Source: Streptomyces globisporus (lineage in GTDB: Bacteria > Actinomycetota > Actinomycetes > Streptomycetales > Streptomycetaceae). From it: a stretch of DNA of 64,000 bases. Position 1 is the first letter of the stretch, and every line of letters starts with the position of its first letter. The position numbers and the translations under genes are program-made. The DNA is taken from NCBI GenBank assembly GCA_014649555.1, contig BMTG01000003.1, forward strand, positions 372,001-436,000. Direction: 5' to 3'. Shown one piece after another: positions 1-64,000 of the stretch. The notes below the pieces were generated by a model. It searched no databases. It was not told the origin of the DNA and was given only the letters and a program-made list of their open reading frames with translations.

Positions 1-404
1 TGGTTGGTGGACACCCAGTCCCGATCGGCGTCGGTGATCTCGTCATCGACCCAGATGAACGGGCGTCCGTCCGCCCATGCCGCCAGGGTTCGGGTCTTCC
101 AGTGGAGCCCGAACCACTGGTCCTCGCGTTCATGCGCGTCGGAGGGTTCCGGCCAGTGCACGACCGGCAGGGGCGGCAGGCCGAGCCGCGGTGCTATGTC
201 GGTGTTCGCCGTCTCCTCCCAGGTGGTGGCCCAGACCAGCTCGCACGGCAGTGCCGCGAGCCGGGGTCCAAGGTGCGGGTCGAGCCGCGTCAGGTGCGAA
301 TCTGTCGCGGTGCCTGACGGCTCGCGCTGCGGGCCGTTACCGAACGGCAGGAGAGGTCCGTCGACGTCCAGGAACAGCAGCGGGCGTTCCTTGGGCTCAC
401 TCAT
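1..404 (-). CDS. HAD-domain protein, 3' end outside the window
   Basis: Reverse-strand frame starting with ATG at 404 and open to the window edge, so the C-terminus is missing. The protein begins MSEPKERPLLFLDVDGPLLP, and LFLDVDG is the HAD nucleophile motif (DxD). Further on, VWATTWEETAN and FIWVDDEITDADRDW fit the later HAD motifs of the small actinobacterial HAD-like phosphatases. Its start codon overlaps the stop codon of the transposase (ATGA at 401-404), so it is probably translated by coupling from the IS transcript. It may therefore be a passenger gene of the IS element. The substrate cannot be told. Family assignment is good; biological role is unknown. Confidence 0.75.
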   Translation of the reverse strand, partial: MSEPKERPLLFLDVDGPLLPFGNGPQREPSGTATDSHLTRLDPHLGPRLAALPCELVWATTWEETANTDIAPRLGLPPLPVVHWPEPSDAHEREDQWFGLHWKTRTLAAWADGRPFIWVDDEITDADRDWVSTN

Positions 405-1654
405 GCCGCAGCCTCCTGCTCACGCTCGACCAGCACGCCGCGTTCGAAGCGGGCGCCGTTGCGGACGAGGGCGACAAGGTGGGGTGCAGTGATCGCGCGC
501 CAGCGGGCCTGGGCGGACTCGGCGAGCTTGAACACCATCGCCAGGGCCGCGGCCGGGCTGCCGGCACCGCGTGTGACCTTGGTCCGCAACTTCACCGTGC
601 TGAAGGTCGACTCGATCGGATTTGTCGTGCGCAGGTGGACCCAGTGCTCGGCCGGCAAGTCGTAGAACGCCAGGAGTTCGTCGGCATCGTCGGTGATCTT
701 TTTGACGGCCTTGGGCCACTTGGCGCCGTAGGCGCGTTCGAAGTCTTTCACCGCCTTCTCGGCGTGATCGCGGTCCTCGGCGTTGTAGATCTCCTGCAGC
801 GCTTTCTTCGCGCCGGGCTGGGCCGATTTCGGCAGGGCATTGACCACGTTCCGGGTTTTGTGAACCCAGCACCTTTGATGTCTGGCCTGCGGAAACAGCT
901 CGGCCAGGGCCCGCCACAGACCCATGGCTCCGTCGCCGACGACGAGCTCGGGGTCGCGCATGCCGCGCCGGCGGCAGTCCCGCAGGAGGTCGGCCCAGGA
1001 CTCGGTCGACTCGCGCAGGCCCTCGGCGAGCGCGATCAGCTCCTTGCTGCCGTCGGGGCGCACGCCCATGAGGACCAGGACGCAGGAGCGGGCCTGGCCG
1101 AGGCGGACCTTGGGGTGGACGCCGTCGGCCCACACGTACACGTAGTCGGATCCGGACAGGTCCCGGTCCTGGAAGGCGGCGTGATCGTCGCTCCACTGCT
1201 TGGTCAGCCGGGTCACCGTGGCCGGCGAGAGCCCAGCGGCCGAGCCGAGGAGCTGCTCCATCGCGGGCACGAAGTCGCCGGAGGACAGACCGTGCAAGTA
1301 GAGCAGGGGCAGGACCTCGCTGATCTTCGGGGACTTCCGGCACCAGGGGGTAAGAATCTTCGACGAGAACCGCTTGCGCTCGCCCCTCTCGCCATCGACC
1401 CGCTTGTCGTTCACCCGCGGCGCCTTCACCGCAATCGGCCCGGCGGCGGTGGCCACCGTCCGCTCGCGGTGGTGGCCGTTGCGGACCACCAGACGGCGAC
1501 CGGCCTCGTCCCGCTCGCCCGCCAACTCAGCTATGTACTGGTTGACCTCGGCTTCCAGGGCCGCAGCGAGCATCCGACGGGCTCCCTCGCGGATGATGTC
1601 GTCCATCAGGGAGCCGCTCTGGGTGGTGCCGTTCTCGTTGACTACGCTCAGCAC
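401..1654 (-). CDS. IS256-family (Mutator-type) transposase
   Basis: The 417-residue protein has the usual length for this family. The N-terminus (LMDDIIREGARRMLAAALEA) and the middle block ending LLYLHGLSSGDFVPAMEQ are typical of Streptomyces IS256 transposases. The DDE triad is visible: Asp177 in VWADGVHP, Asp241 in VVGDGAMG, and Glu348 in TTNPIESTFSTVKLRT. CxxH-like RCWVHKTRNV precedes the third acidic residue, as expected. The frame is intact, so the enzyme may be active. Its stop codon overlaps the start of the HAD gene by four bases, and downstream of its 5' end lies the integrase it has truncated. Confidence 0.93.
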   Translation of the reverse strand: MLSVVNENGTTQSGSLMDDIIREGARRMLAAALEAEVNQYIAELAGERDEAGRRLVVRNGHHRERTVATAAGPIAVKAPRVNDKRVDGERGERKRFSSKILTPWCRKSPKISEVLPLLYLHGLSSGDFVPAMEQLLGSAAGLSPATVTRLTKQWSDDHAAFQDRDLSGSDYVYVWADGVHPKVRLGQARSCVLVLMGVRPDGSKELIALAEGLRESTESWADLLRDCRRRGMRDPELVVGDGAMGLWRALAELFPQARHQRCWVHKTRNVVNALPKSAQPGAKKALQEIYNAEDRDHAEKAVKDFERAYGAKWPKAVKKITDDADELLAFYDLPAEHWVHLRTTNPIESTFSTVKLRTKVTRGAGSPAAALAMVFKLAESAQARWRAITAPHLVALVRNGARFERGVLVEREQEAAA

Positions 1655-1783
1655 GGGCGTGCCTTCCCGACCCGCGCTGCAACGCGGGCCTACTCGATGA
1701 CCAGAAATCGATCACTCGGGAAGGTACGCCCTCCGCGTTCCGCGAGGCACCCCTCCCGAGCCCGATCCACAGGTCTTGAGCAT

Positions 1784-2880
1784 TGCTCAGGCCGAGCTCG
1801 ACCTTCCTGGTGTCGAAGTGCCCCTCGAAGGCGTGCCACTCGTCGGCGGTCGGGTCGCGGTACTCGGATACGGGGCGGGCTTGGCGCCGGTTGGCGAGGA
1901 ACTGCTGGTAGTGCTGCACGACGTCCTCTTCGAAGACCGCCACGTAGCCGCGCGGTCTGGATGTTGAGGTGTCCGAGCAGCGCGGCGCCGATGTGGATTG
2001 GCACTCCGCTGTTGACGAGGTCGGTGGCGAACAGTCTTCGGAAGTCGTGTGCCGTGAAGTGAACATCGTGGAAGCGGTGGTCCACCGCTTCGAGTCTCTT
2101 GCACGCTGCCTTGAGAAGTCTGTTCACGACTGGTGCGCTGATGCAGCCGCTGGCGTGGTTCATCGAGCGCTGGAAGAGGAACGGCAGGGGCTCGCCCATG
2201 ATCTTCTCGTGGCTGTCCCAGCGGCGCAGAACACGCACAGGTCTGCCATTGGCTGTCAGCCGCCGGAGGATCTCGGCGATCGCGTGGAAGAGCTCGGCAG
2301 ACATCGGGATGACGCGCTCCCGGTCGTTCTTCGACGGAGCGATGACCAGCAGCCCGATCAGCTCGCCGTTCGGCCGCTGATACTGGCGAATGCTCAGGTG
2401 GGTGAGTTCCATGAGCTCCTCGACCCTGATCCCGGTGAGGCGTAGGACATGAACGGTCGCCCACGTCCAGAAAGCCTCGTCCTCACGCACGACGGCGTTG
2501 ACCGCCTCGCCGGTCTCGGTGTCCCGGCAGCGGAACGGTGCCTCTCCGTCCCAGAGCACGCGCTGCTGGTCGTGACGGGTCAAGGGCCGGAGATAACGGC
2601 GCCCGTCGCACGTGAACTCCTCACCCGGCTGCACCTCCTTCACTGCCGACAGCAGGGTACGAGCGGAGACTAGTTCCGTGTCGACGTGCTCAACGAGGAC
2701 GGATAGGAGAGGCTGGAGCGTTCGAACCCGGGCGTGTACCAGCTCGGTGCGTTTCCTGGCCCGCGCACTGTAGCCGCGGGTCAGGGGGCCCAGCAGCGCG
2801 GGCTGCTGCACGACGGAAGCGAGCCGAGCGGCGTACTCCGTCTCCTCGCCGAGCCCGCCGGGTCCGTCGGGCACTGGGGC
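1784..2880 (-). pseudogene. Tyrosine recombinase (integrase), frameshifted and truncated
   Basis: The reverse strand encodes a phage/ICE-type integrase catalytic domain. The Arg of TGIRVEELMELTH, the HDFRRLFATDLVNSG block (H-x-x-R) and the His of LLGHLNIQT are in one frame. The continuation with the nucleophile Tyr, RGYVAVFEEDVVQHYQQFL, is in another frame. The shift occurs at about 1967, after the codons for NIQT, and fits one added or two lost bases. After FDTRKVELG the C-terminus is lost at the IS256 insertion. The N-terminal arm-binding region also appears cut, near 2850-2880, where family-like sequence fades. It cannot make a working recombinase as it stands. Confidence 0.8.
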
Positions 2881-3156
2881 CAGCGTGCCCTCACGCGCTC
2901 GCTCCTGGCCGCCGCCGACCAGGCCGGCCGAAGCATCCAGGCGTACTCCGACGACCCGATGAACACACCGTTCCAGCTCGTCGCCGGTGCTCGCCGGGCC
3001 CTCGCCGACATCGGCGCCATCCGCACCCGCTGGCAGCACACCACCGGGCACGCCCTCCCCCCACCTGCCCGAGCCGCACGCGCCGGACCCGCGGCCCGCC
3101 GCGCCCCCGCCGTCTCGCCGCTGGCGCGTCCCGTCGCCGCCGGCCGGACCCCCTGA
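2812..3156 (+). pseudogene. 3' fragment of a plasmid/ICE gene, possibly a relaxase
   Basis: An open forward frame with coding character reads LTRSLLAAADQAGRSIQAY, then SDDPMNTPFQLVAGARRALA, and stops at 3156. It lies 16 bases upstream of the DUF317 gene. In Streptomyces integrative elements the gene before DUF317 is often a mobilisation or relaxase gene with a long C-terminal tail. This fragment resembles such a tail, but the catalytic domain is absent and the identification is from context and memory of the tail only. Its 5' side is cut where the oppositely oriented integrase remnant begins. Confidence 0.35.
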
Positions 3157-3172
3157 TCCCCGAAAGGCCCCG

Positions 3173-4768
3173 ATGCCGTACGCCCCCGCCAACGCCCACA
3201 TCCACTTCGCCCTCCACCCCGACCACCATCCCGCCGTCATCGCCACCACGACAGGCCCCACGGCCGACGCCGCCCGCTCCCACCTCCACGACCTCGGATG
3301 GCGTAGCACCGGCCCGACCACGATGGTCCTGGCCCGCATCGACTGCGAAGAGCCTCATCACACCGCCCAGGCCGCCGAGCAGCTCCGGCGGTACGGCTTC
3401 ACCACCGAGATCTACCCCGCCCTACAGGAGGAGATCGACACCGAGTGGACCTGGGCGAACTACCCCATGTCCTGGTGCAGCCGCGACGAGGTCCGCGAGG
3501 TGAGCGCCGAGGCCCAGCGCATCCACGACGACATCGCCGAAGGCCGCCTGACCATCCACCTGCACGCCCACGACGGCCACACCACCGTCGCCGTCGGCTC
3601 CTACAAGGAAGGCGTCCGGCGGCACGTGCACCTCCACGGCGAGGACCACCTCCGCCAGGAGACCGACCTCACGTTCCCCACCGAAGCGGAGGCGGTCGCC
3701 GAGTTCCACCGCCTCTACGGCGTCGCCGTCCGCCCCGGCCCCGCCCCGCTCACCAGCCGAGAGCAGGCCGCCCGCCAGCTCCTCGTGGGCAAGCCCCCGT
3801 CCGCCGCCGAGGAGACCCCTGCCCCCGCGGCCGAACCGCCGGCCGCGGAGCCTGGCGAGCACGAAGCATTCCTCGCCGCCCTCTTCGACGAGGACCGCCA
3901 GTGGGAGAAGTACCGCCCCTTCGACGAAACGGCCATCGCCTCCCACGAATCCCTCACCGTTCGGGCCGAGTTCGACCACGAAGCACGCCACCGCACCGAC
4001 GTCGCCTGGACGATCGCCGAGTACGACGGCCCCGTCGGCGAGCGCCTCTGGCACGCCACCCTGACCGCCAGCACCCCCGTCCCCCTCATCCGCGCGATAC
4101 TCCAGCACCTCGACTCCCCGCCGCTCAGCACCGCGGACCACCCGGACAACGTCCTCCACGGCGCCGCCTGGCACCCGGCGAGCCACCCCGCCCGCACCAC
4201 CTGGACGGCACCGGACCGAACCATCGCCTTCGAGTCCACCCCGCACGCCACGGCGGACCGATGGACGCTGTACGGCGGGGAGGACCTCGACCGGGTGGCG
4301 TGGACCATCCGCCTCTCCGCCGGCGTTCCCCACGCCCTCCTGGCCGAGCTCGCCCAGACCGCCGTGGACCTGTTCCCGTCGACCACACGGCCAGCTCCGA
4401 GGCCGCTTCCGGCGCCCGCCGGCTGGCTTCCCGCAGCCGTGCCTGCCCAGCGTGCCCGCGGTAGGCAACCGACCCCGACAGCTGCTGTCGTAGGGGGGCT
4501 GACTACTGAGGGCCAGGCACCCTGGGTTGTTGGGGAACGCTCTGCGGACTCGCGCCCAAGGGAGGGGCTTTACCTCTGCTGCCCTCGATGCAGACTGCGC
4601 CTGTCTGAGCGCCGAAGGCGTGTCAGGGACCAAGCTGTCGTTCTCTCGTCTGTACTTACGCCAACCTGTCAGAGCCCCTCAGTAGCCTTGGCTCATGAGG
4701 GCCAACGACTTTTTCCGAACGGTCATCACCGGTACTGGTGGCTGGGGAGAACCCCTAACGGCCTCTGA
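3173..4768 (+). CDS. DUF317-domain protein of integrative elements, altered C-terminus
   Basis: ATG at 3173 (MPYAPANAHIHFALHP) is chosen over the longer frame from 2987 because family members begin this way; the longer frame only overlaps the preceding gene fragment. Two DUF317-like units are visible: one through TEWTWANYPMSWCSRDEVRE and VHLHGEDHLR, and a second from HESLTVRAEFDHEARHRTDVAW to LLAELAQTAVDLF. The family is common on Streptomyces plasmids and ICEs next to mobilisation genes; its function is unknown. Beyond about 4400 the sequence becomes low-quality coding and runs 74 bases into the next gene. The natural end has therefore probably been replaced by rearrangement or lost by frameshift. 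Confidence 0.7.
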   Translation: MPYAPANAHIHFALHPDHHPAVIATTTGPTADAARSHLHDLGWRSTGPTTMVLARIDCEEPHHTAQAAEQLRRYGFTTEIYPALQEEIDTEWTWANYPMSWCSRDEVREVSAEAQRIHDDIAEGRLTIHLHAHDGHTTVAVGSYKEGVRRHVHLHGEDHLRQETDLTFPTEAEAVAEFHRLYGVAVRPGPAPLTSREQAARQLLVGKPPSAAEETPAPAAEPPAAEPGEHEAFLAALFDEDRQWEKYRPFDETAIASHESLTVRAEFDHEARHRTDVAWTIAEYDGPVGERLWHATLTASTPVPLIRAILQHLDSPPLSTADHPDNVLHGAAWHPASHPARTTWTAPDRTIAFESTPHATADRWTLYGGEDLDRVAWTIRLSAGVPHALLAELAQTAVDLFPSTTRPAPRPLPAPAGWLPAAVPAQRARGRQPTPTAAVVGGLTTEGQAPWVVGERSADSRPREGLYLCCPRCRLRLSERRRRVRDQAVVLSSVLTPTCQSPSVALAHEGQRLFPNGHHRYWWLGRTPNGL

Positions 4769-5852
4769 GTTTGAGATGGAACTCGTGGAACGGCTACGCA
4801 AGGGACCTCTGGAAGGCACCTTGGACCGTGACGCGGCCGAGGGTTTGTCCGCGCTGGTGCACTCGGAGCTGGAGCACTGCGGAACCGACAGCGGGCAGCG
4901 GCTCGACGATGAGGAGATCGCAGCTGCGATCAGGTGCCTGAAGGCCATGCTTCGGCGGCTCGGTGTCGCGTTCAACCCGCCCTTCCGGGACTTTCGAGGG
5001 TTCCATGGCTATTGGAGCGCCCAAGGGATGAGTGGCGGAGGCGGCTGGGCCGCGCGTCGGGGGTACCTGAACACGCTCTTCTCGCCGGTCTGGTTGGCCC
5101 TGGATGAACTGGAAGCGGCGGAGGACGAGGGCATCGGCTTCCGTGGGGTCGACGGCGCACCCAAGAACATCATCTTCGCCTCCACTGGGTTCAAGCCCGA
5201 GATCGTCATGAGTCAGGTCATAGACGGGGCGATCGAGATCGTGGAGCACGAAGACAACTGTCTGGTCTACAACCGGCCGCTGACGGAGTCCGGACTGACG
5301 TGGGGGCAACTCGTCGACTGGTGGCGCGAGCGGAACAACATGGGTGAGGCAGACGACCGCACGGCTGCTCGATCCCTGTATGAGCGGCTCAAGGAGTCCC
5401 TTGCCTCAGACGCTGAGCGGTTCGTCTTCCATGCCTTCGGTAGCCGCTATGCCGGGCCCAACGCGATGGAAGAGCCTGCTTTGTTGCCGCAGGTGTATCT
5501 GCACTTCGATCCGCTCACGGAGCGGCAGCGGCGGACCCTGAACAAACCCCGCAGGCTGGCCCGCGAGCGCATGGACTTCCTGCTCCTGCTGCCTGGTGGT
5601 GTGCGCATCGTGATCGAGGTCGACGGCAAGCACCACTACGGTCGGGAGGTTCCCCCTGGATCAGGGAACTGGGAGGCCGCCGCAGACCTCTACTCCGAGA
5701 TGGTCGCGGAGGACCGTGCGCTCCGACTCAAGGGCTACGAGGTTTTCCGCTTCGGGGGGCGAGAGATACTCGAAGCCCGCGAGGATCTCACCTTCATCCG
5801 CCGATTCTTCAGTGATCTGGAGGCTCGATACTGGCCTGCGACACGGCCATGA
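4695..5852 (+). CDS. PD-(D/E)XK nuclease-fold protein, AbiJ-like; candidate defence gene
   Basis: A protein of 385 residues. The N-terminal two thirds (including FRGFHGYWSAQGMSGGGGW and LTWGQLVDWWRERNNM) resemble proteins annotated as AbiJ-related, but I cannot confirm the family. The C-terminal 100 residues carry a clear nuclease signature: Asp294 in RMDFLLLLP, then IVIEVDGKHHYG with Glu308, Asp310 and Lys312, then AEDRALRLKGYEVFRFGGRE. This is the DUF559/Vsr-like arrangement of the PD-(D/E)XK fold, implying DNA or RNA cleavage. It lies alone at the left edge of a defence-rich region, downstream of element remnants. The nuclease call is strong; the abortive-infection role is inferred from fold and neighbourhood. 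Confidence 0.65.
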   Translation: MRANDFFRTVITGTGGWGEPLTASEFEMELVERLRKGPLEGTLDRDAAEGLSALVHSELEHCGTDSGQRLDDEEIAAAIRCLKAMLRRLGVAFNPPFRDFRGFHGYWSAQGMSGGGGWAARRGYLNTLFSPVWLALDELEAAEDEGIGFRGVDGAPKNIIFASTGFKPEIVMSQVIDGAIEIVEHEDNCLVYNRPLTESGLTWGQLVDWWRERNNMGEADDRTAARSLYERLKESLASDAERFVFHAFGSRYAGPNAMEEPALLPQVYLHFDPLTERQRRTLNKPRRLARERMDFLLLLPGGVRIVIEVDGKHHYGREVPPGSGNWEAAADLYSEMVAEDRALRLKGYEVFRFGGREILEAREDLTFIRRFFSDLEARYWPATRP

Positions 5853-5855
5853 CCT

Positions 5856-6092
5856 TTAGGCATTCCGGCTCGACGGCGACCAGAACCCCGGCGTCGTCAC
5901 CGTCAGCACGTATCGCACCGGGTCTCGCAGATAGTCCGGGGCCTGGTGGTTCATCTCCACCTGAGGCACTGGCGACGACTTGACGAAGTCGCACGAACCC
6001 GCGTGTCCTACGCCGTGAAGCCACTCCGAGAGCCGGTCCAGCTCCCGGTACGTCGCGATGTCGCCCTCGTGGCTCCCATATCGCCCGCTCAT
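5856..6092 (-). CDS. Small hypothetical protein (78 aa)
   Basis: A reverse-strand frame from ATG at 6092 (MSGRYGSHEGDIATYRELDR) to TAA at 5856. The third codon positions are GC-rich in this frame, and a GGAGG box lies about ten bases before the ATG. I do not recognise the family; there are no membrane segments or known motifs. It converges with the nuclease gene at 4695-5852 with three bases between the stops. It could be chance, as the codon pattern is the only real support. Confidence 0.4.
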   Translation of the reverse strand: MSGRYGSHEGDIATYRELDRLSEWLHGVGHAGSCDFVKSSPVPQVEMNHQAPDYLRDPVRYVLTVTTPGFWSPSSRNA

Positions 6093-6317
6093 CACTGGTC
6101 CCCCTCCGACCGGCGCACCGAGGCGGCGAACGCGTCGTCCTCGACCGCCCCGCTCGGCCGCCACCCCACCGGCAGCCGTGCCCGACCGTACCGAGGAGGC
6201 GGAGGAGAGGCAGTTGCTGCTCGCGACCGCCACCGCCCACCCGCTCAGCGGTCCCGGCATCGCTGAGCAGACCGGTCTCCCTCGCCTCCCAGCGCGACGG
6301 TGCCGATCTCGAACAAC

Positions 6318-6354
6318 AGCGGTCCCGCACGTACCAAGTACGTGCGGGACCGCT
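6318..6354. terminator. Hairpin terminator
   Basis: A perfect 17-base-pair inverted repeat (left arm AGCGGTCCCGCACGTAC) with a three-base loop. It lies 30 bases beyond the stop of the leftward 840-residue gene and is suited to ending that transcript. Confidence 0.75.
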
Positions 6355-6383
6355 TACTGAAGAGATCAGACCTTCCATGCCAG

Positions 6384-8906
6384 TCAGAGTTGCAGGATCA
6401 GCGTCTCCACCTGGTCGAGCGACGTCACGCTGGCCCGGGCCGCGTCCCGCGCCTTCGACAGCTTCTCCATCCACTCGATCCGCTGATCGGCCGGCAGCCG
6501 ACCTTCTCCGAGCTGGGCCCGCAGGCGACGTGCCTCCTCGAAGTCCGTCATCAGCGTGTGGGCGGAGTCCACTGCCCGCTGGTAACTCCCCTCGACGAGC
6601 TCGACACGGGCGGGCAGCTGCTGCCGCAGCATGTCCAGCTGGTCGCGGGGGTCGACCCGCACCTCCTCGCGGGAGGTGCCGCCGTCGCCGGCACCAGCAC
6701 TGTTCCCGGTGCCCATGGAAGTGCTAGCGTCTCCTCCGGCCGGGGCCGGGCGGCCGAGCTCCACGGGGAACATCTCGTCGAACCACGCCTTGTCGGCGAC
6801 GTAGCCGGTGGGCCGGCCCTCGATGTCCGGGGCGATCACCATGCCCGCGGTGATCGGCGTCCGGTCCTTCTCGCTCCAGTGCTGCTCGCCGTAGCAGACC
6901 AGGGGCGTGCCGTCCTGTGCCTCGGGCGGCTGCGTCGCGTCCGGGTGCTCCAGCACGGCCTTCGTGAACGCCAGGAGAAGGGCCCGGCTGATGTTCGGGA
7001 CGTTGTTCTGCGTGTACGCCAGGGTGAGGGCGGCGAGGGCACTGCTGGGGCTGCGGCGCACGCCCTTGCGTCCGTCTCCCGCCTCGCTGCCCTGGCCGGG
7101 CGTGATGAACGGCTGCGGTCCGTGGATCAGCGCAGGCGCCATCCGCTTGACCAGGGCGGCCCAGGCGGTCGGGTCACCGGCCTCCGCCCCGAGGAACAGC
7201 TCCCTCAGCGGCCGGGGGTCCTGCACGGCGCCCTTCTGGACCTCCTTCGTGCCGAAGAAGCCCAGCGCGGAGAGGATGTTGCCCTGATGGAGGAACAGCT
7301 GCGCGACGGCGGCGGACCACAGCCGCGTGCGCGCCTCGGCGGTCTTCGCCCGGATCTGGCTCCACGCCGACTCCTGCAGTGCGCCCCGCACGATCGGCCA
7401 GAACCGCCCCGTGTCGCGGACGGTCCGCCTGCTCGACTTCGGAGTGTTCTCGGGCGGGATCTCGGGAAACACGAGCGCGGTGATGGCCCGCACCGCGATG
7501 TCGCGCAGCACGGTGGGGGAGACCTCCTCGCCGGCGGGGACGAGCGGTTCGAGCGGGTCGAGCGGCCCGTTGGCGGTCAGGGCGTCGCGCACGTCGGCCA
7601 GGTCGAGGAAGTCCACACCACGGGCGTTGGGGAACGCCTCGGCGAGGGCCGCAGCCAGGGCCGACTCCCTGGCGTAGGAGTCGACGAGCGTCGCGAACAG
7701 GGCGATCAGGCGCGCGTCCTCCTCGTAGGGCTGGATGCCGCGCAGGTGATCGTTGACGTTCAGCGTCCGCAGGACGTGTTCCAGCGCCTCCGGCCTGCTG
7801 CAGCCGATCACGATCTCCGCGGACACCGTGGCGATCTTCCCCGCCCGCAGCGACGGGTCGGTCGGCAGTGTTTCCGGCTCGGCAGCGTCCTGGTTGAGCC
7901 GGTGAGAGAGCCGGTTCAGGATCTCCCGCAGACTTAGCAGCAGCAGTCCGGGGTCGGTCTTCTCCTTCGGCAGGGACACCAAGGACTGGGGCATTCCCGT
8001 CACCAGGTGCTCCGGACGCACGCGGAAGACTTCCAGACGGGCCAGCGCCCGGTTGTTGCCGGTCACGGCGGCCAGCCGCCACGGCTTCGACACCGTGCCG
8101 TCGGAGTTGGTGATCTGCCACTGCTGCAGGACGTTCATGCCCTTGGAGAGCTGGCCCGCGTCCACCAGGGACTCCACCAGGTCGTACCCGCGAGTCCTGC
8201 CGGCACGCTCCAGGCTCTCGGCGGCGTAGCGCTGCAGGTGGAGGGCCACTGCGTACGGCTGCTCCGCCAGGACGAGCGCCGCCTTCGGCTCCCCCGCCTC
8301 CTCCGCGGAGCGAACCACGGGACGCGGCCTCCGGTTACCCAGGGCAGCGAGGAGGACCTGACGCCTGCCCTCAAGCTCGGTCACTCGGCGAAGGGCGTCC
8401 TGGTGCTTCTGCGTGGCCGCCGTCAGCGCCTGCGCGGCGTACGACTCGTCTCCCGGCGCGCGACGGCAAGCCTCCACCTCCTTCTCGGCGGACTTCGCGG
8501 CCTTCGTGGCTTCCTCCAGCGCCGCCTCGGCGGCGACGAGGTCCTCGACACGCTGGTTGGCCTCCGGGAGGGGCGGGGACCAGGCCGGGACAGTGCGGTC
8601 GTTGAGGTGCCACGGGGCAGCCGCGGCGCCGTGGATGTCGCACATAAGCAGCAGCACCTGATCGGTACCGGCCTGCACGAGCCGGTGGGCAGTCTGCTTG
8701 AGAACCTTCTTGCCGCGCTGGGTGGAGATCAGGTTCCTGATCTCGGTGTCCGGAAGAGCGGTGGCGAGACCCTCGGTGATCGCCTGCCGGGGAGGCGGTA
8801 CTACCCCCAGGTCTGCGCAGGTGTTCTCGACGGCGTCCGCGAGGCGCTCACCCCAGGTGGTGGTGCCGACGTAGGGGTAGTCGCCGTCAGGCCGTTTCGT
8901 GGCCAT
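6384..8906 (-). CDS. Unrecognised 840-aa protein with coiled coils; candidate defence component
   Basis: Start ATG at 8906 (MATKRPDGDYPYVGTTTWGE); a longer frame to 9062 exists but adds low-complexity residues. I do not recognise the family. Visible features are a helical, charged stretch around residues 125-195 (RVEDLVAAEAALEEATKAAK and following), likely coiled coil, and a short segment WRLAAVTGNNRALARLEVF. The latter faintly recalls the GxxR motif of ParB/DGQHR-type domains. There is a long alpha-helical middle, and a second charged helical end from DPRDQLDMLRQQLPARVELV. There is no signal peptide and there are no membrane helices, so it is cytosolic. It is divergent from the DUF3800 gene across about 500 bases. 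Placement inside a defence island suggests a role there, which is inference only. Confidence 0.6.
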   Translation of the reverse strand: MATKRPDGDYPYVGTTTWGERLADAVENTCADLGVVPPPRQAITEGLATALPDTEIRNLISTQRGKKVLKQTAHRLVQAGTDQVLLLMCDIHGAAAAPWHLNDRTVPAWSPPLPEANQRVEDLVAAEAALEEATKAAKSAEKEVEACRRAPGDESYAAQALTAATQKHQDALRRVTELEGRRQVLLAALGNRRPRPVVRSAEEAGEPKAALVLAEQPYAVALHLQRYAAESLERAGRTRGYDLVESLVDAGQLSKGMNVLQQWQITNSDGTVSKPWRLAAVTGNNRALARLEVFRVRPEHLVTGMPQSLVSLPKEKTDPGLLLLSLREILNRLSHRLNQDAAEPETLPTDPSLRAGKIATVSAEIVIGCSRPEALEHVLRTLNVNDHLRGIQPYEEDARLIALFATLVDSYARESALAAALAEAFPNARGVDFLDLADVRDALTANGPLDPLEPLVPAGEEVSPTVLRDIAVRAITALVFPEIPPENTPKSSRRTVRDTGRFWPIVRGALQESAWSQIRAKTAEARTRLWSAAVAQLFLHQGNILSALGFFGTKEVQKGAVQDPRPLRELFLGAEAGDPTAWAALVKRMAPALIHGPQPFITPGQGSEAGDGRKGVRRSPSSALAALTLAYTQNNVPNISRALLLAFTKAVLEHPDATQPPEAQDGTPLVCYGEQHWSEKDRTPITAGMVIAPDIEGRPTGYVADKAWFDEMFPVELGRPAPAGGDASTSMGTGNSAGAGDGGTSREEVRVDPRDQLDMLRQQLPARVELVEGSYQRAVDSAHTLMTDFEEARRLRAQLGEGRLPADQRIEWMEKLSKARDAARASVTSLDQVETLILQL

Positions 8907-9408
8907 GGTGTCGTCCTTCCACCCGGCCGTGCCGGGCGTACACAACGCCCCCGCTTCTCGGGAGCATGACACGCGCCCGAGGGCCGAAGCCTCGTGCCGG
9001 CAAGGCGTGAACCGACACCCGTGAACTGAGATGCGCGGAACTCCTTGCCCCGTACGGTCCACCTGCCAACGTCCGAAGAAGGATCAACCCCACAGCACCA
9101 TGGGGCGCTTGGGAATCTCGCAGCTTGCTCCTGCTCCGCCGACGGCGGCATGAGGCGGACGCCGGTGATGAGCCACCGACGTGCACCGCCGAATGTGCCA
9201 CTGGTCTCGGCGCCCCGGCGAGCCGAAACAGCAGAGTTCACCAGATCAGGTGAACCATCTCCACGAAGCCTCACTGCAGAGCGAGTTGAGGTAGGAACAG
9301 TGCGCTGGGAGTCAGGGTCGCCAAGGGCGCACGTCTCTCACCGTGCTCCCATCTCCCCGCCGACCACGCAGTACGCGAGCAGGGCCAGTCCGGCGACCGG
9401 AGCGCCCG
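8907..9408. other. Divergent intergenic region, no gene seen
   Basis: About 500 bases between the leftward 840-residue gene and the rightward DUF3800 gene. Reading frames here lack family resemblance or a consistent codon pattern. It must contain the promoters of both genes, but I see no convincing -35/-10 pair or long palindrome. Confidence 0.5.
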
Positions 9409-10536
9409 ATGGACAATGGCGTCATGGCCTTGACCGGAGAGAAGTACACCCAGCTCAACCAGAACGAGCCGACCTCGGACGACGCAGGCGGGGGACGCTG
9501 GATCGCGTGCGACGAGTCTGGATGGGATGGCGAGCAGCTCGCCGGCCGGAAGCGCCGTTTCCTTGTCTTCGCGTCCGTCGCCATCGACGACGCCGAGGCG
9601 GCCCCACTGATCGACACCCTGCGTAAGCAGGCCCGGATCCAGCAGGCCGGGGAGCTGAAGTTCCGCCTGTTCAAGGACCGCGAGGAGCGGTGGTCCCTGC
9701 TGAAGGATCTGTGGGGTTCCGCCGGCGCTCTGCACGAACGCTGCTCGGTGTACGTGATCGACAAGGAGTACGCCGTGGCAGCGAAGGCGATCGATCTGCT
9801 GCTGGAGGAGAAGGCACACGCCGAGGGGCGGAACCTGTACGCCGAGGGCAAGGCGCGCGCCATGGCCCGGACACTGGCGCTCCAGGGACCGCGCGCCCTT
9901 CCGGGCGCGCTGTTCGATGCGCTGATGTCCTCGTTCGTGGCCCTGGCTTCCCAGCGCGCCCGGGGACGGGAGGAAGCCGCGTTGGAGGCGTTCTTCGCTG
10001 CGGTCGAACATGCATGGGGCGCCTCAACACGGCGGCCCGTAACTGAGGTGCTGGCCCAGGTGCGCTCCACCCGGCCGTACGCCATGGCCCTCCACCAGGA
10101 AGACTCCCCGTTCCCGTCCCTGGAGATGCTCATCCCTTCGGTGACTCAGACAGCCCGCCGATGGGGACACAGCCTCGGGCTCGTCAGCCTCCTCACCGAT
10201 GAACAGCGCGTATTCACCGACGATGCCCTTCGCACGGTGCTGGAGTACGCCACCAGTCCGATAGGCATGACCCTCCTGACCCGCGAGAGGGGCGCCCCCG
10301 TGCACACCGTGCTCCGCGGCTCTTCCGCGGACCACCCTTCCATCCAGCTGGCCGACCTGCTGGCCGGGGCCGCAGCAGCCGTGACCGAACGCCACGTAGG
10401 TAACCCCTCCCCCGCCGCCGAGGGGCTGTGGCCGGTCATCGTGCCCCTGGTCGAACAGAGCTCGTTGATGTCCTACGACAACCCGGGCCTCCAACTCGCC
10501 GGGATCGAGACCCGCCGCACGCGGCGGTCCGGGTAG
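9409..10536 (+). CDS. DUF3800-family (RNase H-like fold) protein
   Basis: The protein starts at ATG 9409 (MDNGVMALTGEK) or at the in-frame ATG 9424; neither has a strong ribosome site. WIACDESGWDGEQL near the start and SIQLADLLAGAAAAVTE near the end are the two conserved acidic motifs of DUF3800 (DESG...QLADLxAG), a family with a predicted RNase H-like nuclease fold. The intervening LVFASVAIDDAEAAPLIDTL fits the first beta strand and helix. It is about 375 residues, longer than the 200-250 usual for the family, with the extra length in the middle. DUF3800 genes occur often in defence islands. The partner is probably the divergent 840-residue gene. Confidence 0.72.
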   Translation: MDNGVMALTGEKYTQLNQNEPTSDDAGGGRWIACDESGWDGEQLAGRKRRFLVFASVAIDDAEAAPLIDTLRKQARIQQAGELKFRLFKDREERWSLLKDLWGSAGALHERCSVYVIDKEYAVAAKAIDLLLEEKAHAEGRNLYAEGKARAMARTLALQGPRALPGALFDALMSSFVALASQRARGREEAALEAFFAAVEHAWGASTRRPVTEVLAQVRSTRPYAMALHQEDSPFPSLEMLIPSVTQTARRWGHSLGLVSLLTDEQRVFTDDALRTVLEYATSPIGMTLLTRERGAPVHTVLRGSSADHPSIQLADLLAGAAAAVTERHVGNPSPAAEGLWPVIVPLVEQSSLMSYDNPGLQLAGIETRRTRRSG

Positions 10537-10755
10537 CACCAGCAGGGCAACTCCGGGCGGGAAGGTGGCCGCCTTCGGTGTGCTCGTGAAAGGAGACGGT
10601 GTCGGCGGCGGACGGGGGTCCTCGGAGGCTCCTGCCCAGCCTGTGTTCTCGGCGTGCGCCTGTTCCCAGTAGAAGTCCACGGCCGCAGGTCCGGTGCGGG
10701 CGAACCAGTAGAGGCCGACGGTGGTCAGCAGATCCTAAGCGGCACAACATAGCGA

Positions 10756-10786
10756 GGGATCGCCGGTTAGCCAAACCGGCGATCCC
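10756..10786. terminator. Hairpin terminator
   Basis: A perfect 13-base-pair stem (GGGATCGCCGGTT with its complement) and a five-base loop. It sits between the ends of the convergent DUF3800 and DUF5655 genes and probably serves both. The rest of the 360-base gap (10537-10894) shows no gene. Confidence 0.75.
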
Positions 10787-10894
10787 GCGCACCATTGATA
10801 GTCCACCGCCGCGCCCTGCCCGCCCATCGAGAGGCATCTCCCGACGATCACAGAGCAACCGCGAATCGAACACGTCCCGGATGCTAGCTTGCGA

Positions 10895-11779
10895 TCACGC
10901 AGCCGCGTAACTCGCGCGGAACAGGTCCCGTGCCCGCTCCACGTCCTTCGGCGTACGGAGCTGCACCTCCAGATCACCCGTCCCGTGGTGTCCGAGACCG
11001 GACACGTCCCGGGTGAAGCCCGGAACAAGATCGACGTCCTCGGGGTCGACCTTCAGGTAGACCAGGACCTTGGTCCGCTGCGGCGGACAAACGCAGGCGA
11101 AGTTCCGCAGCCGCTGATACGCCCGGTATGTCTTGCGCTCGACGCGATTCACACCGTCCCCGAGCCCAAGCAGCGCCTCGTCGACCGCGCTCGCCAGCTC
11201 CATCATCGGCATGCCCTGGACGTTGACCGCCTGGGCGACCGCCTGCCGACGCGCCCTGCGGGCAACCGGCACGCCTCCGCTGACGGATGCCACGGTCTCA
11301 AGCCCGACCAGTTCGCTGCCGAAAAATCGGTAGCGGACCAGGTCGATCGAACGCCGGTGCTCGCGCACGGCGTGCACGTCGTAACGGGTGAAGTCGCCGG
11401 CGAGGCAGATCAGGCGCGGGCCGCTCCACAGCACCTGGGACGCGGCCGTAGCCCCGAGCCGGTCGCGGACCAGGTGCTCGAACTCGGCTCGGTGGTCCAC
11501 CAGCCAGCTGAGATAGAACAGGCCCTGGTTGATGACGCCGGCGTCGACCCCTCGCTTGTACTCGACTATGACCGGCGATCCGTTCTCGTCCAGCCCCAGC
11601 GAGTCGATCCGGCCCCCGTGGACCGGCCCGGTGGTGTACTCGCTCGCCAGGAACCGAACGCCCAACAGCGTCTCCATGTGGGCCTCGACGAGACCCTGCA
11701 CATCTGCCTCGACCTCAGCCAGGCGCGACACGACCTCGGTCACGTCGTCTTTCGTGTTGAACAGCCTCAGCCCCGACAC
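10895..11779 (-). CDS. NucS-like nuclease-fold protein with C-terminal DUF5655
   Basis: GTG start at 11779 (MSGLRLFNTK), 294 residues. The N-terminal half carries a RecB/NucS-type PD-(D/E)XK core: GGRIDSLGLDENGSPVIVEY followed by KRG, with Asp59, Glu73 and Lys75 as metal and catalytic residues. The C-terminal 90 residues, from RKTYRAYQRLRNFACVCP to DLEVQLRTPKDVERARDLF, match the DUF5655 domain that usually follows such cores. Proteins of this design are widespread orphan genes near mobile elements, and DNA cleavage or binding is likely. It is single, with no obvious partner. Sure about fold; function is not established. Confidence 0.75.
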   Translation of the reverse strand: MSGLRLFNTKDDVTEVVSRLAEVEADVQGLVEAHMETLLGVRFLASEYTTGPVHGGRIDSLGLDENGSPVIVEYKRGVDAGVINQGLFYLSWLVDHRAEFEHLVRDRLGATAASQVLWSGPRLICLAGDFTRYDVHAVREHRRSIDLVRYRFFGSELVGLETVASVSGGVPVARRARRQAVAQAVNVQGMPMMELASAVDEALLGLGDGVNRVERKTYRAYQRLRNFACVCPPQRTKVLVYLKVDPEDVDLVPGFTRDVSGLGHHGTGDLEVQLRTPKDVERARDLFRASYAAA

Positions 11780-11986
11780 CGTCCTCTTTCCGATTACGGG
11801 GATGCAACGCCGGACGGTGATCGCATTGTTTCCGTATGGGCCTTCGGAGCCGTGAAGATTCCGTGAGACCCCACGTACGGCCCGGCGGGGCGCTCACGTC
11901 CCAGGACTCCCCAGGGGTCTGCTGACTTCACATACGTCCCAGAGGCCGCCGGGACGAGCGCCTGAGCCCTGCGCTTTCGCAGGTCA

Positions 11987-12034
11987 GCCCCCTGTAGCCT
12001 AGTGGATAGAGCAGGCGCCTTCTAAGCACTTGGC
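11987..12034 (+). pseudogene. 5' half of a tRNA-Arg (UCU), integration scar
   Basis: The bases from GCCCCCTGTAGCC onward, through AGTGGATAGAGCA, form the acceptor strand, D arm and anticodon arm of a bacterial tRNA. The anticodon loop CTTCTAA gives anticodon UCU. The match ends after about 48 bases. No variable loop, T arm (GGTTCGA) or 3' acceptor strand follows. The anticodon stem has a C-A mismatch, a sign of decay. tRNA genes are standard attachment sites of actinomycete integrative elements, so this probably marks an old junction. Confidence 0.7.
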
Positions 12035-12193
12035 GCATCTCGCACAACTCCGAGAGCCAGTCACCGCACCCACCCCACAGCAAGCCGTTGCCGAGTCAAT
12101 CCGACACGGAAAGGAGGGATGCCGGACCTCCGGCCGAAATAGATCGCTTTCACGTTCGATTCTGAGGCATTGTCAGTGCCATGTCCTAGCGTG

Positions 12194-12213
12194 AATTCCC
12201 TGTCGAGGGAATT
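12194..12213. promoter_or_regulatory. Palindrome upstream of the Wadjet-like operon
   Basis: Perfect eight-base arms AATTCCCT/AGGGAATT around GTCG end 17 bases before the GTG start of the first gene of the operon. Position and AT-rich ends fit a repressor operator or a leader hairpin close to the ribosome site GGAGGG. No cognate regulator is adjacent. Confidence 0.45.
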
Positions 12214-12230
12214 GTGTTGGGAGGGCTTCA

Positions 12231-13784
12231 GTGTTCTTTGGCGAGTCATCTGCGGCGTACGAGAGCATCACGTCGCGGATGAAGGCGCTGGCCGTGGTGC
12301 GGCCACTATTGGCGCTCGACGACAGTCCGGTGAAGCGGGAGCGAAGCTGGGAGGAGTACCTGCTGGCCGAACTCGCCCTGGCGGCCATTGACTTCGTGAC
12401 GCTGCGGATAGGGGCGCGGACGGCAGTTCGACAGGAAGCCGTCGTGGAACGGGTAGCTGAGTCTGCGGCGCTCCAGGTTCCCGGGCGGGCGGGTACCGAG
12501 TATCGGGAAGTCGCGCGCTGGCTGGTGGAACGCCTGATCAACACCGAGAGACACGACCGGTGCTTTCGGCACGAGATCGGCAGCGTGACGGGGGACAGCT
12601 TCGTCGTCAGGGAGTTTCCGTTCCAGATCCTCAAAGACGTGCCGGACGAAGCCGGGCAGGCTGCGCTGACCGTTACTGATGCGGCCATCACGGTGCTCGT
12701 CCATGCGGTCGATGTGGACATCGCGTCCGAGCAGATCGCGGCAGAGGCCAAGTTATCCGCGTTGCTAAAGCGCGCGCGGATCGGTGAGGCGTGGCAGGCC
12801 GCCCGCGCCGCCCATGTCCAGAGCATCCGGTACGCGAAGGAGCTGCTGGACCGCATGGAGGAGATGAAACGCAACGTTCGGGCCGTCGACTGGGAAGCGG
12901 ATCTTGAGGGCCCGCTGAAGGAGGCGCAGGAGCACGTTGAGGAGAGGTCTCGGGCGGAGACTCAGCTGAAGGCGCAGGTGGCGCAACTGCTCGAGGTCAC
13001 GGAAGAGGAACACAAGCGGCAACAGCTAGAAGCGCTGGATGCGCTGATCGAGGATTGTCTGCAGCGGCACTTGATGCTCATCGACATGCTGCTCAGGGTG
13101 GTTCCTGAGTTCCGGCGCCAGCAGGACCGGCAGATCTTCGTACCACCCGTGGTCCATACACGTGTGCATCTGCGCAGCCAGCTCCTGGAGCCGGCGCTCG
13201 AGCTCAGCATCGAGGACAGCAAGCGGCCCCTGGAGACGTTCGTGCGCGGGGTGCTGGGTCCGGTCCGCCCGAGGGTTATGTACCTGCCGGACTACTTCGA
13301 GGCCCTCACGCGGATGCCGGAACCGTCCGAGGTTGAGCTGGTCGCAGTAGGCGCATCGGACGACTGGGAAAACACGTCCGATCCCCCGAGGTTCGACGAC
13401 GCGCAGCATGCATGGGTGGACAGGCTGCTTTCGGGTGTCCCCGGGGAGGGCGTGCGGCTGTCTCGGCTGCTCGAGCGTGCCCGCCAGTGGGGCGACGGCA
13501 GAGGGCCAGGTGACGACACTGACCATCTGCTGGCTATGGAGACCGCGCATCGTTTTCGGCAAGTCCCCGTCGCCGAGCTGGCGCGCGGTAGGGAAGCCGT
13601 CGTGGTCGTGGATGACGGGATTGAGTTGGACGACCCGGTTTTCGGTGGAAGCGACTTCCTGCTGTTGCCGGCCGTGGGCAAACCGGTCTCCGACAGCGTT
13701 GCTGCGGCCCCGAACACGCAACCGGCCCATTCACCAGAGTTTGTTCCCCGCACCACGAGCGACGATCTGGAGCCGAGTGCATGA
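12231..13784 (+). CDS. jetA: Wadjet-like system first subunit (probable kleisin, JetA-like)
   Basis: GTG start at 12231 (MFFGESSAAYESITSRMKAL) with GGAGGG six bases upstream; 517 residues. It is the first gene of a four-gene SMC operon and overlaps the next by ATGA at 13781-13784. The centre (residues about 185-280, e.g. MEEMKRNVRAVDWEADLEGP and ETQLKAQVAQLLEVTEEEHK) is strongly helical and charged, as in kleisin and MukF/JetA subunits that bridge SMC heads. I do not recognise the exact Pfam family. The assignment rests on gene order, size and helical content. Its role would be to assemble with the SMC ATPase and the Toprim nuclease in recognising and cutting invading circular DNA. Confidence 0.65.
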   Translation: MFFGESSAAYESITSRMKALAVVRPLLALDDSPVKRERSWEEYLLAELALAAIDFVTLRIGARTAVRQEAVVERVAESAALQVPGRAGTEYREVARWLVERLINTERHDRCFRHEIGSVTGDSFVVREFPFQILKDVPDEAGQAALTVTDAAITVLVHAVDVDIASEQIAAEAKLSALLKRARIGEAWQAARAAHVQSIRYAKELLDRMEEMKRNVRAVDWEADLEGPLKEAQEHVEERSRAETQLKAQVAQLLEVTEEEHKRQQLEALDALIEDCLQRHLMLIDMLLRVVPEFRRQQDRQIFVPPVVHTRVHLRSQLLEPALELSIEDSKRPLETFVRGVLGPVRPRVMYLPDYFEALTRMPEPSEVELVAVGASDDWENTSDPPRFDDAQHAWVDRLLSGVPGEGVRLSRLLERARQWGDGRGPGDDTDHLLAMETAHRFRQVPVAELARGREAVVVVDDGIELDDPVFGGSDFLLLPAVGKPVSDSVAAAPNTQPAHSPEFVPRTTSDDLEPSA

Positions 13785-14596
13785 CGCAGTACGACGATGT
13801 TGCCGCAGCAGCCCGGATGGTGGCTCTGGGTATGACACGCGGCAAGTCCCCAGCACGTTCTGGAGAGTACGCCCACCTCGTGCGGCGGTTCGAAACGGAA
13901 CCGGACTTTGCCCAGTTGGTGCGGAAGGTCGCGCAGGGTTTTGACCTCACGGTCCGGGAGGTGCACCCGCAGGCGGGGCTGGTCCTGGCAACCACGACCG
14001 AGACGGCCTTCGCCGTCTCGATCAGCGACCTCGTGCCGAACGCGGAGAACCGGCCGCTGTACCTGCTCGCTCACCTGGCCATCGCGTCGCGAGCCTTCCC
14101 TCGTCCGGAGGACTTGGACGACGACGAGCACGTCGCCCGGGTATCGGTGCAGAAGGTCGACGAAGACGTCAGGGCCTATGCGACCGTCCTTGAGCGCCGT
14201 GCTGCAGCCGCCGACGAGGACACCGACCCGCCAGCCGGCAGCCCCGGGCTGGAGGGGTTGTGGCGGGCCTACCTGCGTCGAAACCCCACCGGTCGTACGG
14301 ACAAGGACAGGACTCCTCGCTCGGCGACCTATGCGCTGGTGAGGAGGGCGTTCGCGCATCTCGAGCAGCGCGGATTCGTCCGCCCGACCAGTGAGGAAGA
14401 GGGCGGCACCTACGCCACCAACGTCCTGTACAGGCTGCACATCCGTGACCAGGCAGCCCGGGAAATGCTCCAGGAACTGGCCGCCCTGGGCTTGGCTGCC
14501 TTACCGCACCACGATGCGCCACTCCCGTCCGAGGCTCCGAAGCAGCCGGACGCTACCGACCACGGCATGCTCCCGAACTCCGCCCCAGCCACCTGA
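13781..14596 (+). CDS. jetB: Wadjet-like KITE/winged-helix subunit (JetB-like)
   Basis: 271 residues; ATG overlaps the jetA stop and the stop lies 28 bases before jetC. The region ATYALVRRAFAHLEQRGFVR, followed by GGTYATNVLYRLHIRDQAA, looks like a winged-helix unit of KITE proteins (MukE, JetB). VEHPQAG-like VREVHPQAGLVLATTTETAF earlier is another family feature of such subunits. The last 35 residues are proline-rich and probably disordered. KITE dimers clamp the kleisin on the SMC heads. Assignment is from gene order, size and the winged-helix look, not from a named domain. Confidence 0.65.
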   Translation: MTQYDDVAAAARMVALGMTRGKSPARSGEYAHLVRRFETEPDFAQLVRKVAQGFDLTVREVHPQAGLVLATTTETAFAVSISDLVPNAENRPLYLLAHLAIASRAFPRPEDLDDDEHVARVSVQKVDEDVRAYATVLERRAAAADEDTDPPAGSPGLEGLWRAYLRRNPTGRTDKDRTPRSATYALVRRAFAHLEQRGFVRPTSEEEGGTYATNVLYRLHIRDQAAREMLQELAALGLAALPHHDAPLPSEAPKQPDATDHGMLPNSAPAT

Positions 14597-14624
14597 CGCC
14601 ATCGCGATGTAAGGACCCCTCTCG

Positions 14625-17600
14625 ATGTACGAGTTGAACCGCATCCTTCTGCGCAACTTCGGGCCGGTCGATGCCCGCTACGAAGACGTGAACCTGGACT
14701 TCTCCGGCGTGGGCCCCCTGGTTGAGACAGCATCCCTGATGCCAACGTCCGGACACGTCACGCAGCGGCCCTCGCCGGCCAGTCTGGTCATGCTCCAGAA
14801 CGGCGGCGGCAAGGGTGTGCTGCTGACCGGCATCACCTGCACCACGATCCCGCTGCGTCACCATGACCCGGAGGAGCTGCGGAGCTTCGTCGTTTCTCCT
14901 GCTCAGCCCTCCCATATCGTCCTGGAGTGGGCTGATGCCCGGACTGGCAGGCTCTTGGTCACCGCGCAGATCCTCGCGCCCGAGGGCGATGGCAAGCTCA
15001 AGCGCCGCTTCTACAGCTTCCACCCAGGTGCCGCCCTGTCCGCGGACGATCTCCCTTTCCACCGTGATAGTCACTGGCTGCCATTCGACCACTACTGCAA
15101 CGAGCTGAGCGAACTGCAGTCCACGGTCGAGTCGTTGGAACTTCAGATCGTGGACGGGCAGGAGAAGTGGGAGAAACATCAGGCCGGTCTGGGTCTCGAA
15201 CCTGGCCTCTTCGATGTCCAGCGCAAGATGAACGCCACCGAGAGCGGGGCGGCCGAGGCGTTCACCACCTCCAGTGCGGCAGCGTTCGTCCAGTGGCTCC
15301 TGGAGAAGGCCAACGACGACGACAAGTACACCAGCCTCGGCAGTACCTTCGAGACCTATGCCGGCGCCCACGACCAGCGCGAGAAACTCGTCAAGGAGCG
15401 GGAGTTCGCGCAGACCATGGAGGAGATCTGCGCCCGTGTGGCCGAGCGGTACCACGAGCACACCAACCAGCAGCGCGAGGCTGGGCAGGCCAAGGCCGGC
15501 CTCGCCGCACTTGCCGCAGGGCTGATGCGTCGGCATCAGATCCTCACCGCCGCGGCGCAGGCCACCACAGGCACCGTTAATGCTGCGTACCAGGCACATG
15601 AAGCAGCCAAGCAGGAGCTGGACGTCGCAAATGCACGTATGGCCCATGTGCGTTGGGCCACCTGCGGTATCGAGCTGGACGAATCAGCCGAGGAACAGAA
15701 GCGAGTCGCCGCGACAACGCAACGGCTGGAAGACCGCCTTGCGGGCTGGCGCAGTGTCCCGGTCGCCGTGCGTCACGCGGCTGCCCAGGAGCACCACGGC
15801 CGCATGCAGCGGGCCCTCTCCGAAGCCGAGGAAACAGCCGCCCCCTATGTGCAGGCGTGTGATACCGCCGCGGCAGTGCTGCGGGCTGGCTATGCGGCGG
15901 CTGAAACGCAGGCACGCGCCGTGGCCAGCAATCTGGAGAGGGAGATCTCCGAGTCTCGCAGCAAGATCCAGCAGTGGCGCGAGCGAAGCGACTCGCTCCA
16001 CAGGAATGCCGGTACGGCTGAGGGAGAGCAGCGCCAGTTGCGCCGTCAGGTGCAGGACTTCGAAGAGCAGCTGCGCACCGCACGGGACGAAGGACAGGTG
16101 CAACCCGGCGAAAGCGCCGCGGACGCCGCCTCCCGGATGGACGGCGAAGCTGATCACCACGGCCAGCTCCGTGTAGAGGCCAAGAAGGCACAGGATGAGG
16201 CCCGCAGCCGCCGGACACAGGCATATCAGCAGCTGCCTGCACTGCAGGAGCGGGCTCTCGATGACCGCCGCGCAGGAGAAGCGGCCGAAGCGGAGACCGA
16301 CCGGCTACGCGTCCGCGCCGAGTCCGTGCGCCGCCACCCCGTGACTGCAGAACTGCTTGAGCTCGGCCTCGAAGACCTACAAGACGGCGACACCCTGACC
16401 TGGCTCGCCAACCACTGCGCAGCCCTGCAGAGCTTGATCGAGCGGAAAATCACCGCTCTGGACGGTGCGCTCAGGCGGACACAGCTCCAACACAGCGCGG
16501 ATGAAGAACTCCTCGCCACCCTGGACACCAGCGACGGCCTCCTACCCGCCACCAAGGAGGTCCGCACCCTGTGTGCCGACCTCTGTGCCCAGGGCATCGA
16601 CGCCGTCCCCGGCTGGCAGTGGCTGCGCGACAACGTCCCGCCGGACGATCACCAGCGCCTCATCAACGACCACCCGGACCTGGTCGGCGGCATCATCGTA
16701 GGCGGCGGCCCCGCAGCGCTGGATCAGGCGCAGCGTCATCTGGAGCACACCCGTCCCCTGCCCACGGCGGCCGTCGCGGTAGGAACCGGGGAACGGATGC
16801 TGACGCCGGTACCCGACACAGGCGGCCGGATGGTGCCCGAGCCGACCCCGGCCCTGCATGACGAACAGGCTGCGGCACTCGAACGAGCCGAGGTTGAAGC
16901 ACGCCTGGCGGCCTCCGCGCAGGCACTGGATGAGCTCGGTGAACGCATCGGTGTCACCCGCGACCTGGGCAACAAGATCACGTACTGGCTGGACGAGATC
17001 GGCCCAGTGAGCGTAGAGGTCCGGCTCGGACTGCTCCAGGAGCTCCGGACGGCAGCGCAGGCATCCCAGGCCAGCCTTGAGGTCGCGCGCGCCAGCGCCG
17101 CACAGCATGACGATGCCGTCACCGCTGCCGAGGAGGTCTACACACAACAGGAAACGTCTCACCGCGAGGCCGCCGAGGCCGCGCAGGCGATGCGCCGCCT
17201 CGCGGAAGCCGAGGCGAAAGCCAGCCAGGCACGCGACCGGATCACCGCGCTCGCGGAAGAAGCTCAGCAGCGTCAGCGCGAACTCGAGGAGCTGGGCGAG
17301 AAAGAGGAGACCGCCCACAGCGACATCGCACGCATGACCCAGGCGGTGGAAGCCGCCGTCCAGCAAGCCCAGAGCCATGCCCAGGCGCGAAAGAAGGTCA
17401 CCGCCACGCCCGAGGCCGAGCAGACTCAGCACACCAAGGGAGCGCCCCGCGAAGCGCTCACCGTCCTCCAGCACCGCTACGAGCAGGCAGTCGAGGACCT
17501 GCGCAGTGTGGACATCGGAGAAGACCAGCGTCAGCGTGCCAAGGAAGCAGAAGACGCCCTGCGCGCCTGCCAGGACGAATGGGCGCAGGTCCCTGACCGG

Positions 17601-19082
17601 GTCAAGCCCTTCGCCCAGGAATACAGCCGTTCTCCCGCCGCGGCGGATGACGTCCAGCGCGACGCCGTACAGCGCGATCTAGGCCAACAGATCATCAGCC
17701 TCCAGGACCAGCTACGGCGCCTTCGGGACAAGGAGAGCCGTCTCAAGGAACGACACCGCACGCTCGCCACCGCAGCACAAGACATCAGCGCTCAAGACGT
17801 CGCCGAGTGGACCCCACACTCCCTCGAAGAGGCTTACGACCTCACCGCCCGTGCCGAACACGCCCAGGCGGAGGCCCAGCAGGCCGAACGCGGCGTCGGC
17901 GAGGAGTACAACGCGGCCCGCAGGCGGCAGAGCCAGCACACTCGCGAACTCGACGCCTTCGGTCACGTCCTAGCACGCTTGGATGCCACGATCGAACAGC
18001 TCGGCATTCAACCCGCGGCGGACCCCTACGAAGGCACCGCCGATGCGGCCGAACCCGCCGTACGGCAAGCCACCGCCCGCTACGAAGACGCCCGGAGCAA
18101 GCTCACTAGAACCGAGCGCCGCGTCGAAGACAGCGTGTCCTTGCTCAAGGACCAGGCCGGCGACGTCCGCTTCGAACAACTCGACATCCCTCTGCGAAAC
18201 CAGATCTCGGCTCTCGACCGGCGGCACATCCCCGCCGCCGCCCGAGAGTGGACTACGGCGTTGCACCACGCTGCCGCAGCCCTGACGACCCAGCTCGAAG
18301 GCATGAGCAAGGCGCGCGAGGCCCTTGTGTCCCAGCTCAGCGGCTTCGTCACCGAACTTCTCCAGCAAGTGGACCAAGCAAGCCGGTTCTCCCTCTTCCC
18401 CGACGGTCCCACGCCCTGGGCAGGGCAGCGCTTCCTCACCATCCGCTACAGGAAGCCCGAGCCCTCCGTACTCACCGCCCATATGCGCGCGACCATCGAC
18501 AACCTCGCCGCCAACCCGCGCACCCGCAAGCTCAAAGGCACCGAGGTGGTCATGCGCTGCCTGCACGCAGCCGTTCCCCGCTTCACCGCCGAGGTCATGA
18601 AACCCAACGCCACCCAACGGATCGAACGCGTGCCCGTCGAGAAGATGGGCAAGATCTTCTCCGGTGGCCAGGAACTGACTGGCGCCATCCTGCTCTACTG
18701 CGCCCTCGCCGCGCTGCGTACTTCCCCCGGCCCCCGCAGCCGCACCCGCCACGGCGGACTGCTCCTCCTGGACAATCCCATCGGCCGCGCCAACGCCCCT
18801 TACCTCGTCGACATCCAGACCCAGATGGCGACAGCCCTCGGCATCCAGCTCATCTACACCACCGGCCTGAGCGACGAATCCGTCACGGCCCGATTCCCCG
18901 CCACCATCCAGCTGCGCAACGACGCCGAAGCCCGCACCGGCCTCTCCCGCATCCGCCTCGACGACCGCGTCCGTAACGCCCTCGTCCCCACCCCTCGGAC
19001 CGCCCCGGACACCCACGGGCCCGAAGCAAACGGATACCTCAGCTCCGCACGCCTATACACCAAGGGGGATACGGACCGATGA
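14625..19082 (+). CDS. jetC: Wadjet-like SMC ATPase (JetC-like) with altered Walker A
   Basis: 1485 residues. The N-terminus MYELNRILLRNFGPVDARY is the SMC/SbcC-type start. The Walker A segment reads MLQNGGGKGVLLTG: Lys63 is present, but the next residue, which should be Ser or Thr for Mg binding, is Gly64. Two long coiled-coil stretches (about 250-600 and 780-1250) flank a compact region about 640-760 (ending GGIIVGGGPAALD...AVAVGTG) that fits a hinge. The C-terminal head has the signature FSGGQELTGAILLYCALAAL (1345 onward) and a Walker B LLLLDNPIG with Asp1383. It overlaps jetD by ATGA. The role is that of a DNA-loop-extruding motor that finds small circular DNA. Subtype (I, II or III) is not assigned; TIGR02680-type (II) seems unlikely. 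Confidence 0.85.
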   Translation: MYELNRILLRNFGPVDARYEDVNLDFSGVGPLVETASLMPTSGHVTQRPSPASLVMLQNGGGKGVLLTGITCTTIPLRHHDPEELRSFVVSPAQPSHIVLEWADARTGRLLVTAQILAPEGDGKLKRRFYSFHPGAALSADDLPFHRDSHWLPFDHYCNELSELQSTVESLELQIVDGQEKWEKHQAGLGLEPGLFDVQRKMNATESGAAEAFTTSSAAAFVQWLLEKANDDDKYTSLGSTFETYAGAHDQREKLVKEREFAQTMEEICARVAERYHEHTNQQREAGQAKAGLAALAAGLMRRHQILTAAAQATTGTVNAAYQAHEAAKQELDVANARMAHVRWATCGIELDESAEEQKRVAATTQRLEDRLAGWRSVPVAVRHAAAQEHHGRMQRALSEAEETAAPYVQACDTAAAVLRAGYAAAETQARAVASNLEREISESRSKIQQWRERSDSLHRNAGTAEGEQRQLRRQVQDFEEQLRTARDEGQVQPGESAADAASRMDGEADHHGQLRVEAKKAQDEARSRRTQAYQQLPALQERALDDRRAGEAAEAETDRLRVRAESVRRHPVTAELLELGLEDLQDGDTLTWLANHCAALQSLIERKITALDGALRRTQLQHSADEELLATLDTSDGLLPATKEVRTLCADLCAQGIDAVPGWQWLRDNVPPDDHQRLINDHPDLVGGIIVGGGPAALDQAQRHLEHTRPLPTAAVAVGTGERMLTPVPDTGGRMVPEPTPALHDEQAAALERAEVEARLAASAQALDELGERIGVTRDLGNKITYWLDEIGPVSVEVRLGLLQELRTAAQASQASLEVARASAAQHDDAVTAAEEVYTQQETSHREAAEAAQAMRRLAEAEAKASQARDRITALAEEAQQRQRELEELGEKEETAHSDIARMTQAVEAAVQQAQSHAQARKKVTATPEAEQTQHTKGAPREALTVLQHRYEQAVEDLRSVDIGEDQRQRAKEAEDALRACQDEWAQVPDRVKPFAQEYSRSPAAADDVQRDAVQRDLGQQIISLQDQLRRLRDKESRLKERHRTLATAAQDISAQDVAEWTPHSLEEAYDLTARAEHAQAEAQQAERGVGEEYNAARRRQSQHTRELDAFGHVLARLDATIEQLGIQPAADPYEGTADAAEPAVRQATARYEDARSKLTRTERRVEDSVSLLKDQAGDVRFEQLDIPLRNQISALDRRHIPAAAREWTTALHHAAAALTTQLEGMSKAREALVSQLSGFVTELLQQVDQASRFSLFPDGPTPWAGQRFLTIRYRKPEPSVLTAHMRATIDNLAANPRTRKLKGTEVVMRCLHAAVPRFTAEVMKPNATQRIERVPVEKMGKIFSGGQELTGAILLYCALAALRTSPGPRSRTRHGGLLLLDNPIGRANAPYLVDIQTQMATALGIQLIYTTGLSDESVTARFPATIQLRNDAEARTGLSRIRLDDRVRNALVPTPRTAPDTHGPEANGYLSSARLYTKGDTDR

Positions 19083-20143
19083 CGACGCCCACCCCCGAGC
19101 AGCTGCCTCGCCTCTCACCAGGCGCCGCCCGCCTCAGTGCTGCACTGCACGCTCGCGCCGAGAAGGCCATCGTGCCGCGCGCCATGGTGATGGAAGCCTT
19201 CACCGCGGCCCTCCCCGGCACCGCCCGCGGTGAGGACTCCCGCACCGCATTGGCCACCCTGCTCGAAGAACTCTCCGACGCCGGCACCCTGCGACTCCCG
19301 CACGGCCAGAGGCACAAATGGGACGCAGGCCGTCCCGCCCTGCCCGAGCAGATCCGGTTGCCCGCAGTCGCCCCCCGCAGGCCCGCTTCTTCCGCCACAC
19401 GGCGCTCCTACCGCCCTGAACTCGACTGGGTCCACACGGCGTACCTCACCTCCGCCCACCACGAAGACCTAGCCCTCATCAACCGATGGTTCCGCGACAC
19501 CAGCAATCGTCCTGAACTTCGCGTACCGATCCCCCTGCGCGAACGCTCGTACGAGATCTTTCAGGACGAAAAGCGCCTCGATGGTCTCCTCTCCGGTACG
19601 CTCTTCGCCCCCGGCCGCCTTACCTTGGAACAGCTCGGCACCTTTCGCGAGCCACCGCCCCTCGCCTACCGACTGCTCGGCGACGGAGACACCCTCCTGG
19701 TCGCCGAGAACAGCGACACCTACGCCACACTCCGAGACCTGCTCACCCCGAATCCCGGGCGCACCAGAGCCGTGGCCTTCGGCTCTGGACGAGCCTTCGA
19801 AGCCTCCATCGAAACGGTCAAAGAAATCCATGGAATCCAACGGATCGCCTACTACGGCGACCTGGACGCTGAAGGGCTGTCGATTCCCGCCCGTGCCTCA
19901 GTAACAGCCACGCAGTGCGGGCTGCCCTCGGTCGAACCCGCCTCCGCCTTGTACGACCTCCTCCTGAGCCACGCCTCCGCCCCGGGTCAGATGGTTTCCG
20001 ATGAGCGGGCCCACACGCTTACGGCGTGGCTGCCGCCCAGACTGCGACAGAGGACTCATGAGGTACTGCTGTCGGGCCGCCGCATTGCACAGGAAGCCAC
20101 CAACCGTAACCAGTTGGCCAGCGACGCCACGTGGTGCCCTTGA
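19079..20143 (+). CDS. jetD: Wadjet-like Toprim nuclease subunit (JetD-like)
   Basis: 354 residues; the start overlaps the jetC stop. The second half is a Toprim/topoisomerase VI-like domain: Glu210 in TLLVAENSDTYATLRDLL and the DxD pair Asp261/Asp263 in IAYYGDLDAEGLSIPAR. The first half has a predicted winged-helix (TALATLLEELSDAGTLRLPH) and the RSYEIFQDEKRLDGLLSGTL block seen in DUF3322/DUF2220-type JetD proteins. In Wadjet the JetD dimer cuts plasmid DNA once the SMC motor stalls. All visible catalytic residues are kept, in contrast to the odd ATP site of jetC. Last gene of the operon. Confidence 0.85.
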   Translation: MTTPTPEQLPRLSPGAARLSAALHARAEKAIVPRAMVMEAFTAALPGTARGEDSRTALATLLEELSDAGTLRLPHGQRHKWDAGRPALPEQIRLPAVAPRRPASSATRRSYRPELDWVHTAYLTSAHHEDLALINRWFRDTSNRPELRVPIPLRERSYEIFQDEKRLDGLLSGTLFAPGRLTLEQLGTFREPPPLAYRLLGDGDTLLVAENSDTYATLRDLLTPNPGRTRAVAFGSGRAFEASIETVKEIHGIQRIAYYGDLDAEGLSIPARASVTATQCGLPSVEPASALYDLLLSHASAPGQMVSDERAHTLTAWLPPRLRQRTHEVLLSGRRIAQEATNRNQLASDATWCP

Positions 20144-20347
20144 GTTCATCGGGAGACCGCGAGTATCTCCAGGCAGGCGTCCGCCGGCAGGCGTCCGGGG
20201 CACGGGTGACGCCTCGGCGGGCGAGGCGGCAGCAGCGGGAACGGTGCATTCCCACAGGCCATCGAGCACAAGATCGTCCGAGACGCAACACTACGCCGCC
20301 GCCAAGACCCTGCACCGAACTCATTCTGAAACGATCAGTGAGCGTTT

Positions 20348-20580
20348 TCAGCGCTGCCTCTCCAAGGTGAGGACAGCTTTGGTGATGACGGTCATGCGGT
20401 TGGGGCTGCTGCGCGATCCTCGGAAGATCTGCCAGGACTTCAGCCGTGCCATGCTGCGTTCGACCGGTGCCCTCGCTGCGGCCAGGGATCGTTTGACGGT
20501 GCGCTGAGTGAGGTAGTTGACCGCCCGGTGGCCGTTTCTGGACAGGCCGGAGCTTCCGGCATCGTGCCGACGAGTCCACC
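20348..20580 (-). pseudogene. 3' remnant of an IS5-family transposase
   Basis: The reverse strand encodes about 75 residues ending in a stop at 20348: NYLTQRTVKRSLAAARAPVE, then RSMARLKSWQIFRGSRSSPN and a LERQR end. It contains the last catalytic Glu of the DDE domain but nothing upstream. It is closely similar to the C-terminus of the intact transposase at 24274-25023, including the flanking end CAGTGAGC(G/A)TTTTCAGCG. So it is one end of a related IS of which the rest has been deleted. Bases 20144-20330, between jetD and this remnant, show nothing. Confidence 0.8.
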
Positions 20581-20601
20581 GGCTGCGTAAGGCCGAACCC
20601 T

Positions 20602-21180
20602 TCAGCTGATGACAGGGGAGGCGATGACTACGGTGACGTCAGCGCCCTCGGTGCCGGTGCAGTACGTGTGGGGGACGTCTCCCGCGAAGGCGAGGAGGTC
20701 GCCGGCGCGCAGGTCGGTGAGGGTGTCGGTGAGGCCGGCGGTGAGATGGCCGAAGGCTACGAATAGGTGCTCGATGGTGCCGGTCGCGTGCGGCACGCCG
20801 TCCAGGTGCGTGTCGGGAGGCATCCGCAGCCGCCAGATCTCCAGGCTGTTGCCGCTGCTGATGCGGCGCAGCAGCTCTCGTCCGACCTCCCCGTCCGTCA
20901 GATCGGTGCCGGGGACGAACACCGGGCCCGGGTCGGTGTCGCGGGCGAGGAGATCGGTCAGCGGAATGCGCAGGGCGATCGCGAGGGCGTCGAGGGTGTC
21001 GATGGTCGGGTTGCCCCGCCCGCCCTCCAGCTGTGACAGCGTCGCCTTGCTCAGCCCCGCCCGCCGTGCCAGCTCCGCGCCGCTCATGCCGCGCTGCTCC
21101 CGGCGCCTGCGGATCTGCGCCCCGATCGCGATGGCGGTACTGCTGGCGGGACGGCGGTCGCCGGGTGGCGGTGGTGTCAT
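20602..21180 (-). CDS. XRE-family regulator with C-terminal cupin domain
   Basis: 192 residues from ATG 21180. Residues about 18-75 form a helix-turn-helix (IGAQIRRRREQRGMSGAELA, RRAGLSKATLSQLEGGRGNP). The C-terminal half is a small cupin barrel (HATGTIEHLFVAFGHLTAGL, LRAGDLLAFAGDVPHTY). This is the usual layout of the HipB/PuuR-like regulators in Streptomyces that control amino-acid or metabolite genes. The start overlaps the stop of the decayed alanyl-tRNA editing gene by ATGA, so both once formed one leftward operon. Its target may have been that operon. The gene is intact. Confidence 0.88.
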   Translation of the reverse strand: MTPPPPGDRRPASSTAIAIGAQIRRRREQRGMSGAELARRAGLSKATLSQLEGGRGNPTIDTLDALAIALRIPLTDLLARDTDPGPVFVPGTDLTDGEVGRELLRRISSGNSLEIWRLRMPPDTHLDGVPHATGTIEHLFVAFGHLTAGLTDTLTDLRAGDLLAFAGDVPHTYCTGTEGADVTVVIASPVIS

Positions 21181-21865
21181 GGGAAATCCCGGTGGACGGC
21201 GCTGTAGGAGACGCGGATCCGGCCCTTCTTAACCTTCAGCGTCGGCAGGACGATATCGGCAAGGTCTCCGAGGCTCCGCACGTGGGTCCCCCCCCCCGCA
21301 CGGCGCGGAGTGTAGACCCGCCAGATGCACGATACGGCGTCCCTCGGCGTCGTACTCCCAGGTCACGGGCGCGTCTTCCGCGATGGCCTTGGCGACGTAC
21401 GTCCGCAGCGCCTCGGTCGCTTCCTCCAGGCCCTCCGGGGTGTCGAGGCGTGGGTCGGGCCGTGCCGCGGTGAACTCGATCCGGGCCTGCCCCGGGAAGT
21501 GGGTGTTCGCGGCGTGCGTCCAGCCCTGGGCCCGCCCGGCCGCCTCGATGAGGTGGCCGGCGGTGTGCAGCGCCGCGTACGTCCTGCGCGCGGCCAGGTC
21601 GATGCGGACCTCGACCGACTGTCCGACCGTGAAGTCCGGCAGCGGGAGGTCGCCGGCGGACCGGGTCACGACGAGTCCGGCGTCGTGGTCCCGCGCCGGG
21701 ACGATCTCGTGGCCGTCGACCTATCCGCGGTCAGCGGGCTGTCCCCCGCCCTGCGGATGGAACAGGCAGTACTCGACCGCCACCCACGGCACCCCGTCCC
21801 GCTCACCCGTGGCCGCGACCCCGGGCCTGCGCTTCGCACGTGTCCGCGTAGTACACGGGAACCTG
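21177..21865 (-). pseudogene. Alanyl-tRNA editing protein (AlaX-like), three lesions
   Basis: Reading the reverse strand across frames gives YYADTCEAQAR, then GERDGVPWVAVEYCLFHPQG followed by GGQPADRG. An in-frame TAG follows, then VDGHEIVPARDHDAGLVVTR and onward to AALHTAGHLIEA, and finally HSAPCGGG and THVRSLGDLADIVLP in a shifted frame. These are the HxxxH and CxxxH zinc-site blocks of AlaX proteins, which remove wrongly attached Ser or Gly from tRNA-Ala. Lesions: a one-base shift in a CCCGGGG run near the start, the nonsense codon, and a shift within a run of ten G (C10 on the forward strand, 21288-21297). Start is uncertain (about 21865). Confidence 0.8.
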
Positions 21866-21882
21866 AACAGGGCTCTCAAATG

Positions 21883-21901
21883 AGTGAACTATACGTTCAC
21901 T
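21883..21901. promoter_or_regulatory. Palindromic operator upstream of the DUF4297-like nuclease gene
   Basis: Perfect seven-base arms AGTGAAC/GTTCACT around TATAC, 64 bases before the nuclease start and close to the 5' end of the divergent editing gene. Size and spacing fit a dimeric repressor such as an XRE, TetR or GntR protein. The nearest candidate is the XRE/cupin protein at 20602-21180. Confidence 0.6.
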
Positions 21902-21964
21902 GTAACGAACGCTGAGCATGATCGAGCGGCCGTAGACTTTCCGGTGTTCCGCCAGGGAGGGCAC

Positions 21965-24046
21965 ATGGGCAACAGCGGGGGTGCGGCCACGCACTCGGGC
22001 GTCGACTTTCAGCAGCGCATCGCGGCGTACGCGATGGCCCACATGCTCTGTGGGCTCGAGTTCGCGGCCTTCGGGCGCGCCGCCGCCACCGAGATCACGG
22101 AGCTGCGCTTCGAGACGGCCGACGAGATCGACGACCTGGTCGTCGTCGGCCCGGACAGGCGGCTCTTCGTGCAGGCCAAGAATACGCTGAGCCTGTCCGA
22201 TGCCCCCGGGTCGGAGTTCGGATCCGTCCTCGCCCAGTTCGTCGCGCAGTACGTGTCGGACGACCGGCCCGGCGACGTCTACGTCCTCGCCACCTCGCAG
22301 GGGGCGTCCGGCCGGATCCGCAAGGAACTACGGAAGGTCACCGACGCCGCCCGACTCAACGCGGCCGGCGGACAGAGCCTGCCCCTGACCGCTCCCGAAC
22401 AGGACGTCCTGACGAAGACCCAGGACATCATCCGATCCCACTACCTCGCCCGAACGCGGAAGGACATCACCGAACTCGACCTCCAGCGGATCATGGCGAG
22501 GATCCACGTCAGCGCCCTGGATCTGGCTGAGGGCGGTTCGCAGGAGTCGGCGATCCTCCTCGTCCTCGGCAGCAGGGTCGCAGTCCCCGCCAACCTGCTC
22601 TGGGCCAACATGATCGCCTTCGGCGTGTCGCTCGCACGCGACCGGCACGCCCTCGACGTCGCCGCCGTGCAGGACCGCTTCGGCACGTACCTGGGCCCCT
22701 CGTCCCAGGACCAGCCAACACCCGCCCCCGGTCCGATCACCGCCGAGCTCGTGGCCGATCTGCCCTTCGGGTGGGACGTGGTGCTGGCCAAGTCCCCTTA
22801 TCCCGAGTGCGACTTCATCGTCACCGACATCATGCGCTTCGACGAGGCGGGCGCGAAGCGCCACACGTTCTCGGCGGGTCAGGTGTTGATCGGCGGGCGC
22901 GAGCCGTGGGAGGTGGTCGGACGCTGGTCCACCTGGGCGGGGTGCGACCGGCACATGGAAGCCCACGCCGACGACTACGAGGACAAGAGGGTGGCGGTTC
23001 TCGCCGCCGACCTCCCGCAGGATCCGAACCAGTCGGCCGCCGCCCTGGCCCACGCGGCCCACTGCGCCCGCCTCGCCGCGGCGCACGAGGACCCTTACGC
23101 CTGCCGGCACTGCGGCGACCCGATCTCCGAGGACGGCGCACCGCTCGTCGAGATCGACGAGGAGGGACAGCCGGAGGACGTGGGCCTGGTCCACCAGGCG
23201 TGCCTCACGCCGACCGACCGTGTACTCGGCATGGTCGACGCGGCGATCTTCCGAAATCACCATCGTCTGCGGAACTTCGATTACGCCGGGTGGCTGGCAG
23301 CTCTCCGAGGAGGACAGGGGATGTTCGGAGCTCTCGCGGAGTCCCAGGTCAAGCATAGTCCGATCCTGTGGAAGTCCGCGTACGACGACTTCTCCCTCGG
23401 CAAATGGTGCGTCCGGATGATCCTGGAGGACGGCGGAACCACCTACACCACCGACCGGGGTCAAGTGCCGCGCATGTCCGCGGACAGGGCCGCGCAGGAG
23501 GCCGAGAAAATGAACCGCGCGCTGGCCGAGGCGCGGGAGAAGGGTGACCCCCTCTGCTACACCCCGAGCAAGGCCGAGTGGGGCTCCTACTCGCGCCTGC
23601 TGGCGCAAGGACACGATCCGATTCCCTGCACGAACGCCGAGGTTGTGCCGTACACCCAGGCCATCGGAGAGGCGTACTCCACCTGCGAGCGCTACTACAC
23701 CCCTCTGGCATACCTCGTAGACGCCGAGACGGGGGAGCCCGTGGTTGTCGAGGGCGTGATCTCCCTGCTCACCGACCCGTGGAACCTCGGCTCTTTCCTT
23801 AAAAACTGGGAGCGGGCGGGCATCGAGCTGCCGGAGTTCACCGTGTCGGCGCTCCTGACCGACGAACAGTTCGACCGCTTCGTACGGCTGACCATGACGC
23901 GGGGCCAGGGCGTGATCGTCGACCCCAGACTGGCGCTCGACGGTTCCCTGGTCAGCGGCTTCTGGGTGACCAGTTTCGAGCAGCTGCTGTACGAAGCGGA
24001 GCAGGACCGGGCGACGGCCGAAGGTGCCATGCCCGGGGAGTCGTAA
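21965..24046 (+). CDS. DUF4297-like nuclease with zinc ribbon; candidate defence effector
   Basis: ATG at 21965 has GGAGGG six bases upstream; the longer frame from 21884 crosses the operator and is rejected. 693 residues. The N-terminus has the layout of the Cap4/DUF4297 dsDNA nucleases: GVDFQQRIAAYAMAHMLCG, then DEIDDLVVVGPDRRLFVQAK, giving catalytic Asp and Gln-x-Lys. The middle (about 150-320) is unrecognised. Residues about 380-415 hold a zinc-ribbon-like CRHCGDPISEDGAP with a second pair HQAC. The C-terminal 250 residues are also unrecognised and include TYTTDRGQVPRMSADRAAQE. No sensor ATPase or cyclase is adjacent, so if it is a defence effector it must sense by itself. Confidence 0.62.
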   Translation: MGNSGGAATHSGVDFQQRIAAYAMAHMLCGLEFAAFGRAAATEITELRFETADEIDDLVVVGPDRRLFVQAKNTLSLSDAPGSEFGSVLAQFVAQYVSDDRPGDVYVLATSQGASGRIRKELRKVTDAARLNAAGGQSLPLTAPEQDVLTKTQDIIRSHYLARTRKDITELDLQRIMARIHVSALDLAEGGSQESAILLVLGSRVAVPANLLWANMIAFGVSLARDRHALDVAAVQDRFGTYLGPSSQDQPTPAPGPITAELVADLPFGWDVVLAKSPYPECDFIVTDIMRFDEAGAKRHTFSAGQVLIGGREPWEVVGRWSTWAGCDRHMEAHADDYEDKRVAVLAADLPQDPNQSAAALAHAAHCARLAAAHEDPYACRHCGDPISEDGAPLVEIDEEGQPEDVGLVHQACLTPTDRVLGMVDAAIFRNHHRLRNFDYAGWLAALRGGQGMFGALAESQVKHSPILWKSAYDDFSLGKWCVRMILEDGGTTYTTDRGQVPRMSADRAAQEAEKMNRALAEAREKGDPLCYTPSKAEWGSYSRLLAQGHDPIPCTNAEVVPYTQAIGEAYSTCERYYTPLAYLVDAETGEPVVVEGVISLLTDPWNLGSFLKNWERAGIELPEFTVSALLTDEQFDRFVRLTMTRGQGVIVDPRLALDGSLVSGFWVTSFEQLLYEAEQDRATAEGAMPGES

Positions 24047-24095
24047 AGCTCTGCGGTGGTGCGGCCTCTGCTGGTATCCTCGCGTCGCTACGCAA

Positions 24096-24116
24096 GCCCG
24101 GACTCAAGTGCCGGGC
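24096..24116. terminator. Hairpin terminator after the nuclease gene
   Basis: GCCCGGACT and its complement (with one bulged G) fold into a nine-pair stem 50 bases after the stop of the nuclease gene. Confidence 0.55.
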
Positions 24117-24259
24117 CTGACATGCCGTTTATCGGTCGGCCATGCGCGCGGGTACGCAGCTCGCGGGACACGTTGATGCGCGGTCTTTCACCCCACCCGT
24201 GACGGCGGTACCGATGCGGAGCCGCGTCGTGCCGTCGTGCCGAGACATGAAACGAGATC

Positions 24260-25141
24260 GGCAGTGAGCATTTTCAGCGTTGACGCTCCAGGGTGAGGGT
24301 GGCTGCGGCGATGACAGTCATGAGGTTGGGGCTGCAGCGGGCCCGGCGGAAGATTCGCCAGGACTTTAGCCTCGCGATGTTTCGTTCGACCGGTGCTCGT
24401 GCCGCGGACAGGGCCCGGTTGACCGTCTGCTGGGTCGTGGTGAGTTCGCGGTTCGGGTGCCGTCTGATCGGTGTGGTCGCCCATGGGCCGGCGCCGATGT
24501 AGGCGCCGTCGGCGAGGACGGGGACGCCCTGTCGTTCGCAGATCTGGATGATGCGGTGGGTGCGGGCGGCGGTCAGGTCGTGGGGGCGGCCGGGCAGGGC
24601 GGGTGAGATCCACAGCAGCTTGCCGGCGGGATCGGCCACGACCTGGACGTTCACACCGTGACAGCGGTGCTTCTGGGAGAAGTCCGCCCGGCTGTCGCCG
24701 ACCCGGTCGCACTCGGCGAGCGTCCCGTCGAGCAGGACGTAGTCCGGATCGGCCTCACGCAGGACCCGTAGGAGGCCCGATGCCCGGCCGGACAGGTGCT
24801 GGACGACGGCCTTGACGTAGGCGTGGGCAGTGCCGACGGATATGCCGAAGCCGGCGGCGATCTGCGTGAGCGTGTCGTGCCGGCGAAGGTAGACCAGGCC
24901 CACGAGGGCCCGCTGGTGGGGCGGAAGCTTGCGGCGGCGGTCACCCTCACGGGTGACGATGAGCATGGATACCCACTCGACCAGAGCTTGAGGCAGGTCG
25001 AGTGCGGCAGGATAGAGAGCCAATGAGGCCCCTGCACCGCTGAGTTGAGACGTCGAACACCTCCCTCAACGGCACAGGAGCCTCGTGCGTTGTGAAACCT
25101 CAGCCCGTCACCCGATCAGTGGCCGCTCTGAAAGAGCTCAG
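24260..25141. mobile_element. IS5-family element, first copy
   Basis: Contains one leftward transposase. The left end CAGTGAGCATTTTCAG and the right-end segment CTGAAAGAGCTCAGTG (25129 onward) are imperfect inverted repeats. The right end directly abuts the next IS at 25141/25142, so the second element probably landed at or in the end of this one. No target duplication could be made out. Confidence 0.65.
24274..25023 (-). CDS. IS5-family transposase (DDE_Tnp_4 type)
   Basis: 249 residues, intact. An N-terminal helix-turn-helix ([20 protein letters not shown]) precedes the catalytic domain. The triad is Asp in [12 protein letters not shown], Asp in [12 protein letters not shown] and Glu in [15 protein letters not shown], as in the IS112/IS1647-like transposases of Streptomyces. 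Length is normal for the group. Its C-terminus is nearly the same as that of the fragment at 20348-20580. Confidence 0.9.
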
Positions 25142-26040
25142 TGAGCCTCTTTCATCCTGAATAGCTGCAGGTCAGGAGCGTGTGGACGTCCTGGACGATC
25201 GTGCTGATGCGGCGAGTGGAGCATCGCGCTCGCCGGAGCAGGCGCCAGGCTTTCAACTGGGCGAAGGCGCGTTCTCCCGGCGCTCGCAGGCGGGCATGGT
25301 CTCGGTTGAACTGCTGGTAGTGCTCGGGTTGTTCACGGTGGTGGTAGTAGGGGGTGCGGAAGGTGGCGCCGGCACCCTGGTAGGCGCGGTCCGCGAGGAC
25401 GAGGATCTGCCGGGTCAGGCACGCCTGGACGATGCCGTGGGCGCGGGCCGCGGTCAGGTCATGGGCCCTGCCCGGCGTCGCGCGGGAGAACCACAGCGGT
25501 GTGCCGTCGGGCCGGGCGATGACCTGCACGTTCATGCCATGCTTGCGGTGTTTCATCGAGTAGTACGGCTCGTCCGCACCGATCCGGTCGATGGGGATCA
25601 GGGTTCCGTCAACGATGACGTGGTCGCCTTCACCGAGGCCGGTGAGGGCTTCATGGAGGCCGGGCGCCCAGCCGGCCAGCACGTCCAGGGTCTCGTCGAC
25701 GTAGCGCCAGGCGGTGGCCTGGGATATTCCGAAACCGACTCCGAGCTGCGAGAACGTCTCGTTCTTACGGAGATGGACGAGGGCCAGCAGTGCCTGCTTG
25801 AAGCAGCCGAGCTTGCGCCAGCGTGTGTTGCAGGCCAGGCGGTGCTCGTGCAGCAGCCAGGCGACATGCTCGACCAGCTCGTACGGGACGTCGAGCGTGG
25901 CAGGATACGGAACCAACAGGGCCCCTTCGGTCGCCGATGTGATGAGTGAGATCACCACGCCAACGACGAGGGGCCCTGCCTCGTCACCTCACCCGCTGAC
26001 CAGCCCATTTCACCCTTCAGCACAGGATGAAAGAGGCTCA
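25142..26040. mobile_element. IS5-family element, second copy, 18-bp perfect terminal repeats
   Basis: The ends are perfect 18-base inverted repeats: TGAGCCTCTTTCATCCTG at 25142-25159 and its complement at 26023-26040. They enclose about 900 bases with one transposase gene, a normal size for this group. Flanks CTCAG (left) and GTAAG (right) give no clear duplication longer than about two bases. Confidence 0.85.
25152..25958 (-). CDS. IS5-family transposase (DDE_Tnp_4 type), second element
   Basis: 268 residues from the first in-frame start; family members often begin near LVPYPATLDVPYELVEHVAW, so the true start may be about 15 codons later. A helix-turn-helix (FSQLGVGFGISQATAWRYVD) precedes the DDE triad: VIVDGTLIPIDR, VLADRAYQGAG and LRAPGERAFAQLKAW. 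The frame is intact and the terminal repeats are perfect, so the element looks recent and possibly active. It differs clearly in sequence from the neighbouring transposase. Confidence 0.9.
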   Translation of the reverse strand: MVISLITSATEGALLVPYPATLDVPYELVEHVAWLLHEHRLACNTRWRKLGCFKQALLALVHLRKNETFSQLGVGFGISQATAWRYVDETLDVLAGWAPGLHEALTGLGEGDHVIVDGTLIPIDRIGADEPYYSMKHRKHGMNVQVIARPDGTPLWFSRATPGRAHDLTAARAHGIVQACLTRQILVLADRAYQGAGATFRTPYYHHREQPEHYQQFNRDHARLRAPGERAFAQLKAWRLLRRARCSTRRISTIVQDVHTLLTCSYSG

Positions 26041-26244
26041 GTAAGTCGGGCGGGGCCCGACGGCCGCACGAATGGCCTCGCGAATCCGAAGATCGACCAT
26101 TCCGTCCTGCGCCAAGCCGGAGAAGTGCCGTGCACCACGCAGCGCAGGCCACTCAACCCGCCAAATGAGACGACATCTTAACCAGCCGTCTCGTTACGGA
26201 AGTAACTGTGGCACGGTACTTCACGGTGAGGGTGGCTATGCCAA

Positions 26245-29200
26245 TCACTCCAGGTCTCGTTCTGTCCGCTGCGGGGTGCCCTGGCGAACGTTCATGTCCG
26301 CCCCTAGCCGGGCGATAACGTTCGATTCGACATAGGGGTGTTGGCCTTGGTGGTAGTCGTCTCGTAGCTGCATTCGCTCGTACCAGTGCCACACAATCAG
26401 CTCAAGGTTGTGCTCCACCAGGAATTTCTGCAGGAAGGGCTTCCTCACCAAAAGCGCCCGACTCGAATCCTCAGATTCCTCGTAGTAGGTGAACATGGGT
26501 GCGCCGGCAGTATCGAGCCAGCTCGGGCCTCGCATATCGAAAGTCAGTCCCGCGGCCTGCTGGATGAAGGTCGAGGGCAGGACGGCGGTTGCGGACTCGC
26601 CGATGGAGCAGTCAAGGATGCTGCCCTCCCAGGTGTACTGCTCGATGGTGGGTACGGCCTCCACGACTTTCCCGCCGATCGATACCGAACGAAGGGCGTC
26701 GTGCCGGTGCGGGCAGCTCGGCCCCACCCGCCCTACTTCGCCTACATAGCAGCAGTCGGTGTGACCGTTGGAGTCGACGAGATCGCGGGGGTCGTGACGT
26801 GATTCATCTCGCAAGGCGTTCAAGAGGGTGCTGGCAGCATCCGCCTTGATGAGCAGTGTGTCGATGGCGCCCTTCTCCTGAAGGCCGCGCCAGCCCTTTT
26901 CGGCCAACGGATCGACCTTCTTCACGAAGCTTTCGAGTACCACCCAGTCATGGCCTTCTCGATCACGGACGAACAAGGAACCGGCCACGGTCGGTTCGGA
27001 GGCTGAATCGACCAGGAATCGTCTGATGTCTCCGCGGTATCGGCTGAAGTCGAGGCGGCCAGGTGGCCACTCTTCGAGGTTGATCAGAGACGGACTCCAT
27101 GCCGTTACGCCATTGCCGCCGTCTTCTTCGTTGAAGGCGTGGTAGTCGATCGGGGGCAGACTCGGGTCGATCTCTCGGTCGCCGATGATCTGATGCAATC
27201 CCTCATACGGTGCACTATCTCCGAAACGCCGCGAACTCTGGTAATTGTCTGCAACCCGGGCCAGTAGTTCGTGGTATGCCATCCACTGATACTTCTTGCC
27301 CCAGCGTTCGGCTTTGTGTCCTTCTCTGCCGCGCCCATGGCCGATGCGTCGGTCTTCATCTCCGAAGAGCTTGGGTGACCAGCCGAGACTGATTGTGCGG
27401 CAGAAGATCCAGCGGCAAGCAACGTCCGCCGGGTACTCGTCATCGACCGGCTTGGAATACACAAACGCGGCGTCCCAGAGCTCTCTCTGCTCTTCGCTCA
27501 GCGGATCCTCTGCATGGTTCAGAAGGAGCTCAAGCGGGCTCAAGTTTTGCTCTTCAGGGTTGCGCAGCTCGTCGGCCAGGGTCACCTTCTGTTCATCGCT
27601 TAGGGACGCGACGAACTTCTCCCAACGGCTCTTGATGAACCGCGGTTCCCGGGACCGTCGTTCGGGATAGGTCTGCCCGGTGCGGTAGCGCGAGAAGTGA
27701 TGGACGCCAGGTTGGACGACATAGCGGGCGAAGTCACCCATGCCCATCAATGAGAAGTCGATCGACGAATAGCTCTCGTCAGCCAGTTGCCCCTCGCGCC
27801 ATCCGTACTTGGCCTTGAGCGTCGCCTCCGTCGGTGGCGGGCCAGGCACCGCCAGCCCGTACGGGCGCCGGGATGCGTCTAGCGCTGATGCGGGCAGCAG
27901 TTGCTGCGCTACGGCCCATCGGACGACACCGCGGGCGGCGTCGAGGAGTAGTTCATCCGGTCGCACGGGTGGGGTGAAGACGAGGTGGTGGACCAGATGG
28001 GCCAGGGATTTGGCCTGATCAGCATGTGCCGGTGAGCTGCGCAGGAGTGCACCGTAGGCGATCGAGATCACACGTTGCACTACGTAGGGATCGTCGACCG
28101 CCCAGAAACGCTCGACGAGTGCGCGCATGACATCGAGGTGCCCACGTAGCAGTTGCACCAGGGCCTTGGTAGTCCAGTCCCGCATAAATCGGTTCGGAGA
28201 AGCCAAGAGCCAGCACAATGGGATGCAGGCAAGCTCGACTACTTTGGCGTCGTAAGCGGGATAGGGTCCCCCAGCCGCCCAGCGGGCCAGTCGTGCTGCC
28301 GTACCCGACGCGTCGAACAGCGCGTGATACATCGCAAACCCGAAATCGCTGTCGCGCTCTGGCATCTTCTGCTGAACGAGGTATCGGTGCAGTCCCTCGC
28401 CGTTGAGGCGATTGTTGGGCTGTGGTGCGAGGGCGAACAGCACCCCAAAGAACTCCGAACGGCGCAGATAGGGCTGTGCCTCGTTCAACAGGTCGATCGT
28501 CCGCTGTGTGATTGCTTCCGAGGCACGGTACGGCAATGTCTCCACGAGTGACTCGTAGAGCCGGCGGGCGCGTTGATGCTGGTCCCAGGCTGCCCTGTCT
28601 TCGTGCCGGACGGGCGGGTCCGTCATCCTGATGCTCAGCAGGTCCGGCAGCTCCACACCGTAGACCTCCGGGAACAGGATGCTCGCGGCCTCGTTGATCC
28701 CCCAGCTGCTCTCCTCCGTCAGCCATCGACTCACCGCTTCGTCGTTGAGCGGGTCGACGGACAGTGCAAGCCGACGCCTCAAGAGCAGGAAGTCCGCGAA
28801 GGCTTGGAAGACAATGCGGATGCCTTCCCCGGTGTTTCCGTTCCCAAGGTAGAGACGCTCGCGTGTGAGTACTCCCTCTTCCTGCAGGAGGCCCAAGAGC
28901 CGGGCAGTGTCGATCCGGGGCTCTTCGAGCGACGACCTGACGGTCTGATGGGCGCTGGCAGCACTCATGCTCTCGCGGCCGAGCCGGGACAACTCGTCGA
29001 GGAGCGCGTCGAGGGCGTGGCGGACGTGGGTCTGCGCTGCCTGCAGTTCGTAGCTTGATGTTGCGTCGGGGCGGAGGCGGCGAGCGACCGTGCCGATCTT
29101 TGCGCTGAGGTAGCGCTCAAAGATGGCGATGCGGCCCTCGTGGCCGGTTGGGGCCGCGTGAGTGTCGGCCTCCGAGAGGCTTTCGCAGTACAGGCGGAGG

Positions 29201-30762
29201 AAGAGCGGCAGCGTGAATTCGGGTGTCAGGAGCGGGATTTTGGGAGCTTCGAGGCGGTAGTGGTCGAAGTAGCGCTGTGTCGCCTCGACTTCTCGCTCTG
29301 CAAATCCCGGATGCGTGCGGTGGACGTAGTGTTTGTCCTCGTGACCCTCCAGAACGAGATCACGGTAGGTGTCGCGGCAGGAGACGACGAGGGCGATGTG
29401 GGGATGTCGGGCTATGGCAGCCCGCAGCTTCGGAAGATGCGTTCGCCAGAAGTCGGCTGGTGTGGTCTCGTTGAGGGCATCGATGAAAATCACGAACCGG
29501 CTACCGGCCGTTGCGGCTGCTTCGCCAGCAGCGTCCATGGCACTGAGCAGGACATCGCCGCCGACGGGCTCCAGACCGAGCTGATCAGCGATGCTCGCCC
29601 AGAGGTCGCCCCTGCCGAACTGTGCACCGGCTAGGAACACCGCGGGCCGATCGGCGAGCAGAGCGCGGTGGGTGGCATCAAGGAGCAGGTGTGTCTTGCC
29701 CGACCCGGCTTGTCCCGTAAGAAAATAGGCGCGCCGCCGGAAAGCTCGGCCGATCGAAGACTCAAGCCATGAGTGCAGTTCGTTGATCGCTGTGCGCAGG
29801 ACACCGACGCCGTATCCCTCTGCCCGTTCCGGGGGGCTCTGATTGCGCTTAGGGTCGTCGCTCGGCAGCTCTCGCCACTCGGCCCTCGCCCGTCGCTCAT
29901 AGTCCCTGGCAGCTTCAATAGCTTCGGCAGTAGCCGATAGCTGATCGTTGAGGTGCACTAGGGGAGTTGGGGGATCTCCTGCTTGTACTGCAAGGGCACT
30001 CGCGGTTGCCTTCAAGGCAGCTGCCGTGTCATGGATGGCCTGGTACGGGGCAGCGTCAGGATCATCCTCGTCTTTGACCAGGACATGTAGATCGTTTACG
30101 GCGGTGATGACGTCGCGGCGCAGTCGATTGAAATGTGTTAGGACCGACTGGTCGAAGCCGAGCGCGACCAGGTCTTCCTGGATGGGAAGGTCGACCTGCA
30201 GGTCGGGCCGGTACTTCTCGCCCGCGGCATCCGCCTGCTCTATAGAGCGCTGCTCCAGCCAGTCGCGGCCGAGAACCACGTTATTCCACCAGAACCAGCG
30301 CCGGCCACGGTGCTCCGGCTTGGCCAGCTCGTCGAGCAGGTCGCTCTCCTGTACCAGCTCGAACTGAATCTTCTCGGCGCCGGGAATCGTCTTCTTCCAG
30401 GTGGAGACCTTGGCTTCGTACTTCTGTCGCTGAGACGTGCGCTCACCGCCGAGCGTGCCGGTAGCGAGGTTCCAGGAGATCGCGAACGTCAGCTTGCGGA
30501 GCTGTGGGCGCTCCTTGGCGACGCGCTTCACTGAATCCGTCATGGCGGTCAGGAGCGGGCCGATGCCGTCAACGTGCTTGGCTTGCCAGCCCCACTCCGT
30601 GCCGTCCAGCAGGGTGGCGTACCACTCCACGCCGCCGTCAGGGTTGCCGGTCCGGATGGCCTGAGCTCCTGGTGGCACGCGGTTCTTGAGCAGCTGATAC
30701 GACAGCTCTTCGAATGCCCGGCTCTGCTCGCCATTCCAGGCCCGAAGCGTCTTGAAGCTCAA
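26245..30762 (-). CDS. Avs-like STAND ATPase with N-terminal Mrr-type nuclease
   Basis: TTG start at 30762, with GGAG five bases upstream; 1505 residues. Residues about 10-150 form a PD-(D/E)XK nuclease of the Mrr/restriction type: AFEELSYQLLKN, DGGVEWYATLLDGTEWGWQA and Lys62 (QxK). A STAND/NACHT-like ATPase follows, with Walker A GQAGSGKT (350-357) and Walker B FVIFIDALNET (about 423-433) and the sensor-like LVVSCRDTYRD. The rest (about 600-1500) is a large helical C-terminus with no named domain that would act as the target sensor. This order matches AVAST (Avs) defence proteins, which oligomerise on phage terminase or portal and then cut DNA. It lies on the same strand as Hachiman, 266 bases downstream. 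Exact Avs type is not assigned. Confidence 0.75.
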   Translation of the reverse strand: MSFKTLRAWNGEQSRAFEELSYQLLKNRVPPGAQAIRTGNPDGGVEWYATLLDGTEWGWQAKHVDGIGPLLTAMTDSVKRVAKERPQLRKLTFAISWNLATGTLGGERTSQRQKYEAKVSTWKKTIPGAEKIQFELVQESDLLDELAKPEHRGRRWFWWNNVVLGRDWLEQRSIEQADAAGEKYRPDLQVDLPIQEDLVALGFDQSVLTHFNRLRRDVITAVNDLHVLVKDEDDPDAAPYQAIHDTAAALKATASALAVQAGDPPTPLVHLNDQLSATAEAIEAARDYERRARAEWRELPSDDPKRNQSPPERAEGYGVGVLRTAINELHSWLESSIGRAFRRRAYFLTGQAGSGKTHLLLDATHRALLADRPAVFLAGAQFGRGDLWASIADQLGLEPVGGDVLLSAMDAAGEAAATAGSRFVIFIDALNETTPADFWRTHLPKLRAAIARHPHIALVVSCRDTYRDLVLEGHEDKHYVHRTHPGFAEREVEATQRYFDHYRLEAPKIPLLTPEFTLPLFLRLYCESLSEADTHAAPTGHEGRIAIFERYLSAKIGTVARRLRPDATSSYELQAAQTHVRHALDALLDELSRLGRESMSAASAHQTVRSSLEEPRIDTARLLGLLQEEGVLTRERLYLGNGNTGEGIRIVFQAFADFLLLRRRLALSVDPLNDEAVSRWLTEESSWGINEAASILFPEVYGVELPDLLSIRMTDPPVRHEDRAAWDQHQRARRLYESLVETLPYRASEAITQRTIDLLNEAQPYLRRSEFFGVLFALAPQPNNRLNGEGLHRYLVQQKMPERDSDFGFAMYHALFDASGTAARLARWAAGGPYPAYDAKVVELACIPLCWLLASPNRFMRDWTTKALVQLLRGHLDVMRALVERFWAVDDPYVVQRVISIAYGALLRSSPAHADQAKSLAHLVHHLVFTPPVRPDELLLDAARGVVRWAVAQQLLPASALDASRRPYGLAVPGPPPTEATLKAKYGWREGQLADESYSSIDFSLMGMGDFARYVVQPGVHHFSRYRTGQTYPERRSREPRFIKSRWEKFVASLSDEQKVTLADELRNPEEQNLSPLELLLNHAEDPLSEEQRELWDAAFVYSKPVDDEYPADVACRWIFCRTISLGWSPKLFGDEDRRIGHGRGREGHKAERWGKKYQWMAYHELLARVADNYQSSRRFGDSAPYEGLHQIIGDREIDPSLPPIDYHAFNEEDGGNGVTAWSPSLINLEEWPPGRLDFSRYRGDIRRFLVDSASEPTVAGSLFVRDREGHDWVVLESFVKKVDPLAEKGWRGLQEKGAIDTLLIKADAASTLLNALRDESRHDPRDLVDSNGHTDCCYVGEVGRVGPSCPHRHDALRSVSIGGKVVEAVPTIEQYTWEGSILDCSIGESATAVLPSTFIQQAAGLTFDMRGPSWLDTAGAPMFTYYEESEDSSRALLVRKPFLQKFLVEHNLELIVWHWYERMQLRDDYHQGQHPYVESNVIARLGADMNVRQGTPQRTERDLE

Positions 30763-31028
30763 CCCGTCTCCACCCCTCGTGTTCCCTTCCGGCTTGGATA
30801 CTCAGATGCGATCGCCTACACGCCTGTCGAAGCCGATGCAGAGTCACAGGACTAGCGGAGCAGGTGAGGAGCCATGCTAAGCCAGCATTGGTCGCGGCCA
30901 CTCAGCTTCACCAATGAGCCACGGCCGCGTGTCCGGCCCCATGCGCACAGGACCCAAGCCCGTTCGCCAGGCGATCTTCGCACCAGAAGTAAGTGCACAC
31001 ATAATAGGTCCGCCGTACACCTTTGGCG

Positions 31029-34000
31029 TTACTTCATCTCGCGGACACGGGACATGGCGCGGAAGAGCTCTCGCTCTCGACCTTCCTCCATGGCCTCCAG
31101 TACCCACTCCGGTGTTTGTGCAAGTTGGCGTGCCGCAAGTCGAAGCAGATCTTCGTCGTTCATCCAGTCCGCAGAGGGGGTGAGGGGCATGCGTCGCTCT
31201 AGCAGGTGGGCGACAACCCGAGGCCGGACTCCAGCTCTCATCCATGCGATGACACCCGGATTGCCAGCGCCCCATCTGACAGCGAACGGCAGCAGGCTGA
31301 GCGCTCTGGAGCACGCCTCTGGCAGCTCCCAGCGGCCGGGTTGTAGTTCGGATTCGCACCCTGTAGCGACGATCGCTCCAATCGCGCCCGCCAGCACACT
31401 TAGCCTGAACCCGAAACCTCGGTCGGTAAGACCAATGATTTTTGGAAGGGGCATGCCTTGCCCGCGGCCGCCAGTCCTTTCGGCGTGCGGTCCGAGGGCG
31501 TGGCCTGCTACGGACAGCAGGTCTTCCCCTTGGATCCAGGCGATCAGGGTGGCTGCCAGCGCCCGGTGTCCCTCGGCAGCGTCGTCCGGATCGGAAGACC
31601 AAAGGGCTTCGATGGCGGTGGACCGGTAGTCGTTGGTCAGCGGAAGTAGGCTCTCCACCATCTCTGGTCGAGCTGACGCGAGAGCGTCCACAAGAAGGTA
31701 GGCCCAGCCCTCTACCGTGCTGGGTGCTTCGTACGCGTCCAGCTGAGCGAGGAGCCAGCGGTAGAGGTACGAGGTTTCCGGGAGTCCGAGTCCTGCCCGG
31801 TGGGCTGCCAGGCTCACCCAGTCCGGTACTTGTTCCTGAGCGAGGAAGGCTGAGCCAGTGGCTTCCAGGGCTTCGGCGATTGCTTCGCCCTGGCTTGCGG
31901 CTCCAGCCCTGTGCACCGCCCAGGTCAGTCGCACCACTCCGGGTGCATCGCCACTGCCTGCGGCGAAGGAGAGGAACGAGAATGCGGACTGTTCTTCGCC
32001 CTCCAAGGTGGCGACCTCCAGGCTTTCGCCGAGGGCCTTTTCGATGAGCCCGTCGAGTCTGCTGCTGATGTCGTTAGCGGCGTCTTCCTGGGTCAGGAAG
32101 GACGCCCCGGTCGTGAGGGCCAACCTCTTGCCGCTGGTGCCGTCTGTCACGTGGGTGGCTCTTCCGGGTACAACCACAGCAATCGACCGGGCAGATGTGT
32201 AGGCGCGTCCGGCTCTTCCGATGGCGTTCAGAAGTTGGGTGCGTGAACGCCGCTCACGCTCGGCAGGTGAGGCATCCTGGTCGAAGCCGACCTCCGTCCC
32301 ACCGATGACCACCGCTGTGGCCGGCAGGTTCAGGCCCTGCGACAACGTGCCGGTGGCGAACAGCACTCGTACCCGGTCTCGGTCGAAGGAGATTTCGCTG
32401 GCGCGTTGTTCTTCGCGTAGGAGGGCGCCAGTGTGCACGCCCACGCCTTTCTCCAGGGTGGCCCTCAGCTCCGATTCGATGCCGAGCTCGGCATCTGCCA
32501 GGGTGAGCAGTGCCTCGATGTCCGCGTCATGGTTCGCTGGAACCCAGTCCGCGGATCCAGGCAACTTGACGGCCTGAGTGAAGCTGTGGTGCCGGTTTTT
32601 GGGAAGAAAGGCCAGGACACGGTGGCCTTTATCAGCCATGGCTGTGACGATGGCCGCAGTCATCGGGAGGCATACGCCTGTTGGAGATGGCCCATCTGTG
32701 CGGTGTAGCTCCTTGGGAGACAGCACGGGGGTCCGAACCACCCGGTAGTCCTTTGGGTGGTTTGTTGCCCATGCCCCCTGAAGTCCGACCAGCAACGATA
32801 TGGGAGCATCATAGGTGAGCTTCTTCCGGCTTCCTGGAAGGGCAGCCAGGCGATCCCTGGCCAGAGCCTGAGCGGCCTCCTCTCCAGCCTGGTCGAACCC
32901 TGCGATTGCTCGCAGGGTCCTTGTGGGACGCCACGGGTGGCTGATGGGTACGGCTTCTACGCCGGTCACTGCGGTGAGCCAGTCCGCGAGTTCGTCTGCG
33001 TTGGCAACCAGTGCCGACATCAGTAGCGCTCTCACGTGAGGTGCGCGATGAAGTACTTCGGCTATGACGAGCTCCGTGAGCGCGCCGCGCCCGTTTGGCT
33101 CCTCGATGAGGTGCGCTTCGTCGAGGATGCAGAGGCGGAGGTCTTCGAAGGCGTCAGGGTTCTGTCTCAGGGCCAGCGAGCACTTCTCGGGTGTCATCAC
33201 CAAAACCTGGCAGGAACCGATGACGGCGAGGTCCTCGCTCTCGAGAAGGGCATACTCGGCGCCGCCGAGGAACCCTCGCACCTGTACGCCGGGCAGGGAA
33301 TCGAAGACTGAAGACAACCGTCGCACCAGCTGGCCCACTAGGGCGTTCGTCGGTGCGAGGTAGAGCACCCATCCGCGGTGGAGGGTCTGCGCGATGGCGA
33401 GTTCCGCAACCGCCGACTTGCCCGCCCCGGTGGGCACGCAGACGACGGCATGAGCGTGGGGTCCCGGGAGGGCCTGCTCGGAGTAAATCCTGGCGGAGGG
33501 CCATAGCAGGGGCCGTGATTTCGCTTGCTCCTGCACGTAGCTCGCAAAGCGCCCGTCCTCGTCGGGCGGAGTCGGGACGGAACGCAGAGCTCGTGTCTCG
33601 TCTTCCTCCAATACCTTTGCGAGCAGAACGGCGATGTGGTGGATGTCGGGGTGGACGACTTGGCCTCCCCAGCCATCCGCGTCTGGGTGCAACAGCGAGA
33701 TCAGCGTGCGGATGTCCTCAACCGCGGTCCGTAGGGCACCTGGCTGGTGGGTGAGCCACTGCGTGTGGCGTCGTACCGCCTGCCCCATCTTCCGCCAGAG
33801 TGCATGCCGGACGCGGACGTCCAGGTGCTCACTGCGACTAGGCACTGGTGGCGCTTGGGGAAGATCGGGACTCACCTGAGCCGCCAGCAACTCGCGAAAG
33901 GTTCCCATAGCCCATTCAGACGCGGGGGACTCAGCATCTATCGGCGTGTCGAGCTCACCGATTTCGCCCCCGCATCGCGCTGCATTCGCATCGTAACCCG

Positions 34001-34436
34001 CGATGCGATAGAGCAGCCCGGCTTCCAGTTGCTCGTATCTTCGGGCCGAGCCAAGCGGAGAGGCGAAGCTCAAGGGGACTTCTGGATCCGGCTGCTCATT
34101 GCATATCGACAAAGCCTCTGCAGCTACAAAAGCGCATGCCTGCACCGTGACCGCCGGCAGTCCGGGCACCAGAACAGCGTGCACTTCCAATGCGGTGGCC
34201 AGTCTGCGCAGCGCAGCTCTGGGGGACGTCCAGCCTGCCGTGATAAATGACGAGTCGGGCACACCTATGCGCTCCGTACTTCGTACGCTCGGCGCCGGCG
34301 CCAGATCGCGCCACTCCATGATATCCACCCAGGCGCGGGTCAGCATGCGCCTAATGTCGCTCCCATCGAACTCGCCGATTCGCGGCAGCTCTTGAAGTAG
34401 TTCGTATACCCCGCGATTGAACACGTCACACCACAA
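31029..34436 (-). CDS. hamB: Hachiman HamB, superfamily 2 helicase
   Basis: About 1135 residues. It starts with TTG at 34436 or, more likely on codon grounds, GTG at 34424; either way it overlaps or abuts the hamA stop at 34426. Helicase motifs: Walker A VCVPTGAGKSAVAELA (Lys340), Walker B box DEAH (439-442) in LCILDEAHLIEE, motif III-like LLMSAL, and motif VI QLLNAIGRAGRAYT. A 300-residue N-terminal extension and a helical C-terminus match the size of HamB. In Hachiman the helicase senses aberrant DNA and releases the HamA nuclease. The assignment rests on the hamA partner and tandem order. Confidence 0.83.
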   Translation of the reverse strand: MWCDVFNRGVYELLQELPRIGEFDGSDIRRMLTRAWVDIMEWRDLAPAPSVRSTERIGVPDSSFITAGWTSPRAALRRLATALEVHAVLVPGLPAVTVQACAFVAAEALSICNEQPDPEVPLSFASPLGSARRYEQLEAGLLYRIAGYDANAARCGGEIGELDTPIDAESPASEWAMGTFRELLAAQVSPDLPQAPPVPSRSEHLDVRVRHALWRKMGQAVRRHTQWLTHQPGALRTAVEDIRTLISLLHPDADGWGGQVVHPDIHHIAVLLAKVLEEDETRALRSVPTPPDEDGRFASYVQEQAKSRPLLWPSARIYSEQALPGPHAHAVVCVPTGAGKSAVAELAIAQTLHRGWVLYLAPTNALVGQLVRRLSSVFDSLPGVQVRGFLGGAEYALLESEDLAVIGSCQVLVMTPEKCSLALRQNPDAFEDLRLCILDEAHLIEEPNGRGALTELVIAEVLHRAPHVRALLMSALVANADELADWLTAVTGVEAVPISHPWRPTRTLRAIAGFDQAGEEAAQALARDRLAALPGSRKKLTYDAPISLLVGLQGAWATNHPKDYRVVRTPVLSPKELHRTDGPSPTGVCLPMTAAIVTAMADKGHRVLAFLPKNRHHSFTQAVKLPGSADWVPANHDADIEALLTLADAELGIESELRATLEKGVGVHTGALLREEQRASEISFDRDRVRVLFATGTLSQGLNLPATAVVIGGTEVGFDQDASPAERERRSRTQLLNAIGRAGRAYTSARSIAVVVPGRATHVTDGTSGKRLALTTGASFLTQEDAANDISSRLDGLIEKALGESLEVATLEGEEQSAFSFLSFAAGSGDAPGVVRLTWAVHRAGAASQGEAIAEALEATGSAFLAQEQVPDWVSLAAHRAGLGLPETSYLYRWLLAQLDAYEAPSTVEGWAYLLVDALASARPEMVESLLPLTNDYRSTAIEALWSSDPDDAAEGHRALAATLIAWIQGEDLLSVAGHALGPHAERTGGRGQGMPLPKIIGLTDRGFGFRLSVLAGAIGAIVATGCESELQPGRWELPEACSRALSLLPFAVRWGAGNPGVIAWMRAGVRPRVVAHLLERRMPLTPSADWMNDEDLLRLAARQLAQTPEWVLEAMEEGRERELFRAMSRVREMK

Positions 34437-35316
34437 TCTCCGTCACGGCTTCCCGCATGGCGTCAGCAACAGCATCGAAGAATCCGTGAAAGTCTTGCAG
34501 GCGAATTATCAAAAGTCGCTTGTGCTCGCGGGGAGGAGTCAAGTCCTTCAGAGTGACCCGGTCTCTCCTCGCGTCAAAGGGTACTTCATGTACGATAGAC
34601 GGAACGTAACACCTTTGCTTCAGAACGGAATTGGCCACTTGTCCGGCGAGCTCGGTCGAAAGGTACCCTTCCAGAGCCATGAGCTCTTGCCTCAAGTGGC
34701 GCAGATGATCTCCCGAATCAAGGCTCTTGAATATTTTCGCTGCTTGAGTCAACTGCCCACTGCCATCGAGGCGGGACGCCTTGCTCTCCCCTATCGCTAG
34801 AGATAGAACATCCCCACGCACGTAAAGAGCCACAGCATCAAAACCCTGCTGGGTCGGAATGGGATGCATCTGACGCAGCGCGTGAATACGTCCGCCAAGC
34901 AGCTCTCCGGGATCCCGGTTTTGCAGTACCAGAAGCACATGGAGCAGGCCCTCAGCGAGCCATGCGTTCCTTTTCGTGTCACGGAAGAGGATCTCGCCGT
35001 CCGTGACGAATGAGTTGTTTGCCCCGATCAGTTCAACTACGTCGCCCGCAAGCTGTTCCCGATCGTCCGCCCCTCCCACGAGAAGAGCGGCTGCAAGACT
35101 GACATTGCACCTCACCGCGCCGAGGAGCAGGCCCACCAGCACCCTGCCGAGACTCCTCGCCACTTCCGACGACTCAACCCCCGACACGACCAGCGCCGTA
35201 TGGGACGACGGCTCGGGCAACGCCCTCAAGCTCACGGATGCCGCTATTTCATCCAGCGCTGCCTCAACCAGCTGAAGAGACAAGACCACCCCCGACTGTA
35301 TGCCTCCGACAGCCAT
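34426..35316 (-). CDS. hamA: Hachiman HamA, DUF1837-type nuclease
   Basis: 296 residues, the usual HamA length, directly upstream of and overlapping the helicase gene by 11 bases. The centre has a PD-(D/E)XK core: AEGLLHVLLVL (Glu122), QGFDAVALYVRGDVLSLAIG (Asp160) and ESKAS (Glu177, Lys179), the ESK signature of DUF1837. In Hachiman this subunit is a DNA nuclease held inactive by HamB until infection. I judge the pair complete: no frameshift, all catalytic residues present. It is the first gene of the leftward operon, with about 340 bases of upstream sequence. Confidence 0.82.
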   Translation of the reverse strand: MAVGGIQSGVVLSLQLVEAALDEIAASVSLRALPEPSSHTALVVSGVESSEVARSLGRVLVGLLLGAVRCNVSLAAALLVGGADDREQLAGDVVELIGANNSFVTDGEILFRDTKRNAWLAEGLLHVLLVLQNRDPGELLGGRIHALRQMHPIPTQQGFDAVALYVRGDVLSLAIGESKASRLDGSGQLTQAAKIFKSLDSGDHLRHLRQELMALEGYLSTELAGQVANSVLKQRCYVPSIVHEVPFDARRDRVTLKDLTPPREHKRLLIIRLQDFHGFFDAVADAMREAVTEIVV

Positions 35317-35659
35317 ACCATACGTCCACAGCTGTGAAGCTCTCCGCTGTCATCACGCACACTCGAGGAGAGATGACCCGGCCCCTCACGCGCCGCGGCG
35401 TGAGCGGCCGATGTGCACGGGGACCTGGCCGACGATAGTCACCCAGCGGTTCCCGGATTCGCCCCAATAGGGAACGGGCCGACGAGACACGGGGACGGTG
35501 CGGCGTTCGCCCGGCCGCAGGGTGCCTTTGGCGAAGCCGGGAGGGTTCGCCACTGCCCCTATGTCTCTCAGTGCGCCCTGTTTCCGCAGTTCAGCCCCGA
35601 TTGTCAGACCCGCCCCGTAGCGTTGTCCGTCCCACTCGTAGCGGCTGCGGGGAGTACTG
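35317..35659. other. Divergent intergenic region, no gene seen
   Basis: Lies between hamA (leftward) and the CoiA-like gene (rightward). No reading frame with coding character and no long palindrome; promoters for both genes should be here. A GGGGAG ribosome site precedes the ATG at 35660. Confidence 0.5.
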
Positions 35660-36883
35660 ATGGACGACGACCTTCAGATCGACAGCGACGAAGACCTCTT
35701 CCGCAACCCCGTCTACTACGAACCGGCCGGCCGCAACCTCGACCTGGACCGCCCCGACCTCGGCGTCCCGCAAGGCCAAGACCTCCTGAACGTGCTCCTG
35801 CGCATGCGAGGACGTGTCCCCATCGAAAAGCGCGGGCTCATCTGCCCCGACTGCCGGGACCTCCGCGGTCGGCGCGTCTCCATGTACCTCGTCCAGCGTG
35901 ACGGCGTATGGCTTGCCTCCCACTACCGGAAACCCGGAGAGAAGCCCATTAGCCACGAGTCCGACGAGCATCTCGCCCGCAAGGAACGCGTGGCGAAGGA
36001 CTCCGAAGATCACGGCTTCCACGCCGAAATCGAGTCGCAGACCGCCGACGGGCACGCACGCCTCGACGTACGCATCAGCGGCGCGAACGGCATCGTCCTG
36101 GGCTACGAGCCTCAGTTGAGCGCCCAGTCAGCCCGCGGAATGCGTGCACGGGAGGGGTTCCGTCGCCGCGGTGGTATCCAGTCGGTCTGGGACTTCGCCG
36201 ACCCCGACCACGCAGGCATCGGCGCCGTCCCTTACGTCCGCACGCCGAACCTGCCGGCCTCTGTCATCCGCGTGCAGAAGAACCCCATCGCGGTCCAGGA
36301 CGGCAACTTCGTCCTGGAGGAGGGCGAGTGCAGCCAAAACGGCACGCTCACCCGGTGCCCGGAGAAGCCCTACGACCCGGAGAACCCCACCGACGCCGGG
36401 TACTGCGGGGGCTGGCACCGCGTCCTCGTGCCCGCCCATCAGTCGAGCACCTTCACAGGGGAAGGCCGCCTGACCCTCACCCAGTTCATCGTGGAAGCTG
36501 CGGCCGGCGAGCGAATCCCGTTCCAACGGGGCGGCCACCACGGTTGGCTCCCCGCACGGCAGTGGCAGCAATACCTCGAGGCGAACGGGCCCCACTCGGA
36601 CGACAAGGAGCGCCAGTCATCTGTACGACAGGGGGACCGGCGCGACAGATGTACCGAGGACCGTCCGGCTTCGGAGGTGCGGGTTGAGCCGAAGCAGAGA
36701 CGTGGTAGCCGCGCAATCGTCCTTGAGTCCCGCCCCCGGGAAACCGCGGCCGCCAAGGTGCCGGTTGACGCGCAGGGTCAAGCGATCCCGCTCTGCCGCT
36801 TCGGCTGCGGTCAGCCCGCCAGCCTCCCAGGACCCGAAGGGCTGCCCGAGCACTTCTCGTGCCGCAGTAAGCATGAGGCGTGA
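35660..36883 (+). CDS. CoiA-like competence/conjugation-associated protein
   Basis: 407 residues from ATG 35660. A zinc-binding pair LICPDCRDLRG (about 60-70) is followed by the CoiA-type core: ISHESDEHLARKERVAKDSE, then FHAEIESQTADGHARLDVRI, then VLGYEPQLSAQSARGM. This keeps the H, E, D and E-x-Q residues of the CoiA PD-(D/E)XK fold and the tail GGIQSVWDF. A long second part contains LCRFGCGQPASLPG near the end, another possible zinc site. In actinomycetes such genes occur on plasmids and integrative elements, and the role is unknown. It sits between Hachiman and the second STAND gene, ending at a strong terminator. Confidence 0.65.
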   Translation: MDDDLQIDSDEDLFRNPVYYEPAGRNLDLDRPDLGVPQGQDLLNVLLRMRGRVPIEKRGLICPDCRDLRGRRVSMYLVQRDGVWLASHYRKPGEKPISHESDEHLARKERVAKDSEDHGFHAEIESQTADGHARLDVRISGANGIVLGYEPQLSAQSARGMRAREGFRRRGGIQSVWDFADPDHAGIGAVPYVRTPNLPASVIRVQKNPIAVQDGNFVLEEGECSQNGTLTRCPEKPYDPENPTDAGYCGGWHRVLVPAHQSSTFTGEGRLTLTQFIVEAAAGERIPFQRGGHHGWLPARQWQQYLEANGPHSDDKERQSSVRQGDRRDRCTEDRPASEVRVEPKQRRGSRAIVLESRPRETAAAKVPVDAQGQAIPLCRFGCGQPASLPGPEGLPEHFSCRSKHEA

Positions 36884-36922
36884 TCTGTCGGCCACCACTG
36901 CCCCCGGCTTCATCACCTGGTG

Positions 36923-36956
36923 TCAGAGCCCCCTGAGCCTACTCAGGGCGCTCTGA
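36923..36956. terminator. Hairpin terminator after the CoiA-like gene
   Basis: Two seven-pair stem segments (TCAGAGC and CCCTGAG with complements) separated by one C-C mismatch, with a CCTA loop. It lies 40 bases after the stop. The following stretch to 37383 holds no recognisable gene. Confidence 0.75.
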
Positions 36957-37383
36957 CTTACGCCTTGCGCTCACCCGCTCAGCGCAGGCCGCTGCCCTGC
37001 ACCCGCAGACAGCTACTCAACGTGCCTTTGTCAGCAGCTGCAGGGGCGTGATGTCCCGTGCCACCAGCCCCGCCGCAACGTCCCTTCCTGGGGAGAATCT
37101 GGGGAGTATCGGCGGGCCTGGGGAGCGCGTGGGAGAATCGACCGCGTAACACAGCACGATCCCGAAAGACTTATCCGCGCAGGTCAGGGGCGGGTGCAGC
37201 CGCATCGATGCAGGTCAGCGCCACCAGGTAGACAACTTCATGACGTACGTGCCGAGATCGTGGGTAGGCGAGGTCGCCTGGCTCTGGTGGCGCAGCATGG
37301 TGACCAACCAGCACAGGTGGGGCCGGCCGGCAGCAGCCTCCGCCGCTCGGCACGCCAGATGTCATCGGCAACAACGACATGAC

Positions 37384-40209
37384 TCATGGTTGGAATCCTC
37401 TACGGATTAGCCACTCCCGGGCTGATACTGACCCTGCAAGTGCAGCGGCGCGGTTCAGACGCTCGGCGTCGTGGATATCGCCGTTGAAGAATCTCAGTTG
37501 GGCGAGCCCATGCAGGGCGTGGCTGTTTCCGGCCGCCACCGCTGCGTGTGCCAGGTCCTCGGCACGCTGATGGTGACCTTGTCCTTCGCTGTGCCATGAC
37601 ATCCACTCAAGAGCCTTCGGGTGCTTTGCAGCGGCAGCCGCGCTGTAGAAACACATGGCAGTGGCGTGGTCACGGTGGTCTGATCTTTCGCGCGCGAAGG
37701 CCACCAGGACATCAGTATGGCCGTGACCAGCGATGCGTCGGCACAACCGTTCCGCATCATCGGATGCTCCGGCAGTGACACGCAACTGAGCAAGCGCGAG
37801 GGCGGCGGATGGGATTCCGTACTCTGTGAGGGCGGTGTGCGCTAGACGCTCTGCCGCGATCCGATCGCCGCGGGCTTCGTGGTACGCAGTGAGCCACCGC
37901 GCGGCGACTGGGTCTCCAGTGTCGGCGGCCCATGAGTAAATGCGTGCGGCCGAATGGCGCATGCCCAGCGTCAGCAGGTGGTGAGCCAGGCTGCGCTGAC
38001 CGTTTCGGTTACCGCTCACCTCGTACGCCCGGCGAGCCAGGCGCTCAGCCTCTTTGTAGTGGCCGGCAAGTCCGAGAGCCGCAGAGAGCTCGCCAAGGAG
38101 GAACCCGTCGAGACAGTGCCCCTCAATGATCTGTTCCGCCCGCTCGAAGCGTCTGAGGTCAATGAGGCGACGGGTGAACCAGTGAAGCACGATTACGTCG
38201 CCGCACTCCGCCGCCTTCAGATAGAGCTGTTCACAGCTCACCACTCCCAGGCGACGCGCGGCCTGTGCGAGTTCCCGCGTGTCCGTGTCTGTACGCGAGT
38301 GTGCCGCTGCTGCCACCCACAGAGAGGGAGCAGGACGTTCCCTCTCTCTAGTTGCCCGGCTCTTCTCATGGAGGAAGTCGGCAAGTTGATACAACGAGCT
38401 GTCGGTAGATGGCTCGTAGAGACGAGGCCGATGGCGCATCAGCGGCCCAGGAAGCTGACGATGCGGTCGAAGGAGCTTGGCCAGGTGGGAGGCGAACCAG
38501 TCCTCGTCCAAGCTGTGCCATGTGGAGTCATCCACGTAGCCCTCACAGGCAACCCGCAAAAAGCTTTCAGACAGCAGGGGACCATGTCCACAGCGGCGTG
38601 CGTCCATGGCGGCGTGAAGAATGGCACGGGCCGCCCCTTCGGACTGCTCGTAGCGTCGCCATAGATGTGGGGCTCCAGCAAGGAACTGAGCGATGCGTCC
38701 ACTGGCAGCACGGGTTCGGGCCAGCGTCAGGCGCGGGTCGGAGTTGACTACAGCCTCAGCACGGGCCAGCTCCGGTTCACTGAACGCGGCAGGCATCCGA
38801 ACAGTGACCGCCAGGTCAGCAAGCTGACCCACCGCGCCCATCCCAGTGTCCAGGTGGTCATCGTCCTCGACGGAGCTCTCCGTCAGCTTCTCCCAGAAGC
38901 TCGGCCACATGGTGCCCAGGACCAGCACGGGCCCGCGCTGTTGGTTCGTCAACAGGTCCTGCAAGCTTGCTGAGACCTGTGCGGCGTAGTCCTTGACCAG
39001 CAAGTAAAGGTTTGCTTCGTTCAGCCACAGCACGGTTCGTGGCTGCAGCACACCCTCCTGCAACGCATGCAGGAGTGCCGCCGGCCGATCCGGAGCCAGC
39101 GGATGCACAATCTTCCAGTCCGGGAGTTCAGCCCGCACTGCTTCCCAGCAGGATCGTGTCTTGCCTGTTGAGGAGCCACCAACCACCATCACCAGTCGGC
39201 TCCCGTCGACCGCCTCAGCTACCTCGCGCCGCAGCTCGTTATCAACGCTGGCCGGACGGGCGATGTAGGGAGGGAGTACCGCTAGCGCACCAGGGGCTCC
39301 ACCCATCTCCAAGGCGGGATGCACCTCGAAGCGCAAGGCGTCAATGGGCTCCAGTTCCCCGACCACGCGAACCTGGTGTGAGGCACCGACCCGCTGCAAC
39401 CCGGCCGGCGGATCACTGCGCAACACGATGCCACGAGCCTGCAGTGCGGTCCGCAACATGGCAGCATCAATCACACCAGCCCGCGGCCCCCACTCCTGTG
39501 CCAGCGCCTCGATCATCCGGTACGCCACAGCGGCGTCATGTTTGGTCTCGGCCGCAAGCACCCGGTCATTCAACAGAGCGCACAAGTAGGGATAGCGCGG
39601 ACTGACTTGCTCGGTAGGCTCAATCTGCACGACGAGACGTCGAGCGATTCGGAAAGCGCTTAGCTCCACCAACTCCTGTTCGGGAGCAGCCTCACTTTCT
39701 GCAAGTACGTCACGGACGGTGTCCGCCAGGTGTTTCCATACCCGACGGTGCTCCTGTCCCAAGCCCGGCAGGATTCTCAGAAGGTGGTCTACGCCTTTCT
39801 GCGCAGCAGCGTACGCAGCCAAGCTCTGCAGCACCTCCAAGCCATGCGAGGGGCCGGAGGCGGTCACACCTAGCCTGTGCCGGTCGGCATCTATTTCCCC
39901 ACCAAACGACTCCAGACTCTCCACGCACTGCCGGATCGTCTTGCGCCAGGGATCGCTGCTGCGAGCGATCTCCAACGTTCGTTTGACCTGCCGTTCCACG
40001 GCCAACTCGTAAGGGCCTTCACGGTTGAGAACCACCACGTCGTCCAGAGGGAACTCCCTGCCCTGCTGCAGGCAGACCGAGTCCGGCACCACGTCTAGCC
40101 CCGGAACGCTCACGCCGCACAGCAGAGCGGCCAGATCCAGGGCCGCGACTCGATACTCATAGATCGTGCCAGCCCCACCCGTGCCAATCGAGGAAGCCCC
40201 TCTGCTCAA
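37384..40209 (-). CDS. STAND-type ATPase with N-terminal nuclease and C-terminal TPR/Sel1-like repeats
   Basis: TTG start at 40209, 941 residues. The N-terminus resembles DUF4297/Cap4 nucleases: GAGTIYEYRVAALDLAALLC, then EFPLDDVVVLNREGPYELAV and RQVKRTL, giving Asp56/57 and Q-x-K (74-76). A P-loop GGSSTGKT (344-351) in LVMVVGGSSTGKTRSCWEAV and a Walker B-like RTVLWLNEANLYLL follow. From about 640 to the end come helical repeats of roughly 35 residues (ERAEQIIEGH, YKEAERLARRAYEVSGNRNG, DRIAAERLAHTALTEYGIPS) typical of TPR/Sel1 sensors. Nuclease-ATPase-repeats is the architecture of abortive-infection STAND proteins. It is a single-gene candidate defence system. Lacks a classic Avs C-terminus, so the trigger is unknown. 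Confidence 0.72.
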   Translation of the reverse strand: MSRGASSIGTGGAGTIYEYRVAALDLAALLCGVSVPGLDVVPDSVCLQQGREFPLDDVVVLNREGPYELAVERQVKRTLEIARSSDPWRKTIRQCVESLESFGGEIDADRHRLGVTASGPSHGLEVLQSLAAYAAAQKGVDHLLRILPGLGQEHRRVWKHLADTVRDVLAESEAAPEQELVELSAFRIARRLVVQIEPTEQVSPRYPYLCALLNDRVLAAETKHDAAVAYRMIEALAQEWGPRAGVIDAAMLRTALQARGIVLRSDPPAGLQRVGASHQVRVVGELEPIDALRFEVHPALEMGGAPGALAVLPPYIARPASVDNELRREVAEAVDGSRLVMVVGGSSTGKTRSCWEAVRAELPDWKIVHPLAPDRPAALLHALQEGVLQPRTVLWLNEANLYLLVKDYAAQVSASLQDLLTNQQRGPVLVLGTMWPSFWEKLTESSVEDDDHLDTGMGAVGQLADLAVTVRMPAAFSEPELARAEAVVNSDPRLTLARTRAASGRIAQFLAGAPHLWRRYEQSEGAARAILHAAMDARRCGHGPLLSESFLRVACEGYVDDSTWHSLDEDWFASHLAKLLRPHRQLPGPLMRHRPRLYEPSTDSSLYQLADFLHEKSRATRERERPAPSLWVAAAAHSRTDTDTRELAQAARRLGVVSCEQLYLKAAECGDVIVLHWFTRRLIDLRRFERAEQIIEGHCLDGFLLGELSAALGLAGHYKEAERLARRAYEVSGNRNGQRSLAHHLLTLGMRHSAARIYSWAADTGDPVAARWLTAYHEARGDRIAAERLAHTALTEYGIPSAALALAQLRVTAGASDDAERLCRRIAGHGHTDVLVAFARERSDHRDHATAMCFYSAAAAAKHPKALEWMSWHSEGQGHHQRAEDLAHAAVAAGNSHALHGLAQLRFFNGDIHDAERLNRAAALAGSVSAREWLIRRGFQP

Positions 40210-40825
40210 CCTCTCACCCCCCTGTTAGATTCGCCGACCCGACTCCAAGGACGTTTATACCTACTGCCAACCCGGAGGCGCTGGGCTTCATCGGTTGCCC
40301 CCCAAGGCCAAGCCAAGGTAGTCGAAGCCAACACCGCAGCAGCAACGCCTAGGAATACGTATCGGGCTGAGCAGAGCGGCCGCGCGCCAGCTCTTCGCCG
40401 ATCGGACTGGCTGCGTTCGATCGCGGTGAAGCGGAGCAACCTTCTGATAGCGCAGATGGGCCGCAGCCTGCGGCTGGCCAGCCGGGCTCAGTCAGAGAGC
40501 GTGTGCGGGGGAAGACGCAGCCGCACGTCTCGTGGCCGATCGTGCCGGCGTGGGAGTTCTTCAGCCGGTGGGTTACCCGCTCCGTGGTCCAAGTCCTGGC
40601 GATTTCCTCTCTCGTAGCGCGTTGGATCGAGGCATGCTCCGTGGAGACCTGTCGGCCCGCCCCTCGTTTGTGTGCCGGCTCACCGCCGCCACGGGCCATC
40701 GGTCAGGGCCCCACTCCGTGCCGACCAAGATCCGGGCCATACAGGGACCAGCCGCCAGCAGCTTAGCCGAATCGTGGCCGTTTCCGCTGGTCAGCGGCCA
40801 TGCGCGGCGTGTACCACCAGCACAC

Positions 40826-40871
40826 GAAGAACCTCCTCGTGTCGTACTCGGCACAGAGGCTCGGGTTCTTC
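40826..40871. repeat. Hairpin repeat, copy 1
   Basis: Eight-base arms GAAGAACC/GGTTCTTC separated by exactly 30 bases. A second copy at 54855-54900 has the same arms, the same loop length and similar flanks (CACGAAGAACCTC, GGCTCGGGTTCTTC against AGCTCGGGTTCTTC). Probably a terminator or IS-end segment carried by the same family of elements. Confidence 0.55.
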
Positions 40872-40884
40872 TAGGAGCACGAAA

Positions 40885-40925
40885 GAAGGCGCCTGAATCG
40901 GGGCTTTGGCCCACCAGGCGCCTTC
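40885..40925. terminator. Hairpin terminator
   Basis: Perfect 11-base arms GAAGGCGCCTG with complement, and an inner GGGC/GCCC pairing. It stands alone in the gene-less region and does not obviously follow an intact gene. Confidence 0.55.
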
Positions 40926-41232
40926 CGCTGGGCTCGCTCAGAGCTGAGAACGGTGTAGGCGGTAACTCCCGCTTCCTCCCGCCGGTACCCCGCTCTTGAC
41001 CCGGTCGACCGGATCACCGCCTTGACCGCCTCCTGCCGGGCCGTGAGAGCGGCGGCGCAACTCAGTGGCCTGGCGGGGGCGGGGTACGGCGGGGACGCGT
41101 TAGTGGCGTGCCACTCCTACTGGGCACGGCTGGCCGCCTGTGCTTCTGGACGTACGCGTAGGTGAGGCCCTCCAAGACGTCCTCGGCAGCGTTGAACGGA
41201 GCCGTCCGGTCCGCGAGCAGTAAGACGGCCGC

Positions 41233-42111
41233 TCAAGGGGCGCCCATGACCAGGCCCTCAATGGTGTGCTTCTGCGTGATGGGTGTCAGTTCATCAACGA
41301 CAGGGCAGTGAAGGTGACGGCGAACCCTCTGCGGCAGGCCGTCCCAGAATCCCCGGGTGACAGCCGCGTCGTGGCGGTCATCATTGTGCGCGTGGGGCCC
41401 GTCGAGACCGAGCACGAGGACGGGTCGGGCCTTGGCCGACTCGTTCTTCGTCCCGCGGTGAATGGTGAGTGCAGACCGGGCCGAGATGTCACCGCGCTGC
41501 GGGTACTTGCGCACCGCGAGTTGCTCGTAGCGGCTGTAGCGCTCACGGGGCGGGAACATCCCGTGTTCGAAATCAGGTTCGTCGTCCCACTGGGTGCCGG
41601 GCGCGATTTCGAAGGGGCCCATGTCCGGGGCTGTGTCGACCGCGGTGAGGTTGAACGCCAGCGAGTTGAGGCGGAGTTCCGTGCGGGTGTGCTCGGGGGC
41701 AGGGAAGTCGCGGTGCCATGGCTGGTTCACCGCGCCTTCGAGCGGTACATCGAATCCGAGCTCGACGATGCGGTAGTCAGGGCCGAGGACTGCGGTGGCC
41801 AGCGACCGGACCCAGGGATGGTCGACGAGTTCGACGAATCCCCGCATCTGCTCGGGATGGATCTCCACGTAGTAGCGGTGTGGGCCCCGGCCCACAGCCC
41901 CGCCCGGCCGGGAGCGCGCCTCTTCGAAGGCGGTCTCGATGTCCTCGCGCAGCCGGTCGGCCCATGCGACGGTGAAGGCACCTTTCCGCGCTGTGATGCC
42001 GTCCTTGTAGAGGTGGGCGACGTCTTGAGCCACGTCGACAGGGGCATCGGCCAGACCGAGCGCGTCGACGCTGCCGACGGTGGGCCTTTCGGGGGTTTCG
42101 GGCATGGACAT
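41233..42111 (-). CDS. Phytanoyl-CoA dioxygenase (PhyH) family, 2-oxoglutarate/Fe(II) oxygenase
   Basis: 292 residues. The jelly-roll iron site is visible: His133 and Asp135 in NQPWHRDFPAPE and the distal His218 in SALTIHRGTKNES, with Arg229 (SAKARPVLVLG) placed to bind 2-oxoglutarate. Such enzymes hydroxylate or halogenate small molecules in secondary metabolism or lipid catabolism; the substrate is not predictable. It is transcribed away from the LacI gene across a 116-base gap containing a palindromic operator, so it is probably repressed by that regulator and induced by a ligand. Confidence 0.8.
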   Translation of the reverse strand: MSMPETPERPTVGSVDALGLADAPVDVAQDVAHLYKDGITARKGAFTVAWADRLREDIETAFEEARSRPGGAVGRGPHRYYVEIHPEQMRGFVELVDHPWVRSLATAVLGPDYRIVELGFDVPLEGAVNQPWHRDFPAPEHTRTELRLNSLAFNLTAVDTAPDMGPFEIAPGTQWDDEPDFEHGMFPPRERYSRYEQLAVRKYPQRGDISARSALTIHRGTKNESAKARPVLVLGLDGPHAHNDDRHDAAVTRGFWDGLPQRVRRHLHCPVVDELTPITQKHTIEGLVMGAP

Positions 42112-42163
42112 CCTCGCCTTCTTGCGAACGGAGTAGCTGCCACCTCAGATTTACATCGATGCA

Positions 42164-42175
42164 TGCAACGTTGCA
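42164..42175. promoter_or_regulatory. LacI-family operator
   Basis: TGCAACGTTGCA is a perfect palindrome with the central CG typical of LacI/PurR-family sites. It lies between the divergent dioxygenase and LacI genes, 64 bases before the LacI start. Confidence 0.75.
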
Positions 42176-42227
42176 ATACTCATGCAGAAGCTCTCTTTGT
42201 CCATCTGGCGCATGGCAGGATGCAGAG

Positions 42228-43232
42228 GTGAGCAGTCGTCTGAAGGATGTGGCCGCCCGAGCCGGTGTCTCCGTGCGCACCGTGTCCAACGTGGTCAGCG
42301 GAGCGGCGCCGGTGGCCGTCGAGACCCGTCGCCGCGTACAGGAAGCGATCGACGAACTCGGCTATCACCCCAACCTCGCGGCCCGCAGTCTGCGTGCCGG
42401 GCGCACCGGCATCATCGGCCTGGCCATCCCCGAGCTGCACTCCCCCTACTTCAGCGAACTCGCAGGCCTCTTGGTGGACGAGGCCCGGCGCCGCTCATGG
42501 ACCGTTCTCATCGACCAGACGCACGGAGACGCGGAAGCCGAGCGCCGACTGCTCACGCCGGGCGGCGGTCGTGTCGTCGACGGACTCATCATCAGTCCCT
42601 GGGCACTGGATCCCGCCGAACTCGCGGCCGCCCAACCCTCGGTCCCCCTCGTCCTGCTCGGCGAGCGCCATCCGAACGGTGCAGCCGACCGTGTCGCCGT
42701 CGACAACGTCACTGCCGCCGACGAAGCCACGAGCCACCTGATCGGCCTCGGCCGACGACGCATCGCTGCCATCGGCACCCAGCCCCATCTGCGCAACGGC
42801 ACCGCACAGCTGCGCACCGAAGGCTACCTGCGTGCTCTGGACCGGGCTGGGCTGCTCCACGACCAGGACTTCCAGCGCTCCGTTCGCGCGCTGCACCGGG
42901 CGGACGGCGCCCGGGCCATGGACGAACTGCTGGATGGGCCGGCATCCCCTGACGCCGTGTTCGCCTTCAGCGACGAACTGGCCCTGGGGGCCCTCCACAC
43001 AGCGCACCAGCGCGGCCTGCGCGTGCCGGAGGACATAGCGATCGTCGGATTCGACGACATCGAGGACGGTCGCTACAGCAACCCCCCGCTGACCACTGTC
43101 TCCCCCGACAAACAACAGATCGCCGAGCGATCCCTGCAGTGCCTGGCCGACCGCATCTACAGCCCGGCCAACACCACCCCGCCGCAGGAGATCACCGTTC
43201 CACACCGTCTCGTGGCTCGCAGCACGACCTGA
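42228..43232 (+). CDS. LacI-family transcriptional regulator
   Basis: GTG at 42228 (MSSRLKDVAARAGVSVRTVS) is the start; the open frame extends upstream over the operator but without family sequence. 334 residues. The LacI helix-turn-helix and hinge (VSVRTVSNVVSGAAPVAVET, then LGYHPNLAARSLRAGRTGII) precede a periplasmic-binding-protein-like ligand domain with the usual GLIISP, VPLVLLGERHP, DNVTAADEATSHLIGLGRRR and DIAIVGFDDIEDGRYSNPPL blocks. Probably autoregulates and represses the divergent dioxygenase gene. The ligand is likely a sugar or related small molecule. Complete. Confidence 0.93.
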   Translation: MSSRLKDVAARAGVSVRTVSNVVSGAAPVAVETRRRVQEAIDELGYHPNLAARSLRAGRTGIIGLAIPELHSPYFSELAGLLVDEARRRSWTVLIDQTHGDAEAERRLLTPGGGRVVDGLIISPWALDPAELAAAQPSVPLVLLGERHPNGAADRVAVDNVTAADEATSHLIGLGRRRIAAIGTQPHLRNGTAQLRTEGYLRALDRAGLLHDQDFQRSVRALHRADGARAMDELLDGPASPDAVFAFSDELALGALHTAHQRGLRVPEDIAIVGFDDIEDGRYSNPPLTTVSPDKQQIAERSLQCLADRIYSPANTTPPQEITVPHRLVARSTT

Positions 43233-43785
43233 GGGCCCTCCTTCGACGTGCCTCCCACTGCCTGGAGGGCCGTCAGATCCAAGAACTGGCCGTTGCTTCG
43301 GCGGAGCGGCTGCCTTGCTGCGAGCGGGGGCTTATCGCCGACGCAGTTTGGCTGCATGGTGCCGGGGAAGGGGCGACGGCTTCGCCGGGGGCCTTTGCCG
43401 GTAGACGCTCGGGGAGGAGTACAAGGCGGAGCGGGCGGCGGGGCCCGACGGAGCCGACCGCCTTCGCGCGGTGCTGTCGGCCTGCCGGATCGCGCGCCTT
43501 GACCGCACCACAGGGTCCGGCCGCCGAACGCGGAGGGGCTGCTGCCGGGCTGGGCGACGCCGCCTCGACTCACTGATGACTGAAGCGTCGCTCTGCCCGG
43601 CACAGTCGCCCGCCGCGCGACAGCAGGATCGCGGTCGTCGTGGGGAGGTGCCGATTGAGCCGGTCGGCGTCCGGGTGCCGCGCCTGCCGGGCACGGGGGG
43701 GGCGGTTCGAGGCTCTGTCGCGAGGGGGACGTCTGCTCACCGGGCCGTGGCTCGTGAGTTCGGAAGGGGCCGGTGGCGGCGGGGC
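43233..43785. other. Gene-less region at the left of a gene graveyard
   Basis: About 550 bases after the LacI gene. Several overlapping frames exist on both strands, none recognisable. It leads into the dehydrogenase fragment and is probably decayed sequence. Confidence 0.45.
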
Positions 43786-44095
43786 TCAGGCGGGAACGAA
43801 GCCGTGGGGGTCGATAATGAACTTCTCGGACACTCCCGTGTCGAAGGTCGCGTAGGCGTCGGGGGCATCGTCGAGGCTGATCACCTTGGTGTTGAGCATG
43901 GCGCTCAAGTAGGGCATGCGGTCCCACAGGATCGCCATCATCAGCTCGCGGTTGTAGTGCATGATCGGCGCCTGCCCGCCGGCAATCCGCGGCGACTTGA
44001 TCCAGGCCTTGCCGAAGTCGATCGGGTACGTTCCCTCTTGCTCGGCCTGCGACTTCGCGAGCGGGTCGGCGCTGTAGACGCCGACGGACTCGGGC
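43786..44095 (-). pseudogene. C-terminal fragment of a formaldehyde dehydrogenase-type zinc alcohol dehydrogenase
   Basis: The frame encodes ESVGVYSADPLAKSQAEQEG, then TYPIDFGKAWIKSPRIAGGQ, MHYNRELMMAILWDRMPYLS and EKFIIDPHGFVPA. This matches the end of glutathione-independent formaldehyde dehydrogenases (FdhA type). The N-terminal zinc-binding and Rossmann parts (about 75% of the gene) are missing. Resemblance stops near 44095, where the 5' side of a MarR fragment on the other strand begins. So two truncated genes are joined head to head. Confidence 0.7.
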
Positions 44096-44442
44096 CGACC
44101 CAGTGGTACGTGCTGTACCACCTGGCACACGACGGGCCGACCAAGCAGCGCGACCTCGTACGCGCGCTGCGGTTAGAGCGCGCCACGATGACCGGTGTCG
44201 TGGCTGCCCTGGTCCGCATAGGGCTCGTGGAGCAGATACCCGATCCCGACGACCTGCGGCAGAAGACGCTGCGCCTGACCGAGGCGGGCTGTGAACTGTG
44301 GGCGCGGCTACCCGAACCCATCGCCCGTATCCTGGGCGTCGCCTTCGACCGCGTGAGCGAGCAGGAGCAGGTCGTCCGCATTCTCCGCGGAGCCACCGCA
44401 CGACTCGCACACCATCTGGAGGCAGAGACACCACCCTCATGA
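44091..44442 (+). pseudogene. MarR-family regulator, 5' truncated
   Basis: The forward frame gives DGLGPTQWYVLYHLAHDGPT, RALRLERATMTGVVAALVRI, then VEQIPDPDDLRQKTLRLTEA. This is the winged helix of MarR proteins, but the first dimerisation helix (about 40 residues) is absent. No start codon with a ribosome site is at the junction. The stop overlaps the ATG of the epimerase gene (ATGA at 44439-44442), so the two formed one operon. Confidence 0.75.
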
Positions 44443-45259
44443 CGATCCTCGTCACCGGTGCCACCGGACCGGTCGGCACCCGACTCCTGCCCCGTCTCGT
44501 CGAAGCCGGCGTCGACTGCCGCGCCCTCGTCCGTCACGGCAAGTCCGCGCCCGAGGCGTCACGCCGGTCGACGGCGACATCCTCGACCCCGACTCTCTCG
44601 ACGGCGCGCTCAACGGCGTCACCGACGTCGTGCACATGGCCGACCTGTTCCGCACCCAGGACACGGACGCCATCCACCGCACCAACGTCGAGGGCACACG
44701 CAACCTCATCGCAGCCACCAAGGCCCAGGCCCCGCAGGCGCGTCCCATCATGGCCAGCACCAACCTCGTCTACGGCTCCGGGCTGACCCGCCCCGCCCGC
44801 GAGGACGACCCCACAGCCGCCGACAGCCCCTACCCGGCCAGCAAGATCCTCGCCGAGACCGACCTCAAGGCCAGCAGCCTCAACTGGAGCATCCTGCGCT
44901 TCGGCTTCGGCTTCGTCTACGGCGACAAGGACGGCCACCTCGAATCCGCCCCCGCCCTGATGGCCAACTGGAAGTGGCACCCCGCCCAGACACTCGATCT
45001 CCTCCACCAGCGCGACATCGCCACCGCCGTCGAGCCCGCCCTCACCGGCGCACTCGACGGACACACCGTCAACGTGGTGGACGAGTCCCCCACCAGCATC
45101 TACGAGATCGCCCAGATCGTCGGCGCCCCCTACGAACCCTCCGCCGAACCACTCGACGACCCCTGGAAGGGACGCGCCGACGGCGCCCTCCTGCGCACCC
45201 TCGGCTTCACCGCCACCGTCCCCACCGTCTACCACGCACAACGCGACGGCCGGCTCTGA
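44439..45259 (+). pseudogene. NAD-dependent epimerase/dehydratase, frameshifted
   Basis: The protein starts MTILVTGATGPVGTRLLPRL (GxxGxxG NAD site). It leaves frame near 44552, just after ALVRHGKSAPE. The sequence resumes one base out of register as VDGDILDPDSLDGALNGVTD, then VVHMADLFRTQDTD and the catalytic region STNLVYGSGL...SPYPASKILAE (the Y-x-x-x-K pair), ending at 45259. A single lost G in GAGGGCGTC would explain it. Without the shift the gene would code for an intact extended SDR enzyme of about 273 residues. A sequencing error is possible, but the decayed surroundings favour a real lesion. Confidence 0.78.
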
Positions 45260-45261
45260 AG

Positions 45262-45496
45262 GGAAGAGAAACCGCAAGGGAAGCGGACAGTCTCCCTGCG
45301 GCACTGTCGCCCCTGTGCGGGCCGCATCGCGGACACCCTGCCACGGAACGACCGGCTGCGGGGGCCGCATCCTGTACGCCCCGAGCGGCAGCGCGGCGTA
45401 CGGGGCTCCCGGGAAGCGCATGGCGCCATCGTGCAGGCGGCCTTCCACGGTGCCGACGTCGACAGTCACCAGTGGGCCATGTGCGTCCTCCGACAT
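45262..45496 (-). pseudogene. N-terminal fragment of a type B carboxylesterase
   Basis: From ATG 45496 the frame reads VDVGTVEGRLHDGAMRFPGA, then PYAALPLGAYRMRPPQPVVP and WQGVRDAARTGATVPQGDCP, the conserved start of carboxylesterase/para-nitrobenzyl esterase proteins (GIPYAxPPxGxxRFxPP). Resemblance stops after about 75 residues where the epimerase on the opposite strand ends. The catalytic Ser region is missing. Confidence 0.7.
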
Positions 45497-45711
45497 CAGA
45501 AACTGCTGCGCAGCGTTTGCCTCCCACGCTGCCTGTCCGGACAGGCGTTTGCGACCGGATCACGCACCCGGCGTCAATAGCGTGTTCCAGGAGTGACGGG
45601 TGGCGGCAGAGCCTATGCCGCCCCCGAAGACCTCTCCGCCACCGGTCAAGCGGTTTCGGTGTCGTGCTCCGACACCTACTTCTCGCGGGCGAGATCCTCA
45701 CTCGGGCGTTC

Positions 45712-45885
45712 TCAGTGGACAAGGAACGCCCTCACGGCGTTGTTTGCGCAGGTGCTCGCACCGAGAGGGTGGGCCCCGTGCCCGCCCTGGCCATCGGTCA
45801 CCATCCGGGCCCGCTCACCCAACGCCCCACGGAGTGCACGGGCGCCGATGAGGGGCGTTCCGGGGTCCCGTTGGTTCTGGATCAT
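45712..45885 (-). pseudogene. C-terminal fragment of a TAP-like alpha/beta hydrolase
   Basis: 57 codons: MIQNQRDPGTPLIGARALRG, then ALGERARMVTDGQGGHGAHP and STCANNAVRAFLVH. This is the end of the S33/TAP-like peptidases with the catalytic Asp (RDPGTP) and His (GGHG). The fragment's ATG overlaps the MFS stop (ATGA), so it may be translated. The nucleophile-elbow region is gone. Confidence 0.65.
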
Positions 45886-47381
45886 GAGGGCATTTGACGG
45901 CCCCTCTTACTCTCAGGAGTCCTGGCCATGGCCGCGACCAGTGCCGCAAGGAGCAGGGCGCCCGTCGACCACCAAGCCGCGACGGTGAAGCCGTGCACCA
46001 TCCCCTCCCCCAGGTCCCGGCTCCGGGACGGGTGGGCGTCGATGTATCGGGTGGCGGCGGACGACGCGATCGTGTTCAGCAGGACGGTTCCCAGAGAGCC
46101 GCCGATCTGCTGGAAGGTGGAGACGGTCGCGGACGTCACTCCGGCGTCCTTCGGGGCAACCCCGGCGGTCGCCGTCGCATAGACGGGCATGAAGGTCAGC
46201 CCCATGCCCAGACCGAGCAGAACCAGCGCGGGCAGCACCCCGGTGGCATAGGTGGAGTTCGTACTCAGGCGGGTCAGGAGCAGCATGCCGGCGGCCGCGA
46301 GGAGCATGCCCGGGGCCATCAGGTTGCGGGGAGCGGTGCGGGTCAGAAGCCGGGCGGCGATCTGCGTCGCGCCGATGACGATCGTGACGGACATCGGCAG
46401 GAACGCCAGTCCCGTCCTGACGGGTGAGTAGTCGAGGATGGTCTGGAGATAGTAGGTCAGGAACAGGAAGGCGCCGAACATGGCGACGGTGGCCAGGCCC
46501 ATCGTCGCGAGTGCCGCCGCACGGGTTCTGTCCCTGACGATGTGCAGCGGCAGCATCGGATGCTTGGCGCGGGACTGCCACCACACGAAGACGGCGAGCA
46601 GGGCAACGCCGACTGCGAACAGGGTCAGGACCAACGGGTGGGCCCAGCCGGCTGATTCGGCCTTGCTGGAGCCGTACACGATCGCCACAAGCCCGCCGGA
46701 GGCGAGCAGCGCGCCGGGGACGTCGAGGCGCACCCCCCGCCGGCCGGGGCTGTCCTTGAGGAGGGCCAGCGCGCCGCCGAGGGCGGTCAGCGCGATGGGG
46801 ACGTTGACGTACAGGCACCAGCGCCAGGTCGCGTACTCGGTGAGCAGGCCGCCCACCAGCAGCCCGATGGCGCTGCCGCCCCCGGCGAGAGCGCCGTAGA
46901 CCCCGAACGCTCTGCCCCTCTCGGCGGGGTCGGTGAACGCCGTCGTCAGCAGTGACAGCGCGGAGGGGGCCAGGACCGCCGCACAAGCCCCTTGCAGGGC
47001 CCGCGCCGCGAACAGCGTCCCGGGGCCGTCGGCCGCACCGCCGAGCGCAGAGGCGGCGGCAAACCCGACCAGACCGATCAAGAAGGTACGTTTGCGGCCG
47101 ACCAGATCGGCGATCCGGCCGCCGAGCAGGAGCAGGCCACCGAAGGCCAGGGAGTATGCGGTGATCACCCACTGCCGGCTCGCGTCCGACATGCCCAGCC
47201 CGTCCTGGACGGAGGGCAGGGCGATGTTCACGATCGTGCCGTCGAGAATCACCATGAGCTGGGCGCCCGCGATGACGGCGAGAGCCCACCACCGCTTCGG
47301 GTCGGGCAACTCGGCGGCGTCAGCGGTGGTGTGGGGAACCGGCGTGGGCACGGTGTCCCCGGAAGAGGACTGCTTGGTCAA
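45882..47381 (-). CDS. DHA2-family drug efflux MFS transporter
   Basis: 499 residues with 14 predicted membrane helices. The first helix IAGAQLMVILDGTIVNIALP has the DHA2 signature with Asp and a conserved inter-helix motif GGRIADLVGRKRTFL (motif A). Motif C-like GALAGGGSAIGLLVGGLL is also present. This is the layout of the 14-helix EmrB/QacA proton-driven efflux pumps of the inner membrane. It is the only intact gene in a stretch of fragments. A MarR or TetR regulator normally sits beside such pumps, and the MarR remnants at 44091 and 48420 may be former controllers. Substrates are unknown. Confidence 0.9.
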   Translation of the reverse strand: MTKQSSSGDTVPTPVPHTTADAAELPDPKRWWALAVIAGAQLMVILDGTIVNIALPSVQDGLGMSDASRQWVITAYSLAFGGLLLLGGRIADLVGRKRTFLIGLVGFAAASALGGAADGPGTLFAARALQGACAAVLAPSALSLLTTAFTDPAERGRAFGVYGALAGGGSAIGLLVGGLLTEYATWRWCLYVNVPIALTALGGALALLKDSPGRRGVRLDVPGALLASGGLVAIVYGSSKAESAGWAHPLVLTLFAVGVALLAVFVWWQSRAKHPMLPLHIVRDRTRAAALATMGLATVAMFGAFLFLTYYLQTILDYSPVRTGLAFLPMSVTIVIGATQIAARLLTRTAPRNLMAPGMLLAAAGMLLLTRLSTNSTYATGVLPALVLLGLGMGLTFMPVYATATAGVAPKDAGVTSATVSTFQQIGGSLGTVLLNTIASSAATRYIDAHPSRSRDLGEGMVHGFTVAAWWSTGALLLAALVAAMARTPESKRGRQMPS

Positions 47382-48419
47382 GGCGATGACATCCTGTGTC
47401 GGAGGTGTAGGAGCAGACGCGCGGTCCTACACCCCGTCACGCGACACAGAAGATCGCGAGAACGACGGACACCACCATCAGGTGCCGCAGGGGGGAAAGA
47501 TTCCTACCGCGCGCCGAACGGGGGCACACGGCCGGGGGCAACTATGGCCGCAACACTCGTCGTCCAGTTCCAGTCCATGTTTCCCACCTCCTCCCGGCCG
47601 GGCACGCGCTACGCATCGACGCCGAACGCGCCGAGCGGTGCGGCAGGGAACCCGCCGCACATGACCTCCCACAGAATAGGTCAGCCGGCCGGGTGCGCAA
47701 GCGGATTTCTCCGGCGCCCGCGCCCACCACGCCGCGCCGGCCGCCGAGGAGGAAGCGCCGCCCGCGAGCGTCGGCGGTGACATCGGAGACGAGCTGAGCG
47801 CGCTCGCACCGGAACTGTGAGAGGGCCTGAGTCCTGGTCACGGCCCGTCTGCGAGGAGGGGCCGCAGTGCGGGCATGATGGCCGCGGCGATGGCTTCGCC
47901 GCCTTGCGGGTTCGGGCCGGTCGCCGATGTGGAAGGCGTCGCGCTGCGCCGGTATGCCTGCCTCGTCGTCGGCCAGGGCCTGGTCCAGGTCAACGAACGC
48001 GTCGAAGGACGTCTCGGTTGCGAGCCTGGCGTTGACCTCCGCTTCCTCGCCGCGGTCCACGCCGCAGGCGGTCCCGTCGCCCGACGCCGAATGAAGGCCG
48101 TGGAGGTGCTGGCCACTCTCGTCGAACATATGCTCGCCCCTCGATCTCAGCCGCCACGGCAGGACGACGACACAACTCCTCTCCCTGCCAGGCAAACCCG
48201 CGCAGCCGCCGTAGCGGCAGTCGGCGCCGTCCTCGGCCTCGTCGACAGCTGACTCAGCGACGAACTGGAGGCCACCAAGGACGAACTCGTCATCTGGACC
48301 AGCACCACCGCACTCGCCATCTTCACGGGGATGGCAGCACAGACCGACCACCCCGCGGGCGCGTAAGGCGCCGAGGCGGCGGCCACCCATCGGCGCACCG
48401 CCGTGCTGCACCTTCACGG
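47382..48419. other. 1-kb decayed region, no intact gene
   Basis: Frames on both strands are short and shift often. A reverse-strand segment near 47850-47960 (GPNPQGGEAIAAAIMPALRP) faintly resembles the end of an SGNH hydrolase. Nothing else is recognisable. Confidence 0.4.
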
Positions 48420-48590
48420 AGCCGGTCGTGCAACCTGGCCAAGGCCCCCGGGCCACGACGCCGGTCAACGTGGCGCGCTCCATGCGCAGCGCGCGACGTG
48501 GTCGCGCTGATTGGGTGGGCCGCCGTCGCCGAGGTGGTGGAGCACGGACCACTGGGTGGGTCCGAGGCCGTGGGGGCGCAGGACCGGTTC
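48420..48590 (-). pseudogene. Second MarR-family fragment, multiply broken
   Basis: The reverse strand reads RPHGLGPTQWSVLHHLGDGG, PPNQRD, and in another frame RALRMERATLTGVVARG. It clearly matches the MarR fragment at 44091-44442 (LGPTQWYVLYHLAHDGP, RALRLERATMTGVVA). It lies in inverted orientation to that fragment on the other side of the efflux gene. Truncated at both ends and frameshifted. Confidence 0.68.
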
Positions 48591-48900
48591 CGGGGCCCGC
48601 TTGGCCGGCCTGGTAAGCCGCTTGGCACACGCGCCTGCGTACTCGCGCGGCGGACGGCCGTGTCCGGTGACGTGCCGTCAGTGCTCGACAGCGTGCCTAG
48701 CCGACGTCAGCTCCGCACCCGCTTGAGCAGTCTCGGCCGGCTCCGCGGCAAGGCCGACCTGGCGCCAGACCGGGGGGGGCGGCAGGGGTGTCAGGGCGGG
48801 GGCCGGCGGGCCGCGTGGGCCCGCTGTCCGTGGTGTCCGGCAGAATCCGCTTCACCGACGCCACCATGACCTGGCGTCGCCTGATAGGAAGAGGGTTCCT

Positions 48901-50745
48901 GTGCGTGAACTTCCCATGTTCGAACGTCTTTACCCCGATGTCCAGCTGACGTCCCCCTCGGAGAGGTTCGTGCTGCGGTGCGACTCGGAGGGTGTCGCCG
49001 TGGTCACGGACACCGACTGCGGTCAGGTCGTCTGGCGGGCGGGCGCAGCTGGACAGCTGTTGCTCGGACACGGGTACGAGGTCGTCGTCGAGGGCGGGGA
49101 GGACGACGACACGGTGTGGCGCTCCGGTTTCGCCGCGCCCGGGGCGCAGTACCTCATCCTCACGGACGCCGGAGAGCTGGAACTCCTGGACCGCACACAC
49201 GTCCGCCTCGGCAACATACGCACCGGGCTCACCCACCCTGTGCCGCTCGGAGACGCGGCGCCCGCGGCTGCCATCACCCGGGACGCGTATCTGGTCAAGG
49301 AGGGGAAGGTGCGGCGGACAGTGGCCCGCCAGCAGGACGGATGGCTGCGGGTCTGCGAGTACGGGAAGGGCGGGGGTATGAGCTACGCGCTGACCCGTCC
49401 CCTGGTCGACTGGTTCGAACAGGCGGACACTGTGCTCACCTGGCGTCGGCACCTGGCGGGTGGTTCGAAATCCAAAAGCCTGATGCTGTGCCTGGTCGAC
49501 TCCGCCGGGACCGTCCTGTGGCACGAGGGCACCCAACGCCCGCATGGACCGGTCCCCCCGGGAGAGCCCTACGCGTACGGTGGGCCCGCGCTGGAGGCGG
49601 GAGGGCGCCTGCGCAACCAGTCCCTGACGTCTCCCGCAGGTACGCACACACTGGCCCACCAGGGCAACGGCGACCTGACTCTGTACTGCCACACCGAGCG
49701 GCGTGCCGTGTGGTCGACCGGCACGGGATGGGTGGACGGAGGATGGGCCGAGCTCTCCGAGGACGGTGTCCTCTCGGTCCGCAACACCCATGGTGTCCCG
49801 GTGTGGAGTTCCGGCCCGTCCGGTTCGGGGGCCCGCCGGCTCGTGGTCGGAGATGACGGCCGTGCCGAGCTGTGTGACGTGGACGGCCGGTCGGTGTGGT
49901 CCACAGGCACACACACGGCATGCCACGGCCCCACGGCCGACGCCCCGCGGGGTGCCGTGCTGCGCCGAGGACAGACGCTCGGACGGCACTCCCTCACCTC
50001 CCCCGACGGAAGCACCGTGCTCGGACACTGGGACGAACGCCGCCTCGTTCTCTTCGGGGCCGACCAGACCTGGCTCTGGTACGCGCACCTCGGCGAAGCG
50101 GCCGAGCCCGGACTGCGACTCGACGAGGACGGCATGCTGCGCGTTCTCGGCGACGAACGCCCACCGCTGGGCGGACCGGCCGACGAGCTCCGTGTCGAGG
50201 AGGGCGGAGTGGTCCTGTGCCGTGCCGACGGCACCGTCGTCTGGCGCGACGGCGAGCCAGTGACCGAGCCCGCCGCCGCCCCGAACCCGCCCGCACAGGG
50301 AAGGCTCGTGAAGAGCCTGCCGGACACGGACGAGACCCTGCTGATCCGCACCGACTTCTCCGACCCGACCGCTTGGCAAGCCCTGCTCACGACCGTCACG
50401 ACACCGAGCCAGGACGGCTTCCTCGCGAACGTCCACCCAGTGGACGATCTCGCCTATCGCGACCTGACGACCGAACAGATCCTTTCGGCGGCAAGCGAGC
50501 TGGACACCGATCTTCTCATCGTGGCCGACAAGACCGCCCTCACGGCGCCGGAGATGCCGCTGCTGGCCCTCCTGCTCTTCGAGGAGAACGACGAATGTGA
50601 GGAGGGTGAGGCCAGGCAGGAGCACGGCCAACTCCGAGTCGTAGCCACAGAACTGTGGTCGGTCGAGAACAATATCTCCCTCGCCAACATGGATTGGGAG
50701 GACTTCGAGAACGCCGCCGACGACGGTGTCTTCCGGGGCTTCTGA
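48901..50745 (+). CDS. B-lectin-like repeat protein with C-terminal DUF6924 domain
   Basis: GTG start at 48901 with GGAAGAGG upstream; 614 residues. Repeats of the bulb-type lectin kind run through most of the protein: SPSERFVLRCDSEGVAVVTD, LTSPAGTHTLAHQGNGDLTL with VWSTGT, and LTSPDGSTVLGHWDERRLVL. These form beta-prism strands with mannose-binding potential. The last 150 residues, from LLIRTDFSDPTAWQALLTTV to VENNISLANMDWEDFENAAD and DGVFRGF, are a DUF6924 domain common in Streptomyces. No signal peptide, so it is probably intracellular. Function is unknown. It stands alone, with no operon partners. Confidence 0.75.
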   Translation: MRELPMFERLYPDVQLTSPSERFVLRCDSEGVAVVTDTDCGQVVWRAGAAGQLLLGHGYEVVVEGGEDDDTVWRSGFAAPGAQYLILTDAGELELLDRTHVRLGNIRTGLTHPVPLGDAAPAAAITRDAYLVKEGKVRRTVARQQDGWLRVCEYGKGGGMSYALTRPLVDWFEQADTVLTWRRHLAGGSKSKSLMLCLVDSAGTVLWHEGTQRPHGPVPPGEPYAYGGPALEAGGRLRNQSLTSPAGTHTLAHQGNGDLTLYCHTERRAVWSTGTGWVDGGWAELSEDGVLSVRNTHGVPVWSSGPSGSGARRLVVGDDGRAELCDVDGRSVWSTGTHTACHGPTADAPRGAVLRRGQTLGRHSLTSPDGSTVLGHWDERRLVLFGADQTWLWYAHLGEAAEPGLRLDEDGMLRVLGDERPPLGGPADELRVEEGGVVLCRADGTVVWRDGEPVTEPAAAPNPPAQGRLVKSLPDTDETLLIRTDFSDPTAWQALLTTVTTPSQDGFLANVHPVDDLAYRDLTTEQILSAASELDTDLLIVADKTALTAPEMPLLALLLFEENDECEEGEARQEHGQLRVVATELWSVENNISLANMDWEDFENAADDGVFRGF

Positions 50746-51145
50746 CCCTGGCGCAATCCATGGGATGTCCCGAAACCGATCAGATGAGTCGAGCACCCTC
50801 CGTCTGACGGCCAGCGTGTCGGCCATCGATCCGCACGAGGCTGGCCCCGGAGGGGGTGCAGCTCCGCTTTCGGGCTGCGGAGCCCGCGCGACCTGCACGG
50901 GCCTGCGCCCTGTCGGAGGCGAACCGGTGGGTCAGTTCTGCGTGCGTATACCGGTGCGCAGCTTCGTGAGGGTGCGGCCGAGTATGCGCAAGGGCTCGGG
51001 CCCTCGCACCGCGGCTTCCTGCGATACCCGGCACACGTCGTTCGCCCGGTCGGTCCCAAGTCCGGTCGCCGGCTGGCAGGTCCCCGGCTCCCCAGCGCCG
51101 GCCGGGGCGCGCTGCTGCCTCGTCCGGGCTGGGGTTCTTCCGTGG
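50746..51145. other. Intergenic region between convergent genes
   Basis: 400 bases between the lectin-like gene and htpG, which converge. The frames seen are shadows. No clean hairpin or gene was found. Confidence 0.5.
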
Positions 51146-53062
51146 TTACAGGGTGCGGGTCAGGTGCTCGGTGAGCAGTCGGGTGAAGCGGGCCGGGTCG
51201 GGCAGGTCTCCTCCTTCGGCGAGCAGCGCGCTGCCATAGATCAGCTCGGCGATCTCCGTCAAGGCGGGGTCGTCGGCGTTGGTGTCGTGTGCGGTGCGCA
51301 GGCTGGTGATCAGAGGGTGTGTGGGATTGAGTTCCAGGATCCTTTTGGTGGGGGGCATCTGCTGGCCCATGGCCCGGTACATCTTCTCCAGGGTGGGCGT
51401 CACGTCGTGGGCGTCGCCAACGATGCAGGCTGCCGAGGTGGTCAGGCGGGATGACAGGCGTACCTGCTTGATGTGGTCCGACAGGGCGGTGGTCAGCCAG
51501 GTCAGCAGGGCGGCCAAGTCCTCCTCGCGCTGGGCCCTGTGGGCGTCGGTTTCCTTCTCGCCGTCGGCGGTTTCGTCGAGGTCGATCTGCCCCTTGGCGA
51601 TGGACTGCAGACGATGGCCGTCGAAGGCGGGGACCTGGTCGACCCATACCTCGTCGATGGGGTCGGTGAGGATGAGCACCTCGAAGCCCTTGGCGGTGAA
51701 GGCTTCCATGTGTGGGGAGTTCTCCACCATGGCGCGGGTCTCGCCGGTCAGGTAGTAAATGGTGTCCTGGCCGTCCTTCATGCGCTCGACGTACTGGCGC
51801 AGTGTGGTGGTCTTCTCCGGGTCGTGGGTGGAAGCGGCCGACACCAGCTCCAGCAGCGCTTCGGTGTTGTCCGTGTCCTCGATCAGACCCTCTTTCAATG
51901 CCCGGCCGAACTGGGCCCAGACCTTCGTGTAGCGCTCGGCGTCCTTGGCCTGCATGTCCTTGACCGCTGCGAGGACCTTCTTGACCAGGCGTCGGCGTAC
52001 GCCTTGGATCTGGCGGTCGTGCTGGAGGAGCTCGCGGGAGACGTTCAGCGACAGGTCGTGGGCGTCCACGACACCCTTGACGAAGCGCAGGTAGTTGGGC
52101 ATGAGCGCTTCGCAGTCGTCCATGATGAACACCCGCTTGACATAAAGCTGCACGCCGGACTTGGACTCGCGGGAGTACAGGTCGAAGGGGGCCTGTGAGG
52201 GGATGAACAGCAGCGCTTCGTATTCGAAGGTGCCTTCGGCGCGCATGTGGATCGTCTCGGCCGGGGGCAGCCAGTCGTGGCTGATCTGCTGGTAGAACTC
52301 GTTGTACTCGTCCTCGGTCACCTCACTGCGGGACCGGGCCCACAGCGCCTTCATCGAGTTGAGGGTGTCGAGTTCGGAGGTGGTTTCGCCGTCGGCGTCG
52401 GTCCGGTCGGAGGCCATGCGGATGGGCCAGCGGATGAAGTCCGAGTAGCGTTTGACGATCTGCCGGATCTTCGATTCGGAAAGGTAGTCGGCGAGTCCGT
52501 CCTCGCTGTCGGCGGGCTTGAGGTGCAGGGTGACCGAGGTGCCGACGGGGAGGTCCTGGTCGTCCTGGATGGTGTAGGAGCCCTCGCCGTCGGACTCCCA
52601 CCGGGTACCGGAGTCGGTGCCGGCCCGCCGGGTGCGCATGGCGACCTTGTCGGCGACCATGAAGGCCGAGTAGAAGCCGACACCGAACTGCCCGATCAGG
52701 CTCTCCGCAGTTGCGGCGTCCTTGGAATCCTTGATCTTTTCCAGGAGGCCGGCGGTGCCGGACTTGGCGATCGTGCCGATCAGCTCAACGAGGTCGTCGC
52801 GGGTCATGCCGATACCGTTGTCGCGGACGGTCAAGGTGCGGGCGTCCCTGTCGACCTCCAGCGAGATGTGCAGGTCGCTGGTGTCGACCTCGGCGAGGCT
52901 GCCGGTCAGCGACTCAAGCCTCAGCTTGTCCAAGGCGTCGGAGGCGTTCGAGATCAGCTCACGCAGGAAGATGTCTTTGTTCGAGTAGATGGAGTGGATC
53001 ACCAGGCGGAGCAATTGGCGGGTCTCTGCCTGGAATTCCAGCGTCTCAACGCTGCTGGGCAT
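51146..53062 (-). CDS. htpG: Molecular chaperone HtpG (Hsp90)
   Basis: 638 residues, normal length. The protein starts MPSSVETLEFQAETRQLLRL; the ATP-lid motifs LRELISNASDALDKLRLESL (conserved Asn/Asp), LTVRDNGIGMTRDDLVELIG and QFGVGFYSAFMVADKV are complete. The middle domain (RGVVDAHDLSLNVSRELLQ, where the catalytic Arg of the loop lies) and a C-terminal dimerisation segment follow. GAAAGGA lies upstream of the ATG. It acts in the cytosol to fold client proteins under heat stress. It shares strand and direction with the HSP18 regulator upstream, 115 bases away. Confidence 0.96.
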   Translation of the reverse strand: MPSSVETLEFQAETRQLLRLVIHSIYSNKDIFLRELISNASDALDKLRLESLTGSLAEVDTSDLHISLEVDRDARTLTVRDNGIGMTRDDLVELIGTIAKSGTAGLLEKIKDSKDAATAESLIGQFGVGFYSAFMVADKVAMRTRRAGTDSGTRWESDGEGSYTIQDDQDLPVGTSVTLHLKPADSEDGLADYLSESKIRQIVKRYSDFIRWPIRMASDRTDADGETTSELDTLNSMKALWARSRSEVTEDEYNEFYQQISHDWLPPAETIHMRAEGTFEYEALLFIPSQAPFDLYSRESKSGVQLYVKRVFIMDDCEALMPNYLRFVKGVVDAHDLSLNVSRELLQHDRQIQGVRRRLVKKVLAAVKDMQAKDAERYTKVWAQFGRALKEGLIEDTDNTEALLELVSAASTHDPEKTTTLRQYVERMKDGQDTIYYLTGETRAMVENSPHMEAFTAKGFEVLILTDPIDEVWVDQVPAFDGHRLQSIAKGQIDLDETADGEKETDAHRAQREEDLAALLTWLTTALSDHIKQVRLSSRLTTSAACIVGDAHDVTPTLEKMYRAMGQQMPPTKRILELNPTHPLITSLRTAHDTNADDPALTEIAELIYGSALLAEGGDLPDPARFTRLLTEHLTRTL

Positions 53063-53176
53063 GCATGGTCCTTTCGGCGGAAGGTCGGATACGGATGGGA
53101 TTCGGGCACGGGGCCGTCGTCGGGTGACGCGCTGGCGGGAGGCCGCGCGTGCGGATGGTGGCTCTGCGGGGATGAG

Positions 53177-53827
53177 TCACTCTTCGTCAGAGGCTGCCAT
53201 GACGCGCCGGGCTGCGAGAGCGTCCAGGGAGTCGACGAGACCGGAGTGGCGGGCGTCGAGGTGAGGGCGCATGTCTGCCAGGGGCGCGATGAGTTCTGCG
53301 GCGTCCCCGGCGCCCAGAGCGGTGTGCACAGCGGTCTGGGCCGAGCGGGCTTCGGGCGTGAGGTGGGCAAGCGCGGTGATCTGTCCGGCGACGCGGCGCA
53401 GGTCGGCTGAGTTGGCGCGCGCCCAGGTGGCGGCGGTGCGGTCGGCGGCGCGGCGCTGGCGGGTGGCCTGCACGCGCTGCTCTCCGGTGGAGCCGGAAGG
53501 GCCGGGTCGGCCGCGCAGGTAGCGGCGTTCGGCTGCTTGGCGGCTGGCGACGCCGAGGGGGTGGGCGAGGTCGGCCCAGCTGGCACCTGCGAGGCGGGCG
53601 GTTTCGATCAGACCGGTCTCCCAGCCGGCGAGCTGCTCGCGCACCTGCCGCAGCAGCATCAGGGAGGCCAGGGCCTGTTCAGGGCCGGGCACGGCGGCGT
53701 CGGGAGTGTGGTTCTGGGCACCGCGCAGAGCTTCGTCCATGGCGGCCAGGGCTGCCGCGGCGGCCAGGAAGGACGCCGGGCTGTGGGCCTCGGTGCTGAT
53801 CGCGGGCGGCTGATCGGCTGCGGTCAC
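53177..53827 (-). CDS. HSP18 transcriptional regulator-type protein
   Basis: Start placed at GTG 53827, five bases after GGAGG; the GTG at 53833 leaves no room for that site. About 216 residues. Helical segments LALMLLRQVREQLAGWETGL-like (ALASLMLLRQVREQLAGWET) and ARLAGASWADLAHPLGVASR, then QAAERRYLRGRP, form a DNA-binding helix-turn-helix of the family annotated as HSP18 transcriptional regulator in Streptomyces. It is divergent from the hsp18 gene across two inverted repeats. Heat-responsive repression is the likely role. It is not the MerR-like RheA. Assignment from location and family memory. Confidence 0.75.
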   Translation of the reverse strand: MTAADQPPAISTEAHSPASFLAAAAALAAMDEALRGAQNHTPDAAVPGPEQALASLMLLRQVREQLAGWETGLIETARLAGASWADLAHPLGVASRQAAERRYLRGRPGPSGSTGEQRVQATRQRRAADRTAATWARANSADLRRVAGQITALAHLTPEARSAQTAVHTALGAGDAAELIAPLADMRPHLDARHSGLVDSLDALAARRVMAASDEE

Positions 53828-53844
53828 GGACACCTCCTCGGAAT

Positions 53845-53861
53845 GTCATCTTTTGGATGAC
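53845..53861. promoter_or_regulatory. Operator 1 of the HSP18 region
   Basis: GTCATC and GATGAC arms separated by TTTTG, 18 bases before the regulator start. It repeats the half-site of operator 2 centred 26 bases away, the spacing expected for two dimers on one face of DNA. Confidence 0.75.
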
Positions 53862-53868
53862 GGCACCT

Positions 53869-53889
53869 ATGTCATCCAATGGATGACAT
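53869..53889. promoter_or_regulatory. Operator 2 of the HSP18 region
   Basis: Ten-base arms ATGTCATCCA and the complement, around a single A; a perfect palindrome that contains the GTCATC/GATGAC half-sites of operator 1. It lies 65 bases before the hsp18 start, in promoter position. Confidence 0.82.
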
Positions 53890-53953
53890 GCTACAACAGA
53901 GCCTGTGCAGCGCATTGGCAGCAACCGTTCGAACCTGCTGGAGGTGTTTCACG

Positions 53954-54388
53954 ATGTTGATGCGCACTGACCCCTTCCGTGAGCTGGACCGGGTGGCGCA
54001 GCAGTTGACGGGCCCGGGGACCTGGTCGAAGCCGTCGGTGATGCCGATGGACGCCTACCGCGAGGGTGACGAGTACGTGGTGGCTTTCGACATCCCCGGC
54101 GTGAACGCGGACGCGCTCGACATCGACGTCGAGCGGAACATGCTGACCGTCAAGGCCGAACGACGGCCGACGGCCGGGGTCGACAACGTCAAGATGGAAC
54201 TGTCGGAGCGACCGCTGGGCGTCTTCTCCCGCCAGATCGTGCTCGCCGACACCCTCGACACCGAGCGCATCCAGGCTGACTACGACGCCGGCGTTCTCAC
54301 CCTGCGCATCCCGATCGCGGAGCGCGCCAAGCCCCGGAAGGTCTCCATCGGCACCGGCTCCGGCCGCAAGAAGATGATTCCCGGCTGA
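53954..54388 (+). CDS. hsp18: Small heat-shock protein HSP18 (Hsp20/alpha-crystallin)
   Basis: 144 residues from ATG 53954 (MLMRTDPFRELDRVAQQLTG) with GGAGG about ten bases upstream; an upstream in-frame start at 53879 lies in the operator. The alpha-crystallin domain runs from YREGDEYVVAFDIPGVNADA through IDVERNMLTVKAERR to YDAGVLTLRIPIAERAKPRK, including the A-x-x-x-n-G-V-L motif. This is the ATP-independent holdase of Streptomyces heat response. Regulation is by the divergent gene through the two operators. Ends in a strong hairpin. Confidence 0.94.
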   Translation: MLMRTDPFRELDRVAQQLTGPGTWSKPSVMPMDAYREGDEYVVAFDIPGVNADALDIDVERNMLTVKAERRPTAGVDNVKMELSERPLGVFSRQIVLADTLDTERIQADYDAGVLTLRIPIAERAKPRKVSIGTGSGRKKMIPG

Positions 54389-54402
54389 CCCAGCTCGCAA
54401 CC

Positions 54403-54449
54403 GGTGCGGAGGGCGCCCCCTGAGCTCCCCCCTCCCCGCCCTCCGCACC
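54403..54449. terminator. Hairpin terminator after hsp18
   Basis: 12-base arms GGTGCGGAGGGC and complement around a 23-base loop, beginning 14 bases after the stop. Confidence 0.6.
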
Positions 54450-54969
54450 TCCGAGGCAACCGACACCACCAAGGGGTGGCGGCTGATGACTTGGGGACGG
54501 GAAGCACACGTACTGAAGGGAGCAGGGCCTTGCGGCAAGCTGCCTCGCTCCTGCAGGTAGCCGGCCACGGCGTCATCGCCAAAGGACGCGGCAAGCACCC
54601 TGGTGTTCAGTTCGGGCAGCTTGGTGTCCGTCGTCTTCGCTCCGACGCGTCAGCACCGTCTGCATCGCGGCCATGCAGGCGCTGGTCGCCGCCCGGGGTC
54701 GGAAAGCACTGCCGGGTGGCGACTGGTTCCTCCGTTCTTCCCTCGATGATCACATTGCTTGAGGTCGGATCGACAAAGCCCGCTGGGACGTCGTGGGAGC
54801 CCGTTCGCCAGGGGCCGTGAGGTGAGCACGACACCCACGCTTTTGTCCCGCCACGAAGAACCTCTTGGTCTCGTAAAGCCCGAAGAAGCTCGGGTTCTTC
54901 CAAAACCTCCCGTCGGGTTCCTGGAGGCGGCGGCCCGCTGCCCGGCCGGGGCCGCCGCGTCAGTCCCTC
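54450..54969. other. 520-base region without a recognised gene
   Basis: No frame has family resemblance or a ribosome site. A hairpin repeat at 54855-54900 is shared with 40826-40871, hinting at remains of a mobile element. Confidence 0.45.
54855..54900. repeat. Hairpin repeat, copy 2
   Basis: GAAGAACC/GGTTCTTC arms around exactly 30 bases; the counterpart is at 40826-40871. The two share flanks as well as arms. It precedes the 3' end of the DUF3159 gene by 70 bases and could act as its terminator. Confidence 0.55.
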
Positions 54970-55707
54970 TCAGTGGTCCCCGGTATGCAGTCGGCGGTGC
55001 GACGCGCGGGCGGCCCACGCGACGGCGAGCAGCCCGACGGCCAGCAGCGGGTAGCCCATGATGATCTTCGCGGTGCCCAGCGTGCCGACCTCGTCGGCCT
55101 CGTAGAGGTACTGCTGGACGGCGAAACGGGCGGCGAAGATGACGGTGAGCACGATCGTGGCGATGGAGAAGTCGCGCCGCGATCGCCGGTCCTCCTGCCA
55201 GGCCGTGCCCCGGCCGGTCATGGAGTTCCACAGAACGCCCGCCAGCGGGCGGCGCGCGAGGACGGAGATCCCGAAGACCAGGGCGGCGGCCAGGTTGGAC
55301 CAGATGCCGATGAGGAAGTAGTCCTTGGCGGAACCGGTCCACCAGGAGATCCCTGCGGCGATGGCCACGCCGAGGACACCGCCGACCGCGGGCATGACCG
55401 ATTCCTTGCGGAGCAGGCGTTCCGTCGCGATCACCACGGAGAGGGCCAGGGCGGCGATGGTCGCCGTCTTCAGTCCGCCGAGGTTGTTGCCGATGACGAA
55501 GGCGAGGACCGGCAGCGCGGAGTAGATCAACCCGCGTACGCCGCCTGCTTGTTCCAGGGCGGAGGGCCGCTGCCGTTGCGCCTGCTCCGGGTGCTGCCGT
55601 GCTCCGGGCCCTGCGTCAGGACGAGGTTCGGCCGCGGACAGCCGCTCGTCCGCTTCCGGCACGGGCCGTCCGGCGTCCAGCGGTTGCTGCGTCTGGTTGA
55701 TCGCCAC
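54970..55707 (-). CDS. DUF3159 membrane protein
   Basis: 245 residues. A disordered N-terminal 55 residues (QQPLDAGRPVPEADERLSAA) precede six hydrophobic stretches: LIYSALPVLAFVIGNNLGGL, TATIAALALSVVIATERLLR, AVGGVLGVAIAAGISWWTGS, GIWSNLAAALVFGISVLA, SIATIVLTVIFAARFAVQQY and MGYPLLAVGLLAVAWAARA. This is the DUF3159 pattern of actinobacterial integral membrane proteins of unknown role. It is transcribed leftward and alone. Confidence 0.85.
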   Translation of the reverse strand: MAINQTQQPLDAGRPVPEADERLSAAEPRPDAGPGARQHPEQAQRQRPSALEQAGGVRGLIYSALPVLAFVIGNNLGGLKTATIAALALSVVIATERLLRKESVMPAVGGVLGVAIAAGISWWTGSAKDYFLIGIWSNLAAALVFGISVLARRPLAGVLWNSMTGRGTAWQEDRRSRRDFSIATIVLTVIFAARFAVQQYLYEADEVGTLGTAKIIMGYPLLAVGLLAVAWAARASHRRLHTGDH

Positions 55708-55874
55708 GGGGGACCTTCTTCCGGCTGTGGGGGACGTCGTGCGCCCCGCCGCGTCGCCGCGCGGACGGGTCCGGCGGCGGAACCGCCGTTCCGCGCGCGG
55801 TTGCGGGGGCGCTGTGGGTCAGCATCTGTCCCGAAAGCCGGGCGTCATGCCGGAAGGTTCGGACCAGGTCGAAG

Positions 55875-55916
55875 CCGGAGCGCCGTCGTGCCCGATCGGG
55901 CACGACGGCGCTCCGG
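55875..55916. terminator. 42-base perfect palindrome, bidirectional terminator
   Basis: Left arm CCGGAGCGCCGTCGTGCCCGA with its exact complement and no loop. It lies between two leftward genes and could stop the racemase transcript. The remainder of the gap 55708-56037 shows no gene. Confidence 0.7.
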
Positions 55917-56037
55917 AACGATGCGAAAAGAGGCCCGTTCAGGGCCCGTTCCGGCTCGGGGACAGTCGGCGGAACCTGGCCCGATCCGCCGGCCCGGATC
56001 GTTCCGCCGGTCCGGTTCCCTCCGCGAGGCCTTCTAC

Positions 56038-56739
56038 CTACTCGTCGCCACCGCAGAGGGCCGCGTCGACCGCCGCCAGGGCATGCAGCCGGGCGGTGGG
56101 GAAGACCGGCACCGGGCTGTCCTCGGGGCCGATGAGCAGTTCGATCTCCGTGCAGCCGAGGATCACCCCCTCCGCACCGTCCGCCACCAGGTCGCGGATG
56201 ATCTCCCGGTACGCCTCACGGGATGCGGCACGCACCTCGCCCAGGCACAGTTCGCCGTAGATCACCTCGTGCACCAGGGCCCGGCCCGCCGCGTCCGGGA
56301 CGCGTACGTCCAGCCCCCGGTCCCGCAGTCGGCCCCGGTAGAAGTCCTGTTCCATGGTGAACGCCGTGCCGAGCAGAGCCACCTTCCGCACCCCCGCCGC
56401 GCGAACCGCGTCCGCCGTGGCATCAGCGAGGTGCACCAGCGGCACCGAGACCGCCGACGCCACCGTGTCGGCCACCTTGTGCATGGTGTTGGTGCAGATC
56501 AGCACCATGTCGGCTCCGGCGCTCTGCACCGCGCGGGCAGCGTCGGCCAGAACCTCCCCGGCCTCCTCCCAGCGCCCTTCCGTCTGGAGCCGCTCGATCT
56601 CGGCGAAGTCGACCGAGTAGAGCACGCACCGCGCCGAGTGCAGCCCGCCCAGCCGGTCCCGGGTGTATTCGTTGATGAGCCGGTAGTACTCCGCCGTCGA
56701 CTCCCAGCTCATGCCGCCGATGAGCCCGATCGTCCTCAC
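56038..56739 (-). CDS. Aspartate/glutamate racemase family protein
   Basis: 233 residues. The two catalytic cysteines are present: Cys82 in MVLICTNTMHKVADTV and Cys196 in GVILGCTEIELLI, and the start is the typical MRTIGLIGGMSWESTAEYYR. This is the YgeA/broad-specificity amino-acid racemase group that acts on Asp, Glu or other amino acids in the cytosol without cofactor. Complete, with standard length. It is divergent from the large exported protein gene over about 200 bases holding a LacI-type operator. Confidence 0.9.
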   Translation of the reverse strand: MRTIGLIGGMSWESTAEYYRLINEYTRDRLGGLHSARCVLYSVDFAEIERLQTEGRWEEAGEVLADAARAVQSAGADMVLICTNTMHKVADTVASAVSVPLVHLADATADAVRAAGVRKVALLGTAFTMEQDFYRGRLRDRGLDVRVPDAAGRALVHEVIYGELCLGEVRAASREAYREIIRDLVADGAEGVILGCTEIELLIGPEDSPVPVFPTARLHALAAVDAALCGGDE

Positions 56740-56845
56740 TGCCGCGTCCCTCCTCGGACGGTCACTCCGTCATCGTCCCGTTCAATCGTGCGTTTTCTCT
56801 TGACGGAACATACCGGGGCCGCCAAGGGTGGCCCTCAACGTTCTT

Positions 56846-56857
56846 GACAACGTTGTC
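56846..56857. promoter_or_regulatory. LacI-type operator before the exported-protein gene
   Basis: GACAACGTTGTC is a perfect palindrome with central CG, 80 bases before the start chosen for the downstream gene. TTGACA (56844-56850) overlaps it and could be a -35 box. A related half-palindrome occurs at 62954. The regulator is not in the window. Confidence 0.75.
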
Positions 56858-56936
56858 CATGACGGTCGCATCGTACGTCGGCCCTGATCGGCCGACCGAC
56901 GACGACCGCCGCGAGAACCCGCAGAGGAGAACCACC

Positions 56937-59900
56937 GTGGGCCCGACCTCCCTTCCCCTCGGCCGCCGCCGACTGCTCCAGATCCTCGGCGCGTCCGGAG
57001 CCGTGGCCGCGCTGCCGCTGAGTGCGGGCTCGCCGTCGTCGGCGGCGTCTCCGCTCGCAGGAGCGGGCGGGAGCGGCGCGGAGGACGACGTCGCCGCCAC
57101 GTACTACCGGGTGCTGTTGCGGCACACTCGCTGGTCCGAGACGCAGTGGGACGAGGCGCGGGGCATCTACACGGACACGTTCTTCGGCTTCGCGGTGGTC
57201 CTCGGCCACGCCGTGCTGCTGACCCGCGGCAGCTACGACGCCGAGCTGGCGGGCGTGGACCGGGAGACGCTCAAGCGGCGGACCCTGGCGACGCTCCGGC
57301 ACTTCGCCGCCTCCAACCGGCTGAACGGCGGCACGCAGTGGGGCCGCACGCTCTTCTTCGACACCACGTTCCAGTCGTACTTCGTGCTGGCCGCCCGGCT
57401 GCTCTGGGACGAACTGGACGAGCGGACCCGCTCGCTGGTGGACACCATCGTCCGCGAGCAGGCCGCGTACACGCATGCTCTGGGCACCGGCGACGACCCG
57501 GCCTCCGGGTCCTGGACACCGAACGGCCTGACAGGCGGACACGTCGGTGACACCAAGCTGGAGGAGATGGGCATCTACGCCCAGGCGCTGGCCCCCGCGC
57601 TGGCCTGGGCCCCGGACGACCGCCGACGCTCCGCGTGGGCGGCCGACTACGGCGCCTGGTCGCGCAACGAGGCCGGGCTGCCGGAGGCCGACCTCGCCAA
57701 CCCGGCCCGCGTGGACGGCGTTCCGGTGGCCCGTAACACCGCCCGGAACGTCTACGACACGTTCATCGTCGAGAACCACGGCTCCTTCGGCCCGCACTAC
57801 CAGGCGGAGCTGTGGCGGACCTCGGGGCGCAACGCGGCGCACTTCCTGGCCGCCGGGGAGCCGCTGCCCGAGGTGCTGACCCGGCAGCCGAACGCCGGGC
57901 CGCTGTGGCGGACCCTGCTGGGGGTGATGTCGGACGCGGGTGAGCCGCTGATGCCGATGGTCAACGACCGCGAGCACCTCTACGGCCGGGACGTGATCCC
58001 GCTGGCGTTCCTGTCCCGGGTGATGGGCGACCGGGCGGCGGCCCGCGCGGAAGTGGAGCTGGCGGCGCGGCTGGACGCGTACCAGGCGTATCCGCCGGAG
58101 CACCGGCTGGCGAAGTTCTCCGGTGAGCCGAAGTACGAGCCGGAGGCCCGCGCCGAACTGGCCATCAGCTACCTGCTGCACGTGTGGCCCGGGGCGGGCC
58201 GGCCCGCCGTGCCGCTGTCGCAGCGGGAGCTGTTCGCGTACGCCTCCGGGGTGACGGACTTCGGGGAGGGGCCCGGCCTGGTGTCGCACCAGTCCCCCAC
58301 CGCCTGGGCCGGTGCGGTGTCCAAGCCGAAGTTCGTGAAGTTCGCGTGGCAGCCGGGCCACGACGACTGGCTGTTCCGGATCAGCGGCGCCACGCCGATG
58401 TTCCTGCCGTCGACGGCCGTGGAGGTCACCGGCCGCTCGGTGCGCACGCACACCCGGCTGCGCGACGGCTTCGACGGGAGCGCGACGCTGCTGCGGCTGA
58501 AGGACGGCTTCGCGGGCTTCACCACGCTGCCCAGCGGCGCGGTGGTCCACGCCGCCGAAGGACCGGACACCGTGGGCGGCCGGCTGGAGGTGCACAACCT
58601 CACCATGCCGGGCGTGGCGGGCCTGGACGGCGAGCGGACGTACCGCTTCGCCGAGGGGTCGGCCACGGTCGCGTCCCGGGACTCCTCCGGTGGCTCGACG
58701 GGCCGCGTCGACGGGCTGTCGTTCGACCGTACGACGGTCCGGCACCTGCGGATCCAGGGCGTGACGCCCGATCCGGCGTACGGCTACTCGCTGTTCGCCG
58801 TGGAGGCGCGGTACGGGGCCGACGGGCCCGACCTCGCGCGCGGCGGCCGGGCCACCGCGTCCTCGTCCGCACCGGGCAGGGGGCCGGAGCTGGCCGTGGA
58901 CGGGGACGGCACGACCCGCTGGGCGGTCTCCACCGCCGACCGGCCGCGCCGCGACAGCTGGCTGGCCGTGGACCTCGGGGAGTCCCGCGCCCTGGACCGG
59001 GTCACCCTGCGCTGGGAGAGCGCGGCGGGCCGGAGCTACCTCGTGCAGGGCTCGGACGACGGCGAGCGGTGGACGGACCTGGCGAGCGGCCCCGCCCCGG
59101 CGCTGCGCAGCGAGGGCGGCTGGCTGGACGTGGACGGCCGTGCGGGCCTGCTGGTACGCGGCGGGCGCGGCCCGCTGGCGGTGTACGGCGACACGATCGT
59201 CCTGGCGGAGGGCGGTGGTACGGGCCCGCTGCTCGTCGAGGGCCACTGCGGGGTGTCCGCCGACGGCCTGCGCGAACTCGCCCGCCGGCCGGTACCCACG
59301 GCCGGGGACGAGAAGGTGCGGGCAGCGGTGACGGACGGTCACCTGAGCCTGTTCAACCTGTCGGACCGGGTGGTGCGCACCCCGGTCGCCCTGGTGCAGG
59401 AGGGCCGCCGCCGCGAGGTCTACGAGGGCGAGCAGGTGGTGATCCGGGACGGGCTGCGGTACGAGGCGCGGCTGGAGGCGGCTTCGGCGCTGCTGCTGCC
59501 GCCCCGGTTCACGCTGGTCCCGCTGTCGGGCCGGTCGCTGCCGAACGGACTGCGGGTGGAGGTCGTGGACGCCGCCACGGTGCGCCTGACCGGTCCGGCC
59601 TGCCGGGTGCGTGTCGAGGCACAGGGGCACAGCACGAAGGCGGTGGTGCGGCCGGGCCGGGGCATCGAGGTCACGGTGCACGGGGCACAGGCGTATCCGA
59701 CGACGGACCTCGCCCTGGGCCGGGCCGTCTTTCCGAACGCGCCGCTGCCGACGGGGATGTCGGAGCCCTCGGCAGCCGTCGACGGTGACCCGGACACGGT
59801 GTGGCGGCCGGGACGCGACGGCCGCTTGGTCGTGGACCTCGGGGCGCGGCGGGCTGTGGGCCGGGTGGAGGCCGAGTGGTCGGCCGGGCGGGTCCCGGGC

Positions 59901-60071
59901 CTGTCCGTGGAATTCAGCGACGACGGGATCAGCTACCGCCGGGCGGGCGCGCTCACCAGTCATGGCCGGGTGCGGAGTCTGCGGGCCACCGGCTCCCCGC
60001 GTTACGTGGCGCTGCGGGTGTCGGGCACCCCGGAGGGGCGCGGCGGCCTCGTACGGCTGTCAGTCCGCTGA
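56937..60071 (+). CDS. Exported (Tat) polysaccharide-processing protein with two F5/8C domains
   Basis: GTG at 56937 with AGAGGAG 7-10 bases upstream is preferred to the open frame from 56844, which would overlap the operator. 1044 residues. A twin-arginine signal LGRRRLLQILGASGAVAALP begins the protein. The N-terminal domain (residues about 60-480, with RLNGGTQWGRTLFFDTTFQS and VNDREHLYGRDVIPLAFLSR) has the alpha/alpha toroid look of lyase or DUF2264-like enzymes. F5/8C (CBM32-like) domains follow near 630-750 (GRATASSSAPGRGPELAVDG) and at the end (RAVFPNAPLPTGMSEPSAAV). Probably degrades a polysaccharide outside the cell. The exact family is not certain. Confidence 0.75.
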   Translation: MGPTSLPLGRRRLLQILGASGAVAALPLSAGSPSSAASPLAGAGGSGAEDDVAATYYRVLLRHTRWSETQWDEARGIYTDTFFGFAVVLGHAVLLTRGSYDAELAGVDRETLKRRTLATLRHFAASNRLNGGTQWGRTLFFDTTFQSYFVLAARLLWDELDERTRSLVDTIVREQAAYTHALGTGDDPASGSWTPNGLTGGHVGDTKLEEMGIYAQALAPALAWAPDDRRRSAWAADYGAWSRNEAGLPEADLANPARVDGVPVARNTARNVYDTFIVENHGSFGPHYQAELWRTSGRNAAHFLAAGEPLPEVLTRQPNAGPLWRTLLGVMSDAGEPLMPMVNDREHLYGRDVIPLAFLSRVMGDRAAARAEVELAARLDAYQAYPPEHRLAKFSGEPKYEPEARAELAISYLLHVWPGAGRPAVPLSQRELFAYASGVTDFGEGPGLVSHQSPTAWAGAVSKPKFVKFAWQPGHDDWLFRISGATPMFLPSTAVEVTGRSVRTHTRLRDGFDGSATLLRLKDGFAGFTTLPSGAVVHAAEGPDTVGGRLEVHNLTMPGVAGLDGERTYRFAEGSATVASRDSSGGSTGRVDGLSFDRTTVRHLRIQGVTPDPAYGYSLFAVEARYGADGPDLARGGRATASSSAPGRGPELAVDGDGTTRWAVSTADRPRRDSWLAVDLGESRALDRVTLRWESAAGRSYLVQGSDDGERWTDLASGPAPALRSEGGWLDVDGRAGLLVRGGRGPLAVYGDTIVLAEGGGTGPLLVEGHCGVSADGLRELARRPVPTAGDEKVRAAVTDGHLSLFNLSDRVVRTPVALVQEGRRREVYEGEQVVIRDGLRYEARLEAASALLLPPRFTLVPLSGRSLPNGLRVEVVDAATVRLTGPACRVRVEAQGHSTKAVVRPGRGIEVTVHGAQAYPTTDLALGRAVFPNAPLPTGMSEPSAAVDGDPDTVWRPGRDGRLVVDLGARRAVGRVEAEWSAGRVPGLSVEFSDDGISYRRAGALTSHGRVRSLRATGSPRYVALRVSGTPEGRGGLVRLSVR

Positions 60072-60157
60072 CGGACCGGCTTCACAGGACACCGCAGCCG
60101 GCCGATCGCCCTTCCGTGAGCGTTCTCACCAAAACCCGACATCAGGAGTGCTCAGAG

Positions 60158-60174
60158 GTGACGGTTTTCGTCAC
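60158..60174. promoter_or_regulatory. Inverted repeat upstream of the chitinase gene
   Basis: GTGACG and CGTCAC arms around GTTTT, just upstream of the -35 box of the predicted chitinase promoter. It could be a second operator. Confidence 0.5.
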
Positions 60175-60179
60175 AAGGG

Positions 60180-60208
60180 TTGACATGGGCATTGGTATGA
60201 ACCAATCT
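60180..60208 (+). promoter_or_regulatory. Chitinase promoter with DasR-like operator
   Basis: TTGACA at 60180-60185, a 17-base spacer, then CAATCT at 60203-60208. Within and overlapping it is ATTGGTATGAACCAAT (60191-60206), which matches the dre sites of DasR (A-n-TGGT-n4-ACCA-n-T) in both half-sites. This would place the chitinase under GlcNAc control, as known for Streptomyces chitinases. Confidence 0.75.
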
Positions 60209-60279
60209 CCTGCACCAGGTCGGTGGCCACCGATGTCCCCCTCGTTCGCGAACTCCCCCCACGCACCTGGAGATTCCCC

Positions 60280-61305
60280 GTGGACCGGACACATCGCAAG
60301 AAGCGCAGCAGCAAGCTCCTGGGCGGCAGTGTCGCCCTCGTCCTCGCCACCGGCGGGCTCATGGCGGCCACCACTCTCGGCAGTAGCGCAGGCGCTGCCG
60401 AGAGCGAGCAGGCCCGTGCTGCCGTACCCGCACACGCCGTCACCGGCTACTGGCAGAACTTCGACAACGGCGCAACAGTCCAGAAGCTGGGCGACGTTCA
60501 GGACGGCTACGACATCATCGCGGTCGCCTTCGCCGACGCCACCGGCACCGACGGCCAGATCGAGTTCAACCTCGACCCGGCGGTCGGCTATTCCTCCGAG
60601 GACGACTTCAAGGCCGACATCGCCGCCAAGCAGGAGGCCGGCAAGTCCGTCGTCATCTCCGTCGGCGGCGAGCTCGGGAACGTGACGGTCGACGACTCGG
60701 AGTCGGCCCAGCAGTTCGCCGACAGCACGTACGCCCTCATGGAGGAGTACGGCTTCGACGGCGTCGACATCGACCTGGAGCACGGCATCAACGCCCAGTA
60801 CATGGGCGAGGCGCTGAAGTCGCTGTCCGAGAAGGCAGGTGGCGACCTGGTCCTCACCATGGCGCCGCAGACGATCGACATGCAGAACACCGGCACCGAG
60901 TACTTCAAGCTGGCGCTCGACGTGAAGGACATTCTGACCGTTGTCAACATGCAGTACTACAACAGCGGTTCGATGGCCGGCTGCGACGGAAACGTCTACG
61001 CCCAGGGCACGGTCGACTTCCTGACCGCGCTGGCCTGCATCCAGTTGGAGAACGGCCTCGATGCCGACCAGGTCGGCATCGGCACCCCCGCCTCCTCCAA
61101 GGGCGCCGGCTCCGGTTACGTCGACCCGGCGATCGTGAACGACGCCCTCGACTGCCTGACCAAGGGTGAGAACTGCGGCGAGTTCAAGCCCGAGAGGACC
61201 TACCCGGGGCTGCGCGGCGCCATGACCTGGTCCACCAACTGGGACGCGGCGAACGGCGACAACTGGGCCAACAGCGTGGCGCCGCACGTCCACGGACTCC
61301 CGTAG
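60280..61305 (+). CDS. Secreted GH18 chitinase
   Basis: GTG at 60280 (MDRTHRKKRSSKLLGGSVAL) has GGAG eight bases upstream; the longer frame begins in the promoter. 341 residues. A Sec signal peptide (KLLGGSVALVLATGGLMAAT) is followed by a single GH18 barrel: VVISVGGELG and the catalytic FDGVDIDLEHG, with the DxxDxDxE acid/base Glu, and MQYYNSG. No carbohydrate-binding module. It cleaves chitin outside the cell with retention through substrate-assisted catalysis. The promoter has a DasR-like site. Confidence 0.92.
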   Translation: MDRTHRKKRSSKLLGGSVALVLATGGLMAATTLGSSAGAAESEQARAAVPAHAVTGYWQNFDNGATVQKLGDVQDGYDIIAVAFADATGTDGQIEFNLDPAVGYSSEDDFKADIAAKQEAGKSVVISVGGELGNVTVDDSESAQQFADSTYALMEEYGFDGVDIDLEHGINAQYMGEALKSLSEKAGGDLVLTMAPQTIDMQNTGTEYFKLALDVKDILTVVNMQYYNSGSMAGCDGNVYAQGTVDFLTALACIQLENGLDADQVGIGTPASSKGAGSGYVDPAIVNDALDCLTKGENCGEFKPERTYPGLRGAMTWSTNWDAANGDNWANSVAPHVHGLP

Positions 61306-61329
61306 CCCGCCCCCGCGCCCCTCACCCTT

Positions 61330-61365
61330 CGAGCCTGGCCGCCGGAGTTCCGGCGGCCAGGCTCG
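61330..61365. terminator. Hairpin terminator after the chitinase gene
   Basis: 17-base perfect arms starting CGAGCCTGGCCGCCGGA around a two-base centre, 25 bases after the stop. Confidence 0.85.
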
Positions 61366-61504
61366 CGGTCTGATGGAAGGTTCCGGACCTGGTCTTTCAT
61401 CGGTCAGGCACCGGGAAATCGCGTCGCGGGCGAGCCCGTGGCGCCGGTATCGTCCGGTCTCCCGGCCTGCCGCACCGGTGGGCCTCGCAACGAGAGCGAC
61501 GCAG

Positions 61505-61858
61505 ATGACCAGCCGACAGGCAACGACGGCCCTGTGGCGTCCCACCGGACCGAAGGAGCTTGAGCTGGTCCGGGAGCTGAACTGGCGCGCCTGGCCGCCC
61601 CGGCTGCCGGAGCAGCCGATCTTCTACCCCGTACTCAACGAGGACTACGCGGTCAGGATCGCGCGGGACTGGAACGTGAAGCACGACGGTGCCGGGTTCG
61701 TCACCCGTTTCGAGGTCGAGTCGGAGTTCCTGCGTCGGTACCCCGTCCAGCAGGCCGGCGGGCGGACCATCCTGGAGCTCTGGGTGCCGGCCGAGGAGCT
61801 GGACGACTTCAACGCCCATATCGTCGGTGAGATCCAGGTGGTCCACGAGTTCCGCTGA
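61505..61858 (+). CDS. Small conserved Streptomyces protein (117 aa)
   Basis: ATG at 61505 (MTSRQATTALWRPTGPKELE) is preferred to earlier in-frame starts because family members begin near LWRPTGPKELELVRE. Contains RAWPPRLPEQPIFYPVLNED, YAVRIARDWNVKHDGAGF and RTILELWVPAEELDDFNAHI. Relatives are sometimes labelled ADP-ribosylation/crystallin J1, but no such domain is visible and no function can be given. Cytosolic, single gene, converging with the protease gene through a shared terminator. Confidence 0.7.
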   Translation: MTSRQATTALWRPTGPKELELVRELNWRAWPPRLPEQPIFYPVLNEDYAVRIARDWNVKHDGAGFVTRFEVESEFLRRYPVQQAGGRTILELWVPAEELDDFNAHIVGEIQVVHEFR

Positions 61859-61898
61859 GCCGGGGAAGCCCGCGGACCGGCGCGCCGAAACGGACGAC

Positions 61899-61938
61899 GA
61901 GCGCTGCCCCCGCCGGCGGACCGGCGGGGGCAGCGCTC
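61899..61938. terminator. Bidirectional hairpin terminator
   Basis: 18-base perfect arms starting GAGCGCTGCCCCCGCCGG around CGGA. It lies between the convergent small conserved gene and the protease gene and can serve both. Confidence 0.85.
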
Positions 61939-61970
61939 AGGGCCATGGCGAAACCCTGGTTCGTACGGGA

Positions 61971-62861
61971 TCAGATGATGCTCACTCCGTAGACGCTGAG
62001 CGCCTCGGTGACGGGCTGGTAGAACGTGGTGCCGCCCGAGGAGCAGTTGCCGCTGCCGCCGGAGGTGAGGCCGAGCGCGGTGCTCCCGGAGAAGAGTGCG
62101 CCGCCGCTGTCGCCGGGCTCGGCGCAGACGTTGGTCTGGATCAGACCGGAGACGATGCCGTCGGCGCCGTAGTTGACGGTGGCGTTGAGACCGGTGACGG
62201 AGCCGCCGTGCAGGCCGGTGGTGCTGCCGCTGCGCTGGACGGACTGGCCGACCGTTGCGTCGGCCGCACCGTCGATCTCCTGGTAGCTGCCGTTGTAGAG
62301 GGAGACACGGCCGTCGGCCGCGCCCGGGTCGGAGTGCCGGATGATGCCGTAGTCGTCGCCGGGGAAGCTCGATCCGGTGGTGGTGCCGATGGACCACGAG
62401 CTGCCGATGTTGGTGCAGTGGCCGGCGGTCAGGGCGAACTTGGTGCCCGCACCGTCCTGCACGTTGAAGCCCAGGGAGCAGCGGGCTCCGCCGGTGGTGA
62501 TGGCTTCGCCTCCCGCGATGAGCTTGGAAAACGTACCGGGGGTGCGCTTGACCACGAGCGCGTCGGCGTTGGTGCCCGCCTCGCTCTTCAGCTTGGCGAT
62601 CTCGGCCTTGCTGACCGTGCTGTCGGCGGTGACGACGACCTTGCCCGACGCGCCGTCGACGTACCAGGCCGTGCCGCCGACGTCGGCGGTGCGGACAGAT
62701 GCGGCGGTCTGGTTGAGCTCGGTGGCGCTGAACGTCTTCGGGGCCGGCTGGGCGGATGCGGCGGTGGCGGGAACCGCGAGCGCCGCCGCGGCGGCGAGGC
62801 CGGTGGCCCCGGCGATGAGTCGTGCTCGTCTCGTGAGGCTGTGGGGGCGAGAGAGTCGCAC
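61971..62861 (-). CDS. Secreted S1-family serine protease (streptogrisin-like)
   Basis: GTG at 62861 has GGAGG six bases upstream, while the frame to 62939 has no such site; 296 residues. A signal peptide ([20 protein letters not shown]) is followed by a pro-domain ([20 protein letters not shown]), as in the alpha-lytic protease group. The mature chymotrypsin-like domain has the triad His in [10 protein letters not shown], Asp in [10 protein letters not shown] and Ser in [13 protein letters not shown]. It is made as a zymogen and acts outside the cell on proteins. Length and motifs match Streptomyces streptogrisins. Confidence 0.93.
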
Positions 62862-62953
62862 TGTGTTCCTCCAGATCGTGGGGGGAAACTCGGGGCGTTT
62901 GGGTGGACGCCCATGACTCGTCATCGGGGACACGATCACTCCGACGTGTCCCT

Positions 62954-62966
62954 GACAACGTTATTC
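62954..62966. promoter_or_regulatory. Imperfect LacI-type site upstream of the protease gene
   Basis: GACAACGTTATTC, with perfect core AACGTT and one mismatch, 93 bases before the protease start. Related to the perfect site at 56846. Suggestive of shared control. Confidence 0.4.
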
Positions 62967-63137
62967 ATGCTGGAGAGACCGGTGGACCCGCACAAGACCC
63001 CCGGAACGGGACTGGCCGAGAAGGAGTTCTGGCGGTGAGCTCCAGACCTCAACAAAGCGGTGGATTAACGGCATGGGGAGAGAAGGGGATGGCGGAAAAT
63101 AGACCATGGAGTCTGCCGCCCTCCCTCGTGTCTTCGG

Positions 63138-64000
63138 TCACGGTCCGAGCTGTGGGCCGATCTCGGTGCGGGAGGAGACCCCCAGTTTTCGGAGGGCGCG
63201 GGCCACATGGTGCTCGACCGTCCGGTGCGAGAGGACCAGCTCGCTCGCGATCTCCCGGTTCGACAGGCCGAGCGAGGCGAGCCGCGCCACCGCCCGCTCC
63301 CGGGGCGAGAGATGGTCGCCGTACCCGAGCGCGCCGGGCCTGCGGACGATGGTCTGGCCGTGCTCCCGCAGTTCACGCTGACACCGCAGCACATCCCATA
63401 CGGCGTCGATGTCCTGGTAGGCGGCGATCGCCTGGTGGAGCACCGTGCGCCCGCCCGGCCCACCCGAGGCCAGCAGGTGGAGCCCCCGGGCCTCCTTCAC
63501 GTACGCGGCTTCGTACGGTCGCTCCAGCCGCGTCCACGCGTCCGCCGCGGACGCGTACAGGGCATCGGACGGTGTGTGCCCGGACTGCGGGCCGTCCGTT
63601 GCGGTGAGCAGGGCCCGGCAGGTCAGCAGGGCGGCCCGGGCGGCCGGTGCGTCCCGGTCGGTGATGCCTGCGGCCAGCTCCGCCACCAGGCGATGTGCCT
63701 CGCCGGGGCGGCCGTCCCGGATGAGGGCCTCGACCGCCGGCGGTACGAGGGCGGTCGCCCACACCCACGCCCCCGTACGGCGGACGTGATGCAGCACCCC
63801 TGCCACCGCCTGGACAGCCTGCGACGGCCGGCCGGCCGCCAGATGGACCCGCGCCACGGCAGCCGCGGCAGCGGTCAGCACCACGCCGGTGTCCAGCGCG
63901 GTCGTCTCCACGGCCCGTTCCAGGAGGCGTCGTGCCACATCCGTCTGTCCCTTGGTGTGCAGGCGCAGCAGTCCGCAGACCAGCAGGGCCTCCGCGTGGA
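63138..64000 (-). CDS. LuxR-family regulator, 5' part outside the window
   Basis: The frame is open to the right edge; only the C-terminal 288 codons are seen. The last 65 residues form a LuxR/GerE helix-turn-helix: LSPRERAVARLASLGLSNRE, then IASELVLSHRTVEHHVARAL. The upstream part is helical TPR-like (ALLTCRALLTATDGPQSGHT), as in the large LAL/MalT-type ATPase regulators of Streptomyces whose P-loop lies at the N-terminus and would be beyond the edge. Transcribed leftward and probably independent of the protease gene. Confidence 0.85.
   Translation of the reverse strand, partial: HAEALLVCGLLRLHTKGQTDVARRLLERAVETTALDTGVVLTAAAAAVARVHLAAGRPSQAVQAVAGVLHHVRRTGAWVWATALVPPAVEALIRDGRPGEAHRLVAELAAGITDRDAPAARAALLTCRALLTATDGPQSGHTPSDALYASAADAWTRLERPYEAAYVKEARGLHLLASGGPGGRTVLHQAIAAYQDIDAVWDVLRCQRELREHGQTIVRRPGALGYGDHLSPRERAVARLASLGLSNREIASELVLSHRTVEHHVARALRKLGVSSRTEIGPQLGP

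Follow-up and report, generated by a model that had tools for sequence, protein, structure and literature searches.

A defence island of Streptomyces globisporus as the probable cargo of a decayed conjugation-type element at a conserved DUF317/PDC-S18 border

Hotspots in which a border stays fixed while the defence genes beside it are swapped are described for P2/P4 phages (PMC9122126) and for Pseudomonas islands (PMC10250203, PMC12629846). As far as the available text of these reports goes, the locus presented here shares this arrangement but differs in its backbone, which is of a Streptomyces conjugation type, in its border gene, which combines NucS_C and DUF5655 domains, and in having cargo on both sides. 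Streptomyces ICEs and AICEs also have conserved mobility genes and variable cargo, including restriction and phage-resistance genes, and undergo decay and accretion (PMC9513070); the available text of that study deals mainly with TraB-type AICEs and with general cargo classes, and a DnaB-DUF317-DUF5655 border is absent from it. In actinobacteria, defence islands are clusters of up to six systems, and Wadjet is enriched toward the ends of Streptomyces chromosomes (PMC10482375). The available part of the same work quantifies mobile origin through plasmids (3.4%) and prophages (2.0%) but not through chromosomal conjugation-type elements. No description of a DUF317-PDC-S18 border was found among open-licence papers.

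The window is a stretch of 64,000 nucleotides from S. globisporus (contig BMTG01000003.1, positions 372,001 to 436,000), in which genes were called from codon-position G+C. A first-pass annotation, made from the sequence alone, had described a dense island of at least seven defence modules among the scars of mobile elements. PADLOC and Pfam profiles were run on 20 reading frames of the window, a set that includes IS5, DUF317, one flank gene and two alternative frames. Seven of the 20 give PADLOC matches at E ≤ 1e-10, and the 68 proteins of the flank control match two PADLOC families only. The 36-kb defence island is real. Profiles or solved chains support JetA, JetC and JetD of Wadjet III, Avs2, a Hachiman-type helicase, PDC-S18 and a PDC-M54A-type nuclease domain. 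The annotated cluster holds for the most part, five of its named modules being backed by PADLOC; the PD-(D/E)XK nuclease, JetB and the second STAND ATPase are read from motif or position, and HamA, an integrase and half of a tRNA gene were not confirmed.

The marks of mobile elements are partly those announced. An IS256-family transposase gene (401-1654, reverse strand; Transposase_mut, PF00872, E 6e-69), whose plasmid copies are annotated IS256, lies to the left of the truncated element. Two different IS5-type transposase genes (24274-25023, PF13359, E 5e-27, and 25152-25958, PF13359, E 6e-26, both on the reverse strand) and a third copy, reduced to a remnant (20336-20518; blastn identity of 77% with the IS5 copy of 24.2-25.1 kb), account for the three IS5 elements of the first-pass annotation. 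The tRNA half was not recovered, since ARAGORN finds none and Rfam none up to E = 2. There is no integrase among the scanned window proteins, and a search for recombinase motifs in the window and the other locus stretches gave none (a decayed copy could be missed).

DUF317, which had been taken for one more scattered scar, turns out to be one half of a conserved border that was missed earlier; PDC-S18 is the other half. In the window the border begins with a remnant of a DnaB-like gene (2788-3045, forward strand), which aligns with residues 253-338 of 372 at 76% identity in a tblastn search with the backbone DnaB-like protein and forms the truncated left edge of the backbone. It is followed by the DUF317 gene (3173-4768, forward strand; PF03771, E 1e-11; 41% to the backbone DUF317), whose reading frame opens at 2987, the start at 3173 being the gene caller's choice. 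The PDC-S18 gene (10895-11779, reverse strand) is convergent to DUF317. It was correctly read at first as a NucS-like/DUF5655 nuclease gene: PADLOC (PDLC04946, E 3e-139) and Pfam (DUF5655, PF18899, E 1e-7) both recognise it, with the NucS_C domain below its Pfam cut-off. The gap between DUF317 and PDC-S18 measures about 6 kb and contains three genes, which encode a 385-aa protein, an 840-aa protein and a DUF3800 protein.

PDC-S18 occurs in 132 of 295 genomes of the genus, with three copies in the window's own genome, all on one contig. Forty loci were compared as stretches of 18 kb, oriented so that PDC-S18 points left as it does in the window. They include one locus per genome and the second copy of the window's genome; not every listed place was used (G050:C113, G116, G347 and extra copies within a genome, among others, were skipped), and G091 was treated apart as L071. 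In these 40 loci, a non-random set drawn from the head of a single similarity list, tblastn finds on the left of PDC-S18, in the same orientation, a DnaB-like gene in 26, a methyltransferase gene in 25 and DUF317 in 25, and a TraG-like gene in 10 within a view of 9 kb. On the right of PDC-S18 in the same loci, DUF317 is found once, and the DnaB-like, methyltransferase and TraG-like genes not at all. No backbone is in view in 13 of the 40, so PDC-S18 also exists without it. The distance from DUF317 to PDC-S18 is 161-339 bp in 15 of 25 loci, 726-915 bp in four and 2.5-5.8 kb in six; genes are therefore sometimes inserted between the two.

The backbone carries the domains TraG-D_C, C5 methylase, DnaB N and DUF317. 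A long series of genes farther left is common to three genomes; its products include a TraG/VirD4-like coupling protein and have NlpC/P60, EccE-like and N6-methylase domains. A circular plasmid record of 18,766 bp contains genes for a coupling protein, DUF317, a methyltransferase, a DnaB-like protein and DUF5655, and one region of another plasmid combines annotated type IV secretion genes with DnaB-like, DUF317, DUF5655, NACHT and Shedu genes. The coupling protein and the secretion genes are present in relatives and lost from the window. An identity of this secretion-like backbone with the cmdABCDEF cluster of the chromosome (PMC2782261, available in part) was considered and rejected, the same gene order being present on a plasmid annotated 'type IV secretion system'.

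The two sides of the border differ sharply. Within 7 kb in the 26 loci with a backbone, at least one other locus holds a homologue for 116 of 133 genes on the left (for 94, at least five loci do), a recurrence which is partly built in because the loci were picked by their left-hand genes; on the right, where no such selection applies, 19 of 106 genes recur in another locus and none in at least five. Within these selected loci, a fixed border thus separates a conserved backbone from a variable side, as in a hotspot. The right-hand cargo is enriched in defence systems: 359 PADLOC families are matched at E ≤ 1e-10 by a set of 101 proteins taken from 25 loci (a count of families, not of proteins), against two families for the 68 controls, which come from three stretches (the window's own flanks and a flank in S. 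nymphaeiformis) and not from matched loci. This cargo set covers genes of at least 120 aa that start within 7 kb of PDC-S18; L189 and the genes between DUF317 and PDC-S18 were left out. Among the right-hand matches listed are REase_I, MTase_I, SspC/D, LmuB, GajB, Cas1, BrxC and mad2, and the systems represented on this side include type I restriction, Ssp, Lamassu, Gabija and BREX. Wadjet follows PDC-S18 in L171, G107 and G091/L071 as well.

These data bear on a rival explanation, in which the locus is an ordinary defence island in a variable chromosome arm and DUF317 and PDC-S18 are merely two more accessory genes. Neither the left nor the right flank, each queried against 120 relatives and scored at the best candidate places of every genome, gave a syntenic block, and IS256 and IS5 copies are present; defence islands of Streptomyces and the enrichment of Wadjet in the arms are in print (available text of PMC10482375). 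All this would fit an ordinary island. However, 26 of 40 loci agree in the side and the orientation of the backbone, the opposite side has neither a DnaB-like nor a methyltransferase gene, and recurrence falls from 116/133 to 19/106 across a single gene. We consider an ordinary island unlikely. The flanks being variable arm sequence, no single site without the island was found among these relatives.

The reading that we favour, with a probability of about 0.72, is that the island is a defence-cargo hotspot, the cargo of a decayed conjugation-type Streptomyces element at the conserved border. The end of the backbone runs, in order, (TraG/VirD4-like), C5 DNA methyltransferase, DnaB-like and DUF317, directed rightward, and meets the leftward PDC-S18. 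Defence genes that differ from genome to genome lie beyond PDC-S18, and sometimes also in the gap that separates it from DUF317. What is left of the backbone in the window is 86 residues of the DnaB-like gene, then DUF317; the cargo of the gap would be the 385-aa nuclease, the 840-aa protein and the DUF3800 protein, while the cargo beyond PDC-S18 would comprise Wadjet III, the 720-aa nuclease, Avs2, the Hachiman-like pair and the 941-aa ATPase. Recombination would swap cargo at the border, and each module of the window would act as its family does.

PDC-S18 might itself be a defence gene, selected within each of the systems that it neighbours. PADLOC treats it as a phage defence candidate, its NucS_C-like and DUF5655 domains would suit that function, and its relatives adjoin restriction genes on a Cupriavidus plasmid. 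Yet it stands beside many different systems, and no defence gene is recognised by eye in the 9 kb beyond PDC-S18 in L189; the constancy of its orientation relative to the backbone suits a border gene. Selection within each neighbouring system is possible but doubtful. The two ideas are compatible. PDC-S18 matches the PADLOC candidate in sequence, and it appears here as a border gene. L189 (G000:C3:309359-328200) is the second PDC-S18 copy on the window contig, with a DnaB-like gene and DUF317 beside it and a methyltransferase gene called in two pieces. A further copy lies on the same contig at L005:6923-7693.

Wadjet systems cleave circular plasmid DNA. The type III operon of the window consists of four adjacent genes on the forward strand, and the PADLOC models of JetA (12231-13784; 603 bits, E 2e-181), of the SMC-type JetC (14625-19082; 2437 bits over residues 1-1485) and of the nuclease subunit JetD (19079-20143; 402 bits, E 6e-121; also JetD_C, PF09983) are all matched. 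The gene at the JetB position (13781-14596) has no PADLOC match; it sits between JetA and JetC, and its relatives at 67-70% lie beside JetA in other loci. The operon had been called complete, which PADLOC bears out for JetA, JetC and JetD; JetB is putative, by position.

A close counterpart of the island is in S. nymphaeiformis SFB5A, where the shared block extends from DUF317 as far as the 3' end of avs2. The DNA identity is 86% in DUF317, 92% in the 840-aa/DUF3800 stretch, 96% in PDC-S18 and JetA, 98% in the rest of Wadjet and 99% onward to the 720-aa gene and IS5, with 92-99.6% for the cargo overall. The 385-aa gene is missing at the matching place, where there is about 2.1 kb of other sequence; in the window it is a one-gene insert. 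The match ends inside avs2, beside an IS5-type gene, and for window positions 26850-46800 the S. nymphaeiformis genome gives scattered short matches only. The cargo is more alike than the backbone, a pattern suggestive of cargo exchange later than the divergence of the backbones. The same order recurs in a third genome, G091 (L071), with pieces of DUF317, then the 840-aa gene, PDC-S18 and JetA-C, at identities of 54-75%.

In the window, in S. nymphaeiformis and in G091 (there at 54-75%), the order and orientation of the 840-aa protein, PDC-S18 and Wadjet are the same, as would be expected if they formed one extended functional system. The other 840-aa relatives listed (L072, L073, L076, L077, L079, L069) nevertheless lie in stretches without PDC-S18 or Wadjet, PDC-S18 is usually found without the 840-aa protein and Wadjet, and shared descent of the whole border region accounts for the three cases. 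An extended system is therefore improbable; as fixed partners of Wadjet, PDC-S18 and the 840-aa protein are ruled out by the loci that lack the combination.

The genes of the gap had been read as a PD-(D/E)XK nuclease gene and an 840-aa/DUF3800 pair. The 385-aa protein (4695-5852, forward strand), which has relatives on plasmids, shows the PD-(D/E)XK motif by eye and by pattern and has no PADLOC, Pfam or NCBIfam match, so that it is a putative nuclease, by motif. The DUF3800 gene (9343-10536, forward strand), between the 840-aa gene and PDC-S18, matches PF12686 just over the cut-off (22.4 bits for a cut-off of 21), and is not in that place in L071. The 840-aa protein (6384-8906, reverse strand; 892 aa if read from the opening of the frame at 9062) belongs to a family with no named domain; it gives no PADLOC, Pfam or NCBIfam match, and the family yields nothing meaningful in a PDB sequence search. 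The family is present in 30 of 295 genus genomes, in varied places that include the ends of chromosomes and linear plasmids. A role as a telomere replication protein was considered, some relatives being 4-5 kb from such ends, and rejected, as nine relatives at 67-76% are elsewhere or on contigs of unknown place.

In a second branch of this family (L080-L084 and L067; about 38-40% to 6384-9062), a small GIY-YIG-like gene, recognised by eye, is next in six of six loci, with a DEAD/ResIII helicase gene in four, a 550-aa gene in three and a relative of the 385-aa nuclease gene in three. These loci are possibly a multi-gene defence cluster. One genome (G068:C1) has members of the branch at both ends of its chromosome, at a distance of about 5 kb, and a linear Kitasatospora plasmid (NZ_CP108563.1, 226689-229181) has one at 3.8 kb from its end, next to a gene with a helicase-associated domain.

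Beyond Wadjet, the 720-aa protein (21884-24046, forward strand) is the most interesting unnamed gene of the island and a candidate defence protein. It had been called a DUF4297-like nuclease, for which there is no Pfam or NCBIfam domain match; the nuclease part of the call stands, since the N-terminus matches PDC-M54A in PADLOC (E 7.5e-26) and contains the motif IDDL..QAK at residues 82-99. PDC-M54A is itself a PADLOC candidate with a model of about 1,620 positions, and the 720-aa protein matches only its N-terminal nuclease part. A zinc-like motif, C-x2-C/H-x2-C, is found at residues 407-440, and the C-terminal half has no recognised domain. A PDB sequence search with the family gave nothing meaningful, and the structure predicted from a three-row alignment has a mean pLDDT of 39.

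The 720-aa gene has a near-identical copy in S. nymphaeiformis. More distant relatives, similar over most of the length, come from a Gallionella MAG (40%), where the neighbours look like housekeeping genes by eye, and from an Agrobacterium plasmid (28%). On that plasmid (L092:7944-14396), the relative lies about 0.2 kb upstream of a Hachiman-type pair, composed of one DUF1837 and one DEAD/DEAH helicase gene. The gene is found in 3 of 199 relatives, as its own full-length copy and two N-terminal fragments, and in 1 of 396 genomes of the phylum, which is its own; the genome-wide scan used two peptide patterns only, and relatives could be missed. Phage records contain no relative of the protein, and scans of viral contigs with four window proteins gave none.

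Avs2 proteins sense a phage protein and act as nucleases. The gene first read as an Avs-like ATPase (26245-30762, reverse strand) is indeed Avs2: the PADLOC profile aligns over residues 2-1459 of 1505 with 928 bits, a PDB sequence search finds the solved Avs2 chain 9o4e (E 5e-86), and the P-loop GQAGSGKT is at residue 350.

Hachiman is a helicase-nuclease. The helicase part of the earlier Hachiman call is upheld, as the DEAD helicase encoded at 31029-34436 (reverse strand), also recognised by Pfam, matches HamB1 (E 1.5e-40), although PDC-M23B fits better (E 3.9e-52), and it is 28% identical to an Agrobacterium Hachiman-type helicase. The putative HamA gene (34426-35316, reverse strand) owes its name to its position, overlapping the helicase gene, and has a D...ESK motif at residues 160-179. 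It has no PADLOC, Pfam or NCBIfam match and no meaningful hit in a PDB sequence search, and BLASTP does not relate it to any protein annotated as DUF1837. The two genes are paired in one other genome (75% for the putative HamA gene and 77% for the helicase gene), and the putative HamA gene is present in 4 of 295 genus genomes. Because HamA lacks a family match and DUF1837 similarity, the pair is filed, on sequence grounds, as Hachiman-like only.

The last module had been called a second STAND ATPase. The 941-aa protein (37384-40209, reverse strand) does have a P-loop, GGSSTGKT, at residue 344, but matches no PADLOC profile, Avs and STAND profiles included, nor any in Pfam or NCBIfam, and a PDB sequence search gave nothing meaningful. 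Judged by eye, it combines a putative nuclease domain (LDDV..ERQVK at residue 55), a P-loop ATPase and repeats. A relative at 68% lies on a linear plasmid (L091, NZ_CP109471.1, 392492-419344), flanked by a NACHT gene on one side and a DUF3732/ABC-three-component system on the other. To the left of the 941-aa gene, a 407-aa gene (35660-36883, forward strand) has no PADLOC, Pfam or NCBIfam match and resembles by eye CoiA-like proteins of mobile elements.

The first-pass annotation had proposed the unrecognised genes of the island as candidates for immunity. This applies best to the 720-aa nuclease and least to the 840/892-aa protein, with its varied places. The island is not core in all relatives, as shown by the rarity of the 720-aa gene, the 892-aa family and the HamA-position gene (3/199, 30/295 and 4/295), PDC-S18 being commoner (132/295).

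A wider reading, which we offer tentatively, joins these elements. The DUF317-PDC-S18 border would be a dedicated cargo dock of a widespread family of Streptomyces conjugative elements and, for the genus, one of the main carriers of chromosomal immunity; the NucS-like PDC-S18 would assist in the uptake or exchange of cargo, and the unnamed genes at the dock, first of all the 720-aa protein shared with Proteobacteria, would be undescribed immune systems.

The border gene pair would allow variable immune cargo to be extracted from Streptomyces genomes and new systems to be hunted there, as has already been done at the hotspots of other bacteria. It would also give PDC-S18 a second reading, in which its position next to defence genes may stem from its role at the border.
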